Below, piece by piece: positions 1 through 64,000 of a stretch of DNA of 64,000 nucleotides. The notes under the pieces are model-generated. The model was not told the DNA's origin, searched no databases, and was given only the letters and a program-made list of their open reading frames with translations. The position numbers and the translations under genes are program-made. This stretch comes from Nereocystis luetkeana. Its lineage: Eukaryota > Sar > Phaeophyceae > Laminariales > Laminariaceae. The first letter of the stretch is position 1. Each line of letters begins with the position of its first letter. The stretch is from assembly GCA_031213475.1 (NCBI GenBank), contig JARUPZ010000030.1:3469371-3533370 (forward strand). The letters are read 5' to 3'.

Positions 1-3000
1 CACAATCTCACGTTTTACTGAGACTACAAAGCTTTCTACCAGTCCTACATCGTACGGCTATACGTGGCGACGCTGTCTACATACTGTGGTCAATGTCCGC
101 TTTCCTCCTCTCTACCTGGTATATATGTGCGTGTCTAAATAGTTTTAACGGTTGACCGGTTGGTATTCAAATATTTCTGCGCATTGGAAAGTGTCTATAT
201 TAAAACAACTCATGCACCTTCGCCAGCCGCCTCAACTTGCGCACCGGACTGTGTCGATGTCCCCACGATTCACCCACCTTCGCCAGGCGTTTCTCACTTT
301 GCCATCAACCAACCATTATGTGTAAGTTGACATCCAACTGTCTCTCTGATGTTTGTCGGGATTGGTCTAGTGTCTTTGTGCGGATATCATATAAGGATCG
401 CATGATTCCCGTCTGGCGATGATCTCAAACTAACTTGCATCAAAGGTGGGTACTCCATATGAAAATGGAAGTAGATTTGGTATGTCGATTTGCCACTGCC
501 TGTTAGAAGTTCGTGACGGGCCCACTTTCTACTTTGGCCTTCTCGTATGGTAAAGAGTTATATTCCGTATTATTCTCTTGTTTCACCTTACTGGCACTAC
601 CGAAGGCTGTTGTCTTGTTCCGATTTTGTTCTTCGAAGGCACTAACGTTTACGACCCCCCCCCCCTAGTTTATATAGGATGGGTTGGCGCCGGTTGGCAA
701 CGACACTGTAAAACATGCCGCTCACTACGTGAGCTAGACAACCAGGGTACCGTTTTCTTTTTTTTTCTTTTTTGGCGGTCGCCCACAGCCGGTTGTCGAG
801 ATAGACCATTTGTGCGAGGTAAAGAACCTTTACTTCGCACAATTGTGAATGATCGTATCACGTAGTGTTCAAGGTAAGGCACCCAAGAGGCAGTTACGTA
901 GTACTCCTATTGCTGTCTCTGGAAATGCCTACACCGGAAATTAAATCAACTCATTGAAGCTGTCGTCCATATGCAAGTCCGCCTCAAAAGTGGTTAGTAG
1001 GATGCCGCTCACCCTTCATGCGACTCGCCAGACACCTCACGGCGCTTCGCGCTTGGTGCAAGCAATGCCTGCCTGGTCGGTGAAAACCCGACATGCTCCG
1101 TCCCGGCATTGTAGGGATGCGAGGGTCTATGGTCATACGACTACGGCCATGCATGAGATCGAGTACATCTCGCCTATCGAGTTCACCCCCCAGCACAAAC
1201 ACTGTCCACTGATGCAACGATTTCTTGCTAAAATCAATAATTAGTCCTAAAACGGCGTTCACCCTCAAATACTTTCCAATCGTACCCCTCGCATACCTGA
1301 TTTGGTGGAAGAAGTACAGTAGTAGAAAGGAACTGCCGGCGGGCATTCCGATCGCACCCCTTAAATTGTTTGTTCGACGGTCGTCCACTACACTTAAACC
1401 GACAAGTAGCAAGGCGTCCTGGCAGGTTACGGAGATCATATCAAAGCTCGTCATGCTCGATCTTGATCTCGGGTTTCACAAATAAATGTCTGCCTGTACG
1501 TTGTGCGGCTACTTGCACATGCACCCGAATTTTTCTAGAAAATATTCCGTGTATTTACACGTCGCCTGGTATACGCTTTCTGCCGTACCCCCGGTGCGGC
1601 TGACGTCGAGGATCTGCACAGTAAATCATGTGTGTGAGCAATCCCAAAGCCTACGGTAGGTACACCACGAAAGTATATATATAGCAAAGAAAGGAGTATC
1701 CCACCGGTATTGCCCGTTCAGTCATAACATATGTTTGTCCGTAGCGTGAAAATACCCCTCACACAGCAGGGGCCCTGTGTCGACCTGCCTTTCTCTCGAC
1801 TGTCATAGATATTGCGCCATTGTTGCGATCAAAGCGTTAATCACCTGGATTAAGATCGCAATATGATTCTCCGCATTGAGTCGCATGGACTCATTGTTTC
1901 TACAAGCAGGTGTCTCTGATCAGGTGGATCACCTCATACTCGAACACAGATAATCAAAACAAGGATGCATGGTGCGCTCAACACCTACACTCTCGCGTTC
2001 GCAAACTCGCGAGCCGTTAGCGTTTTTGGTTTGCCGTTCGGAGAACTTCTAGTGTAGGCGTTGGGTACGTCTGGCCTGGCTAAGATGCAGAGTCGACATT
2101 GTTGGCAACCCCGGTAAAATATTTCGACGGCTTCAAAACCGGTTGGTTTATAGGTGGTGTACGGTATGTTCACGCACTCCGCCTTCAAGTAGTGTTCTTT
2201 CGTCCTTGCCCCTTTGTTGTTCTCGGGTGTACATAGAATAGCATGGATGTGTTCATGGTGTCATAAAGCTGCGAGAAACATGGAATGGCAAACAATAGCT
2301 CGTAAGTACCGTCTGCCTTGTTTACTGATACTGCGGAGCGCACTGTTTCGTACTTACTTGTATGTTTTCTCCCATCGGGATCAATTTTTTCTAAAGCCTA
2401 TTTGTTTACCAAAGGCATTGATTCCAGGGAGCTAATGTGAGAATGTCATCATCACCCAGAAGATGACTTTGAACACCCCGCACTCTTGATCTTGTAAACA
2501 TTCATGCGTCCGTGACCTGTTGTTGGAGAAAATGTTCTCGCATAACCCACCATTGGGATAACACTTGCTTGCATACGGTATCGAGCATCAGGTGTGGTCT
2601 TCGAATCAAACCCATCTGCAAGCAATTCGACGTCCATCAACCATGCAGTATTTCTTCGATAGGTGATTGTTCGTCCTACTGAACCGTATATTTATATCGT
2701 AGTTTGAATAATACAGGTATGTATGCACTTGTTCCAGCCCATTTGATATTTTCGCCCGTCTTTCTCCATCCTTCCGACGTATTTGCAGCTGTGACTCAGA
2801 TCCGGGGTCATATAACTGGCTCTTTATCCCCCCTCCAGCTACGATTCGGGCCTTGCGTTTTTATTGCTAGAAAACTTCAGTCCCTTCTTGCTTCGTCGGT
2901 TCACTTCGATTTGCGCCTACCCTCGTCAGGCGGTCCGAGCAGTAGATTTGTTTTACCCGAACGTGCTGTACATACTGTATAATATATTTTTGGGAATCAC

Positions 3001-4504
3001 CGCCTCACCCATCGTGAGATTCGAGCTCCAGGGTCCACGCCACTAATAAAAGAACCGAGGGTGACCGCACTAAACCACAGGGGGCCTTCGGATAGAAGGG
3101 GTAGAAACCAACGCCAACCATTATCAAAACCCCCGAAACTATTTCATAGCACCACTCAGAAACCCGGTTTAGAATATATCGAAGCCCGGAAAGAAATCGT
3201 TCATTTGTCTGTCTTTGATCTTGACATTGTTCTATGTAGTCTACAGGCGATTTGAACGGTGGGTATTCGAATCTCCGGCCGTAGGCTGAGAAGCGTAGGG
3301 GATTATCGTAGCCCATGCACAGCAGCAACTAGGTCATTAATTCCTCGGCAGCGCAGTGTACAGAAGTATATGGCGTATCTGCCAAGACTAAACTGAAGCT
3401 GTGTGATGTAGCTCGGCTTACCTTACATACTACCAGGCAACTACTTCGTATGATATATCAATGACGTTGAGAAAACATACTTTGCAGGCGGCATCCAAAA
3501 TGTAAAGCGATCGTGTGTACAGTCCTTTTTTTGGTACTGCCCTTGCATTGCGACCCCTCGAACGTGGTTCGTATCTATCTGCCTTAAGTTAGATGTGTGT
3601 TAATTTTCTTCTCTACCAGAGAGACACCTGGCGCTACTGTAGTTATGTGCACACCGAGAAAGAGATGAAAAAAATCTCAAGTTAATGTGTAAAGAAAGTG
3701 ACATGCCAACGTACGGGGTACGAGAATACAATAACACCAGCTATGTAGTAACATAATATTTGTTGTACTTATTTCACTTAGTGCTAGGCCTGGGCATGGA
3801 TTCATTTTAGACGTCAAAAAGTGTCCAGTCCATTGAAACTTCCGTCTGAAAGAATCGAGTATATTTTGTTCGAGAAATATAGCTCGCCACCATCCTAATT
3901 ACTTGGTTTTGAAATACATTCACGGTTGCAGCGAATACCTGACTACTCGACACAGGAAACGAATTGGATTATCGCTTTCGGCAGACACGTGGAGAAAAAG
4001 AGGGTTTTTTAATTGATACGAGGAAAGCGTTTCGACTATCCGATTGGAAAAGAGCGGGGCAAATCGTTTCGTTTCAGGTTGTTGTTGCACTTTCTCCCCA
4101 CTCGTAGAGAAGAAGTACTGTAGTGGACATCGTTGCAAGAATCGACACGTGTGACCCCCCCTCCGCTAGGACTAAGTGCAGACAGCAATATACCCGCGCT
4201 TGAATCCGACGAGTAGCCGACAAGAAATTTGCGGCAAAAGTTGGCCCTCTTTCGTTGAGTCAGCTGTTAATAATGGGAAAAACGAGAAACAATATCCCGA
4301 GATGAACAAGGAACACACAAGGACGTCCAGTCTTCACTGTATCGGGCAAACGGTGCCAGACATGAACACGGCCGCACGCCGAGCGATGGCCAACGTATCC
4401 GGTGTCATCAGCGCAGCAAAGACCATCTTCGATCCGGCCTTGATGCAGTGGAAAGCACCACGCTTGTCTTACGCGAGGGAACGACCGAGAAAAATTATCT
4501 ACCT
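1..4504. other. Gene-poor stretch, nothing recognised
   Basis: I see no convincing coding exon here. The longest open frame is a 156-codon frame on the minus strand (984-1454). It overlaps open frames on the opposite strand and has no recognisable motif. No tandem array stands out. A single 9-mer TACCTGGTA lies at 113-121; this word recurs across the window and is discussed in the findings. Confidence 0.4.
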
Positions 4505-4587
4505 TACCACTCTGTCCGGAAACATAGGGAGGGTTCACGTATAGATATAAACATAAATTGTTCCTTCTATTTCCGGACAGAGTGGTA
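4505..4587. mobile_element. Short terminal-inverted-repeat element (MITE-like)
   Basis: An 18-base arm reading TACCACTCTGTCCGGAAA (4505-4522) is matched by its exact reverse complement at 4570-4587. The arms flank about 47 bases of AT-rich DNA. The similarity continues outward for a few bases with one indel (ACCT on both sides). The size and structure fit a non-autonomous DNA transposon remnant. No clear target-site duplication can be seen, and no second copy was found in the window. A stable transcribed hairpin is the alternative. Confidence 0.6.
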
Positions 4588-7500
4588 GGTGCGTACGAGT
4601 ACATGCCACAGCAACATGCAGAACGTCAGACGCGTAGTGAATGCAGTCTTGGCCGCAGAGCTCGAACCCAGCTGCACGCATAGCAACAACTTAACTGTGA
4701 CCTAGAGGCGGAACGTGCTTTCACGGAGGTGCGGGCAGCTCCGTCGAAGTCGCGGTCTCGGCGAAGTTTAGTATAGCAGCACCGATTGTAGATAGATGGG
4801 TGTAGGTGTGTTTTTCTTGCTGTTTACACACGCCCATCAACCGTAAACCAAGACCACATAACCTGTGACTTGATCCATAATCTATGTCAGGTATATTCTC
4901 AGGAGGGCAGCATTCTCGAGCTGCCGGCCGCTAACCCCAACGGGCTACCAGAAACGTGCGATTCGTTTAGGCTCGGGCGTCCGTGTCTACGCTGCTGCTC
5001 TACACTTTGGGCTTGGTTCAGGGCTATCCAGCAGCACGGTTTGTGCAAAAGAGAAGGCTGAGTTTTTTTCAGCTCGACGTTCGACACCGCGACGTCGACC
5101 CCGGCACAATGCCTTTTACTTTTTTCTTGAGAGGCAGCATATATATTGAAACAGTGTTTTTGAAGCCTACCAGTTGCTTCCGTCATGACGGACTAGCTGA
5201 TCTCATAAAAACTTTATTTCCCAGATCTCGACCGTGCGACATTCTTTGCTGTCCGATTTTGCGTCCTAAAACCAATTCGTTCCCAGGCCTAACTGTATTT
5301 CTCAGTTTCAAAGTAGTTTTCATAGTCTGCTTTCACCCAAATAATTAAGCCATAGCTTCACAGCAGTGTTTCGGCCCGGGACAGGCAGCCGTGTGATCCT
5401 CTACCGCGGTAGTAAGATGGGTCTCTGCTGCACACTAGTTGCATCTGTGAAGGGATAAAGGAAATGTCACCACTCTCGTACAAGCGAGACATGTAGAAGG
5501 GCCGAGGATCCAAAATATTTTTGTTATACGACCTACCTGTACAGTTCTAGTCATGTGAATACCATATGTACATTTTTCAGATAAAATGCGTTTTTCAACG
5601 ACCTCTGCGGTACTCGTCCTATGAACCCCGAGCCCCTTGGACCCTGCTTGTCCCGTTGTGGCCGTTATTGTGTATGGGGCGTCCTTGAGTGTTCACCCTG
5701 GCTCCTTGCAACTATGGTGTTGCATTAGTTCACTTTCGGCGTGACCTGATCCTCCATGCACAACGGCACTTCTCGAAATGCCAAGCAACAGGCGAGGCGG
5801 CCTGGGAGTACTAAGGAGCACTGGTCATTTTCAGGGTCTGAAATATGTACCCTGTTGTATCATGGTGAACCCAGGGAGATCCGAGTGCGTTGCAGGATAT
5901 CGTAGTGCTTTCAAACCTGTAAGATTATGTCATCATTTCCCAGTATCGTCTCACATTCGATCTTGCATACTATCGTGTCGTATTCCTGGTACATTGATAC
6001 ATCCCCATCTTTTTGTTGTTGCCTACCTGGTAATATAGTCATCCTTGCAATGCCGTTTTGTATGCACGGCGTCAAAGGTGCTCCGCACGTTTTTTATGAA
6101 CGGCTTCAAAGACAAGTCTCTGGTCAATGCATGCGGCCACACTCGAGCTCCGTTCGTTTGTTCCTCGTGCTCGGATGTCTGCTCGTGGAACATGATCGCA
6201 CACATTGATGTTCCTTATTACACGGCTGCATTGTATTGACCACATAAAATATTCAAAACCAAATGCAAACGACAAGGGTCGATACGAACCAAAGGTGTGT
6301 ACTACAACGCGCACACTCTCGTGTACCGTTTGGCCCATTAGGTACAACCGACGTTGAGCGTTACGTTGTATGGGTGTCCAAAACCACATAGAATGAGGAA
6401 CCCCTCCGCAACAAGTGCATCGTAGGATTTGAACGTGGTATTTTGAAGAACAACACCAACAGTTTGGTACGGAGTATTCTTGTTGCGATGATTGGGCTAC
6501 AACGGTAGCAACAGATCGATCGGTACATATATTTTGCATCTTGAAAAAAGCCCGACATCGACGGAACGACGATATGAACACCCAATCGAAAGTACGATGC
6601 ATGCTTGCCCCTCTTCAATATCTCTGGTTGCATCGTCGTCTGTATTGCATAAAACCTGAACGTTGTGCATGAGTACCAGGAACAATACTCAAGACTGAAG
6701 CCAAGAACTACCGGAAAAAAGAAGGAAAAGCGGAGCAGAACAAAAACGGGTGCGCCATCCCTTGCGAGGCACGGGTCACACGTGTTGAGATAGCTTTAGC
6801 TGCACTTGGCGACGAGCTTGCGCACGAGAGAAGGAGGTGTGGCATACTGTGTCTACAGGGTTTGAACTTCATGCTAGATATACGATGCAGCTGAGCGTGA
6901 TCAGTACCAGGCAAACAGGCAAATAGCGGATGCAATACAACCTTTTGATTGGTTTTTCTCTCAGTGTTGAAATGGTACACATAGTTCCAAATGCTGATAT
7001 TTCTCCAGCTGTACATACCTCGAAGCAAAATGGGGGGGGTAGGCTGTGTCGCACAGGTTGAGTTGAAACTCAAGCAACAACACGCGAAGGCTAAAACTCT
7101 CGTGCAGCGCATGTCGTAAGATAGATGCTGAATCAGCTATTATATAGGACAAAGGACATGGACCTAACGAGCTAAGAAGTATGACATAGCGCAGACTATC
7201 AATGCCAGGTAATCTGCTTAAGAACATAGTATGGGTCTGCAGTCTTCAGTTCAGCTAACACCGAAAGTACTGGGGTGGGCTGAATATGTGCTCTATTATT
7301 CAGCGCAACATGATCTACAGTCTGTATTTTGATATTCATGTATCAGACGTACTGCTGTTGTTGAGGAACATGTTGCTGCTGGTATCGGGCACAGTACATA
7401 CGGAGTATTTTTTACTCTCGTTGCGGGCTGGGCGCCTCCCGTAGATGGTGGTAAGTGTGAAGGTGTACGCAGTTATTGGCGGGCTCACCATACCCCGAAC

Positions 7501-7673
7501 ATTTGTCTATTGTAGCCGGGAGCAAAGGTGTCTCAACTCGGGAATTAGGTAGGAAACAAGTATCTTAGCCTCTGCAACATCGATAGTAGAGTTAGGCCAA
7601 TTATTAAGCAGTCAAAAACACATATTTTACTAGCCGGTTTTCGATCCGAGACAAAACTGGCTTTCTTAAGCAG
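4588..7673. other. Gene-poor stretch, nothing recognised
   Basis: Only short, overlapping open frames on both strands occur here. The longest is 176 codons (minus strand, 6072-6602). None shows a motif, conserved codon pattern or splice context that I can support. One copy of the recurring word TACCTGGTA lies at 6024-6032. Confidence 0.35.
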
Positions 7674-7917
7674 TTGAAGAAGTGCCTTTTCAATCCAAGC
7701 TTTTTGGAATATTTGTTTCAACTGGATCAACTGGACCAGACCGTCCAAAAACTAAGATTTCGATCTAACACGCCAGTCGGATTCATGCTTCGGAAAGAAA
7801 TGAATGCCCCGCCGTATACGAGTATCGCACACCCAGAACTCAAGACGTACGGTACGATCCCAACCCACAACATTGACGACGCTGGCTTGGCTGCTGTCAT
7901 TTCTGCTGCTGCTCGCC
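7674..7917 (+). pseudogene. Possible 5' exon of the transposase-like fragment
   Basis: An 81-codon open stretch ends exactly at a strong GTGAGT donor (7918). It lies about 150 bases upstream of the transposase-like fragment on the same strand. Its residues, for example LRFRSNTPVGFMLRKEM and HNIDDAGLAAVISAAARR, look coding in composition, but I do not recognise the family. A pyrimidine-poor AG at 8061-8062 could be the matching acceptor. The phases do not join cleanly, which fits a decayed copy. Assignment to the same element rests only on position. Confidence 0.22.
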
Positions 7918-8062
7918 GTGAGTAAACCGTGATAAAACTTTATCTACGCCCATCAGCAGCACGTGTCAGCACCCGATGGCTGCAGTGCGCGGTGTTGGTA
8001 ACCTTTCGCCAACTGCTGCGTTGAGGCTGTAGCTAGCTTTAACGGCTCTCGAATAATTCCAG

Positions 8063-8272
8063 CGCCGTGATGTCGTCCAGGACGAAATGGAGGAGAACAC
8101 CCCACGTATGGAGCTCATGCGTTGCTCAACGAAGAAGCGAGACATGTATTCGTGGTTGGGCGCAGCTGCTGGAAGATGAAGACCTCTCTGATCTCACGAG
8201 TTTCACGGCGAAGTCGCTTCAAACTCACCTCCGCCTACCCTACCCTTTTTTCTTGGAGATAGCCAAGCAATA
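8063..8272 (+). pseudogene. Fragment resembling PIF/Harbinger (DDE_4) transposase N-terminus
   Basis: One frame reads through DEMEENTPRMELMR and CSTKKRDMYSW (about 8084-8149). The adjacent frame continues WAQLLEDEDLSDLTSF, then LRLPYPFFLEIAKQ (to about 8270). From memory, an acidic LLEDED stretch followed by F-x-RLPYPFFLEI is the helix that precedes the DDE nuclease core in Harbinger-like transposases. Joining the two frames needs a single-base shift near 8150, so the copy is broken. The similarity stops after 8270 and the catalytic DDE region is not seen. The family call is an inference from recognition and has not been confirmed by a search. Confidence 0.42.
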
Positions 8273-8479
8273 CAATAGTCACTCCCTTACACCACACGCC
8301 CCCGGAAAAAAACACACAAAATGTGTATGTTCGATCCGACGGGCGGTAAGAAGGGTGGCGACTCCCAATGCAGTCGGAAAAATAACAGATCAGAAGCCTG
8401 AAACCTGCGTTTTCAGTCCACTTTTCGGACTGCATATATACATACTTAGACCATCAAATTTGGGAAATTAGTTCAGCCA

Positions 8480-9322
8480 GGAACTGAGTTTTTAAACCGA
8501 GGAACAGTAACGTACTCGGCGAGGAACACTAGCAAACACTGATAAAATACTCAGAATGCTCCACGGAGTTTCCCGAGAGCTGTCTGGAACATTGTTTGCT
8601 CTTTTTCAGAGTCATAGTTTGATTTTTTGCAGCAGCCGATCAATTTCTCTGGAGGGTCAGAAGAACGACTGCTTGTCGAAAACCTGGGGGCAGTAATACA
8701 CGGACACTTGAAGAGTTTCGATGCCCTCAAAACTCGCTCAATAATAATAGTCGAACAGTCAAACTACGACTGACTGTGGGGAAACGGAAAAATGCTATAA
8801 AAGGCTCTTGGAGCATCGTGAAGAGTCTGCCGATGTTTGTGACAGTCCCACCGAGTAAATCGGGGTTTCTCGGCGACAACAAAGACAGGTTTTAAAACCC
8901 TTCAAAATTCCCCTCGGAGCATACAGTAGTTGGTTTCATGGGGAGTATAGGATGGATTTCTCACCATCCTGAAAACGAAAGTCCTGCGGACCTGCAGTAC
9001 GGTCTACTATTTCAAGTCCATGTTATGATTTGAAGACAGAGACAAAGACGTATACTGGACATGCAGGTTTTATGTATTTATTTCCGGAACAGTGTTAAAC
9101 TTGTTGACGCACGGAGTGGTTGAGTGGTTTATACCACATCACAAGCATATGCATAAAGGGGTGGCTCGCGGTACATAAATGTTGTGCTTGTAGCACACAT
9201 ATCTGGAGGACGCATCATATATACGGTGTTAATAGAACTGTACCTGGTGGGTCGTATAGCAAGATATTTCTGGACCGTTAGGCCTATCTCTCTTGCTTCT
9301 GCGGGAGAGGAGACCGTTATCT
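8480..9322. other. Unassigned non-coding stretch
   Basis: No open frame of 60 codons or more begins here, and no repeat or motif could be supported. It may be the eroded remainder of the transposase-like element immediately upstream, but nothing in the sequence proves that. Confidence 0.3.
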
Positions 9323-9368
9323 TAACGTGCCCAACTGGGCTAAATTAACGTGCCCAACTGGGCTAAAT
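9323..9368. repeat. Two tandem 23-bp copies with a GCCCA/TGGGC dyad
   Basis: Two identical 23-base units abut exactly (9323-9345 and 9346-9368). Each contains the inverted pair GCCCA-AC-TGGGC, so each copy could form a small hairpin or bind a dimeric protein. The perfect identity indicates a recent duplication. Confidence 0.85.
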
Positions 9369-9949
9369 TGACACACGACACGAACGTGGAAGTGTGGTGA
9401 GCTTAAGCTTTATTTTTACCAATCCGCCGGAGGATAAAAATAAAATAAATAAAAATTGTTCATCTACATGTGCAGTGCACAGCAGAGGCCCTTTGTACCT
9501 TTAAGTTGTCTACACCGAAGGTGTACTAACTGTCTCTCTCTGTTCCAGAAATATGTCAAGTCCGGCGTCCGCAGGACGATCTCCGCCTCGTGATCACTCT
9601 CTGCTGCTGCCGATAGGTTTCGCTGGTGGCGTGCAGCTTCCTAGCAGCAGCTGTTCATTGGATATGTTTGTGTTCTTCTGTACGATAGTACGATATCATA
9701 CTTGGTGCATAAAGCAAACATGAACACACCAGATCCCTGGTGTGGCTATCGTATCTTATTTTCCGTTCTCATTATGTATTAGGGATATCGTGTTTTAACC
9801 CACGTACAAACGGTTTAGCAATCGCTGGCCAATCGGTTGTAACGATCTCAATTTACTGGCGTTGGCTGAGCTTCGGCGGATCATCCCCATTTTTTGCTTT
9901 ATTCTGAGAGTTTTAGAAGAGTCTGTTATACGATTGTTGCCCACACTCG
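9369..9949. other. Unassigned non-coding stretch
   Basis: There is no open frame of 60 codons or more and no recognisable motif. A short AAATAAAATAAATAAAA run near 9438 is AT-rich simple sequence. The right edge grades into the GATCGTT-rich satellite. Confidence 0.3.
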
Positions 9950-12440
9950 TTTTGAAATAACTCTTTTGTACGGTCGCTGAACGATCGTTTTTACCATTTT
10001 TGTTTTCATGATTGTTGGTCCATTCATCATAAGGTTCAATTTAGAAAAGGCTGGCCGATTATTTCAACCAAAATGGTTTCAACATCATTGGACGAACATT
10101 GTGTTGATATGTGTTAACATCACATCAAGCCGAGCAGCTTTAAAATACACACGGCAGTTGAGCGATGGGTGTCTGATCATTGTGAACGATTATCGTCAAT
10201 AAATTTATCGGATCGGCATCCACGGTCACCTGTCGCATCGTTGAACGTTAGTTTTTTATCGGGGAACGATCGTGTTTACGTATCAGATACGTATCAAACT
10301 TCGATGGTAGGACGGAAAATATGAACGATACCTTGTTGCGATCGCCCGTCCGTCGTTTTTCACGATCCCGCTTCATGAGCGTTAGCTAATTGCTAACCCA
10401 TTGGTGAAGACGATCCCGTTTTCACGATTGTAGGCCAGTCCTTCTAAACGACGCCGTTTTACGGCGGTAGGCCGGCCCCTCTCTAAGGATATCAATGTAC
10501 GATCGCTGAACGATCATGTTTCAAAGAACCGCTTTCACGGTCGTTGGACAACGTTATTCACCATACCATTTTATAATTGGTGGTCGGTCGTCGGCCGATC
10601 GTCGTTAACGATGAACGAATCTGGACATGATCATTATTCGGTTGTTCGTAACAACCGGTTTCTATGATCATTATTCGGTTGTTTGTTCGTAACAACCGGT
10701 TTCCAATAGTCTTTGTACGATCGAGTGACAATTATCCTAATACTGACGATCGTTACGCAATTAATTGGTTTTTACTCTCCCATTTTATTCGATCATTGGT
10801 CGATCGATCGTGATTACCGACCCTGATTCATGGTCGTACCACACTCGTTCTCGAAGATCGCTTGTTCACTATCACTGGTGGGTCGATATCAAAGACCTCT
10901 TTTAACTATCCCTGAGGCTGTTGCCCATGGGGTTTGGGTTTTGCGGTTCAGATTTTACCTTGATCGCATTCTCAGATGTGAGCTTGGCGAAAATAAACAC
11001 TCTTCCGATTCAAAAGAGGATATCTGGCCTATCGTGCGCGCAGAGATTCGAGCAAACGCCGAGGCCAACTGCTGTTGTTGAGTTTTGGCGCCTCGAAGAG
11101 ATGCGCTGACGCGCTGCACTACGTGTACGATCAAAGCGTCCGAGCCCACGCTGACTACATGTGGTCTGGTGGCGAAGTGATTTGTGGGGTCCGCTAGATT
11201 CAGCCTGAGTTGGTATGCTGTATCGTGACACAGCAGTGCAACTGCCTGCGGCTGCTGTAGTCTACGAGCACGTGCCCCGGAGAGATGCGCGTTGAATACG
11301 CTTCCCTTGGTATCTAGGCCCGAGCCCGCGCCAGCCGATTGTAGTCTGGCCACTGGGAGACGCGCCGCCCACCGACTACGTGCCGGGTGCAACGCGACCG
11401 ACCGTCGTTATCCAGCTGTGTCCACATTCACCTCATCGATCGTTCTTGAATCTAGAGACCACGCATTGTTTCGGTTTGAAAATCGAATGCCCCCTGTCGT
11501 CGGGGTTCGGACTGAAACCTGACGACTTGAGCCATCATATTCTCAAATTGAACAATTTCTGGTCAGATTTGAACATTCGAAGGGCCTTAGCAGATAGTTT
11601 CGATTCGGAACCAAAAAATAAAGACCTGAAGAACGAAATCAAACCGCATACCAGGTATTAAACAGCCTGAACAATCAATTATAGCTGAGTTTGGTGATCG
11701 TTGATCAATTGTTTTCACCTCTCCTTGTTCAGCATCTTTAATCAATCGTCTTCACCGTCGTTATCGTTTTTGGTCGTTGATCGTTGCACGTTCGCTTGCA
11801 ACGACCTGTTCAATCACCCTTACTGGTGGATCCGTTTCACAACTACTCTCTGGCTAGCCTAGACAGGTCGCTGGTCGATCGTCCAGAACCATAATCGTTC
11901 GCGTGCGTTTGCCGATATTCTTCGAGGATCTCATTGGTTAATCGTTTAGAAGTATGACAGTGAGCAGTAACTGTTGTTGACAGATCGGTATTACCAACCG
12001 TGACAGACGATCATTGAACCAGACGATCATTGAACGATCGATTGTTGACCATGCCTGTTGGTGGTCTTCTCTACGTTCGTAAAACAATCGTTTCCCCATG
12101 GCAGTAAAACATCGTTGAAATATCGTATTAAATTATATTTCATGCGTAGAGTACACAAGCGGACGTGCCGCGCCTGGTTTACGATCGTTGCACGATGACG
12201 GCTATCGATCCGATTTGGACATGGTTTCAATCTGACATTTTATACGACGGTTGGCCAATTGTTTTGGACACATTTTTTTTCTGCGATTATTGGCCAATCA
12301 TTTTCAAAGTTCACTTTTCGGCGTCATTGACGGTCTTTTTCACGATTTCTTCTACAATCGTTGTCCGATCAGTTTCGACAATGAGTTGTTTTGTCTCCGA
12401 TCCATAGGACTTTATGATACCGCCTCACCCATGTGTTCAG
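9950..12440. repeat. Degenerate GATCGTT-rich satellite, interrupted
   Basis: Variants of ACGATCGTT, GAACGATCG, TTGGCCAATCGTT and TTTTCACGATTGTTGG recur dozens of times on both strands, spaced by roughly 30-45 bases. The repeats are too diverged for a clean period by eye. A segment without the motif (about 10,830-11,690) interrupts the array and includes short open frames that I cannot assign. The word GATCGTT and its partner AACGATC make the tract highly dyad-rich. Confidence 0.6.
10626..10708. repeat. Tandem duplication of a hairpin unit
   Basis: Two copies of a ~38-base unit beginning with ATGATCATTATTCGGTTG follow one another; the second has a 4-base insertion (TTTG). Each contains the inverted pair GGTTGTT / AACAACC around a short loop. 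The pair lies inside the GATCGTT-rich satellite but is far better conserved than its surroundings. Confidence 0.75.
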
Positions 12441-12539
12441 ATGTAAATCATTAAAAAAACGTTTCACGAAACAGAACAATCCGTATGCACTGATATATAT
12501 GTTGAAATGTACGCGTAATTGAGTCAGGAGACTGCCTAC

Positions 12540-13080
12540 CAATCAATGGCGTTGTCTGAAGAAGTGATTTTGTAATAAGCCGAAATTGTCCGGATAATTG
12601 ATGTTGTATTCTGTATACTAATCGGAATTGCCCGGACAATTGATTTAGAAGGCAGTCTCTAATGGATGTTGTCCGAACAATTGGTTTTGGAGGCTGTGTA
12701 TAAATTGGTTTTGTCGGGGCAATTGATCTGGGAGACTGCCTACTAATTGGAATAGTCGGGACAAATAGTTTTGGCGGCAGCTTATTAATTGAAATTGTCC
12801 GGACAACTGATTATGGTGGCCGTCCGTCAATTGGAATTGTCGGGACAATTGGTTCAGCAGACGGTCTGTCAACTGGAATTGGACGGACAATTTATCTAGG
12901 AGAAGGTCCATTGATTGGAATTGTCCGGACCATCATTGACTACGGCGACTGCTTGTAAAATGAAGTTGTCTGGACAATAGGGCCAGGTAGTAGTGGTCAT
13001 TCCACAGAAATTACCTGGATAATAGAGCTCGACGCCTTAGAATTAATTGGAATTAGGGACCACAATAGACAGTCAATTGC
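12540..13080. repeat. 42-bp minisatellite centred on ATTGTCCGGACAAT
   Basis: About twelve units recur at intervals of 40-46 bases, mostly 41-43. The centres lie near 12,552, 12,585, 12,626, 12,669, 12,709, 12,753, 12,794, 12,836, 12,878, 12,919, 12,964, 13,010 and 13,053. The best-conserved core is the 14-base palindrome ATTGTCCGGACAAT and close variants. Because 42 is a multiple of three, the minus strand stays open for 88 codons (12,645-12,911) and reads as a 14-residue repeat (QLSGQFQLTDGHHN type). The start of the array on the left is the most diverged. Confidence 0.85.
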
Positions 13081-13540
13081 AATAGGAAGCTATTAATAGA
13101 CTATTTATTGGACTGCTTTCTATTGTTCAGTTTTTCACTGAACTGGACAAACAAACGGGTAGTTTCAAGATTGTTGACATTTTCAACGCAGAGAATAACT
13201 ACGGAGTTTTGGTTCTGGTTGAACGTTCTCGTTGTATCATACTGGCATTTTAAAACAAAAAAAATATCCAGCCAGGCAGTCGGGCAATGTGGGCCACTCC
13301 CGGTGCCGGCAGTACAGCGAGACGAGAGACAGCATGGACCTAGCTCTGTGGCTCTTGACCGTTGAAATTTCCTGCTACTGAAAGCGTGCGACTGGACGAC
13401 TAGCTAGGTATGACACCAGAACCTGCTACCAAACATTCTCCCAGATAGACGGACCGTTGTGACCATGAAGGTGTTTGGTGTTGGGTATACACCACCCATC
13501 AAAGGGCTTGGTGCAACAAATACGACACCCGACAGATGGA
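13081..13540. other. Unassigned spacer
   Basis: This is the spacer between the 42-bp minisatellite and the first CTG cluster. Open frames are at most 85 codons, and no motif is recognised. Confidence 0.3.
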
Positions 13541-13586
13541 TACTGCTGCTGTTGCTGCTGTATGTCTGCTGCTGCTGCTGCTGCTA
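13541..13586. repeat. CTG/CAG microsatellite cluster
   Basis: Two runs of CTG (with one TTG and a TATGT interruption) span about 46 bases. The same trinucleotide recurs in three more clusters over the next 1.8 kb. Confidence 0.8.
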
Positions 13587-14259
13587 CTTTTTCCGCTGAG
13601 GTTAAAAACCCATGTACAGCAGAGGGAGTGTTCAAAAGTGGCGGGCTATTTACGGAACATTGGGTTTTCCGTGTCACCTACTACTCGTCTCGGCGAGGCG
13701 GAAAGAAAACCCTAGTTTTTGCGAGCCTTCTCATGGACATTGAATGCACTCAGCATCGACACGGTACTCGGCCGGGCTCCAGACATGCGTCGTCCTGTAC
13801 CCACGGCTCTTTTACTTGCCCCGCTGGCGAAAGCGCGAGAAAGAACCCTCGGCCGCCGGAGAGCAGCATGCCACAATACCAAAAATGCATAGTATAAATA
13901 TACCTTATATATGTACGAGAGGGGCTTCACCGCGGCGGACATACGCCCGCCGGCGGCTGCGCGCATGCCCGTAATGGCTACACGTGTACCGGTATGCAGC
14001 TCGAGGCTGCTAAACGAGGTGCATTCTAAAAAACACCTTCGAGTGAAATCAGAGAAAACATCTGCCATCCGGCACAAGAACACTTAACAGGTTCGTACAG
14101 CAGCAAGCAGCACGTTTTTAAAAATAAATGGGTCACGAGACGTTCGTGTCCGTGTATTAATAGTATACTTCGTGTGCAGTGGCCACAAAACGATATTTGA
14201 GCTGCAGTCGATCGGGCTAATCGACATTGCGAAGCGCCGGCGATGACGATGACATTGGT

Positions 14260-14318
14260 GCAGCAAACTCAGCAGCATCAAGCAGCAGCAGCAGCCGCAG
14301 CAGCCGCAGCAGCCGCAT
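14260..14318. repeat. CAG/CCG-interrupted CAG cluster
   Basis: A CAG-rich run is interrupted by CATCA and by regular GCAGCC units (CAGCCGCAGCAGCCGCAGCAG). Translation gives Ala, Ser or Gln tracts in all frames, so open frames over it are not evidence of coding. Confidence 0.8.
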
Positions 14319-14643
14319 AGCGTACAGGTACGTATCGTACGAAAACTGCGCTTACACGAGACCTCCGCCGAGACGCCAAACTAGTGGTAATTACGAGACC
14401 GTACTCGTACTGCTTGCGAAGCAAAGATCCGTCTTTCAACTTCAAGATGCGGGGACACATCGCCGAGAGGGGGTGACCTGCATAATAATAAAGATTCTCA
14501 CGGGGGGTGGCAGCAACAATATATCGCAGACATAGCAAGAGCAGCAGCAGCAGAAACACAAGAGTAGCACGTTCACAGCAGCACCAAAACAGACAAAACG
14601 GAAAAATGGGAACGAAACAAAAAATTGGAACGGACGTTTTTTT

Positions 14644-15102
14644 TTAGAAAGCAAACCAATTGTGTACAACTCCAAGAAAAAAAGTTGACAGTCCTGTGGG
14701 GCTGTACAGCAGCCTTCGAATGAGCTGTCGCTCAGGCTGGAAGTCCTTGGCATCGCCGCGGTAGCCAGCATCTAGAGAAATCACAATAGAGCCAGCGTAT
14801 ATCGCTTTTTGCGCCCACCCGAAGGCACGAGATGGAGCATGACCGTTCTGACGAGCTCCTCTCACAGGGCTGGCCAAGGGGTTTCGCAGGATCATTTTGG
14901 TTCTCTGATACACCACATGGTTCTGGAGATACGGCTTGGTTCTCATTTTAGGCTTCGTTCCCATTTTTCCGATTTGTCTGACCACCAGAGTTGCGGCAGA
15001 ACAGCGCCAGGAACAGCCGCAGTTGCACCTCATGCACGCCCGAGGCTGCCCCTGGCACATCAGTCGAGGAAGGGAAGCGCGGTGCATGAAGTGGGAAAAC
15101 AT
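14644..15102 (-). other. 152-codon open frame, unknown
   Basis: This minus-strand frame has mixed composition and is not made of simple repeat, unlike most long frames nearby. It is recorded only because part of it (SLDAGYRGDAKDF, then ERQLIRRLL) looks protein-like. There is no family motif, and an overlapping frame is open on the other strand. Most likely a chance frame. Confidence 0.1.
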
Positions 15103-15146
15103 AATACTACATCCTCGGCCGACCTACTCTATAAGGTGGACTGGGC

Positions 15147-15288
15147 GACCAGCAGCTGCACGAAGCAGCAGCATCAGCAGCAGCAACAACAGCAGCAGCA
15201 GCAGAAACAACAGAGCAGACCAGCAGCTGCACGAAGCAGCAGCATCAGCAGCAGCAACAACAGCAGCAGCAGCAGAAACAACAGCTGA
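15147..15288. repeat. Tandem 71-bp duplication within a CAG array
   Basis: Two almost identical 71-base units (15,147-15,217 and 15,218-15,288) each begin GACCAGCAGCTGCACGAAGC and continue with CAG/CAA runs and one AAACAACAG. The unit is not a multiple of three, so the reading of the second unit shifts frame relative to the first. This argues against a polyglutamine coding role. Confidence 0.85.
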
Positions 15289-15299
15289 GCAGCGGCGAT

Positions 15300-16190
15300 A
15301 CGTATCAACAGCCGTATAGCAGATATTTCACGTCCGAGGCCGCTCTCGGCACAGCAGTCCAATGAGCGAAGCACCGTGGGGCATGGCGAGGGAAGACAAA
15401 ATGGCGTCCCCGATGGACTTACTATGTACTGGGTGAATCTCGTCTCCACTAAAGTCAAATTGTGGGTTCGACTCTCACCGAGTGCCTACTCCATTCGTCT
15501 CGACAGCCGTAGACACGGCGATTAAAGGCAGAACAATACCCTCGAGGGTCAGCAACGAAACAATTTTCACGGTGAGCATAACGCGCACATGTCATACATG
15601 AATACACGTACTACTTCATAACGTCTTCCTTTTTGTTGGTAGTTACATACCAGTGTTGATACGAAACGCCTTCACGACACAGCCAAAACATCACGATGCA
15701 TGGGACACCGTCTGCCAATCAATGCTGTGTGTACAAAACTGTTTTCGTAGACACCGTTCGTACATCCACTACCATACCGCTCCTGCTGGCGTAGGGCCGA
15801 TTCGGTCGACACCAAAGACCCCGTCCTCTCTGCCTTACGGAATCTGGTCGCCCGGCGTGCACAGCAGCCGAAGAAGCTCGCGACGCTCGTTTCGCGACCA
15901 TATGCTATAGCCTACGAATCTCACAGTTGTGCGCAAAATTCGTGCTTTCACAGGTAAAATAGCCCCAATCGAATTTCAGACATTCGTTTCTGGAACGCCC
16001 AACCATCAGCGCACCAGCAACGGCGGGGCATAACGCCGGCCTCCCCAGCCCGTATTCCCCACGCTCTTGTCGCAATGAGCTGTCAACAGCCGCGGGGGAT
16101 GCGGCCTCTCCTATTTCGCCCAAAGGAGAAGAGGTCCAATCTAGGTGCTGGCATCGAAAACATTACATTTTTACCGGCACGCGCGAGCAT
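15300..16190. other. Unassigned stretch with a weak tRNA-like T arm
   Basis: No gene is recognised. Around 15,462 the sequence GTGGGTTCGACTCTCAC matches the tRNA T arm and pol III B box well, and a partly pairing acceptor can be drawn. The D and anticodon arms cannot be made to fit, so no tRNA is called. Confidence 0.25.
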
Positions 16191-16870
16191 ATTTGTCGGT
16201 TGACGGCACATTTGCCCCTTGACGGGCAGCCGTCAAGGATATCCCGGTTCTCCGAATCATTGCACTTCAGAAGACGGCTTGTCGGGCCAGAGGTAGGCGT
16301 GACGGGGTAAAGATAGTCCACCAACCAAACTCTTTCGCCACGAGACTGTGATAAGTCAGGTATGGCCCACTCAACTAGTCCAACTCACAGCTGACGTTTT
16401 GATAAATAGGGCAGCACCCAGGGGAGTCACTGGCCTATAGCCTTGACAAGGAAATACATACCTATTATAGAATAAGCGCGAACGGCTTAATATAAAATTT
16501 GGAAATTCCGTAAAAATGGGATATAGACGAGACATATTACGCAACTTGCAAAGTTGAGTACCAGGTATCAACTATGTAATAATCAGTCGAACTCACAGCT
16601 GACGTATTTCATCATTATATAGAACACAGCGTTTCTGTCAGAAACTAGCGCAGCACATCGGGCCACAGCTGTCACGGACATCCGAATGGTGAGAACTATG
16701 ATACTTTAGAAAAGGGTTTGACGGGCCAAACGTAGACCTACCTGACGGGGCAAAGGAAGGCCGTCAACCGATTTCTTCGGCGACGAGACTTTCCTAATTC
16801 AAGCATCGACCACTGAATGAACTGGTACAACTCGCAGCTGAAATACTCACGCCAGCCGGCGGCCAGGCCA
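16190..16870. repeat. Three related copies of a dispersed repeat
   Basis: Shared blocks recur at about 16,255-16,400, 16,559-16,640 (short) and 16,685-16,845. They include GACGGG(C/G)CA..., a CACGAGACT / CGACGAGACT block, and the pair CCAACTCACAGCTGACG, CGAACTCACAGCTGACG and ACAACTCGCAGCTGAAA. The divergence suggests an old repeat family. No coding potential is apparent. Confidence 0.5.
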
Positions 16871-18640
16871 CGGCGCAAGCACGCCCGAGCCCCCCCCCAA
16901 CACAGTCAGGGTCGAGAATTATAGTGAAGCAGTTTTGTCCAGTCAGTGGTGTATTCTCGCGCTAGCCCGAAAAATGCAAACACATACGTCCAGGACACGC
17001 TGAGGGGCGCAGACAGCACAGGGCCAAAAACGTCGTACTTACATCTGATCTATAAGACATACAATGCGCCGTAAAAATCATGTGCCAACCAAACCTTGAA
17101 CAAGCATAATAAGGAGCTTCGTCCAAAAATAAGAGCTATGTATATATATTTAGGAGAATTGCCACACACTTCGAGGATACACGCTAGAATGTTTCAATAT
17201 GATACATCAAAACACAGTGTTTACTGCACCCATAACTTTACCCTCTACCGGTGACCTTGATAGCAAAACAACAAAACCGCTGTTTGAATTATTGTTGATT
17301 GTGGTTGCGCCAGTCAGTGATGACGATGATGATGACGCCAATGCCGTTGCAGCATCTACACATCCTTTCCTGGCAAACTCGCCCGTCGTCACAAAACAGC
17401 CAGTGCGACAGAGCAGTACAACAAACGTTTTTCCAGCCTGATTAAATCGATGTTACCTTATATTGCTCTACACAGAAGGCACGAGGTAAAATACGACGCG
17501 GTGTACCAGATACTCGGGAGGGTTAATGTTGGAGCCTTTCGTCATGGCTATGCTTTCCGACACAGCAAGCTTTCGGAGTGTAGTTGTAGCAAACTGCTGG
17601 AAATGGCATAGAGTCAGACGAGCGATGTGTCTCATCTGGGCACAGTCTAGACTGGAAGGGTAGGTATGCGGAGCAAAGTTCGAACTGCAGTAAGACGGAG
17701 GGCTCTCTTGATGTACATGAAGCGTTTTCTCGGTACAAGAGTAGGGTAGTTATGCGAGGCAAAGTTTGAAATGCAGTAGGAAAGAAGAAGCAATCCATAT
17801 TATCGATGTTGCTCTCGGATGAACCTCTATCAGCTACCGACGATGCATCCGAGGCACTACTTGTTGTTTCGTTCATACATTTACTTTGTAGTGTAAACGC
17901 ATGTCACTACTCTTACGGGAGCTATCCGGATACATGAAACGCAGGGCACACATATCGATGTTCCACATTTTATTGTTGCCCTTCGTGTGAGATAGGTGTG
18001 TATCTCAGGTCCGACCTGGTCTGCAGCAGCAGGCTTCTCTTCTCGTAGGGTGTAGCGTCTGCAGCAAAACAGGGAAACGGAAAACTTTCAAACCGATCAG
18101 AAAATATCATGGGACAAGACACAAGCCATATTTATCACATCGACGATTACGACAGATGTCGTCAGCAGTTACTTGGTGAAAGATGTTGTGAATTCCCCGT
18201 GGCATACGAAGGTATGTGGCCACTTTAGTAAAAGCGTTATTTTATTTAATATTATTCTTATTATTTTTGAATAAGCACTTTTACTTCCCAGCCTAACTCG
18301 TTAGAGGTTTTACCCTCATCGATGTTCTGGACAAGCCGTTTGTCACAAGTGTCGCCCCTTCTCCCCCCCAGCACGTGCCTGGAATTGTTTTCGCGCATAG
18401 GGTTCAGCATTCCCACTGCTCGTCGATTTTCCTCGAATGTTTGCGAACTCATGCTCTCGCGCTTTTCATCAATCATTTTTTTTATGCAAGAAACAACCCT
18501 ACGAGCATGCACTCGGTGAGACTTGATATCGCGAAATTGATCTTGATAGGCACGCGGACCACCTACTATACGACTCGCATCTGCTGGAGCTGCTCGGTGC
18601 CGTGCAGCCCCGAAAACAATATAAAATTGTCAAAGGTGGA
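16871..18640. other. Unassigned stretch, only short frames
   Basis: Frames of up to 117 codons occur on both strands. One on the + strand (17,199-17,441) has a short Asp run from a GATGAC repeat. None carries a recognisable motif or splice context. Confidence 0.25.
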
Positions 18641-18649
18641 TCCGCGACG

Positions 18650-19162
18650 TCAAACATCGGGACTGACGGTCAAGCGGCGCGCTCGTTCTTTTCCGTCCAG
18701 ATAAACATCATCACATATACTGGTGGCTTCAAGTTCCTCTGCTATGATGGGTAGTTTGATTGATGGCCGTCTCCGCCCTCGGATAGCGTCTAAGCGGGGT
18801 GTGGTAAGAGATATTTTGCGGGCATACGAATGAACAATGTTTTCACAGAGCAGCATCAGAGACCAAGCAAGACCGGCTGCGAGTCCTTGGCGAGGTGAGT
18901 GGGCTCCACATGCGGGGTTCAGGTGTTGCTCGCCAAATCTGTTACAAGCCATTTCCTCGAACAGCTCCGAAATGTGGACTGGATAGAGATCTCGACTTAC
19001 ACAACAACGTGCGAGGTTTCCTTGGGGCTGCAGCCTGCTGATATGGTCCAAGACGAATAACGCCGGACGATAAGCGCCAGCCCGAGTCCGAGGGCTTGGC
19101 TTAGAGCTGAGCACGGGTGGCCTAGCTTTGGGTGACTTTTGGGCACTTTCTAAGGCGCTCAT
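18650..19162 (-). other. 170-codon open frame, unknown
   Basis: This is among the longest non-repetitive frames of the window outside the main gene. It starts MSALESAQKSPKARPP and has mixed composition without low complexity. No domain is recognised. The only support is its length and the absence of a long competing frame on the opposite strand across most of it. It could be an exon of an unknown minus-strand gene or chance. Confidence 0.18.
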
Positions 19163-19590
19163 TCTTTGGCTTCACACGTCGCTGGCAACCCTGAAAGTAC
19201 CAACATCAACCTTCACCGTCATTGCCATGACTCGGGTAGCTTCTTGTCCTTCCGCGGCGTCCTGTAGCTCCCGGCCGCTGACCTGGGCATCCTTCATCCT
19301 CTGATGGACACTGCAGATTTACGCAATTTTGCAAGCGAAAATATTTTTGTTCAAATCTATAGCCTATGAGCTGGTTTTATCGACCGACGGAACATTTCGG
19401 CTTCGGATATTAACGTCACGATTTTCCGAGAGTGGAGGCATACGACTCGACACATTTGTTCGTCATGTGGTCATGAGGAAAAAAAACTGAGGTCCTTTTT
19501 TCTAATGCATATATCTATATATACAAGTAGATACGCCGGTGGCCTGGACGGTCGCCGGTCGCAGACTTGCGTGATGAGCGTAAACTGTGT

Positions 19591-19797
19591 AGGAGGAGGA
19601 GGAGGAGGAGGAGGAGGAGGAGGAGGAGGAGGAGGAGGAGGAGGAGGAGGAGGAGGAGGAGGAGGAGGACGAGGAGGAGGAGGAGGAGGAGGAGGAGGAG
19701 GAGGAGGAGGAGGAGGAGGACGAGGAGGACGAGGAGGACGAGGAGGAGGAGGAGGAGGAGGAGGAGGAGGAGGAGGAGGAGGAGGAGGAGGAGGAGG
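19591..19797. repeat. AGG trinucleotide array (~69 units)
   Basis: A near-pure AGG/GGA run of 207 bases is interrupted only by single G-to-C changes that give GAC units near 19,669 and between 19,720 and 19,741. All frames through it are open (polyGly, polyArg and polyGlu/Gly on +; polyPro, polySer and polyLeu on -), so these open frames are artefacts of the repeat. The long purine strand is a candidate for G-quadruplex or triplex formation. Confidence 0.97.
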
Positions 19798-19852
19798 CTG
19801 AAACACGATGCAAATATATTGAGAGCGTGCGCTGCACAATTCATGAACGTCG

Positions 19853-20558
19853 GAAAAGGAGACAGAACGCTGACGATAACATGCCGATTAGCCGAAAAGG
19901 GGTGGTATGCTAGAAGGCGGTGTACCTGACCTCTAACTCAGGGAGTACGCGATGACCGACGTCTCATCTCCGTAGGAAGGTGCCGTCACAGCAAGCAGCC
20001 GCAGCTACGTAATGCAGCTCCGATGCAGCTGCGGCTGGACGATAACGTACACACCAAACGTGCTTTTGGCCGTCATAAGTGCTGCGCTTTTTAGTGATAT
20101 GCGACATATCTCTCATAAAGGGCATTTTTTTATGGATGGCAGTTATCAACTACTCTTAGGTGACATCTGTTATCGAAGCGCTCCATCGAAGTCCTAGATA
20201 CAGACACCCGCGCAGGCCCCCACGTTTGCCACGCCGACCGGTTAACTGACCCTCCCCATGAGTTGAAGGTCGGAAATACCTGAAAGACAACGCGAATGTA
20301 TACACCCTGTCTAGAGACCATGCGCCGGAACCCCGATTGGTGAGGGGTCTTCAGAGATTACGGCGTAGATCTCAACGTCAAGCTTCCCGCGGGCACAACG
20401 GTGCTGGACGGGCTCATCCTTCAATGTCCTGCGTTTCAGGCAATAAAGTTTGCACGCTCCGACGAAGGAACTTCGTCGAAAGACGGTCAGAGGCGGGAGA
20501 AACCCGCCGACCAAGAACAAATCGAATCAGGCTGAGGAATCATCATAGGTATATTTAG
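19853..20558. repeat. Copy 1 of a ~0.7-kb duplicated element
   Basis: It is collinear with 21,593-22,337. Shared landmarks in order are TGCCGATTAGCCGAAAAG, a GGGAGTACGCGATGACCGACG block, TATCTCTCATA, ATGG-TGGCAGTTATCAACTA, TGACCCTCCCCATG, TACACCCTGTC, and finally AAGAAC followed by AGGTATATTTA. There are no intact frames across the whole unit. The copies differ by many substitutions and small indels. It is probably an old interspersed repeat, with no terminal inverted repeat seen. Confidence 0.75.
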
Positions 20559-21592
20559 ACGGGCTCCGCATGGGTGCCGGCGAGGTATCCATGCTTCCGG
20601 TAGGGCAGACTAGCCGTTCAACGTATTCGACAGATAGCAAACAACTACGCACACGAAGAGACCAATATTGTAGTATGTAAAGCATCGCCAAGAGTTCAAT
20701 ACCGACAAATTGTGTACGGTAGTAGTAATAAATCTTCTATCCATGTAAACGCTTCTGCGAATCCGATTCCGAGCTTCAGATTTCGATCGAAATATCAACC
20801 GAAACAAATTCGACAGGTAGGTACGTTTCTGTATCTTTGACTGGTACCGGTTGATATATACGTGTGATTTGGAATAGCCTTCTTACTTTCGCCAATTCCT
20901 AGCCCACGCCGACTGACTATCTAGTCCTGCAACAAATAGGCGTGTCGACTGCGCAAAGAGGGCTGTTTCGACTCAGTGAAGCATCCGGGGCTAGCACGCT
21001 GGCTGACTACTGACTGCTAACTGCTTGCTGCCTGTTTTCAACCTCGACATGGGGAGTGGTCAACTTCTTTAACTAGATCCGAGCCTGGCAGACCGATAAC
21101 ATGTCATCAGAGCGCAGAGAGACGAGTAGACGGCCTTCTACCTTCGTCAGTCTACGCTTCGGGTGTAAAATACATATGTACTGCTGCTTGTTGTTGCTGC
21201 TGCCGCTGTTAACAGTTGTAGAATATACTCACCTTTCAATAATGTTGGTAGGAAGAGTGTGCCCAACACAACCAAAACCTGTAGGTTGACGCCAGGTAGC
21301 AGACATATCAACGAGCAGCGGCAACTCGTGCTCGTGCCCGGACGCAATAGCAGCATAATACCCGCGCCCGCAGTCCGTCTCCGAAGCTGACTCGTATCCA
21401 CACATGTTTCTTTCGGACTCGTGCTCCTAAGAGCACCCAACTTAAATCCAAACTATCCAAGGAGCTATGCCGGTGGCCTGATGCAAAGGTGGATGATAAG
21501 ACTCGATGCCGAGAGATTGAGACCGTGCCCATCGCACTCCACTTTGAGAAGTGTAAGATGATGTGTTCCTAAGAAACAACGAATAGGGGAAT
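20559..21592. other. Spacer between the two ~0.7-kb copies
   Basis: No recognisable gene is present. A short CTG-rich stretch lies near 21,180-21,200. The words GCCGGTGGCCTG near 19,535 and 21,469 suggest that the duplication may extend somewhat upstream of each copy. Confidence 0.3.
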
Positions 21593-22337
21593 GAAAAGGC
21601 GGCAGAATGATGACGATTACCTGCCGATTGACCGAAAAGCGAAGGAATCCTAGAAGGCTGCGTAACAAAATCCTAACCCAGGGAGTATGCGGTGACCGAC
21701 GACGCAGCTCCGTACAAAGGTGCCTCCACAGCAGCTGTTGTAGCCGTACTGCTGCAGCTGTATATCTCCGTAGTCACGTAGTACAGCTTCACTGCTGCCG
21801 CCGCTGTACGATAGCGTGCTGCTGACCGTCATACGTGCTGCTGGCTGTATGTGACATGCGATATCTCTCTCATATATCCCCGACATATTGTTTTATGGGT
21901 GGAAGTTATCAACTAATCCTGGGTGCGTGTGCTATCGGGGCGTTCCATCGATCGATGCCCCAGATAGATACAGCCACCGGTGCAGGTCTCTACAATGAAT
22001 GGCGACGCCAGTTGGGTTACTGACCCTCTCCATGGGTGGGAGGTCGGAGAGGACGTGCCCGAAAGACCCGCGCCAATTCATACACCCTGTCGAAATACCA
22101 TGGGTCAAAACACGGACACGGCAGGGAGTTTCGGAGACTCCTTCGTGAATATCAACATTCAAGTTTTCGCGCTGGCCCTACGGTGCTGAGCGGGGGGATG
22201 CTCCGACGCCGTGCGGTTTAGGCGTGAAAGGAAAACAAGCCCCGGCAAAGAAACCGCGGGGAAAGGTGGTAAGAGGTGGGAGAGGTCCGCCGGCCAAGAA
22301 CGGGTGTGATCAGGCGGAGGATGTAGGTATATTTATA
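21593..22337. repeat. Copy 2 of a ~0.7-kb duplicated element
   Basis: This copy shares its order of landmarks with 19,853-20,558, from GAAAAGGCGGCAGAATGATG to AGGTATATTTATA. Short frames in the two copies are similar (…GSYQLLLG… and …GSYQLILG…), but none is long enough to call a protein. Confidence 0.75.
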
Positions 22338-25300
22338 TGTGGGATATAGTTTTGTACGAAAAAACAAAATGCTGGTGTAAGAGACCTTTGACAATGGAAA
22401 CGCGAAGTACATTTTTTTATTTATGCTTTAAAAAAACAGCCAAAAGAAATCTCGTACCGCCGATGTGGGAAAAAATGAGAAAAGTGTTTTATTTTTTATG
22501 TTTTTCCCCCCAACGGCTGCAGGCGGCACAATTTCTTTTCATGGTTGCCAATTGTCAACACGGTGATAGAAACCAGCTCGCGTGACGATCGACGCTTAGT
22601 CTCGACATAGACTCAGTCCACGGCCAACCCGCTCGGTATCTGGCAAGGCCAACGAATATAGATGACGGCCTCAAAGGTATCAGGTGGTTCCATGGTCGAG
22701 GGGGCGAGGGTTTGCCGGCGGCGTCATACGATAATATCCTCCCAGACCGGAAAAAGTCTATTATTTGCCATTCGAGACGGATGGAGAAGTTTTGTTTTCA
22801 GTTTAATGCAAACCAGCGGCCAAATATTTTTTTATCATACGCCTGGTCAGCTCCCGCCACATGACACCAGCCATGGTGTGAAAACGGTTACCCTACGGTG
22901 GGTAGGAGCCCCTAACGAGCGCACTCTGTTCATAATTCATGACGCAATCGTTGGTTTAGATTGTCGATTTCTATCGAGGACTCGGAATCTCGCCGCTTCG
23001 GATCAAAGATCGGCCTGGGTTTTTCTCAAGTCAATGTTGGCCCAACATCGGCCCGAGATTTGCTTTTTTCGGGCTTTTCCAAAAGTTAGGATATTTTTTG
23101 TTTTTTTGGTGGCCCACGGAAAGCGAGTTCTGAAAACGTTTGTCGGGAATCTTTGAAATTCAAACTTTTTATTGAAACTTCGCTGTCCCATTGGCATAGA
23201 TAGGTCCAATATTCGAAAACAAGTATCAAACCTAGGAAATCCATGAAACATTACCCAAACAAATCAAGATGATACCCGCATATTGTTTCACGTAAAGGCG
23301 CGGCACAGCAGCACTGCGCAGCAGAGCGTGCGTACAAAAATTAGTGCAAACTCGAAGTAAGTATGTGCTCGTACTCGTACAACGCTCGAGCTCGGAGTTT
23401 GGCTACTGCCACTGTAGTGCCTGTTTCTCAAGCTGTATACGAGTCGAACAAATGGGTATATTCAAACATTCATCCATTCATACCAAACACTGCACTCTCA
23501 CGTGTTATCGACAATAATATGCATTTCACAATGAAAGGAATAATCTTCATGATGATAAAAAAAAAAATCGTAGATCAGCCTCAAGATCCTAAAACCAAGG
23601 AAAAAAGCATTATCGCCGAAGTCAGAGTTAGGAATACTCGTACCGGTACTACATACAGCAGTAATAAAGAGTAGATCAATCCTCCGGGAGCGAGGGGGTT
23701 CACGCACCTCACACGACGAGTTGGCTGTGAAGGCATGTTGCTTGCTATCGGTGGGTTGTTGGTCTGTACAGCAGTGGTACTTGTTTCACACATATATATA
23801 TGTCATGCTCAAGCTCTTACTTACGTCTTCTCCAAATAAATGTGTCTTTTCGCACCGAGTATCAGACTGACAGAGAGCGCGTACTCCTACAAACTCGTGC
23901 TCGCCTGTGCTTGTATGCATGCTCATTTATTTGTGCTCTTGCTCGTACAACAACGCTTGGTCCCGGGCTGCAGCTACTGCTGCAACTGCAGTGTGCAGCT
24001 TGTTACCTCATCGCTCACTTTTGTGCAAAAAATGTGTAAAATAAAATATATACCAGGGTATACTCGTAAAAAAAATGCATTTTGTTTGTCAAAGTAATTC
24101 CACGCTCATTTATTCGTTGTACGAAGGCTATCTATCAAGATTCACAGCAAAGCCCGAGATTGCCGCCCAAAATCCAACGTCGTGGCAACTTCTCGCTTGT
24201 CTCTCTCGGCCCACGCACGCGTTCACGGTGAGGAAATCAACAGAAAACGGAGGGCGGGGGGCCTTAAACGCGATCCTCGAAGAGAGCGCTCGAAGAGAAG
24301 AGAAAACCTGGCGAATTCGAGGTTTAATGTTCCGATACTGAGTCCGGCATGATAAAAAAACGTTACTACTGCCAATCAATCCCTGCCTTCTCGTTGGTCG
24401 AACATGATTTTGAAACGATACACATACATTTTTTTGGCCTTTTCTACGAGTTGTTGACAATATTTCCGGCCATTTTGACCTTAACTATCGGACGCACAGG
24501 AAAACAACAGAAAAAAAGGACAAGCACTCACGTTTTATTATTGCAATGAATACCTGTTATAAATCCAGTTTATCAACTCTCTAAATCTATGGCACAGAAA
24601 TACGTGCTCGAAAGCGTAAGTAATCCCCCACGGTTCAACAAGTTACTGATATACATTTATCAGGTGCTAAATAGGCGTTCATTTCGACAGCATTGTGGCC
24701 TCGAAAAAAAAACAGGAACTAGGGCGTCTTCCCCTTGTTGATGCAATCATGTTGAGACGCTAAGTAAGTGCCGTATTGCTCAGCTTGTTGAACCATATAT
24801 ATATAGGGCGGAATGCATAGTTTCTTGATTTTACTATTCGAATGCATTCCCTTAATATCTCCACCCCAAGAATTACGGAGCCTATGCTTATCTCTCGGAC
24901 TAAGACTCGCACGCAACAAGTGACTACTTCTATGTGTATTTCTGATCAAGGCAGTCATGTAAATATGCTCAGTCCAGAAAACTTAGACGTATTCTAGATT
25001 GGATTGACGGAAGGCAAAACGCTGTTTGTTGTTGTTGCTGCGAACACCTCGTACGGCCATCCCGCAAACACAACCACCGGAGGGAAATCCATGATGAACA
25101 GAATCACGTCTGCACTATGTGGACCTCTTCGAAACTGCCCTGTAAGAATAAGTTGTTGCGATTAAAAGCATGTGCACTCCGTCGGGTCGCGTACCCCACA
25201 CTCCGTTGTGTTCCGTTCACATATTTCGAAGAAACATCGTCCTTGAGGGTTCATCCATGATGTTTTCACCCTTCCTTCATTCCACCTACGAGGTGTATGG

Positions 25301-28099
25301 ATTAATACGAGGGACGTGGACATGAAAGTTCAATCGGCTAGTTGGGGTCCGCCGTGGAGGCGTAACCGAAGAGGGGTATGGATTCTCCTGGACTCCCATC
25401 TGCTTCAGGTACCGTTCAGTGAAAAGGCCGACGCGCCAACGTACTACACAATCATCACCACCATAAACCATTATCTGTGCCATCCCAGAAGAGGAAATCA
25501 TTACTCGACGGCCAAACGGCAACTGCTTATTGTGGTGAGTGCGTAGGTACAAACAGGGCTCCTGGTTGAGGCCCGCCCAGGTATCCATAGTTTCGGGAGA
25601 TTATTAATGTCGGACAATGTAAACGTATGTATGATAGGTGTATCTTCCCTGGTACTCCGAAGAAATACGTTTACGGATAGGATGTATCGTCTGGCTTCGA
25701 AATCTTGGTTAAACACAGTCGTGACGCTGCTTGAGAACCTGTCTTTCGTCTGTGGAGGTGGTTGGTGGAGGTGCCCACTTCAGCCTACGCTTGGTTTTCC
25801 AATGCAACAAAACATCACCCCCCTGCCGCGTCTCGGTTACAGCCTACCGGCTGTTGAGATAAATGTATTGAACACGAATATTTCGGTGTGTGTAGTGACT
25901 GGTGCTTCTTCTTTGTTTCTTCGATTGTTTGAGTGTGAAATAAAATGTAATATGCACGGCATATCGTGGTCAGCGACCCCAAGACAAAGCGCCCTATTGG
26001 TTTCGTCGGTGGCATCGCATCGGCAGCGCCACGACGGTTCCATCTTGGTGCGATGGACGCCGATGGCGGTGCCATGGCGATCCCCTTCCCATAATATGAT
26101 CCCTGTCCCGAAACGTACCTCTAAGCACCATCTCAAGCTTAGCCCCAACACCAACATTGATCCTAAACCGACACCCCAACTCGACACCCTCAACCTTATC
26201 CCTACTTCTAATCCTGAAGCCAACGCGGAAGTGATGCTTGATCGGTGGGCTTGATGAATTTGTCTGGGCTGCTGTGCATTACCATGGCCGTCCGGACACG
26301 GCCATGCCGCGAAAGCCAACGACAGCACGTGGCTGTCTATTACGAGTAGTACAGGAGACCAGTGAATTGCATGGTCAACCATTGTCAATCTCGGGGCGGC
26401 ATCCACCATGAGATATGCCTCTTAACTGACAGCGTGTTGTATTCAGGTTAAACTTCTATTCGACCCGACGGCATTAATGTCCGTACTGACGAACCAACAG
26501 CAGATGCATTCGAAATATATATGTGAAATATTGGTTTTAAACTTGAGCCTTGTACCGTTTCCATTGCCCATGAAGCTCCGTTAACGAAGACCTGCACAGA
26601 TGAAGCGCAGGTACTAGGAGAGACCCGAGGAAACGATCTGTTTGTGCCCTCGTTAAACCCATGCTGCGGTTGGAGTCGCAAGCTAAACATTTTAACGCTG
26701 CTCGCGTCTAGAGGAACAAAAACGAGGGAATTTTATATCATAATTTAAAGCCAAGCCCGGTACACATTATCGTTCGCTTGGAAAGGAAGAAAGTCATGTT
26801 TACAAATATTCATCGAATCCCACCGTAATGGGTAGCTCTTCGTTCTAGCGGCTCCACCAGCGAGACATGATGGGGCTCATAGGTGCAGCTCCGACCGTAG
26901 CACGTCTCAGCATTAATGGTCATTACCCATGGCGTAGCACCAGAGTTGGCTCCACAAAACGAAGGGCGGTCATGAAAAAAGTAACAGAGCAACTCGACGA
27001 ACGTGACGCATGCAGCGCCCATCACGACAGACAGACGTGGACACGCCGTAGGAGGAAAATGTACCACGCAGATACGACTGGTGCTGGACGTTGTACTAGA
27101 CGTTATTCGTCTGGGTTCCCATACGGAGGTCAATAAAAAGGTTCTCACTTGATCCTTCTACAGCACGTGACTATCTTGTGACTCTCTTGTTTGGGGTCGA
27201 AATAAATTGCTTCATACTGGGGGGGGGTGTCATAATGGGTATTTTACTCCATACCCTTCGTCGCGTGTCCTTAATAGCGACCCCAACCGATATCTATTTT
27301 GCGACCACGCCCGCGATCGACCACCCATTTACGATATATACTTCGTCTACCTTTTTCATTTCGAACCAGTCCGAGTAAAAGCTTACCTACACGGCGAGAG
27401 GTAGATATCCAATTAGTTTCCATGACCAGAACAAAGCCGTTTGGCATACCGGTATTGGTTGTGGTAATAATTCAGGGAAAGAGTCACCAAAATATATCCC
27501 AAAGGAGCACATTCCTTCAAATCCGAAACATAACACCTATCACCGTTGGTGGCCCTCGAAACAGGATATCAATCGGAATCACCCTCGGAGCTTATTTTTC
27601 CTCCGGGTGTCCTTCCTTCCTTACATCCAATGACTCTGCACAAGAATTGGCATTCAAAGGGGTGGTGGCATATTTCATCCCACATTTTTTACGTATCTCG
27701 TGCAGCTGCACACGCCATGAGCGCCTACGGTGACCTCCTACGCCTCTCCGCTCATTCATATACGGCACTTCGCAAGAAGCGCGACACGTATACGACTTAG
27801 CCTGTCTTGGGTAACTTGAACAGGGGAAGGACATGTGGACTGAGGGGTGGCAGGTACTGTCACCTATCTGATATATACCCTCGACAGAACCGTCCATTGA
27901 TGGTCCCGTGTTGATCTTCGTCCGACGCATGTTGTACCTATGGTACACGGCATGATGATGCATTGGTGTTTTTTCCTTAGGATAATTTGTTTTTTCGTTT
28001 TTCTGCCCATCGTACATCTCAACCCCATCCCGTCTATTTCGCCGCCGTCCTTCGACCCACTTTTCCCTCACTTTTGCTCTTCCCAATCGCTGGAAACAA
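22338..28099. other. Gene-poor stretch upstream of the main gene
   Basis: It contains several medium frames: 164 codons at 22,662-23,156 (+), 215 codons at 25,607-26,254 (+) overlapped by 190 codons at 25,837-26,409 (-), and 144 codons at 27,299-27,733 (+). None has a recognised motif. Near 23,030 there is a GGCCCAACATCGGCCCGA dyad typical of dispersed repeats. A perfect 9-base-arm hairpin (CATGGCCGT / ACGGCCATG) lies at 26,283-26,306. The promoter of the main gene should lie in the last few hundred bases, but no element could be assigned. Confidence 0.3.
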
Positions 28100-28199
28100 A
28101 TGCGCAGATCGATGCGGATCCACGGTATGGTCCGACTGCTGGTCGGCCTCGTCTTCCTCGCCACTCTACCCACGGGGTCAGCGCAACCGAAGGGTGGTG
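28100..28199 (+). CDS. Exon 1: signal peptide
   Basis: It begins MRRSMRIHGMVRLLVGLVFL and continues ATLPTGSA before QPKGG. That is a basic n-region, a leucine/valine core and a small-residue cleavage site after SA. In-frame ATGs occur at 28,100, 28,112 and 28,127; the first gives the longest n-region, but the third is also plausible. The exon ends G|GTAGGT in phase 1, matching the phase of the first cysteine exon 2 kb downstream. The same GTAGGT donor is used by two other exons. A hydrophobic frame just before exon 2 is better explained as that exon's pyrimidine tract. Confidence 0.72.
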
Positions 28200-31100
28200 G
28201 TAGGTCCACGTAGTGACTCAAGTTCGAACACAAGAAGCTGACGAGCTCGCCGACGGCCTCGCAAGATTTATCAAACGCCGCGCATACAGTACACAAATAG
28301 TACAGCAACAATTTTGTGATTGAGGGCCTGAGTATTGTTCGCGGACTCGCACATTATTATTGAAGGAAGAGCTCCGGGTCAGCGTTTTTTCTGTTTTCGA
28401 CACAACAACGACTGGTCGAAACCGTACCACACAAAAGGAGTTCGACGCTCTGCACAGTTATTATGTGGACAGAAAACTACGGGGAACTTTATTTAGCGAA
28501 GGATGCGAGATTGAAGTCGACGGGGCCCTACTCTGAGGAAGGGCGGGAGTAGTATTACGGGGGGCCATAGTTAACAGGACCAAATATTGTTGGTAAAAAT
28601 GGTTAAACATATAGGTTTTTATGTATACCATAGGTCCTGTTAACTATGGTCCCCCGTAATAGTCGATTCCTCGGCCATGGACGCGTGGAAATTTTACAAC
28701 ATAATCGTTTGGGCAACGGCTAGGTTATTTTGGCACGGCATTGGGGGAAAATATGTTTTATTACCGGCATCGTAGTATGAAGCTTATCAGGACAAAATAC
28801 CGAGTATTCAACATTTTAGATTCCCGTTATTTTATCAGGATGTAACATCTACCTGTTTTCGTAAATTTTTCATATCCACACTACGCGGCTCCTGCTCTCG
28901 ATTGACTTTATTTCGCCAACCCTACCCCTTTATACATTTCGTCCACCGCAATATGTTGGATATTCATTGGGTGCCTCGGCCGTGAGAGCAAAGTCGTTAC
29001 TCGAGCCCATTCCAGTATTTGATACATTGTGCCCACCCCTACAGACTATATTTTGTTTGGGTGAACAGTGTAACCGCAGAGTCTGTCCCCGTCGTGTAGG
29101 TTAGCGGTTCTGAACGTGTCCACCGGGAAAAAAATCAGTTTAGGGTGCGGCCTGCGGTCGAGGCCCGGCTGTGACTGCCAGTTGCGGACGCTGTCAAGAA
29201 CGAATGTTCCAATTTTTCTGTGTTGGGTATGTATACTTAAGGTACATGTACATCTTCGCCGGGTATGCGTGGGATGCCGTCATATATTCCGCCTTTATTC
29301 CTGTGAGGCTCACGCCCGGGGGCCTGGCGGTCACGCAGTGCCCCCCTACCGACCCCCTTGCAGGCAGGCGCCACCCGCCTAATTTCCCTGTATTCATTTA
29401 TCGACTCGAAGGTGGCACGAGGGTAGTGCCGGGACACCTCTGGCTCATCTCCTAGGGGGCGGTTGGTGCAAACAGTTGTAGAACACAGTTGCCCGTTATT
29501 TCCTACCTGGTACTCACTAAGGGTTTCTTGGTAATTTTCGTTGGGTTTGATATCCACGCTTTACATTTGTCAGATGAGGACGAATATAGGACCACGTATG
29601 TATGTGTTTGTACTGCAGTGTTGGTTTTGTCGTCTTCAGTTACGTGAATAATACGCACGCTCATGTGCAACGGGTGTATATATCCTCTTCCATTCACTGC
29701 CCAGTACGGTGTCGGCATATGAAAGGCCCGAGGCTACGGTGGCGTGACAAGTGGGACAGTGCGGGCACGCACTCGAGATGTACGGACCGGTAATGCGGCT
29801 ATCAAAATATATTCATATGGTATTGGACGTGTCAAAAAGTGGTTATTACGAGGGCCGACTAAACGCCGCCGGCCGACGAAAAGCCGAGTTCAGTAGGCAC
29901 TGCAGTAACTGTTATTGAGGTCGGTAACTTGCGCGGTGCTGCATATTTCATCTGACTTGAGGCTCGACGGGGCGTATATTGCTGACACGACTACAGCAGG
30001 TCAGTTGATTCGCTTGCATTCACCGTCCGACCACGGAAGGCTAGAGTAGAAGTGGAGTCCAGCCAACTCACCCCTCGATGGACGCGTGAATACGTTCACC
30101 CCTGAGCAGAATGCATGCCCATTACATAGGACCCAAAATAAATCATGCATAATACATCGGTCAGACCTCATGAGGTACCGCGATATCTGCAATCGTCTAA
30201 TCCTGTGTTCCCTTCTCCAACTTTTGTTCGAACTGTCACCGTCCTCCGCGCTGTCCCCTGCAGCTTGCACCAAAGATTCCAATTGCAGCGTTGGTAGCTG
30301 CTGCAAGGCCGACCTGACATGCTCAAGTAAGCCCCGCTGTCGTTGGGTGCGCTGCAAGGGTTTTGCGGACCATGCACCACTGCTAACATTCAAATTTGAT
30401 CCGATTAGTGCTCAATGCTCCGGGTACATCGCAAGTCTACGTATGCATGACGACGATGGTTTGTTTCATTGCCCCCAATGTGTCGGAATTTAGCGATCTG
30501 CCAAACGAAGTACATCAATATATATGCTGCTATGACGGAACAGGCCGTGGTGCACGACATAGAAAACACGCTGTCTTCATTCGCTACAAACATGCAACCG
30601 AACCTACGGTATCCTTCCTTAGAGATCACCCGCTTAGATACTACGCGTAGCCGAAATATGTTTATTAACGCAAGGTTGCAAAACGGAGTTTCTAACAACC
30701 GTTCTCACCACCGATGTTTGTTCGTAAGAATGCGTAACGCGTTTAAGAATGCGTAACGCGTTTAAGAATGCGTAGGGCAAGAAGAGTGTCGGACGATTTG
30801 CCTGTATCTCGCTATTATTATTGCTCTACATTTCACGCATTCTTCTAGCGTTGGATTTTGAAAGATTGATCTCACAGCTGGTGGTCCAACCATAGGTAAA
30901 GTTTTCGGAGTCGAAACCAGAGTACGTGCTGCAATAGTTTAGGGTAGCAGGCTCTGGACAGAGAGTCTTTGCTTCGCAGGCTACGTCACCGGCGGGAGTA
31001 TGTACAGCTTCTGAATATCTGTCTCTGTACCGGTACGGTACGCTTGCTGCGTTCCACAATCCATTGTGTCTTCCTCCCTGTGTCAGGGATAGTTGCGGGT

Positions 31101-34100
31101 ACCATCGCCGGCGGAAGGAGCGCCGACGACCCATGTGAATGCATCTCACAAGTCTACGACACGCCTACTGGACAATGCGGTGAGTTTCCACTTTCGAAGG
31201 TGTTGCGAGTCACCCGCGCCACTAAATCTACGGTGAGATACACATCCATTGCCAGAATTGTACCCTTTTCAGAAAAGAAACACAATCCAGCCCGTGTCAG
31301 GAACACCTTAGTGTTTGCCTACGAACGCGACGCTTTGGTTCAATCATCGCCACGAGCGTAACATTCGAACAGTCGCCCCCGCGCAATTAAAAGGGAACTC
31401 GAGTCTTCGGTCCCTAAACCAGCCAGGGATTGATAAACTGATGCAAATAATGTCTTAGAATACGCGCCACCTGTAGCCCTGTTGTTCTCTTGGCAGCGGG
31501 TGATCGACCGTAGTTCCAGCGGCATGAACTCTAGCGTGGAATTGCATGTGTTGTCTGGAGACGCCTAACAGTCGCGACAGTTGATGCAGCAGTCCTCCTC
31601 GTAGTAGCCCGCACCCATACCTGTATTATCAGCAGTATTTCCCTGACTATCCTGACGCTTACTGCGCAAGTCGAGGCTCCCGACCTGCTAGGGTATCGTG
31701 GAGTACGTTTTTGCCAGGTGACTGCATAGGCTTGCGCTGAAAGCCGTTGAACTATCTAGGTAGTGCTAAGGACGGGAAAAGGGTCCTCATGTCTCAAGTA
31801 GCGCTTGGGGGAGACGATATGCACTATATATACTGCGTGGTCTATACGGGTGCCCATACGCGATGGAAATAACAGTCCGCCCAGCAGAGCGGGTGCGGCA
31901 CTCCGGTGTCTCAAAGTATAATCCCGGTCAGAACTTTACTCTGAACGCCTGCCGTGCTGACAGTGCTGCTGACATGCTAGGTTGAAGCCAAAAGCAGGCC
32001 TAAGCGGCGTAGAGCAAAATGTTTCAGCTATGGAACATCGTCATCTTACGATCCGCGTAGGAATCCCCGTCAGAGACAATGCATTGTAGACACTACGTGG
32101 TAGAGCGATATATCCTTTCGTGAGCAATCAGTGATTTCACCCCGGGTGGCGCTGGCCCCACGAACCCCAGTCACCCTGCAATCAGCCAGTTGGGTTGGGA
32201 TTCCTACCCCGTGAGAGGCCGTTTATTCATGTAGTGTGCTGTGATATATTGGAAACATGTACCAGATTATGTGGTATGAACATCACCAGTACAATAAAAA
32301 CACGTTCAATATATTACGGCTGGGAAAAAAAAAATGAAACACTACTACTGCAGTACTATTAATACTACATTCTATTTCTGCTGCTACGACTACACCTGTA
32401 TTCCTGGCTTTCCCACGTTTACTACATTAAATCCTATCATGTACTCTCTGCAGATGCTACTCATAATATTGCTGCTGTACTGCGACCTGTATGTCACGGC
32501 AAATTTCTCCGTCGATGTTGGCTGCGTTATTTGATGACTGGTATATACAACTGAAACTACAACTACTCATGAACTTACTTCTACCACCCCTACCCTTGTA
32601 AGACACTACTACTATTTCAGCGATCACAATATCTACGACTACGCCTCTGCCGCCCCACCGTGCATTGTTGTTCGACTACACACTGAAATTCATGTTCTTC
32701 TTTACTCCTACCCCCGACGACATGCCGCTCACTGTTCACCCCTCTACCGTTGAATAAACTAGGTTGTACGACTGACAGCCACTGCGAGGGCACCAGATGC
32801 TGCACCCCGAACGGTACATGCTCGAGTGAGTGCTGGGTAGTTCGCTAGCTACTAAGCAACAGCTACGTTACCATCCCGATTCCAGATCCCGATTCCAATG
32901 GAGTAATTCATACGAGCCCGTTTCCTTCACCAGTACACAAACTGTTTTTCCGGGGTATTCAGACTATACCTGTGCGCGTGCATCCGACTCTATGATATTG
33001 GCCTCATATCGTTTGCGCGCCCACCGCGAGTTTCACCAAATATATATTTCCAGCGACTCGGCATGTCGAACTAGTGGTTCCGACACTCGAATGTTGTATT
33101 TCTCTCGCGTACGTCTCGTAGACCACTCTAGGCGGTAGGCAAACAACATGTTGCTGGGTGTCTGGGCCCCATGGACGGGTAAGCATAGTGTGATTAAGTC
33201 TCTCTGAGATGTGACGTTAAACGACCTTGACTTCTGCTTCGACACTTAGAATAGGCAGAACCGCAACCGTGTTCCCTCCGGCGGGGAAAGTCTGAAACGC
33301 GCTTGTTTAACTGCAATACCTTCACGTTTCAGCGAGGGGGGTGGCTACCGTTCTACCCGGCCGAATCGCCTCCGATGCATGCGAATGCACTTCAGGCGAA
33401 ATCACCAAATCATCAGGGAGATGCGGTGAGTCTCAATCCGTGACCGTGGCGCACTCCCAAAATCAACTGTGATCCACCGTCTTTGCTTATGACCGCCTAT
33501 CTATGCCGCATGCTGCATGATGCACGGTGGGTCGAGCCGGAAATTCCGTTGTGGGTGTGCAAGTCGAACATATTTCCCTTTACGTAAGTACTTGTCGTAG
33601 ACCATGCAGTGCTCGGATGGCAGTTTCTATTTCGTACGACACGAGTTTAGTCTACGAAAGCGCTGGACAACAATCCAGGTAATACCGGCCAGACACTACA
33701 GCACGGGTTTGGGCCGCCGGTGTTTATAATTTTTTCTTGTGACGCTACTCATATGTCCACCGACGTGGGTGGCAGTTGCCCCGAATCCTCCAGTCCGTTC
33801 GAGGACATTTGCTGGATAACGCTAGGGGCTACATTATGCGTGTGGCTTAAATACAACAGATTCTTCAATGTTGACCGATTGTGGAAGCTGCATCTATAAA
33901 TTATTGCTCGTCCTCCCAAGCACCCCGGATAGGTTGTATTCCCTGCCTACAGTGTGAGCCATCAACGTCGAAACACCTGATACCTGCAATATGCTGTGCT
34001 CACAGGGAACTATCAACGCAGATGGGCTGGCCTTTTTCACTTACCCAACACGACGTATTCTGTGCTTGTGAGATCACCGCTCTTTCTTGCGGACGTGTCG

Positions 34101-37100
34101 ATAGCAATACACTGAAATATGCTGAAACCTGAGCGGTGCCTAGTCTCACGGGGAATCCCCTCTCTTTGTAGAGGCCGTAGGCCTATTCATTGCGCTTTGA
34201 CCGATCTACCTGTCTCCGTTCCGGTTTGTTCACGTGCGGTCATCGGTGTGCTGACGCCCCGTCCCTTCCACCGCTCTGCCGCGCTTTCCGCCTGTTTCAA
34301 ACAATCCGATTTAGCGTGCAAGAACGCGAAGTTAGACTGTGAGAAAAACAAATGCTGCAGGGCGGACGACTTGTGCTCGAGTGAGTAATGGGGTGTCCTT
34401 CCTTTCAACGAGTGAACACCTAGTGCTGCCGAGTCGGGGCTCAAATTAGAGGTATTTAACCTCTCGCAGGTGGAACAGGTACGTCGACTGCACGATACCA
34501 TTATGCAGTATACGTTTAACACAAGGCTCTTCACGCCGCTATCGACGATACTATCCTAGAGGAAGTTTGGGTTAGAACAATTTACATTAGGGGTGTTGGG
34601 GTGCTTGTGAAGCGTTGTCATGATTGGGCAGAAACGAAATCAGTCTGGAGGGAGACAAACAATCCTAGAAGCTCCGTAAACGTGCACTATATCGGTTCCG
34701 CTTCATCACTTTCGACGTGCCGTAGTGACTGACATATGATGTTTCCATTTATTTCGCACGTGTCCTATAACGTGCTTGCTATTTCTCTCCACCTCCTTCA
34801 TATCAGCTCGGGACCAGGCATCTGTCTTGGCCGGCACCGGTGCGGCAGATGCATGCGAGTGCGCCTCTGGACAATTCAACGCCGTTACCGGAAAGTGCGG
34901 TAAGTCGTTTCCGATCGGTCACATTTCGGGAACCACGTTCCGCTGGCGCAAATTTGTTTTGGCCACCAGTGTTTACCGTGGAATTCATACAACTTCGAGC
35001 CACAATTGACCACGGGAATTGTATCGAATATCCAGACCGGCCAGCACCCGAACCATTTACCGCTAGACCTTCGACGGTACGATGTTGGTGCTGGCCGACC
35101 TGATCCGGGGTTCTCCCCCCCGGACATCATACTGAATCCCTTTTCTACCTGGGTATTCGCCATGCCAAGAACGCCCCCCGAAAAGAAAAACCAGAAATTT
35201 CTAAACTTCCTATCGAGCCTGTCGCAAGATGTTCGGAAGAATCCGCTTAGGCACGTATTTTTGAAGGGCGTAGTCAAATTTTTGTTGGCGCTAGAAGCCA
35301 GACGTTTAAAGAGACAGTTGTTGTTGTGTCGCTCGGACCCTAGAGTAGATGAATGTGAACCCTGGCAGACACGTCACTCGACTCTCTCATAAATAAGGCT
35401 TTCTGTATCTTCCGAGCCTTCGAGAAAAAAGACCGTCAGTGTCGACGGTGTGGTCGATCAAACGTGCACATCACAACCATCCGGTTCGTTGTGTCGTATT
35501 CCACGTGACTTGGACTCGTTGGTCAATCAATCTCGAGCATAAGGCTGGCTTGGTCTTATATGCTCCGGAACGGTAGTGATTCGATGAAGAGCGGATCAAC
35601 TGTATGGAGCACTCCTCGCGGTGTCCGAAGCAAGAAGAAAATGATTCCCGTTTTCCATATAAACCCATCAAGCATGCTAGATGAAGAGGTACCGTAATCG
35701 CTGTCATCGCGCTTTGAAGCTACGCTTGCCTAGTGTCGGAGCATACCATGCTCCATTGTGGCCTTCGTACGTACGATACCGGCATGTTGCTCAGGACGCC
35801 TTCGGAACGTATTTCAGAGTGGGGAAAGACCCGAATATCAAATGAGGCGACATCACACTGCACACAAGCACGCGCATCCCTCTGAAGCCTCAAGACGACG
35901 GCAATAGCATCAGCATAGCCAGACAATGCCTATCGAATGCCCACCAAACCTGCAATACTTCGAGGAGAATAGCAAGCGGAAAAAGGACTGCTGCCCCATA
36001 GGTTGCCACGACCCAACCCCGGTGTCGTAAGGTGGTCAAACGGGTAACGTCCTAACTGGTATTCAGGAGTGAACGTCGTCAGTGCATCAAGGGGCTGACG
36101 AATGACTGCAACAATCCACAGAGGAATAATATGGTGGCATTGACTGGGCAGACATTTCTACCTGGGGCACCAGCTATAGACAGGCTTCGCTATGCAGTAC
36201 TGGGGTAGCCAATTTTCGCTTCAATGACCTACCGTTTACTGTACTTGATATTGAATGGAGTATGCAGTAAGCCTAACTTCTTCCTCCAGTACCCTTTACG
36301 TTTGACGGAAAAGGTTGACGACGAAGTTGTACTTTGCTGGATGCGGGTTGGGCCGTTAACCAAACGCAGACGTAAGTCTGCGTTCGATCCAAGATGATCC
36401 CAGCACAACAAAGAGGGTGAATCTACGCCTGCAATTGTCCTCACAGCCGACGTCAGCGCTTGCACCCTTGGAGCATATGAACTACCACAGCACGTAGGTT
36501 CCTTGTACAAAGAACGGTAGTATCATCGATCGGTGACGACTACACCATATCGAACAAATAATTGGAAAGAGACAGGGAAGAAACACCCCAGGACGATCCT
36601 ACACCAGACAGATGGGACCACTGACCGGGTAGAAAGCCAACGTGGGGTGATACTTCAGCACCCGGTCGAGAATTGGAGACGGTCGGCCTTCGAAATGACG
36701 TTTAGCAAGTATCAGCGCTTGAGATCGTCAGATCACAAAATACCTGGGATCGCCGGCGGCCATTGCTTTGAATGTTAGGAGCACCCTGCTGTCGTCAGAG
36801 CATCCCCTCTTGGGATAAATAGAGCATCATCACCTGGGTTTGCTGGAGATGTATCTCCCTGGGTCGGTGAAACGTCGTCGTCTGGGATTGTCGGAGTATC
36901 GCCTTACCCTGGACACGTACAGTCCGGGATGGCCGGAGAATCATCCGCTCCAATCATCACCGCCGCACCATCTCCTGGGGTGGCCTGAGCTTATCGTCCG
37001 AGATCGACGAAGCATCACCACCGGAAATAGCATGAGCATCCCTGCTTGAGGTCGCCGGGACATCATTGCCTAATATCACTAGAGCATCACCACCTGGTGG

Positions 37101-40100
37101 CGCTTGACAATTATCATCTAGTGTGGCGAGAGCATCATTACCTGGAATCGCCGGAGAGTGGGCATCTAAAATGCCCGGAATATATTCGCCTGGGCTATCA
37201 GAACCTAAATACCTGAGATCATCGACTGGGAATTACCACCTATAGTCGCCGTAGCATCATCGCCTATATTATCCGAACCATGGTAGCCCTTGAGCACAAG
37301 GATAATACCACTTGCGACCTTGTGGGTACTGCACGCACGCACGCGATATTACAATAGCGCGAATCTAGGAGCTGACTTTCTCGAAACGGGGGGACGTTCA
37401 AACGCCGAGCGACGAATCTTTAGATCGGTCTCCTCGAGGTATTCCTTCTGCCAATACTTGCGTTGTGTGTGCTGTTTCTTACTTGAAATAAGTGGGTTGA
37501 GAATTCTTCTTGGGAGAAGTGTTATCTTACGTAGCGTACGGAAATGACGTATAGCACCATCACCTAGAATGGCCGGTCGCCGGAGCAACAAGTCCTGGTA
37601 GCGCACTAGCAATACGCGTAGTGCCGGTGAACCATACTTTCCAGAGGCCCCTAGTGCATCATATCCTGGGGCCGCCATCACAACCTACGGTCGGCGAATC
37701 GATATCGGTGGCATCACGTCGGCTAGCATCCGAGCTTTTTGTATGCACCTGAAGGTTGTCAAGAGAGACAAGCATACCATCGTGAACATGACGGAGGATA
37801 TTGTTGTTTTCATTATGTCGTTGGGCTACAACACAGTTGGCCCTCAATACGCGGGGGTGTCCGATGATTAACGAACGAGACCGGTTTCTCGCCCACACCA
37901 CCAGCGCGGAGTCGAACACGAGGAAGAATAAATGGCGTCGAGGCACGTGTTTAAACTGCCCGAGGGTCATGCGGAGGGAACGATACTTAGAGCCTAGATG
38001 GGTATTACACTCAGTACTATACTTTGCACAGGTTACCCTGTGTGGTATCTGCTCTGTAGGTTAGATCTCGGCGTCGGAGCACCTGCAAGGACGATGTACG
38101 TTTCACTCCACATTTCCTTGCAATGAGGGCAGAACGAACCGGGAACATCATCCGTCGTCGTCTAGCGTCGATGGCGAAAATGATCGGGGCCGCTCCACAA
38201 GGGATAGGTATCACCCTAGAGCACATAGACAAGCATTTCGACCATGACGTCGGCATCTCTACGATGGCTGCTATCCCTATTAGCATCTTCACCGGAACGT
38301 TCACCGACGAGGTAGGCCTTGTTTAGCCCCATGTTCTGAGGTAGATCCGTCATGACATTTAATATGCATATGGAGGAGAGGTCGGACACAGCGTACAGGC
38401 TGGAATGCAGGAAGTTGTCGACGCAAAGCTGAATTGCGTGATGGTAGGTCTGAACCAGCATGGTCCATCGGGACATCATACAGGCATTGGTAGAGCCTGG
38501 GGTTGGCAGTAATTGGGCAACTCACGATCTACTTCGTTCTTGTGAACACGTGAATGCATGTTCGCATACCTGGTATGTTGTAAGAGCTAACGTAAAACAA
38601 AGCGGTCTTCGTCTTGCCAGACGACAAGTCGGGCCCTTTCCGAGTGGCTTGGGCCATGCAGCTGACCAGAAAAATGCTGCAGACCAGAACGTAACTGTAT
38701 GCAAACGTAACGAGATACGTGGTATGGTGTTGTACAAAATATCTTCTGGAACAAGTAGCGCATGGGGGATGCAGACATAATACCCATGTTGAAGCAGTCT
38801 TCTGATTGCATCTGACAAACGTTCGCCGACGAAACACGATATACAAGGGAACGACGATACACATGCAGTAGACACTTGAAAATACGATACCTGTTGGAAC
38901 GACCCCCTATTCGCCTACCTAAGGGTTTATGGTCGCGACTACCCAAGGTTTGATGGTCGAACGTATTTTTCATTTGAAAGGTGTTCTACCCGGTAGCGCA
39001 TTGAACGAGACTGCTTCAGTCATCGAGGGGTCGTGCTGTATGGGGGTAAAAATATAAGTCTTGTATCGCTGCTCCACAGCATAGCCCATGGCACGTCGTG
39101 TTGTAGTCGAAGTGCAAACATATTCTTACCCAGAAATGCCCCGCTAGTTGTGGTTCGAGGGCCCTATTGACAACGGAGTGGCGGAGTCGTGGCCTTGCCG
39201 ATGAGGTATTTGAAATCGACGGACTGACAGCTGAAAGCGTGGTAGTGAGGCATACATTATGCCGGAACACGCGGAGGACCTGGGGTGCTTACAATCGGCT
39301 CTGAGTTCACTCACTGTCCTTTCACCCCCGCACCAAACGGCTCGTCAGTTCGCAGGGATATACCTTGGCTTGGCTCGAGACCAACGCGTGCTCGAAATAT
39401 GCCAATGATGTACCAGCAGTGCTCACAAGATAGTTTCCGACTTAGACCTCTCCTAGGCTTAGACACTTAAAAGGCGTGTTTCTGCTTAACTCTCAACTCT
39501 CTGATCTCGACACCCTTTTAATCCCGAATAAGACGCGTTCTACGATAGAGGTAGCACATTTTCGCTAATGGTGTCTCAGAACGACGGGGTTCCTCAACCC
39601 CAAATCGTCCGAATGCCAATCTGGATCGGGGAAATGACGTGTTTGTATATTTGGGCCATGGGGATATCCATCGGGATGCAATTCGAGCTTTTATGAAGTC
39701 ATTCTTCGGGTGAGGTATCGAACTCCTTACGTGAGGATCCTCAGAACAATTAGGGTGAATGTCTATCGTAGAACGTTTCAACACGTAGTTTAAAATTCGT
39801 GCTGCTAACACTTCGCCCCCACTTCTGGCACCCCCCGCCACCCGTTGTGTACGCGCCTACTGCGAAAATACTAGGTTGCGTGGACGACAGCCACTGCCCG
39901 GGCAGCAAATGCTGTACTCCGGCCAGCACATGCTCGAGTGAGTGCTGAATCTTCTCTGTACTGCAAGCGGGGAGTGTTGTGGTTTTTCATCTACGTACAA
40001 AGCTCTGTTCCGACTAGATGCTTCATATTCTACATAGGTCAACAATCATGTGCAAGTCGTCTACGCGCATCTTGCTCCCAACCGTTCGAGATGGTTGCGT

Positions 40101-43100
40101 GGGTGTAATCCGTTTACGATCCGAAACAAATGTCTACCAATCACCTGGTACCGGCGACATTGTGGGCCTATAATTTCAACTCACGAAGCACCTCCGTCGT
40201 TCACGTATCTTGGACCTGTAGACGTACCTTAAGGGTTGTTACATTCAGCTGCGACAGCTCGTCATACGGCCGTACCTGGTGCCTACAGCCCGTCTGATTT
40301 GCAAGCTCAAAATGGTGTATTTCTCTCTATTCGCGTGCACAAGTTCATACCAGGTATACCATAACGCTAACCTCACCCTATCCTGACCACCTGGGACAAA
40401 CCATCTCACGCGTGTTTGACTGCAATACATCCACGTCTCAGAAAAGCCCGGGGGTTCCGTCGCGGCCGGGAAAATTCCTACCGATGTATGCGAATGCGGT
40501 TCGGGTGCCATCATCCCCTCTACCGGAAAATGCAGTGAGTACCTCGTGTCCGTGCCACGTTGAAAGCAGACGTTGTGCTCCGCAGCCCTTTGCCATGGCG
40601 GACCACGACCCGTTTCGCTAGGGGCATGCATATGACATACCGTTTGAGTATGTAAGGACAGACCGTAGCCTAACAATCGCTTGTGCGGCGGTATCTAGTG
40701 GGCACTCTACAAGCATTGTCTACCAAATAGCGCGGAACCTGAGCCATATCCTGTTACATTCATTGCAGACCCCAAAAATGAGTTTTGGCCCCGCCGAAGG
40801 TTTCTGTCTCGGTAACTTTGTGAAGCACCATCTGGAGAGATGGAGTGATGTTCATTCTGACAGAGTTCATCAACCCCCGCCAACAGTTCAGCCGGTAAAT
40901 GCTGGGGGCTGAACTGACCTTACAGCTCGAATGCAATCCGACCCTTTCATGTTTGCCTGCTCCAGTCCAACGTATGCACAAACTCATATTTCTTGCGTGT
41001 GAACACACCAGAAAGGTGGTGTAGTATGTTCTGCGGGCAGTGAGTCACCAACGTCAACCACACCCGATATGTCGACGGTGTGCTTACAGTGAGCACTCAA
41101 TGTGAGTCACGGAGATCCCCGTAGACTGACGCACATACACGAAAATACGTGTTCATGACTAATATGTTCACCCATGATTCTGGTCGACGAGTTCGCTGCA
41201 TTGACCTAGTTAACCAGCAGCTTTAACTGCCACTATTGGTTGGTACCGTGGCCTTGATTGTGGTATCTCCCGCGATCCTGTCTGTGTTCTGATGGGCTCA
41301 GGTCAGATGATACGTTGCTTAACATTCTACTCCAATCACCGCCTCGTCGTGCCGACCTGCTGTTTCCCATCGAATGAAATTAGAGTGCATCGACGACGCT
41401 GATTGCGAGGGCGACAAGTGCTGCGGTGCCAACGGCGTTTGTTCGCGTGAGTGTTGGCTCTGTGCCCATAGTGAGGACTCGTGGTACGAAACCAGCTCGA
41501 ACCCCGGGAAAATCTTCTTTTCCTGCCGAAATACGCATCTTGTACGTTCTCTTGCCTTGTTGGCCGATAGCAACGGCTCGTGACGTTTCCGGGGTTTGAT
41601 GGGATTGACTTCACACGCAAGGATCACAAGAACGTTAAGCTTACTTGTACGGTTTGGAGGTTTTATCAAGACCTCTGGACTAACATATGAACCTTATATT
41701 TAGACATATCACTATTTACTGACTATGTTCAATTGTTGTATATACCTCGCACGCGCTTGTTGCATCACTCCCTAAAAAACAGGTCGGGACAAAGCCTCAG
41801 TATTGACCGGTAAACAAGCCAACGCTGCATGCGAATGTGCTGAAGGACGCTACGACGCCAACACGAACAGATGCGGTGAGTCATCTCGGTGGCGACATTC
41901 GTGATATTTCTCGCTGCTTCTTACGAAGCTTTTCTATGCCGCCTGCTGCGTGATGAGCCGGTGGTATTATGACACAGCTCGTTGACGGCAGTACCTGAAA
42001 CCAGTGCGCTCGAGGGGTGTCGCCTTTTTTGGCACGGTAATCCATTCGAGACTTATTCGGTTGGATGCCAATATATAATAGGTGCGGTACTATAATATAG
42101 TGTAAGACGTACCTTGCGTTAGCTTCATCGTCCAAGCCTTTTCGTGGAGTAGTATGAAGCACGCCGACCCAACGCTGCGATCGGCAATCTTCTAGACAGC
42201 AGTTCTCACTTTGACGACACCCAGGGAAGCCGGCCAGAGGCTAGGATGTTTACGTACTGCTCGCATTGAGCATGCGATTTAAAATCCGAACATTGTCACC
42301 GTAAGTACTTGGATCAGCTGGAACCTCGAGAGGTGGTGAGTGTCGCGCCTGCCAGCTCAAGACAAGCCTGAGTGCGTAGGAGGAGAGAATAATGGGAAAG
42401 GTGAGCTCCCTCAAATAAAACACGGCATTTGTCGTGAATATAAAATGTGTCCTCTACCACTCTTCGCTGCGGAGCGTGACCCACCCAGTTTGTTTCTCAC
42501 GCCAACCGTAGTCAGTGTGTCGGTCAAATTCTCGTTTTTTTTTCATCCAAGGACGGAGGTGTGATCAAATGCCGCCAGGTTTGACAAGCTCGGCGATGTC
42601 TGGTCGCTTGTCCCCGTCCTTTATGCCTCCCCTATGCGTGTTCCGCAACAATGAACAGGTTGCACCGCCGACAGTCACTGCGCGGACGACACATGCTGCA
42701 AGGCGGATTTTACCTGCTCCAGTGAGTGTTGAGCAGGTCGTCCCTTGTGGCGGAGCCATACTGCCTAGTACCACCCTGAAGTAGCTCGAACGTGCGGAAA
42801 CTGGTCCCCTTCATGCGGACACAACCACGGACGGCAGAAGTAGCACATGTGTATGTAGTACGTGCGCGTTCCACGCGAGACCTTCTACTGCATGAGCGAC
42901 GACCGATGATTTCTTGAATAGGCGGAGTGAATTAATGTTTGCTATTGAAACGCTTCAGCCTTGATCAATGCCAATACTACACCTACCTCCGCATGCGGAA
43001 ATAACCTGTCTTCAATATTTCGCAAGTTACGTGCGACATTGATTTTGTTTTTTTCGTCTCTCCCAGGGTATCTCGACAGCTGGTAGAACCTGCCTTATGG

Positions 43101-46100
43101 AAAATCATACGTACTGATATTTTCTGGTAATATCATGCGTACCTGGTTTTGGGGTCGAAGTATTCGAGCCTGTTTCGGTATAAAGAACTTCGAAAAGTCG
43201 GATAATTAAGACGGCTGGGGAGACTTCCTATCGTTCGGGGGGTAGCATTGAAGCCAATTGACCACCTTCATGATGGAGTGGAACAACTTCACACTGGCGC
43301 TCCTCTGCAACTCCGTCGGCCAAATCGAGAATCAATGCATCTACGCGCACTCCAGTAGAAACGACAAAACCTAAATAGACCGGTCAGTGATTTGAGGATC
43401 TGCCAAACCAGCCTAACAATGCGCTTGGTGTGTACCGCGACCTCCTCCACATTAGGTGTGGATGGGGCATCCATCTTATCCGGCAAGGGTCCGGCGGAAG
43501 ATGCATGCGAATGCATCACTGGCGAATACGATGAGGCTAAAAAAAAATGCGGTAGGTCTCCCCTCGGCCATTGACATTACCTATGGCTGTATGTTGCCGT
43601 TAGGATGTCTCGGAATCCCCCTTGCATTGTATTCGAAACAGAAATCGGGGATGTGGACCTGATACCCGCGGTACGCTTAAACAGGCATTAATCGCAGAAC
43701 CGGACAAAAATACGCCGCGGTGAGGAGGTATCTCATTTCTTATCGGGTTCATAAAATGAGGAGTTCTGTACCGCGAACCGAAACCGACATCAATGAAGAA
43801 TGTATGCGCAACCTGTACCCGACCGTATGGGCTTTGTATTGTTCCAAAACCAGATCCCTGCAGAAGTTTTTCTACGATGTGGACCCCCATCTGTCAGATA
43901 TGTCAGGTTGAACCAACGAGGCCCCTCCCACTCCCATCGTGGTGGCATTGCTGAGCGACAAGCACATTGTTTAATCTAGTCTGCGTCTTCTAGAGAGTAT
44001 TTCTTCGTTCATAAACTTCTCGGAGCTAAACCTTGCGTAGAAACCAGCGCGCTATCGCCGAATGATATTACCTGCCTCCCCTGTGGATTACGTTAAGTAC
44101 TTTGTGGCCGCGAACCGCACAGTTCCGCCACTAATTGGCTCACAGTAGGAGTGTACGTCGTATTAGTTGTACTACATGTGCAGCATTTTAGGTAGTATTC
44201 GTTCGTGCAAGTAGTAGTGCGTGGAATTTGAAGGCTTTGGCCCGACTCACCGGTGTTCTGGTTCCCTCTCATGCGCGTTCCTGCTGCTAACCTGCCACCC
44301 CTGCCGCCCCAACACCCGTCGTTGAACACTCCCACCATTAATCCAAAATAAATCCTTAGTTTGCACGAAAAACAGCGACTGCGAGGGAGACACGTGCTGT
44401 AAGGCGGATCAAACATGTTCGGGTGAGAGCTGGGTCCTTCACCTATAGCGCAGGGTGTATAAGCGAGTAAAAATGGTTTCAATAGCCCACCTTTGTCGGG
44501 GTAGTTGGTACGTTACATCTTGTAGACACCAACGACAATTTACGAACGTGTCACATATTTTGGGCGCAGACGTTCGGTACAATTATTCTAGGTTCAAACT
44601 GTTCGCTTGCCACAGGAATTTTCCACGAACCTTTTGGTTCTTTGTGAGACGTGACGTTTAAGACGTCTGAAAAGTCTCCTTCGCTCACGTTACTTTTCGC
44701 AGGGCGCACAACGCGTTGATGGACTGGTTAGTTTCAGGATCTTCTTGGGTATTTGGCGGACCCTGACCGTTGGCGATATGTCGCCATTCTCCCTTCAATG
44801 CCTGGCCTGGTGCCACGTTATCATCTCCCTCGGGCGCGCAAAGTACTCAATATGTTGAGTGATAGTTATTGGAGCATGGTTGGTAAATGTTGACCCCAGC
44901 CCCAGCCCTAACCTGCGACTCCTGGCAAACTGTGTCTCGTGATTGTTGACGTTATGGATATCACCACCTCTCAGAAAAGGACGTATCTTCCGTCCTACCT
45001 GCCGGAATCGCCTCCGATGCATGCGAATGCTCGACCAACCTATACAGCCCCGAAGCCGGAGAATGCCGTGAGTTTTGATTCGGCGGAACTAAACAAGTAT
45101 AGCTCGTGGTCCGCTGACCCTTGTTCTGGTCGACTACATGCCGCCTGCTCTTCAACACACGGTCGTCGTGTCGAGTTTATTCGTCGTGCGTAAATATGAA
45201 CCTGTCAATGTCTCACCATAGTCCACCAGCCGCTCGCGTAGCAGTGTTTACCAGACCCAATACCAGCATATTTTACAGATGAACTCACACACGAGTTAGA
45301 TAGACCCTTACTTATATTATGTAGCCTCCCGTGCATTCGACTGGTTGTCCCTGTGTAATTATTGTATATCCCGACGTACCGGCGTGATGTTCAGTCTCTC
45401 AGCATCCAGCAACTCCGGCTAATTAAAGCTGACGAAAGCTGGGGGCGGCGTACTCATACAATGCATACCGGCAGCCGTATGATTCTAGAAGGCTGGGGAG
45501 GGAACGTCTATAACAAATGCCCCCGGTACTTCCATAGTTGACTGGTGCGTCGGTCATAGGTTTGGGAGTTTTTGTACGGTGTAGCCCTCCCCTGGTATGT
45601 TGCATCCTCCTTGCTGGCAATGAGCCATCGAAGTCAGCCACACGAGATATGTTCCATGCTTTGGCATACAGTGAGTCGTCAGTATGCAAACGTGCCCATT
45701 GGTATGGTCTTCCGAACCTTCTCACCGAGAACCGGGATGTTGTTTCTAGACGAAACGTGGGTCTCCACTACCCTCCTGCTGACGTGTCTATCGCATGAGA
45801 GTATGGATATACAATAGCGGTTCCTAGCTATACTGGTAAGAATCACTCACCTATGGAGAGGCTGCGGTCGTCAGCACGAGGGCTTCCTCCGATCCACATG
45901 CCTGTGTTCCGATTAGAGCTCAAACCTGTTCCGCCGCCTAAACCTCCGTCCAGTTCACCGCCTTTCTGTGCCCCCCCACGGGTTCCCAACAATTTCGAAT
46001 AGTGTGTAGGAATGATGGAGACTGCGCGGGCGATACGTGCTGCGGCGACAACAACACGTGTTCCGGTGAGTGCTGGGTCTCCACCACCGCATACGGGGAT

Positions 46101-49100
46101 CTTGCTGCGTGAACAGCCCCAATCTCGGCGACTGTATCGTCTTCATAGCTGCTCTCCGCGCGCGAGCTTCCGTCTGATGACATGTATTTACATTAGTCGC
46201 ACCCAAGGTGTCACACGCAAACATATTAAAATGCACGTGACCTTTGCGAGTTGTGTCGAAATCGACTTGCCGCGTAAGTTCTGAAACGTACGAGGAACAC
46301 AACGGTTTCATTTGGGGCCTTCGCGAATGTCACTGGTGTAGACATCTATTAATGGACCTTCCCACTGGTAGTAAAAGTGCCAATACCTAGCATCCGCTAT
46401 CTGACGCCTGTCTCTATCACGCTCATGCTTGGATCTTTGCATCGCTTCCCAACCACCAGTTGAGGATGAAGGCTCAGTCGCGGCCGGTGCCGACGTCACC
46501 GACGAATGCGAATGCATTCGTAATGGCGGATACCAACCCGGTCGTACCCCCGGTACCGGAGTTTGCGGTGAGTCATTTCTGTGGGGCGAACAACACCTGT
46601 GCTCGGCTGTCACTTTCCATTGTTTAGTGCTCCGCGTGCTGCGGGCTCAACAGCGGTTCTTGACGAACATTTGGTTGCCGGTATTTTCCCGCAAGTTTCT
46701 GTACATTGCGTACAGAGCGCACATACCAGTTCGCAGTCTAGTTACATGTTGCAGATGTCCTCTTTGACCTAACTCGACCACCTGTGCGCAGGCGTTTGAA
46801 GCCTCCCGAGTGGATTGTAGCGTGCGTGTAATATTTATGGGCCTCTCTCCTACTTACTCCCCCTGCGGTTTGACGAAGTTAGAAGGCGCCTCCTGATCCT
46901 GATTATCCCCCAACCCCCCCAGTTCCGTCGCTTATTGCTTGCGCGACTAATAGTTATCCAATTCATACGGCTAGTACAACCTCACCCCCCTTTCCCCCCC
47001 CGCCGTCCATTGTGTACCCCCATACTGCACAATTCCCACTCAAAGGTTGCACGGACGCCAGCCACTGCCCCCAAAACAAATGCTGCACTAAGACCGGCTC
47101 ATGCTCAAGTAAGTGATGTACCCGTTTTTTACTGAAGGCAGGGGGTGTTTGTGCTGAGTAAGTACCATGAACCGCCCGAGTCTTTTTTGTGTGATTCGTA
47201 CTCCAAACAATGAGTACACAAACAATTAAACGCGCTACGCGCGACCGTTGGGCCTATACCGTTTGCGCGCACAGGGAGATTTCTGCACCACAAATGTTTC
47301 TAGCGACACGTGAGTCCGAGGGGATCTAACGCTGAAAAGTGTATACCAGATGCCTCGCTCATGCACGTTTCGTCAGAAGAAGCAGGAAACGATCAACATA
47401 ATTGTTTTCGCCGTCGGTATAGATCCAATAGATAGATGGGAGCATAAGGACTGATAAAGGCCACGTTTCACCGACGAATGCCTTGCCGACTGCCTCTATA
47501 TCGTCTCCCTCGACAGCGGGAAATAACTCAATAATCTGATTGGTAGGCGGCGAACAACCCCAAACGGAGCCCCAACAACACCCCGAGCCCTAACCGTATC
47601 TCTTACCGTGACGTGGACCGCCTGAGAACATTTACCTTGCGCGCGTGTTCGACTGCACTGCGTCCACATTTCAGACAATGACTTGGATTCCGTCGTGCTC
47701 GGTGGAAAAGCCTCCGATGCATGCGAATGCGTTACAAAGGCTTTCAACCCCGATACAGGACGATGCGGTGAGTTTCGGTTCTGCTGAGCGCTACAAGAAG
47801 ATGTTGTGCTCCGTCGCGTCGATCACTACTACTGTTGATGAGTCTTATCTTCCGGAGTAGGGCCATTTGAGTCGCTGCAATTAATCCACGGAGATGGCGG
47901 TGGGATGTGTGCTCACCGGATATGTTGCATACCTGTATGTGAATACCTTTAGAGGTGTTCTACGATAGAGGTTCATCCTAAATACTCGGAGGCTCTCATT
48001 ATGCCACGACAAGCAATAATGCGGAATTCAAAGGGGATATCAAAAATGTATACGACTGGTGCTTGGGACGTCTGATGCGAGCACCTTCAATACTGGGATA
48101 CAGATATCCCCACGAACTGTGGTACTGTCTCTCCTTCAACGGATGCCCGATAACGATGCCGCGGTGGTTCAGAAAGCTATTTTCCCAACTGCGTTACCTC
48201 TGTCGGGGACCACCTAGAGGGTATCAGGATGAGCGGGCGAATGGCCCCCAACCTTCAGTCCACCTTGGTTCTGTGTGTCGTTTTCTACTCCTCTGACAAA
48301 GAAATTGATTCCAGCACGGGGGACCATATTAAATGGGACCTACGATACGAACAAAAACCTATTTGTTTCGCTGTATTCGCTAACAATTTTTTGTCCTATT
48401 CACTATGGTCCCCCGATATAGCTTATTTTCTCCACCGCCGTATGTCGTGCCGGGTCTCTACCTCCCGCTCCTCGCGAGCAAGGTAGCGCGCCAAGCACTC
48501 GTACGCCTTAATGATCAAACATGCTGGCATGATGGGTCAGCTCGTGCAACGGGTACGGTCGGATCGTGTGAACACCGAGCTCGCAGCAAGAGAGAAACCC
48601 AGGTATCAACAATGATGTGAGAGGTAGGGGTCCTCTCCCCTCCTCACCCTGGGACCCTTTCAAGGCCTCCACACACCGGCATGCATCCCATCCAGGGAGC
48701 ATAAATGTTCTTGAGATCTTGTACCGACAGCCACATATGAGCATGCATCCCGCCCCGGGAACGTCGATCGCGCCGCAATTTTCATAGATGAATCGCGGCT
48801 CATCATACAAGACTCATCCGTACAGTCAGACGTATCGGACATGGGTAAGATTCTAGGACCCAAGTTTGTAATTCTTGAAGCAGGCATCAAGCCATTGGCT
48901 ACTGTAGCCAATGGCTACAGTAGGTGTTTGTTGACGTTTGGGAATTGAGGAGTGCCTGACGGATGCATGCGTGTTCGGTTTGGTGGAGGAGGGGAGAGCA
49001 GTTTTGAATACTGTACGTAGTTCATGTAGACGGTATATTTGACTTATGATGTATTTAGTAGGCGAAAGAAAAGTGTGACCACTTTGGAAGGGACTTGAAC

Positions 49101-52100
49101 CAAATCGTTCCGGGTGAAGACCTGTGGGAGGTGATAGTGTTTTCGAGGTGTTTTTATGAGTGGGCGCGGGAGAGGGTAGTGGTGAAGATTCCACTGTGTC
49201 CCGTAAAAACGTGCGAAAATCGACGAGAATTCAGGACCAGCGAGATGACCATTTTTCGAGTTAGGGTTAGACATCTCAAGCGCAAGCAGTGACAACCCTT
49301 AGTAGTGCACTGGAAGGCAACATTAGGTAGCTTCGGGTAGGTGAGACGGAGCACATATTTCGGGGCTACATTTCAGAGAGGTGAAGCAGGGGTGCTGGAC
49401 TTACATCTACTCGCTGTCGCGGACAACTTAAGTGTGGTGGCTGACTGGACGTCCGGTTATTGGTATGTGCTGGTGCTCTTGTTTCTTGGTTTCCTAGGAC
49501 TCACACTTTCCACGTTGGAGGCAGAGTAAGTGGCGCTTGCTGACGTCATTGCGGAATATTGGTTTGCAAGGAACGCTTCGCGATAAATGTTGCCTGAGGG
49601 CAAACATACCGTGCGATGCGTATTCACGGGCAATCACTGCGCGGTGCAGCTTGCGCAGAACTGTTTCACCAACTAAAATTCAAAGCGCATCGACGTGCGA
49701 CGCCACTTCTTCAGGGAACTCGTTGGAAGGAAAGATACATTGACTATTTACGTACCGTCTAATTTTCAGCATGCGGATTTTCCAAGCAAAGCCATGTCGC
49801 TAGAGCCCCTCGGGTTTCACCGTAGCCTTGCAATTATCTTGAGGTAAATTTAATGTTGGAAACGCTAAACGTGTGCTATTTAGACCAAGCTTGTATTTTT
49901 TTTTTTACACGAGTTTATTTGTTCTGAGCATGATATTGTGCCTTTCGGCAATGAGTGTGAGTTTTTAGATACCCGATCTTGGATTTGTCCGGATCGACTT
50001 TTGTTACCTGGGATTGTTTTGCGTTTTTTCCGGATTGATACTGCTATTCTTTTCGGAATTAGTTTTGGTTTTTCATTCTTGGACATAGTCTGAATGTATG
50101 TGTATGCCCGCTTTTGTCGGGTTTACTGCAGATACGTATGCTGACATATTGACTATTGGTACCTAGGGAGGAATACTATACCTGGTAGTGTAGTACTTTG
50201 CTTCTTATATCTTGAGGTTTTGGTAGTATTTGATGAGATGTATTAGTTATTTGGATTTATTTATTGTACTCTATTTCCGGTCGCCCCGGTGGTTGAAGTG
50301 GTTAACCTCGAATTTTGCTTGTGTTTGAGTCCTGGGTTCGAGTTCCCAGGTGGGTCGGAATTTTTACTTTATTTGCAAAAATAAAAATATAAAGGATTCA
50401 ATTGTTGAGAGCGCCTTGCAGCGTGGGTAGGCACAATTCTATGCGAGTCGACGAAGGAGGAAAAGCCCGAAATCTTCTCTCGATAAAAATGAAGGCACGT
50501 GCCGTAGCGGGAAGGGGGTAGAGGAGCCTGCTATGTGACCCCGGGTCTGAGTTACAAGTTGGAAGGAGAGAGAGCAGAAGATGTCCGAAGGTAACAAATG
50601 GGATGAGCAAAAAAAGAAAAAAACTTTTGTTATACGTAGGGAGCAGATAGGTCATAGCAAAGCTGTACGAACTCAGTGCGCGTGCTTGGGGATCTCTGAT
50701 TGATGGTTGAAGCTCTCGTAGTTAAGAGTACTCTTTAACTTTCGAACCGCTGTCAGGAGATGTTGCACGGGATACACCGAAGACGTTTTTTTTGTGGTTG
50801 GAGAACTGGGGATCTGGGGTCAAACTACTTAACTGCAAATAATATCGTCTGTGGTACATTGGTTGCAGCGTCGGAAAGCCTCAAGATGCGTAGCTGCTAT
50901 TGCTACCGTCTGTGGTTTGATGCTTGGACATTTTGGAAGCCGGTTTCTACATGCGTAGTCGCAGCTGATACCGTGCATGGCTCCGTGGTTGGCTTAAAAG
51001 GATCACAAGGCGTTTCGAACGCTGTACTAAGTACACCTCCTTGCCGAAAAGCCGAGGATTACGTGGGTTATACCAATAGCTGGAGGTAGAACACCGAGGT
51101 CGTCGATTTTTTCGGTTCTTCATTATCGGCCTTCCTTCATTTTTGGTTTTCCGAATTGTTTAGTTTGATTTGGGCTCGACATATTGAGAGGGTTTTATGT
51201 AGTGGTTTATTTTATTTCGCGGTATGATCGTACTTCCTACTGCGCACCTCGACTTCTGCCTGAATACAGTGCTAATGCCCTAGTTTGCATGGCGGTGTGT
51301 GAAACACGTTGGAACGAAAACAAGTATATTGTTGATATTTGATTTGATTTGAGCATCTGGAAACAATATGGACTTGGTGCTGTAACATCAGGGAGATAGG
51401 TATTTGCGTCTATAGCGGGGTTTGGAAGTTATGTGTTTGGATATAAAGCACTACAACTTGTGGTGTCACCACGGGAGGACTTATGTGGTGGATCCTTGTC
51501 GACCTACTACGGTATAGATGTGCCTATCACGACAGTGTGCCGCGACTTAAGATGCTGTCCGTCGTAGTCGTTGGTCATAGTTTGGCCCTTGTTTGATGAG
51601 TTTGAATAAATATGATACATTGTCTTATTGGTGGAACTGTAATTCATCTACGGAGTTTGCAGCGGGATTTAAGTTCTCTGAATGCGATGCATGGTTATAT
51701 GTGGACGCCTTTTGGAGGATCCCAGGATGAGAGGGTGAATGACTCACTACAATGCAATTAGTTCTGGTTCGTTATTCGTTGAGTCGTCTACCTTAAATAT
51801 ATATATATTTCAAAGTCTTTCCTTTATCGCCTTCTGGCGTCCTCGGTTTCCGCCTAACGCTCCTTGGGAGCAAGGCAACGCATCATGCACCTCTGCACCT
51901 AAATGATCCAAGACGTCGCCCGTTACCATGATCTCGTACGGTACGCGCTGCAAAATGCAGACCGAACCTTGCGTTGTGAGTATATGAGTCAGATACCTTC
52001 CTGATACGACTGACCGTAGACAAGGAAGCCCTCGTTCAACAGCGCCTATTATAGGGCACACTGCTGTACGGGCGTACCAGGTAGTCTACCGGAGAGCTTA

Positions 52101-55100
52101 AGCATCAAAACCACATTCTTCTACCTTTGTGCCAGGTGCTGCACTGCTTAATTCCTTCTCCCTCTCAAACGAATCAGGTGAAATACATCCCCGCTCGCCG
52201 GCGTGATGTGCAACCTTATAGAGACGACAACCCCCGAGAACTGTTAGTCCACAAAGGCTTCGAGCAAGACTTTGCGCTTATCGCCGACAAATGTATTCGG
52301 GGCAGCTGCTTCCGTAAAGCGTTGCGCGTCACAAGAACATTCCCCGTCATGTTGTGGTTTATAATCACAAGGATCGATCACTGTCAATCAGGCCAGAGAT
52401 GTTGTCTGTTCTTCTCACAGTGAGCCATCAATGTGGAGAAAACGGACCGCCGATTAGATGTCCACCCTTTGTAACACCCGTAATTTCTCGTTTTCTGATG
52501 AATTGCGGGTGACGCCTGTTTCTAGTAGACGTTTGTGTCGTATTGTCGTACCAGGTATAGCTACAAACCATCGACTCCTACGTAGCGCCAATCGTCGGTC
52601 TCGCTTACCTTTGCAGCTATTGGGATCTTTTTTTCATGGCGTCTTCTTCGATACACATGTCTGTGTTCTTGTGTTCGCGAACGAAGTCAGATTTTTGTTG
52701 CCACTAAGCGCCTGTTTGTTTTTCACCACCTTTCGTGTGCCTCACCACCGGTTCCCAAAAATTCGAAATAGTGTGCGGCGACGACAATCACTGCCCTGAG
52801 GGCATGTGCTGCAAAGGAGACGGAAAATGTTCAGGTCAGTTCTTGGCCTCCAGCACGGTATCAGTGAGGGCTCGTGGTATGAAAACAGCTCCAGCCCCGG
52901 GGTCCGTGTCGTCTTTATACGTAAGCATCCATACTACATAAAATTTCTTCGCGCGAGGCGAAGTATGGGTGCACACGCCCACGATATTCGGCCCTATGTG
53001 CACCACACCAAATGACACCAACGTAACGTCAAGGTTATCCCTCTTGGCGGGGTCGACATCACTCACACCTTTCGAAACTCGTGAGGCAGTAGAGTTTGGT
53101 TTGGTGCTCCCCGATAAAAATGTCATTGACGTGTGGTGGGAAGACGTTGACGCTTCGATCATGTCACAGATAGACATCAACGCTCAAATGGCTGCTTATA
53201 TCGCGCATGCACTTGTTTTCGTCCTTCTCGCCGCCACATCAGCTCGAGCCAAAGCCTCGGTCACGGCCGGTTTTATTACAGCCGACGTATGCGAATGTGC
53301 TTCTGGCGCTACCGCCCCCGATGCGCCCCCCGACAAAGTAAGATGCGGTGAGTAATCTCCGTTAGGCGTCGCATATATGAAGGGCTCCGCTATCCCTTGC
53401 CGCGACCTCGGATGTCTAGTGCTGTGCATGGAACGGCGGATGTTTTGGAACAATGGTTTTATGTGTAGGTACAAGATTTGATCAAATTCATTTTTCAAGC
53501 AGACGTGTGAAAACATAGCTCCTGGGCCATATGCAGGATAACATCCTTTTTGTTGAGTACGTATGGCAGTTCCTTGTTTGACACTATACAGTGCTGCATA
53601 AAGTCTACCAGTCCGCTTGTGGGATTCGTCCCCAAAAATAGCGCAACTCCCAGCCTACTAAAATCGCCCGGCCAACGCCAAGCGCTAGACGGTATAGGTA
53701 CAGCCCCCGTTTAACATGTATTGATATTTGATAACTGTAATGTAAAAGGCGTTGCGCCTCATTGTACTCCTAACTCGAGTCGTCACGTATTAGCAGTTTA
53801 CGCCTCATCGTGCCGTTAAGCTATATATACCTGCTAGATATATTTTAGCTCATGAGTTACGATCAACATGTTTTACTTCTGTGCTCTACCTGGGACGGTA
53901 TAGACGGGATTTGTTACGGACGGCACCATTCACATAGTAAGAGCAGGGAGGGGGGAGACAACCTGGCTTCGAGACCCTGGGGTCCGAGTAGTTTCCGTGT
54001 ACGAAAGACGAGGATTCTGGTTGGGACAAATTCAGGGCCAATACTCATATTGATGTTGTCGAAATGAAACATTCAGATACGGGTGCGAGTTCTCTTCGCC
54101 CGCGCGGCCCTGCTTTGCCGGACACCCTAAAATATTCCCTCAGAGAGGTACACATTCTGTGATCTGCTTTGCGTGAGCCGACCTGTATTCCTACAGTGGT
54201 ATCAGGTGCATATATACCGAGTGCATACTCGTAAGGGCTTTTTCTTGCATGAAATGAATTGACTAGCGGAAAGCGCGAGAGCGTGATTTAGCTACATTCG
54301 ATGAAAATCGACGAGAAGTTGGAATGCTGAACCCTATGCGCGACAAAAAATAAAGGCAAGTACCGGGGGGGAGAAGGGTATACACCTGTGACCACGGCTT
54401 GTCCAGAAGGTCGTCGAGGGTAAAACCTCCTACGAGATAGGCTGGAAAGTGAAAGCTATGATGAATATATATATATATATATACATATACGGTCTAGCAG
54501 CTGTGCCGCCGCGATTCCACTGCCACCACGTCTGCCTAATGCGGTCTGCCACCTATTATCACCAATTTCGTACTTAGGATGTAACGACGACATCCAGTGC
54601 CCGGAAAACAGATGCTGCATGGAGGACGGCAGATGCTCAGGTGCGTGGTATGCGCTTGCACGAAACGTGAACGTAAAGGGTGTGGGGGGGTCGACAGCAG
54701 TGACAGTGCTGCGGCCTGATATACATACCTGCCTGGGCAATGCGAAACGTCTTAGAGTAGGCTGAACGTTTTAACTCAAAACGTTATACTCACTGACAGA
54801 GGTCTTCACACGAAGACCGCGTCAACAGTTGTGTATCAATTTTTTCCCGGGTACAATGCACGGTGTACCTATGGGCATTAACGGCCCAAAAGGCGTAGGT
54901 ATGCCCGAATATTAATACTACAACTACAACTATTCTATACTATACTAACTACTTCAGACTTCCATACCTGCGAGTCAAAAACAGCGTCAAAACAACCGAA
55001 AGGCCAAATAACCAAAATCATCACTATTATTAGTAGGAATAACGTCTCTGTATTTACTGATGTACAGGTATACGTACGGTTGGGGCACGATGAAAAAATT

Positions 55101-58100
55101 ATCTGCATCTAATTGGCATGAAAACTTTCTGATGACTGTCAAAAATGCACTCACGGCAACAGCACAGCCGACTCGTGGCCACAGCAGGAGAAGTCCGCAG
55201 TGACATCACTATTCACATCAATAGGCAGCAACAGGTCTACATACGATTGGGCACATCATGAAACAAATATCTTTGCCTGCCCTGAAAAGTGTTTCTCTAC
55301 GTTTAAATTAATGGCTGCCAAAATCAATATATTCCACTCATGGTTACAGCGGCAGACTCGTGGCAACGGCCGCACAGTGCTACCTACTACCAATGGTACT
55401 CCTACTACTCCTACTACTCCTGCCACTACTACTACTACTACTACTGCCGTAATAGTAGCAGTAGTATTTGATGTAGCAGTATATATAGTTAGAGTAGAAT
55501 GCAGTACGATAGCTGATATAAATGAAATCCTACTGGGAAAAGAGGTAGTCGGGGAGACGGACGAACCAAAATATCTATCCGTCTCGAATCGCGAAGAATA
55601 GTTTTTTTCAGGTTTGGGAGGATACCGTATGACGCCGCCGGCAAGCTCTTGCCCCCTAGAGCATAGATCCTGCTGATTTCATCAAGCCCTCCACGCTGCC
55701 GACATTGCTGCTGTTGAAGGGTGATAGCTGCGCGTTCATACTACACCGAGAAGAGGGTTGTACTTGGGTTGGGGGTTTGGATCGTATAACAAATCATATT
55801 ACGAGTATACTGCTGTACGTCGTAGGTCGGAAATGCTGCTGGCCCATGTACATATTTTGGGAAAAAACGTATTCCACGCTGGTCGTATTTTGGCATAGAT
55901 AGTGTAACATCGATAGGTGTTTTTTTCTCTAATCATATTATAATATTACCGAAATAAAGAGTACATATTCAATTCGTAGTTCTAAATGCGTCTATTACTT
56001 GGTATTTTTAATTATAGTACGACCACGAGTATAGTGAGTCTTCACTACTTCGTAACCGTCGTGCGTACAAGCGCTACACATACATGTATGTCAAGAAACC
56101 CCGCCGCAGACCACCGCTGCTGCTGTGGGTCACCAATGGGAATGGCAATCCACTAGATCTGTCAATTTCGTCACTCCCACTCTTCCAGTATAATTGTACT
56201 TATAATTGTAGACTGTAAAAGAGTCTGGTGCCCCATCACTGCTTTTTAGTAGTATATTAATAGCAGCACGAAAACGTCTAATTCGCATCAACTTAAAGAC
56301 GAAAAGTAGTTCGCTTTGGCTTTTCCGATCATCTGTGTAGTACAGACATGTATGTTCGTCTCTCTCGATCACTTTGTTGACCTCCGATTTAAGAAACAAA
56401 GAGCTGTGGGATCAAAATGCGCCACTCGCTAGCCTGCCTAAAAACAATAACGAACATCACCTCCTCCTGCGAAACTGGGCCACCCTCTCCAATATTATTG
56501 TGTGTGCATCCTGCATTTTTCAAATATCAAGAGCAGAAGAGGCCAATAACACGTACGATAGTGAGACTCACCAACAAACACGTACACGTACTCATGTGCT
56601 GGTACGTCAAGATCTCCTGCAACATTTTTGCAGGGAGTATTTCAAACATTTTTCAGTGTCTTGGTGTGCCTGTCACGTTCAAACTGTCGAGCCGTGCGGG
56701 TTTTTCTTAGAGGCGAGGGGAGACATTCTGCGATATATATACAGATATCGGCAAACAAACGTGCTTTCCCCTAAATATCACCGCCGCATGGACCAGGCAA
56801 ACCACAACCTATTGATGGCTATTGGGGGGTTGGGCGTCCTGCTCCCGCCGTGCTATCGTACTGCTGCACTGGCACATACCCCTTGTTCCGTAGTATAGTA
56901 GCCGTTTTTGCAATGAGGCACGAGCGCGTGAAGCGCGAGACTTTTGTTCTTGGTTTTCCAAGGATAAAAGGCGGACGTTCAGTCTGAGAGCCAAACCCGG
57001 TGCCGTCTGTGCCGGTGCCCACTGGTATCTCTCCACACTTGCACCAACTCTAACTGCGACTTCACGAAACAGAAGCTAACGTAACTGAGAACAGCCCTCG
57101 AATGCATTTAATCGAGGACCACAACAAAAAAGTAATTATAACTCGAAGCATGACAGTCTGTCTCCTGAACGATCAGTTCATGTTTGTTTACAGCTTCTTT
57201 AGAAACAAAACAATTTGCTGGGTTTTTCGGAGTGGTTGTCGGAAGTTAGTTGGGTTGATATCTACGTTCCCCCTGAGGTCAGTGTGTAGGTTTTTCCATC
57301 GCACTGTTTCCAGTTATTTTTGCGCTCGCCGATCGGGCTGATGTCTGACATTTCCAGTTCCTTCGGGCATGTGGAAATAGTTTTCCCTCCCGCAAGCTGC
57401 CTGGGCACTGGGCACAAAAAATGTCACACGTATCAGGTGCCAGCATTATAGCTGCCACCACTGGTCCACTGGCTGCAGTGAACATCTCACATATATATAT
57501 ACGTGTGATGTCCTCCTCTCTTACTGCTACTCGCGGTCAAGTTGCTCGTGTTGCTGCTGCTTTGCTTGGCTTGCGTTCTGAAAGGGTTTCAGTGAGATGT
57601 ATACATCTATTATGGCGTTATTTTAGCGGGATCTAACATACTGGCATAGCTAGATTAGAAATTAACCACTCTTCGATTCTCGGCCTATATTGAAAGATCG
57701 CCCCCCAAAGGTTTTCCAAAAGATTGCAAACTTACAGGGAAATTCAACTCCGCAGTCTCCATGAGTAGGCTTAGCAGTCTGGGAGAAGGGATCTTTAGGG
57801 GTGTGTTTAACTTGAAAAATGTGTAGCGTGGTCTGCACTTACTTCGGAATCGTCGTCCGCATCTTAAATCTGAGAAAGTTCCTGGTTCGATGCAAACTCG
57901 GCGTAGCCTCGTTTATGGCGAGTTTTGGCCCGTTTCGGCTGCGGTTTGGGGTCAGGGTTAGGGTTAGGGCTAGGGTTAGGGTTAGAGTCAGAGGTTGGGC
58001 TGGATCTTCGCCCGTGCTATGATCCCAACAGGAACCATAACATCCGAACAGCCTACCAACCTAAAGATCCCTTCTCCCAGATTGTTAAAGGTCCTCGTCT

Positions 58101-61100
58101 CCATCGTAACTGCTATATTATAGACAAAGACAGAATGTCGAAGGAAAGTAATCCGACCGACTCGTGTAATCGGAGAAATTGGTCGGTCGACCTAAGTAGA
58201 CGCAAAATTATACTACTTTGTTTGGCCGGATGTATATTGTTACGAGTAGATTGAAGACGTATCCATGCATGTAAACACACGTACCTTCTAATCAGACTGC
58301 TGTGTCTATTTTATAAAATGATTATATTTAATGTTTTTAGCACTACTACGCGTTTAGGTTTTGATTTGGTAAGAACGATGGTTCCTATGTTTCGAGTGAA
58401 CCAATGAGGAAGCGGCGGTGGTGCCGCGCTCTTGAAGCAATCAGTGTATGCATTCCGAGCGTTCCCTTGCAGTATGCATTGATCGGTCACACCGAGCACT
58501 ACGTCTTGCAGCATAATATAGCAGGTCCAACCTGCCCTGCACCTCACGTGCCGGCCAGACAGAGGCTTTCATTAATTTTTGTGTTTTTGTGCGCGTTAAC
58601 AGTAAGGTTTGTCAGCACGACGGCGACATTGCTTTTCATGGGCGGACGTTGCAAACAAGCACAGCAAAAACATAATCTTAGGGAGCACGTCGAGAAGGGT
58701 TGGCACTTTGGGAGCGAGGGTCTTTAGCGGTGATTTTGACTTGAAAAGTTCGTAGCGCGCTTTGCACTTCAGAATCGTCGTCCACTACTAAGATTTATGG
58801 CCAGGTTTGGCCCGTTTGGGCTGCGGTTTGAGGTCATTGTTAAGGCTACGGTTAGGGTTAGGGTGAGGGTTAGGGTTCGGGGTTAAGTTGGAGCTTCTTC
58901 CGTACCTTGATCCCAACAGGACACAAAATACCTGAACAGCCTACCAACCTGAATACAATTGTTTCCAGATCGTAATGGGGCCTCATAACGTTAACAACAA
59001 CGTAGAGGATGCTGGTTGTGGCGTCACGGCAAGCGTCATGAGTACCAAAAAAATAAGGCCTGCTCACCACAAGCTATTTCATACCCCCGTACACTCCCTG
59101 GAAGTACGATCGGGGGTGCTGTCGGCCTCCGTTTATCTACAATACGGGCATGCGCGAAGCCGCCGGCACACGAAAGGCATGTTGACAGCAACCGCCACCT
59201 CACCACCAACTTCACGACAACTACGACGACCACAATAACCCCCACCACCACCACCTCAAACCGCCAACACCAGGATCAAGCTTCGCGTCTAGCCCCGTTT
59301 CGCAGTCGACCCCCCCTTCTCTCTTCTTCTGTCGACGCTGGGTGCGTGCGTGTAGGCGGAGAGTTACTGTTCCGATGTTGTAGGTCTAGGTCAGCGACTC
59401 GAAGAGCAGAAATACTTGAATACCAGCACGACGACCACCACCACCCACCTCCTGAACTACCGGCACTCGGCCTCGCGTTTACCACGGTCTCGGGTGGACC
59501 CCCCTTCCATCCCACTTTGACCAACGCCGGGTGCGTGTGGTGGGTACTTGTGGGTGGGGTTACTACTGTTCCGCTGCTCCGTTGATCGCTCGGGCGACTA
59601 CCATTCTGCTGTCCAGCTGCTAGCTTGAAAGACCGGAAGATTATATTTGCTTGGAGTCAATATTAAATTGTGGTCGGACGTCGGCCGGGGGCCTACCACA
59701 AATTCATGTTACAACGATTTCGGAAGAAAACGCTGTTTGGTTTTGTACCCCGGGTTAATTACGGATTGGCGTTCGCTTGTATCATATATGGCAGTTCTGG
59801 AATGCACCTCCACATCACGCAACAGACAGCCCCCAACGTCAACGAAATACAGGCGCGATCGTCGTCGATGGAGGCCTTCGTTTGTCGAGCAAAGTGTAAC
59901 GAGGGTTGACGGCGACACCGTGCGGCGTCCGGTGCTCTGCATCGCTCTCGCACGATATGTGCCATTTCACACAATGTCTTAGATATCTACCCATTACAGA
60001 ATCGGTTAAACTCATCTCTCCCCCCCCCTCCCCCCCCGCTCTGTTCTTACGCTTTAAGCAAGGGATAAGGAGACCGTTTCTCCTGGAGTTATCGCTGATG
60101 ACAAATGCGAGTGCTCGAGCCTTTCGTACGACTCTTCTCGCCAAGTGTGTGGTGAGAGAATTAATCATTTCCTCTCTTAGAAATGTCTGTTTTTAATTGC
60201 ACAGTATGTTACGCAAAATGCCCTCAGCTGCTCTAAAATATATTTGAAACTGTTTGACCATATATATATATATATGTTGATGACTGTAGTTCACTGGGTT
60301 AGGTTCTAATATAACTCGTACCTGTGCTCGGGAACTCTTTGAGTAGTGTTGGGCATCTAGAAGTCCAGATCACCGGTGTGCATGTAACTGACCAACATGG
60401 TGGATGTGGGGAACGCATGTTACGATTTTTATATCGCAAGCACGACGCAGGGCGTAAGGTCTGTCCTGATCGAACGTGACATATCACATGGTGGCATGGT
60501 CGCTGATCTGTTCAGGCTCTACGCGCTGCCTTGAAGATATAACAGTGTATCGAAAGGACAGAGTAGCTTGCACTTGATGCGGGAGAGACATAAAATTGGT
60601 TCCATGCCGTCTTGCTCCAGGTCTATGAATCAGCCGCTGGACTGAGGTTGGGTTTTGGTCGGATATTATTGCCCCTTCCCTCGTACATCGTTTCAGGTTG
60701 CACAAAAACAAAAGATTGCGCAACTGATGCTGGAGAGGTCTGCTCCGAGACCACTCTTACCTGCGTGCTCGTCAAGAGTTCCAGGGCCGCCGGTAGGTTG
60801 TGGTTGATGTAAACGTACGTATGTTTCTCGTCCTTTGCTTGCCCGACCGGAGCCGTAATCGATTGCACATAACCGCGAGGTCATAAATGGGGCAGGTAAC
60901 AATGTTCGAATGCATCTCATACGTTTTGAAAGCAAACGTGACCCCCGTGGTTAGAAAATAGGCACACCCGCTGGAGTGCAAGTACCGCGGGATTATTGTG
61001 TACACCCAAAGCGTGATAGTCGATCGCGTCGATCTCACAGCACTATCCACACCTCGCTTTCTGTTTGTCCTTCGAAATGCGCGGATCAACGGCGGGCTGC

Positions 61101-62036
61101 CTCTCGAAATAGGTGATCCGCACATGACCGGTTTTTCCGGACAAAAATTCACCTTTTACGGGGGACGACGGTACATGGTATGCACTAATCTCCGACCCCC
61201 CGTCTCTGCGCGTCAACATACGTGTCACCGCCCCGGTTCCATCCCTGATGGAAACCACATACATTACCGGATTCGTTCTGCTTACCACTGACGACGTCGG
61301 ACTTGACCACATCATCGTCGTAACAGCTAAAAACCCTCACGGTGTGGAGACCACCTGCTCCATGGGAATATCTCCTTGTCTCGCGGATGGCTTACTGACC
61401 GTGCTGCTTGACGGGAAAGAGGCTCTCGCGGCGCCGGGGACGGTCTCGCTGGCTTCGGGTATAAAAATATATCCGCGGTTAACACTCCCGGCGAGTGCAG
61501 GTCATTCGGCTTCGCGGCGTATTGAGAGACTAGAAAGCAACAGCACGCAGCGTACTGGGCGAGAAACGAGAAGGAGGACGTCTAGGGCAGTCGGAACCTA
61601 AGAGCGCCGCTGAGCATGGGAGAGTGGGTACCTCAATACCCCACCTACCGCGGCAAACATGGCTGAATGCACTTATTTCATCGAGCGCTCGGCGGAAGTG
61701 GCCGGCGGACTGTTCGCCCATCAGTCGAAGCATTCGATCTTTTGGATCGTTACCCCAGCGGCAAATATTCGTATGAGCCACGGCAAGCAATATGAGCTGG
61801 TTAAGCGAGACACGACCGATACGATTGGCCTCCCAGGTAACGTGAATCGGCAGATGAACCTTGCTGTCGGACAAGGCTACGTCAGCCGCGACGCCAAGGG
61901 TGTCCTCGGCGAAACGGTAGTCCCCATGCGGGATGCCGACGGGAATAAACTCATGCATTGCGTGAGATGCATCCGCGGGGTGAAGGCAGACTGTAAGCTT
62001 CGGGCACGCACACTCGAAAACCGACTCTACTGCTAG
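28100..62036 (+). CDS. Secreted multi-repeat cysteine-rich protein gene, 25 exons
   Basis: This is a reconstruction of one gene from 25 exon-like segments, each bounded by AG and GT signals. Every internal junction is phase 1, so the reading frame is kept from the first ATG for 648 codons up to the terminal domain. The predicted product has a signal peptide, eleven 52-residue repeats with 8 cysteines each (88 in all) and a variant half repeat with 4 cysteines. It ends with a domain starting GDPHMTGF. Disulfide-rich repeats after a signal peptide imply an extracellular or cell-wall protein; the function is unknown. A exons resemble small knottin or Dickkopf-type cysteine motifs, but I cannot assign a family. 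The 3' domain is broken, so the locus may be a pseudogene, a recently truncated gene, or one distorted by sequence errors. The split into two or more genes within the ~5-kb introns cannot be excluded. Confidence 0.8.
28200..30263 (+). other. Intron 1 (2,064 bases)
   Basis: The intron runs from GTAGGT to a long pyrimidine tract and CCCCTGCAG. It contains an inverted-repeat element at 28,554-28,660. Otherwise no structure was recognised. Short open frames inside it on both strands are not supported. Confidence 0.55.
28554..28660. mobile_element. 107-bp inverted-repeat element (MITE), copy 1
   Basis: The left arm ATTACGGGGGGCCATAGTTA is mirrored by the right end, and the pairing runs for about 28 bases per arm with one mismatch (GGG-GCC against GGG-ACC). 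The interior is about 50 bases and AT-rich. Flanks show a direct AGT, or alternatively TA if the arms begin TTACGG, so the target duplication is ambiguous. A diverged relative lies at 48,317-48,415. It sits in intron 1 of the main gene. Confidence 0.85.
30264..30326 (+). CDS. Exon 2: A module 1
   Basis: It encodes CTKDSNCSVGSCCKADLTCS in phase 1-1. The acceptor is CCCCTGCAG and the donor GTAAGC. Upstream the frame stays open through the pyrimidine tract and even looks like a signal peptide, but the AG lies exactly where all other A exons start. The AKAD-type CC-KAD core is shared with modules 6 and 7. Confidence 0.85.
30726..30774. repeat. 19-bp tandem repeat, 2.6 copies
   Basis: The unit AAGAATGCGTAACGCGTTT occurs twice in full and once in part, perfectly conserved. 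Each contains the near-palindrome AACGCGTT. It lies in the intron between exons A1 and B1. Confidence 0.9.
31087..31179 (+). CDS. Exon 3: B module 1
   Basis: It encodes a 31-residue half repeat with DDPCECISQVYDTPTGQCG. The acceptor is CCTGTGTCAG and the donor G|GTGAGT. It has proline in place of the usual alanine before CEC. The intron separating it from A1 is 760 bases, close to the 734 of unit 6 and longer than in the other repeats. Confidence 0.88.
31180..32762 (+). other. Intron B1-A2 (1,583 bases)
   Basis: No gene or repeat array is recognised. The right half (about 32,330-32,600) is rich in ACTACTACTGC-type simple sequence and pyrimidines. Confidence 0.5.
32763..32825 (+). CDS. Exon 4: A module 2
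   Basis: It encodes CTTDSHCEGTRCCTPNGTCS. The acceptor is AATAAACTAG and the donor A|GTGAGTGCTGGG. It belongs to the X subtype (DSHC, CCTP), shared with modules 4 and 9. Confidence 0.9.
33333..33425 (+). CDS. Exon 5: B module 2
   Basis: It encodes RGVATVLPGRIASDACEC and then TSGEITKSSGRC. X subtype, with the ASDACEC core. The sequence before the acceptor (ACTGCAATACCTTCACGTTTCAG type) is shared with B4 and, less closely, B9. Confidence 0.9.
34315..34380 (+). CDS. Exon 6: A module 3
   Basis: It encodes CKNAKLDCEKNKCC then RADDLCS. It is 66 bases, one codon longer than all other A exons of the array, with six rather than five residues between the first two cysteines. The acceptor is CCGATTTAG and the donor A|GTGAGT. 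Confidence 0.86.
34807..34899 (+). CDS. Exon 7: B module 3
   Basis: It encodes RDQASVLAGTGAADACEC and ASGQFNAVTGKC. Y subtype (R-x-x-ASVLAG), close to B5 and B10, with the shared acceptor form ATATCAG|CTCGGG. The donor is G|GTAAGT. Confidence 0.9.
34900..39874 (+). other. Long intron B3-A4 (4,975 bases)
   Basis: It is six to ten times the usual length. It holds the 24-bp minisatellite (about 36,740-37,280) and unassigned DNA on both sides. Frames of 128-130 codons at 34,885-35,392 and 38,587-38,973 lack motifs. No extra A or B module was found in it on the + strand. Confidence 0.55.
36740..37280. repeat. 24-bp minisatellite (GAGCATCATCACCTGG core)
   Basis: The consensus unit reads roughly GAGCATCATCACCTGGGATC then GCCG. 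The clearest units are at about 36,820-36,900, and degenerate ones run to 37,280. Outlying copies sit near 37,553 and 37,647. The unit is 8 codons long, but stop codons are frequent, so it is not read as coding. A probable cause of this intron's expansion. Confidence 0.75.
39875..39937 (+). CDS. Exon 8: A module 4
   Basis: It encodes CVDDSHCPGSKCCTPASTCS, X subtype. The acceptor is AAAATACTAG|GTTG, like A2; the donor is A|GTGAGTGCTG. Confidence 0.9.
40442..40534 (+). CDS. Exon 9: B module 4
   Basis: It encodes KPGGSVAAGKIPTDVCEC and GSGAIIPSTGKC. The exon ends in A rather than G before GTGAGT, so the junction residue with A5 is lysine instead of the usual glycine. Acceptor region GACTGCAATACATCCACG is shared with B2 and B9. 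Confidence 0.9.
41384..41446 (+). CDS. Exon 10: A module 5
   Basis: It encodes CIDDADCEGDKCCGANGVCS. The acceptor is ATGAAATTAG and the donor C|GTGAGTGTTGG. Shares the CCG core with A8. Confidence 0.9.
41783..41875 (+). CDS. Exon 11: B module 5
   Basis: It encodes RDKASVLTGKQANAACEC and AEGRYDANTNRC, Y subtype. The usual aspartate before ACEC is alanine here. The A-to-B intron before it is the shortest of the array (336 bases). Confidence 0.9.
42659..42721 (+). CDS. Exon 12: A module 6
   Basis: It encodes CTADSHCADDTCCKADFTCS. Acceptor ATGAACAG, donor A|GTGAGTGTTG. Its CCKAD core is nearest to module 1, which supports a block duplication. Confidence 0.9.
43456..43551 (+). CDS. Exon 13: B module 6
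   Basis: It encodes VDGASILSGKGPAEDACEC and ITGEYDEAKKKC. It is one codon longer than the 93-base standard, before CEC. It contains a run of nine A bases (AAG/AAA lysines) close to the donor G|GTAGGT, a place where sequence errors would shift the frame. Confidence 0.9.
44360..44422 (+). CDS. Exon 14: A module 7
   Basis: It encodes CTKNSDCEGDTCCKADQTCS. Acceptor AATCCTTAG, donor G|GTGAGA. It is the only A module with a TT lead and the same CCKAD core as modules 1 and 6. Confidence 0.9.
44975..45067 (+). CDS. Exon 15: B module 7
   Basis: It encodes KDVSSVLPAGIASDACEC and STNLYSPEAGEC. X subtype by the ASDACEC core, nearly matching B2 and B9 at nucleotide level over GCCTCCGATGCATGCGAATG. The last base is C, giving leucine at the junction with A8. 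Confidence 0.9.
46003..46065 (+). CDS. Exon 16: A module 8
   Basis: It encodes CRNDGDCAGDTCCGDNNTCS. The intron end GGTTCCCAACAATTTCGAAT-AG is nearly identical to that of A10, so the two exons were copied together with flanking intron. Confidence 0.9.
46460..46567 (+). CDS. Exon 17: B module 8 (long)
   Basis: It encodes EDEGSVAAGADVTDECEC then IRNGGYQPGRTPGTGVC. It is 108 bases, with five extra residues in the last inter-cysteine loop; all cysteines are kept. The acceptor is CCACCAG and the donor G|GTGAGT. Confidence 0.9.
47046..47108 (+). CDS. Exon 18: A module 9
   Basis: It encodes CTDASHCPQNKCCTKTGSCS, X subtype. The acceptor is CACTCAAAG, the only one of the A set with AAAG. The donor is A|GTAAGT. 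The upstream CCCCCCGCCGTCCATTGTGT resembles that before A4. Confidence 0.88.
47675..47767 (+). CDS. Exon 19: B module 9
   Basis: It encodes NDLDSVVLGGKASDACEC and VTKAFNPDTGRC, X subtype. Acceptor region GACTGCACTGCGTCCACA then TTTCAG matches B2 and B4. Confidence 0.9.
48317..48415. mobile_element. 99-bp inverted-repeat element (MITE), copy 2
   Basis: Arms of about 24 bases begin CGGGGGACCATA on both strands and differ at about four positions. The arm sequence is clearly related to that of the element at 28,554-28,660 (GGGG-CCATAGTTAACAGGACC type). The interior is AT-rich. No target-site duplication is evident. Confidence 0.75.
48891..48915. repeat. Perfect 12-bp-arm hairpin
   Basis: GCCATTGGCTAC and its exact reverse complement are separated by a single T. 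The following bases (48,916-48,921) repeat ACAGTAGG-like sequence, so the region looks like a recent fold-back duplication. It lies just upstream of the copia relic. Confidence 0.85.
49020..49830 (+). mobile_element. Ty1/copia retrotransposon relic (RT to RNase H, broken)
   Basis: Fragments in order match copia-type Pol. VHVDGIFDL (49,020) is a decayed YVDD box of reverse transcriptase. CDHFGRDLNQIVPGEDLW follows at about 49,074, then a VHWKA/VRR linker near 49,300-49,350. STLEAE with a stop in place of the next tyrosine (TAA at 49,527) and VALADVIAE are the RNase H motif. KRIDVRRHFFRELVGRKD precedes VPSNFQHADFPSKA (49,752-49,793), the typical C-terminal end. Several frameshifts and stops separate these pieces, so the copy is dead. 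A TGTTGGAAAC at 49,854 could start the 3' LTR, but no matching 5' LTR was found. Motif recognition is from memory. Confidence 0.8.
49854..52060 (+). other. 3' part of the intron insertion, possible LTR region
   Basis: No protein motif occurs after the copia Pol end. The stretch is T-rich on the + strand and contains two TACCTGGTA-type words (50,179 on + and 52,075 on -). It may hold a 3' LTR and other inserted DNA; the boundaries are not visible. Confidence 0.3.
50275..50365 (+). other. tRNA-like / SINE-like segment
   Basis: GGTGGTTGAAGTGGTTAACC resembles a pol III A box and D arm. CTGGGTTCGAGTTCCCAG resembles a B box and T arm, but with an 8-base loop instead of 7. Acceptor arms CCGGTC / GGTCGG pair with two wobbles. 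The anticodon arm cannot be drawn with a 7-base loop. An AT-rich tail follows. It is more likely a tRNA-derived SINE head or a decayed tRNA than a functional tRNA. Confidence 0.35.
52772..52834 (+). CDS. Exon 20: A module 10
   Basis: It encodes CGDDNHCPEGMCCKGDGKCS. The acceptor is TTCGAAATAG, nearly the same as A8. The donor is the weaker G|GTCAGT, unique in the array. Confidence 0.9.
53243..53347 (+). CDS. Exon 21: B module 10 (long)
   Basis: It encodes RAKASVTAGFITADVCEC then ASGATAPDAPPDKVRC. It is 105 bases, with four extra residues (proline-rich) in the last loop. The open frame before it (MAAYIAHALVFVLLAATS) looks like a signal peptide, but it is the pyrimidine tract of the CACATCAG acceptor. 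Confidence 0.88.
53348..54577 (+). other. Intron B10-A11 (1,230 bases)
   Basis: It contains an AT dinucleotide run at about 54,464-54,482 and no other structure that I can support. Confidence 0.5.
54578..54640 (+). CDS. Exon 22: A module 11
   Basis: It encodes CNDDIQCPENRCCMEDGRCS. The acceptor is CGTACTTAG and the donor G|GTGCGT, the only GTGCGT in the set. Its partner B exon lies 5.4 kb downstream. Confidence 0.85.
55060..55370. repeat. Two diverged tandem copies of a ~160-bp unit
   Basis: About 55,060-55,190 and 55,228-55,365 share ACA(G)GTATACGTACGG-TGGG / ACATACGATTGGG, then GCAC-ATGAAA, then GACTCGTGGC-AC near the end. The divergence is considerable. The order of landmarks is the same. 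Confidence 0.5.
55397..55446. repeat. ACT/CTA trinucleotide run
   Basis: This is a 50-base run of ACT units with CCT and GCC interruptions, inside a 133-codon frame that reads polythreonine. The frame is taken to be an artefact of the repeat. Confidence 0.85.
57778..58081. mobile_element. ~304-bp inverted-repeat element carrying TTAGGG repeats, copy 1
   Basis: The left end starts CTGGGAGAAGGGATCTTTAG and is mirrored exactly at the right end (to 58,080). The perfect arm is 22 bases when the flanking T/A pair is included. Inside, 57,952-57,988 is a run of TTAGGG-type units with one CTAGGG and one TCAGGG variant. A frame through it is of no significance. No target-site duplication is obvious. 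A related, more decayed copy lies at about 58,702-58,976. Confidence 0.82.
57952..57988 (+). repeat. Interstitial TTAGGG-type run
   Basis: Five to six TTAGGG-like units in G-rich-strand orientation on +. They lie inside the inverted-repeat element, not at a chromosome end. Confidence 0.88.
58702..58976. mobile_element. TTAGGG-bearing element, copy 2 (decayed)
   Basis: It is collinear with copy 1. Shared landmarks are GGTCTTTAG, GACTTGAAAAG, GTAGCG-G--TGCACTT, GAATCGTCGTCC, GGCCCGTTTGGGCTGCGGTT, then a TTAGGG run (58,838-58,885), TGATCCCAACAGGA and GAACAGCCTACCAACCT. The outer arms are degenerate (TTTGGGAGCGAGGGTCTTTA on the left). Confidence 0.75.
59236..59590. repeat. Two diverged tandem copies rich in ACC
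   Basis: About 59,236-59,400 and 59,428-59,590 share ACCACCACC, then CCTCGCGT-TA, GACCCCCCTTC, ACGC(T/C)GGGTGCGTG, and GTTACTGTTCCG / GTTACTACTGTTCCG. Frames of up to 189 codons over it are threonine/proline-rich consequences of the repeat. Confidence 0.55.
60059..60151 (+). CDS. Exon 23: B module 11
   Basis: It encodes RDKETVSPGVIADDKCEC and SSLSYDSSRQVC, the most diverged B module. The acceptor is GCTTTAAG after a long C/T tract; the donor is G|GTGAGA. It matches in phase, length (93) and cysteine spacing. Assignment as partner of A11 is by order only. Confidence 0.82.
60697..60792 (+). CDS. Exon 24: variant A module 12
   Basis: It encodes CTKTKDCATDAGEVC then SETTLTCVLVKSSRAA. It starts like an A module (TTTCAG|GTTGC), but the CC pair is replaced by a single cysteine after seven residues, and the exon runs on to 96 bases. 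It ends G|GTAGGT in phase 1. It probably acts as linker and cap between the array and the terminal domain. Confidence 0.82.
61113..62036 (+). pseudogene. Exon 25: terminal GDPH domain, broken
   Basis: The acceptor CTCGAAATAG|GT matches the form of A8 and A10 and keeps phase 1, giving GGDPHMTGFSGQKFTFYG. Alternative acceptor at 61,040 also keeps frame. The domain then continues in other frames: WYALISDPPSLRVNI, TYITGFVLLTTDDVGLDHII, CLADGLLTVLLDGKE, APGTVSLASG, GECRSFGF, MGEWV, then MAECTYFIERS to a stop at 62,034. Frame changes occur at the G5 run 61,160-61,164, near 61,461-61,475, and near 61,655. In-frame stops are TGA 61,523 and TAG 61,583. The layout GDP-x-x-x-G-x-x-G-x-x-F followed by SDP-x-L-x-VN resembles von Willebrand D and plant root-cap domains. 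The read frame as found would end at 61,291. Confidence 0.72.
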
Positions 62037-64000
62037 AATATGAATTTAATGCACGATTTCAACTCGCCACCATAGGCATGCTCTATCCACAGTTGTCACT
62101 GTTGTTTGACAGTGTCAATATCACTCTATCGCCAAGAAACGTCGTCCCCTCTCCGGAGCGATGTCTGTTTTTGGTTGCATCAGGACGGAGGATTTTGTTG
62201 TTTGAGCCACTATTTACAGCGGGCAAGGCGAGACGCACGCGTGCTAGCCGCTTCTGGTACCCCAGACCGTTTCGAACTACCGACGCCTACACCTCGCTTC
62301 GCCCACACCGAGCTATGACGCTTCTTGGAATCTTGCGGGCCGGAATATCGGAGTGTATCAGATCCCAAACTCATCTGATCGACCTCTTACCAGCGCTGGG
62401 TTTCGTTTTCCTTTAGAGCACTCGCTGTATATATATAACGCGGCCTGCGATTTGTCTGTTCCGTTTCCTTTCCTAATCGCAACCCTGCCTGAAGGCCCAA
62501 CCCTTGACCACCGCGCCCAGACCTGTCGGCCGGGTAGATGATGGCAAGTTATCCCGGTCAATGACAGACCCAATGAGGAACGTACTGTGGTTTGATGGGC
62601 CTCACGCGATATGATTCCTACGCCCGGAAATCGATCATTCATGTGCTTTCGTTGCGGTTCAGACCCCAAACATCACAGATGGGCCATGTATCACTGAAAA
62701 AACTTTTCTGACTATCCACGACAACCCCCCCGACTTCGTTGCATCTTGCCCTACATGCATTGCTCGTTTCGACGCAACCTATCACGGACTACAGACGCTG
62801 TAGAGGGTCCTCTTGGCAACACCTTCCCCGTGGACGGCAGTGAAAAGACTCCCAAGGATTGAATGGGCGCCGCTTTTCCGTAAGGACAAGACGGCCGACA
62901 ACGTTGGAGCGAGCACCCAGGGAAATCGGGCTGGCAACGAATCCAGCATCAAAAGAGCCACGCTCAAATTTTACCGGAACTATGAAACGCGGCAGCCCTT
63001 CGACTGTGAAGCCAGTTTAGGAACACACCCCTTTTCCAAGTATGAAACCCAGCCTAACCGCTACGTTTGTCTGGTTTCGGGTGTGTTATACTGCGTGAAC
63101 GGGGACCCGTTGGTGTCAATTAATCCACCAAGCGACGTGTCGCTAACTTTTATAGTCGATGGCTCCTGAAAAGCTTCTCGCAGATGTGGTTGCGGGCTGC
63201 ATAAGCGCGATTCGATCGTAGTGTATTTCGTGTTAACATTTTTGCGAACATAAGTGAGTGAAGTATGCCACCCTTGCAGCAGTACCGCGTCCTATTGACG
63301 GCATCTCGTGGTATTTGACTAGGGTACACACGTAGCTCAAGACAGGCTATGCTCCCCACGAAGTAGTAGTGAAATAGCTTGAACACCTGCAGAGAAAAGA
63401 ATACAGTTCGTGCAAGACGCATACAATGCCCCGTGTACCGTAGACTAATTCAGCGGGAAACGTCTTGCCTGGTGTCTTGGCTCATGGTAAATATGTAGGT
63501 TTGCAAGCAGCTGCTTTCCCTCATATGTCCGGCGACCCCTTCGGCCTGGAGACTCTTGCGATATCACTGTAGAGGCCAATGGCAACGAGGAGGACATGAG
63601 CGTGGATTAATTGGTTATCGTGAGCATCAAGGTGTACTTTATATTCTAAGTAACAGCTGTTGCACCCGTGGGGGTTGGCGCGTATTGGTACTTGCCTCTT
63701 CACGACAAGCCGTGTTTTACGAAAAAAAAACGAATTTTCACAAGTTTGAGTAACTCTAGGTACGTTTGCACATCCATGTTCGACATCTCAGCTGCATGTC
63801 AGTCCAGGCATGTTCTGTGGGCAAGGGACGGCGAAGAGTGCCAAGCGTTTGTTTGAATAACAACTTTATGACACGTATTTTATTGTGCTTTTGTGTTGAG
63901 TCCCGTAACAGGTTTGAAGCTGCAAACACGATGTTCGTTATTTTTGGGTATGAAGAAGGCCTTCATTGTTCCTCCAGGACAGCGTTAGGGGAGTGTAGCG
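62037..64000. other. Downstream of the main gene, nothing recognised
   Basis: Contains a 118-codon + frame at 62,813-63,169 with non-repetitive composition (…NRYVCLVSGVLYCVNGDP…) that could be an exon of an unknown gene, but no motif or clear start supports it. No poly(A) signal could be pinned to the main gene. Confidence 0.3.

Follow-up and report, generated by a model that had tools for sequence, protein, structure and literature searches.

Does a series of very small exons, spread over the positions from 28100 to 62036 of a stretch of the Nereocystis luetkeana genome, really form one gene and, if so, what might its product do? The stretch analysed, hereafter the window, has a length of 64,000 nucleotides and corresponds to C30:3469371-3533370 of the 465-Mb assembly of 1987 contigs; its gene is labelled G2. 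Window reading and splice-site resolution placed on the + strand a signal exon followed by eleven alternating pairs of A and B exons, which span 30264-60151, and then by a hinge exon and a terminal exon. Exon 1 (28100-28199) contains the start codon and a signal peptide recognised by eye (MRRSMRIHGMVRLLVGLVFLATLPTGSAQPKGG), ends with a phase-1 donor and is 66-81% identical to the signal exons of three paralogues. In unit 1 the A exon (30264-30326) encodes Cys 1-5 and the B exon (31087-31179) Cys 6-8. The remaining pairs, like the first located by splice reading and pattern scan, are A2 (32763-32825) and B2 (33333-33425), A3 (34315-34380) and B3 (34807-34899), A4 (39875-39937) and B4 (40442-40534), A5 (41384-41446) and B5 (41783-41875), A6 (42659-42721) and B6 (43456-43551), A7 (44360-44422) and B7 (44975-45067), A8 (46003-46065) and B8 (46460-46567), A9 (47046-47108) and B9 (47675-47767), A10 (52772-52834) and B10 (53243-53347), and A11 (54578-54640) and B11 (60059-60151). 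Ten A exons measure 63 nt and one 66 nt, while the B exons range from 93 to 108 nt. Unit comparison located the additional residues: one in the first loop encoded by A3, one in B6, and five and four, respectively, in the last loops of B8 and B10. The hinge exon (60697-60792), assigned by splice reading and family comparison, is a twelfth, A-like exon with four cysteines in this gene. The terminal exon (61113-62036), identified by sequence reading with its fold predicted from intact relatives, encodes GDPH and a VWD-like domain but is broken by frame changes and in-frame stops.

When spliced, the first 24 exons encode 648 residues without a single stop. A pattern scan which demanded an AG acceptor, the cysteine frame and a GT donor together detected eleven exons of each type on the + strand; the - strand had no match of either type, nor did any of 40 windows simulated with an order-2 Markov model. 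This confirmed the central observation of the initial annotation, namely that small exons of two types, A with five cysteines and B with three, alternate between a signal exon and a terminal domain, all with phase 1-1 borders. The conserved intron said to split each eight-cysteine repeat was likewise found, in phase 1, in every copy read. In the alignment of G2 with its neighbour G1, 1445 of 1945 exon bases were aligned and 19 of the 24 exons touched, as against 624 of 27,988 intron bases at a distance of over 60 bp from any exon. Exon bases thus align between the two genes and deep-intron bases mostly do not, which supports the exon calls independently. Across the four paralogues the donors were GT in 72 of 72 cases, the acceptors AG in 71 of 71 and the introns phase 1 in 72 of 72, partly by construction, as exons were picked for such borders.

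Some features outside the exons may be mentioned here. Short interstitial TTAGGG repeats occur at 57958-57969 and 58852-58863, in the 5.4-kb intron that separates A11 from B11. About 100 bp of intron sequence at 28558-28657 have an inverted second copy (76%) in another intron at 48316-48415, perhaps representing a dispersed mobile element. A CAG-rich 71-bp tandem repeat is located at 15147-15312 and an (AGG)69 array at 19591-19797. No tRNA or Rfam family was found in the window.

Each unit had been described as 52 residues long with the spacing C-x5-C-x4-CC-x5-C-x17-C-x-C-x11-C. This is exact in seven of the eleven units, whereas in each of the remaining four a single loop is longer, giving units of 52-57 residues. 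In the comparisons, which included 43 units (one of them from Undaria), all 43 possess eight cysteines, and both the cysteines and the glutamate of the C-E-C motif are invariant, in part by construction, since units were gathered by their cysteine patterns. The statement that no named domain family with exactly this spacing is known was supported: a Pfam search with the unit was empty at E<=5 as well as at E<=10, and Pfam and NCBIfam searches with the array revealed no family and no LRR. A profile of the unit gave five matches in the PDB at E<=10, all below significance, the first four of which (E 0.15-0.65) we take to be knottins. The cysteine order C-C-CC-C-C occurs with knottin-like loop lengths in 43 of 43 units, the loop leading to Cys 6 being long (15-18 residues). 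The unit may be a six-cysteine knot with its sixth cysteine on a separate exon and with an added loop between Cys 7 and Cys 8. The only structural model containing a unit has a pLDDT under 50 over most of the unit. The colipase/Dickkopf/prokineticin fold comprises ten cysteines and five disulfides per domain, as described for Dkk (PMC6078440), and does not accommodate the units, all 43 of which have eight cysteines. An identity of the unit with WAP, EGF or EB-type modules was rejected because their cysteine spacings differ and because the Pfam search was empty.

When a profile of five-unit stretches was compared with 5.8 billion proteins in a non-exhaustive search, a single one, P0010, passed E<=0.001 out of 4150 candidates whose length was suitable; a match to flagellin (E 0.086) was taken as chance. 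The spliced array itself, scored against 7998 candidates out of the same 5.8 billion, had no match at E<=0.1. P0010 is an annotated protein of Undaria with one complete spliced A+B unit, a hinge and a terminal domain. Two further proteins with unit-like stretches, P0016 and P0025, came from another search. In P0025, a frame of 405 residues on a contig of 1796 bases, the A and B segments, the hinge and the terminal domain are joined in a single frame, which suggests a spliced transcript. The unit family has probably been missed by gene prediction. In the mostly open-access literature covered by our search, neither this repeat nor any brown-algal VWD domain was described. On the sequence evidence the repeat type would be new, although within known kinds of protein, i.e. 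disulfide-rich repeat proteins and extracellular proteins with GDPH-VWD.

The gene of the window is one of four. G1, G2, G3 and G4 form a tandem cluster on C30, all in the same orientation and with 11, 11, 5 and 5 units, respectively. G1, G3 and G4 each possess a signal exon, units, a hinge and an open terminal exon, and their reading frames are intact (944 residues throughout in G1; in G4 the first Met of the signal exon was taken as the start codon). A search of the whole genome with the unit gave 56 matches at E<=10, 45 of them on C30 and 11 on C4, C8, C23 and C25, where matches to the terminal domain were found within about 21 kb. In the stretches read, pattern matching counted at least 3 units at L036, 3 at L035, 5 at L047 and 1 at L034. 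The dN/dS ratio of the units was 0.51 between G1 and G2 (bootstrap interval 0.41-0.64) and 0.50 between G3 and G4 (0.36-0.71); single units ranged from 0.30 to 0.91 with wide intervals, and the terminal domains of G1 and G3 gave 0.30. Taken as an average over such sequence comparisons, purifying selection is acting on the units. In a unit tree the units of G1 and G2 formed pairs at seven of eleven corresponding positions (2, 5, 6, 7, 8, 9 and 10). As to the others, units 3 and 11 fell into a small clade, the placement of unit 4 was not resolved and unit 1 was unpaired, in a tree based on 52 columns in which many forks are open. The terminal exons of G3 and G4, which lie beyond the window (C30:3585254-3586569 and 3625556-3626872), showed a dS of 0.06, compared with 0.52 in the units, and a patch of 87% identity between stretches of about 65-72%. 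This probably reflects recent gene conversion limited to the region of the VWD exon.

How do the arrays grow? It had been proposed that, owing to the symmetric phases, any exon could be duplicated or skipped without a frameshift. The frame is indeed kept by symmetric phase 1, but it is the A+B pair that duplicates. At L047 a block of about 1.44 kb, consisting of A, intron, B and intron, occurs in tandem with 94.7% identity over 3347 bp, which identifies the pair as the duplicating unit; of the five units at this locus, three are separated by just one to two residues and the rest are close. A and B alternate in the loci read in this genome once eight B-like rows are set aside; these came from a broad exon scan of the cluster, one of them from within an intron of G1, and were dropped as fortuitous or low-complexity. 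As A carries five cysteines and B three, a lone exon gained or skipped would leave an odd, unpaired cysteine. In other words, symmetric phase 1 permits insertion, yet pairing of A with B appears to be required. Two gene models of Undaria, P0010 with the order B-B-A-B and P0016 with A-A-B-B, would fit free shuffling of the exons if the models were right. However, L036, which we take as their counterpart, reads A-B-A-B-A-B (its first pair only by a looser pattern), so that small exons missing from those models are a likelier explanation than free shuffling.

Between the array and the terminal domain lies the hinge. In the wider family a six-cysteine hinge of the form C-x5-C-xn-CC-x5-C-xn-C directly precedes GDPH in 28 of the 32 proteins with at least 40 residues upstream; of the other four, three resemble intron read-through and one has no hinge. 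The hinge exon was located at 11 of 15 genome loci, with six cysteines at seven of them and four at the four cluster genes. In all four cluster genes the same two cysteines are absent, namely one of the CC pair and the last one, which hints, as far as such co-absence can, that they are partners or part of the same network. Local comparison of the unit and hinge profiles gave a score of 20.75 (E 7.6e-05, probability 62). For comparison, 40 full shuffles reached no more than 17.5, and 40 others that kept the cysteine columns no more than 15.3. The full-length alignment was weaker (probability 6.7, E 0.0015).

The terminal domain mentioned in the initial annotation does exist as an exon, although it is broken in G2 and, in intact relatives, is predicted to adopt a fold that is already known, the beta-sandwich of VWD. 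It is encoded at about 100 places in the genome. Near the domain start a GDPH motif was present at all of 15 genome loci and, among the database proteins listed, in 47 of the 48 whose upstream residues could be read; the other 72 of the 120 listed, out of 202 matches, begin past the motif or missed the pattern. The terminal domain of G1 matched no Pfam family at E<=10, and VWD, C8 and TIL were absent from the families listed (25 out of 29) in a Pfam search with 113 members at E<=1. Five weak profile matches led to the starts of FCGBP VWD domains, single stretches giving E 0.4-33, and Foldseek searches with the P0010 model and a second model found no PDB structure at E<=0.001. From the predicted models we regard the domain as VWD-like in fold but not as a member of the Pfam VWD family. 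A viral origin was rejected, there being no confirmed relative of the domain in viral contigs; Foldseek comparison of the P0010 model with viral models was likewise empty at E<=0.001. Prokaryote genomes contained no relatives either. One close relative, P0085, bears the label of a Hyphomicrobiales metagenome bin and is probably algal contamination. In brown algae the domain belongs to a large family in which CAP, LRR, LNR and weak EGF-like N-terminal modules are placed on a common hinge and GDPH-VWD exon. Such an arrangement looks like a module-swapping system that is wider than the gene of the window.

What, then, is the state of G2 itself? Its spliced frame stops 59 residues into the terminal exon, counted from the G of GDPH at the splice junction, and beyond this homologous blocks follow in alternating frames with in-frame stops. 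The window copy might accordingly be a decaying pseudogene, its perfect repeat exons a relic of recent function and its three neighbours the active genes. We consider this somewhat less probable than the opposite. The alternating frames and stops speak for decay, as does the existence elsewhere of P0003, a relative that is intact and whose upstream intron is similar, and the loss of the VWD domain is probably lineage-specific unless it is an assembly error. If loss there was, it was recent, since dN/dS against G1 is still 0.31 in those parts of the terminal exon that are open. However, the other 24 exons are free of disabling changes, and units 1-4 compared with G3 show the same dN/dS in G2 (0.50) as in G1 (0.49), i.e. 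no relaxation is seen. The product of G2 could therefore be a bare array, or the gene could be in an early stage of decay, or the assembly could be wrong at the terminal exon. That the whole gene is an artefact of assembly or chance, made up of exon look-alikes only, has a negligible probability: the gene model is drawn from genomic sequence, but the 40 simulated windows contained nothing comparable, there are four paralogues as well as further loci on C4, C8, C23 and C25, and a spliced A+B unit occurs in the annotated P0010 of Undaria. In our view these observations have already refuted it.

Our preferred reading, in which we place about equal amounts of belief and doubt, is that the gene belongs to a brown-algal family of secreted extracellular proteins, with a bead-string array of eight-cysteine modules and a self-cleaving GDPH-VWD domain, and with a matrix, adhesive or microbe-binding role. 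The protein would consist of a signal peptide, the module array (eleven modules in G2), the cysteine-rich hinge and, in intact members, the C-terminal GDPH-VWD domain. Each module is built from two phase-1 exons, A contributing Cys 1-5 and B Cys 6-8, and would have disulfides 1-4, 2-5 and 3-6, as in an inhibitor cystine knot, and 7-8. Such knots might produce a stiff, protease-resistant string of beads acting by multivalency in the extracellular matrix, in mucilage or surface adhesion, or by binding microbes there. Array length changes through duplication of the genomic A+B block. By analogy with animals the VWD domain may cleave itself at Asp-Pro, the hinge deciding whether the parts remain joined. 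Animal VWD domains with GDPH cleave themselves autocatalytically at the Asp-Pro bond; Asp->Ala, Asp->Asn or His->Asn abolishes cleavage, and a disulfide decides whether the parts stay joined afterwards (PMC10880436). In diatoms, vWD/GDPH proteins have been described as adhesive (PMC7335047, PMC8027222). From these two precedents a matrix or adhesive role is rated the likeliest, with defence second. Adhesion does not need GDPH, since the biofilm-forming benthic diatom Nitzschia inconspicua is reported to be without the pattern (PMC8329260).

A role in defence or recognition, in which the repeats would serve as variable modules for binding, whether as protease inhibitors, as antimicrobials or in the manner of receptors, and would owe their diversity to gain and loss of exon pairs, as in the LRR exons of brown-algal ROCO and NB-ARC-TPR genes, seems to us unlikely on balance. 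It draws on the knottin-like frame of the units, on copy numbers of 3 to 11 with duplication ongoing, on the occurrence of CAP in two and of an LRR module in two of 113 related proteins, and on the LRR exon shuffling reported in brown algae (PMC11378527). Selection on the units, however, is on average purifying and not diversifying, and the pairing of G1 and G2 units at seven of eleven positions leaves little reshuffling since that duplication. More doubtful still is the idea of a release device: the GDPH bond would break by itself and either set free 5-11 knottin-like modules as a soluble string or leave an activated Asp end for matrix glycans, G2 having gone further by losing VWD while its array is still constrained. 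This idea derives from the hinge, as all four cluster genes lack the cysteine adjoining GDPH and one cysteine of the CC pair, both present in most members with a recognised hinge.

Multicellularity and an extracellular matrix arose in brown algae separately from animals, and few brown-algal matrix proteins have been characterised. A family encoded at about 100 places, combining a mucin-type VWD fold with a self-cleavage motif and varied modules, would provide a concrete set of proteins for adhesion, mucilage or defence. The two-exon, knottin-like repeat would be a neat example from nature of two half-domain exons paired to form one domain. Moreover, GDPH in brown algae would extend the range of a motif whose domain was termed diatom-specific in one paper (PMC7335047).

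Several known systems invite comparison. The self-cleaving GDPH proteins of animals (FCGBP, MUC2, MUC5AC, MUC4 and RGMB) share with the terminal domain the predicted fold and the position of GDPH at the domain start (PMC10880436), whereas the algal protein has one VWD-like domain, with helices that we take as an insert, and the G1 domain is without a Pfam VWD match. Compared with the diatom vWD/GDPH proteins (Seminavis robusta, adhesive trail proteins), a comparison by description only, the brown-algal GDPH lies behind a cysteine-rich hinge and knottin-like repeats. Secreted cysteine-rich repeat proteins (SCREPs) resemble the algal protein in being secreted and composed of tandem disulfide-rich repeats, for which multivalency is proposed to give high avidity (PMC6262176). 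The corresponding features of G2 are its signal exon, recognised by eye, and its 11 tandem cysteine-rich repeats. Unlike these arrays, tandem-repeat toxins are mostly two-domain spider peptides, and the main text of that paper on SCREPs makes no mention of algae (PMC6262176). Knottins, or inhibitor cystine knots, agree with the unit in the order C-C-CC-C-C and in short loops, and gave the best, albeit weak, profile matches in the PDB; the unit departs from them in its long loop before Cys 6, its two extra cysteines, its division between two exons and its arrangement in arrays. The ROCO and NB-ARC-TPR genes of brown algae encode intracellular products. Like G2 they contain arrays of duplicated small repeat exons, all of one phase, but theirs are 72-bp LRR exons of phase 2 with one exon per repeat (PMC11378527), whereas those of G2 are mostly of 63 and 93 nt and in phase 1.
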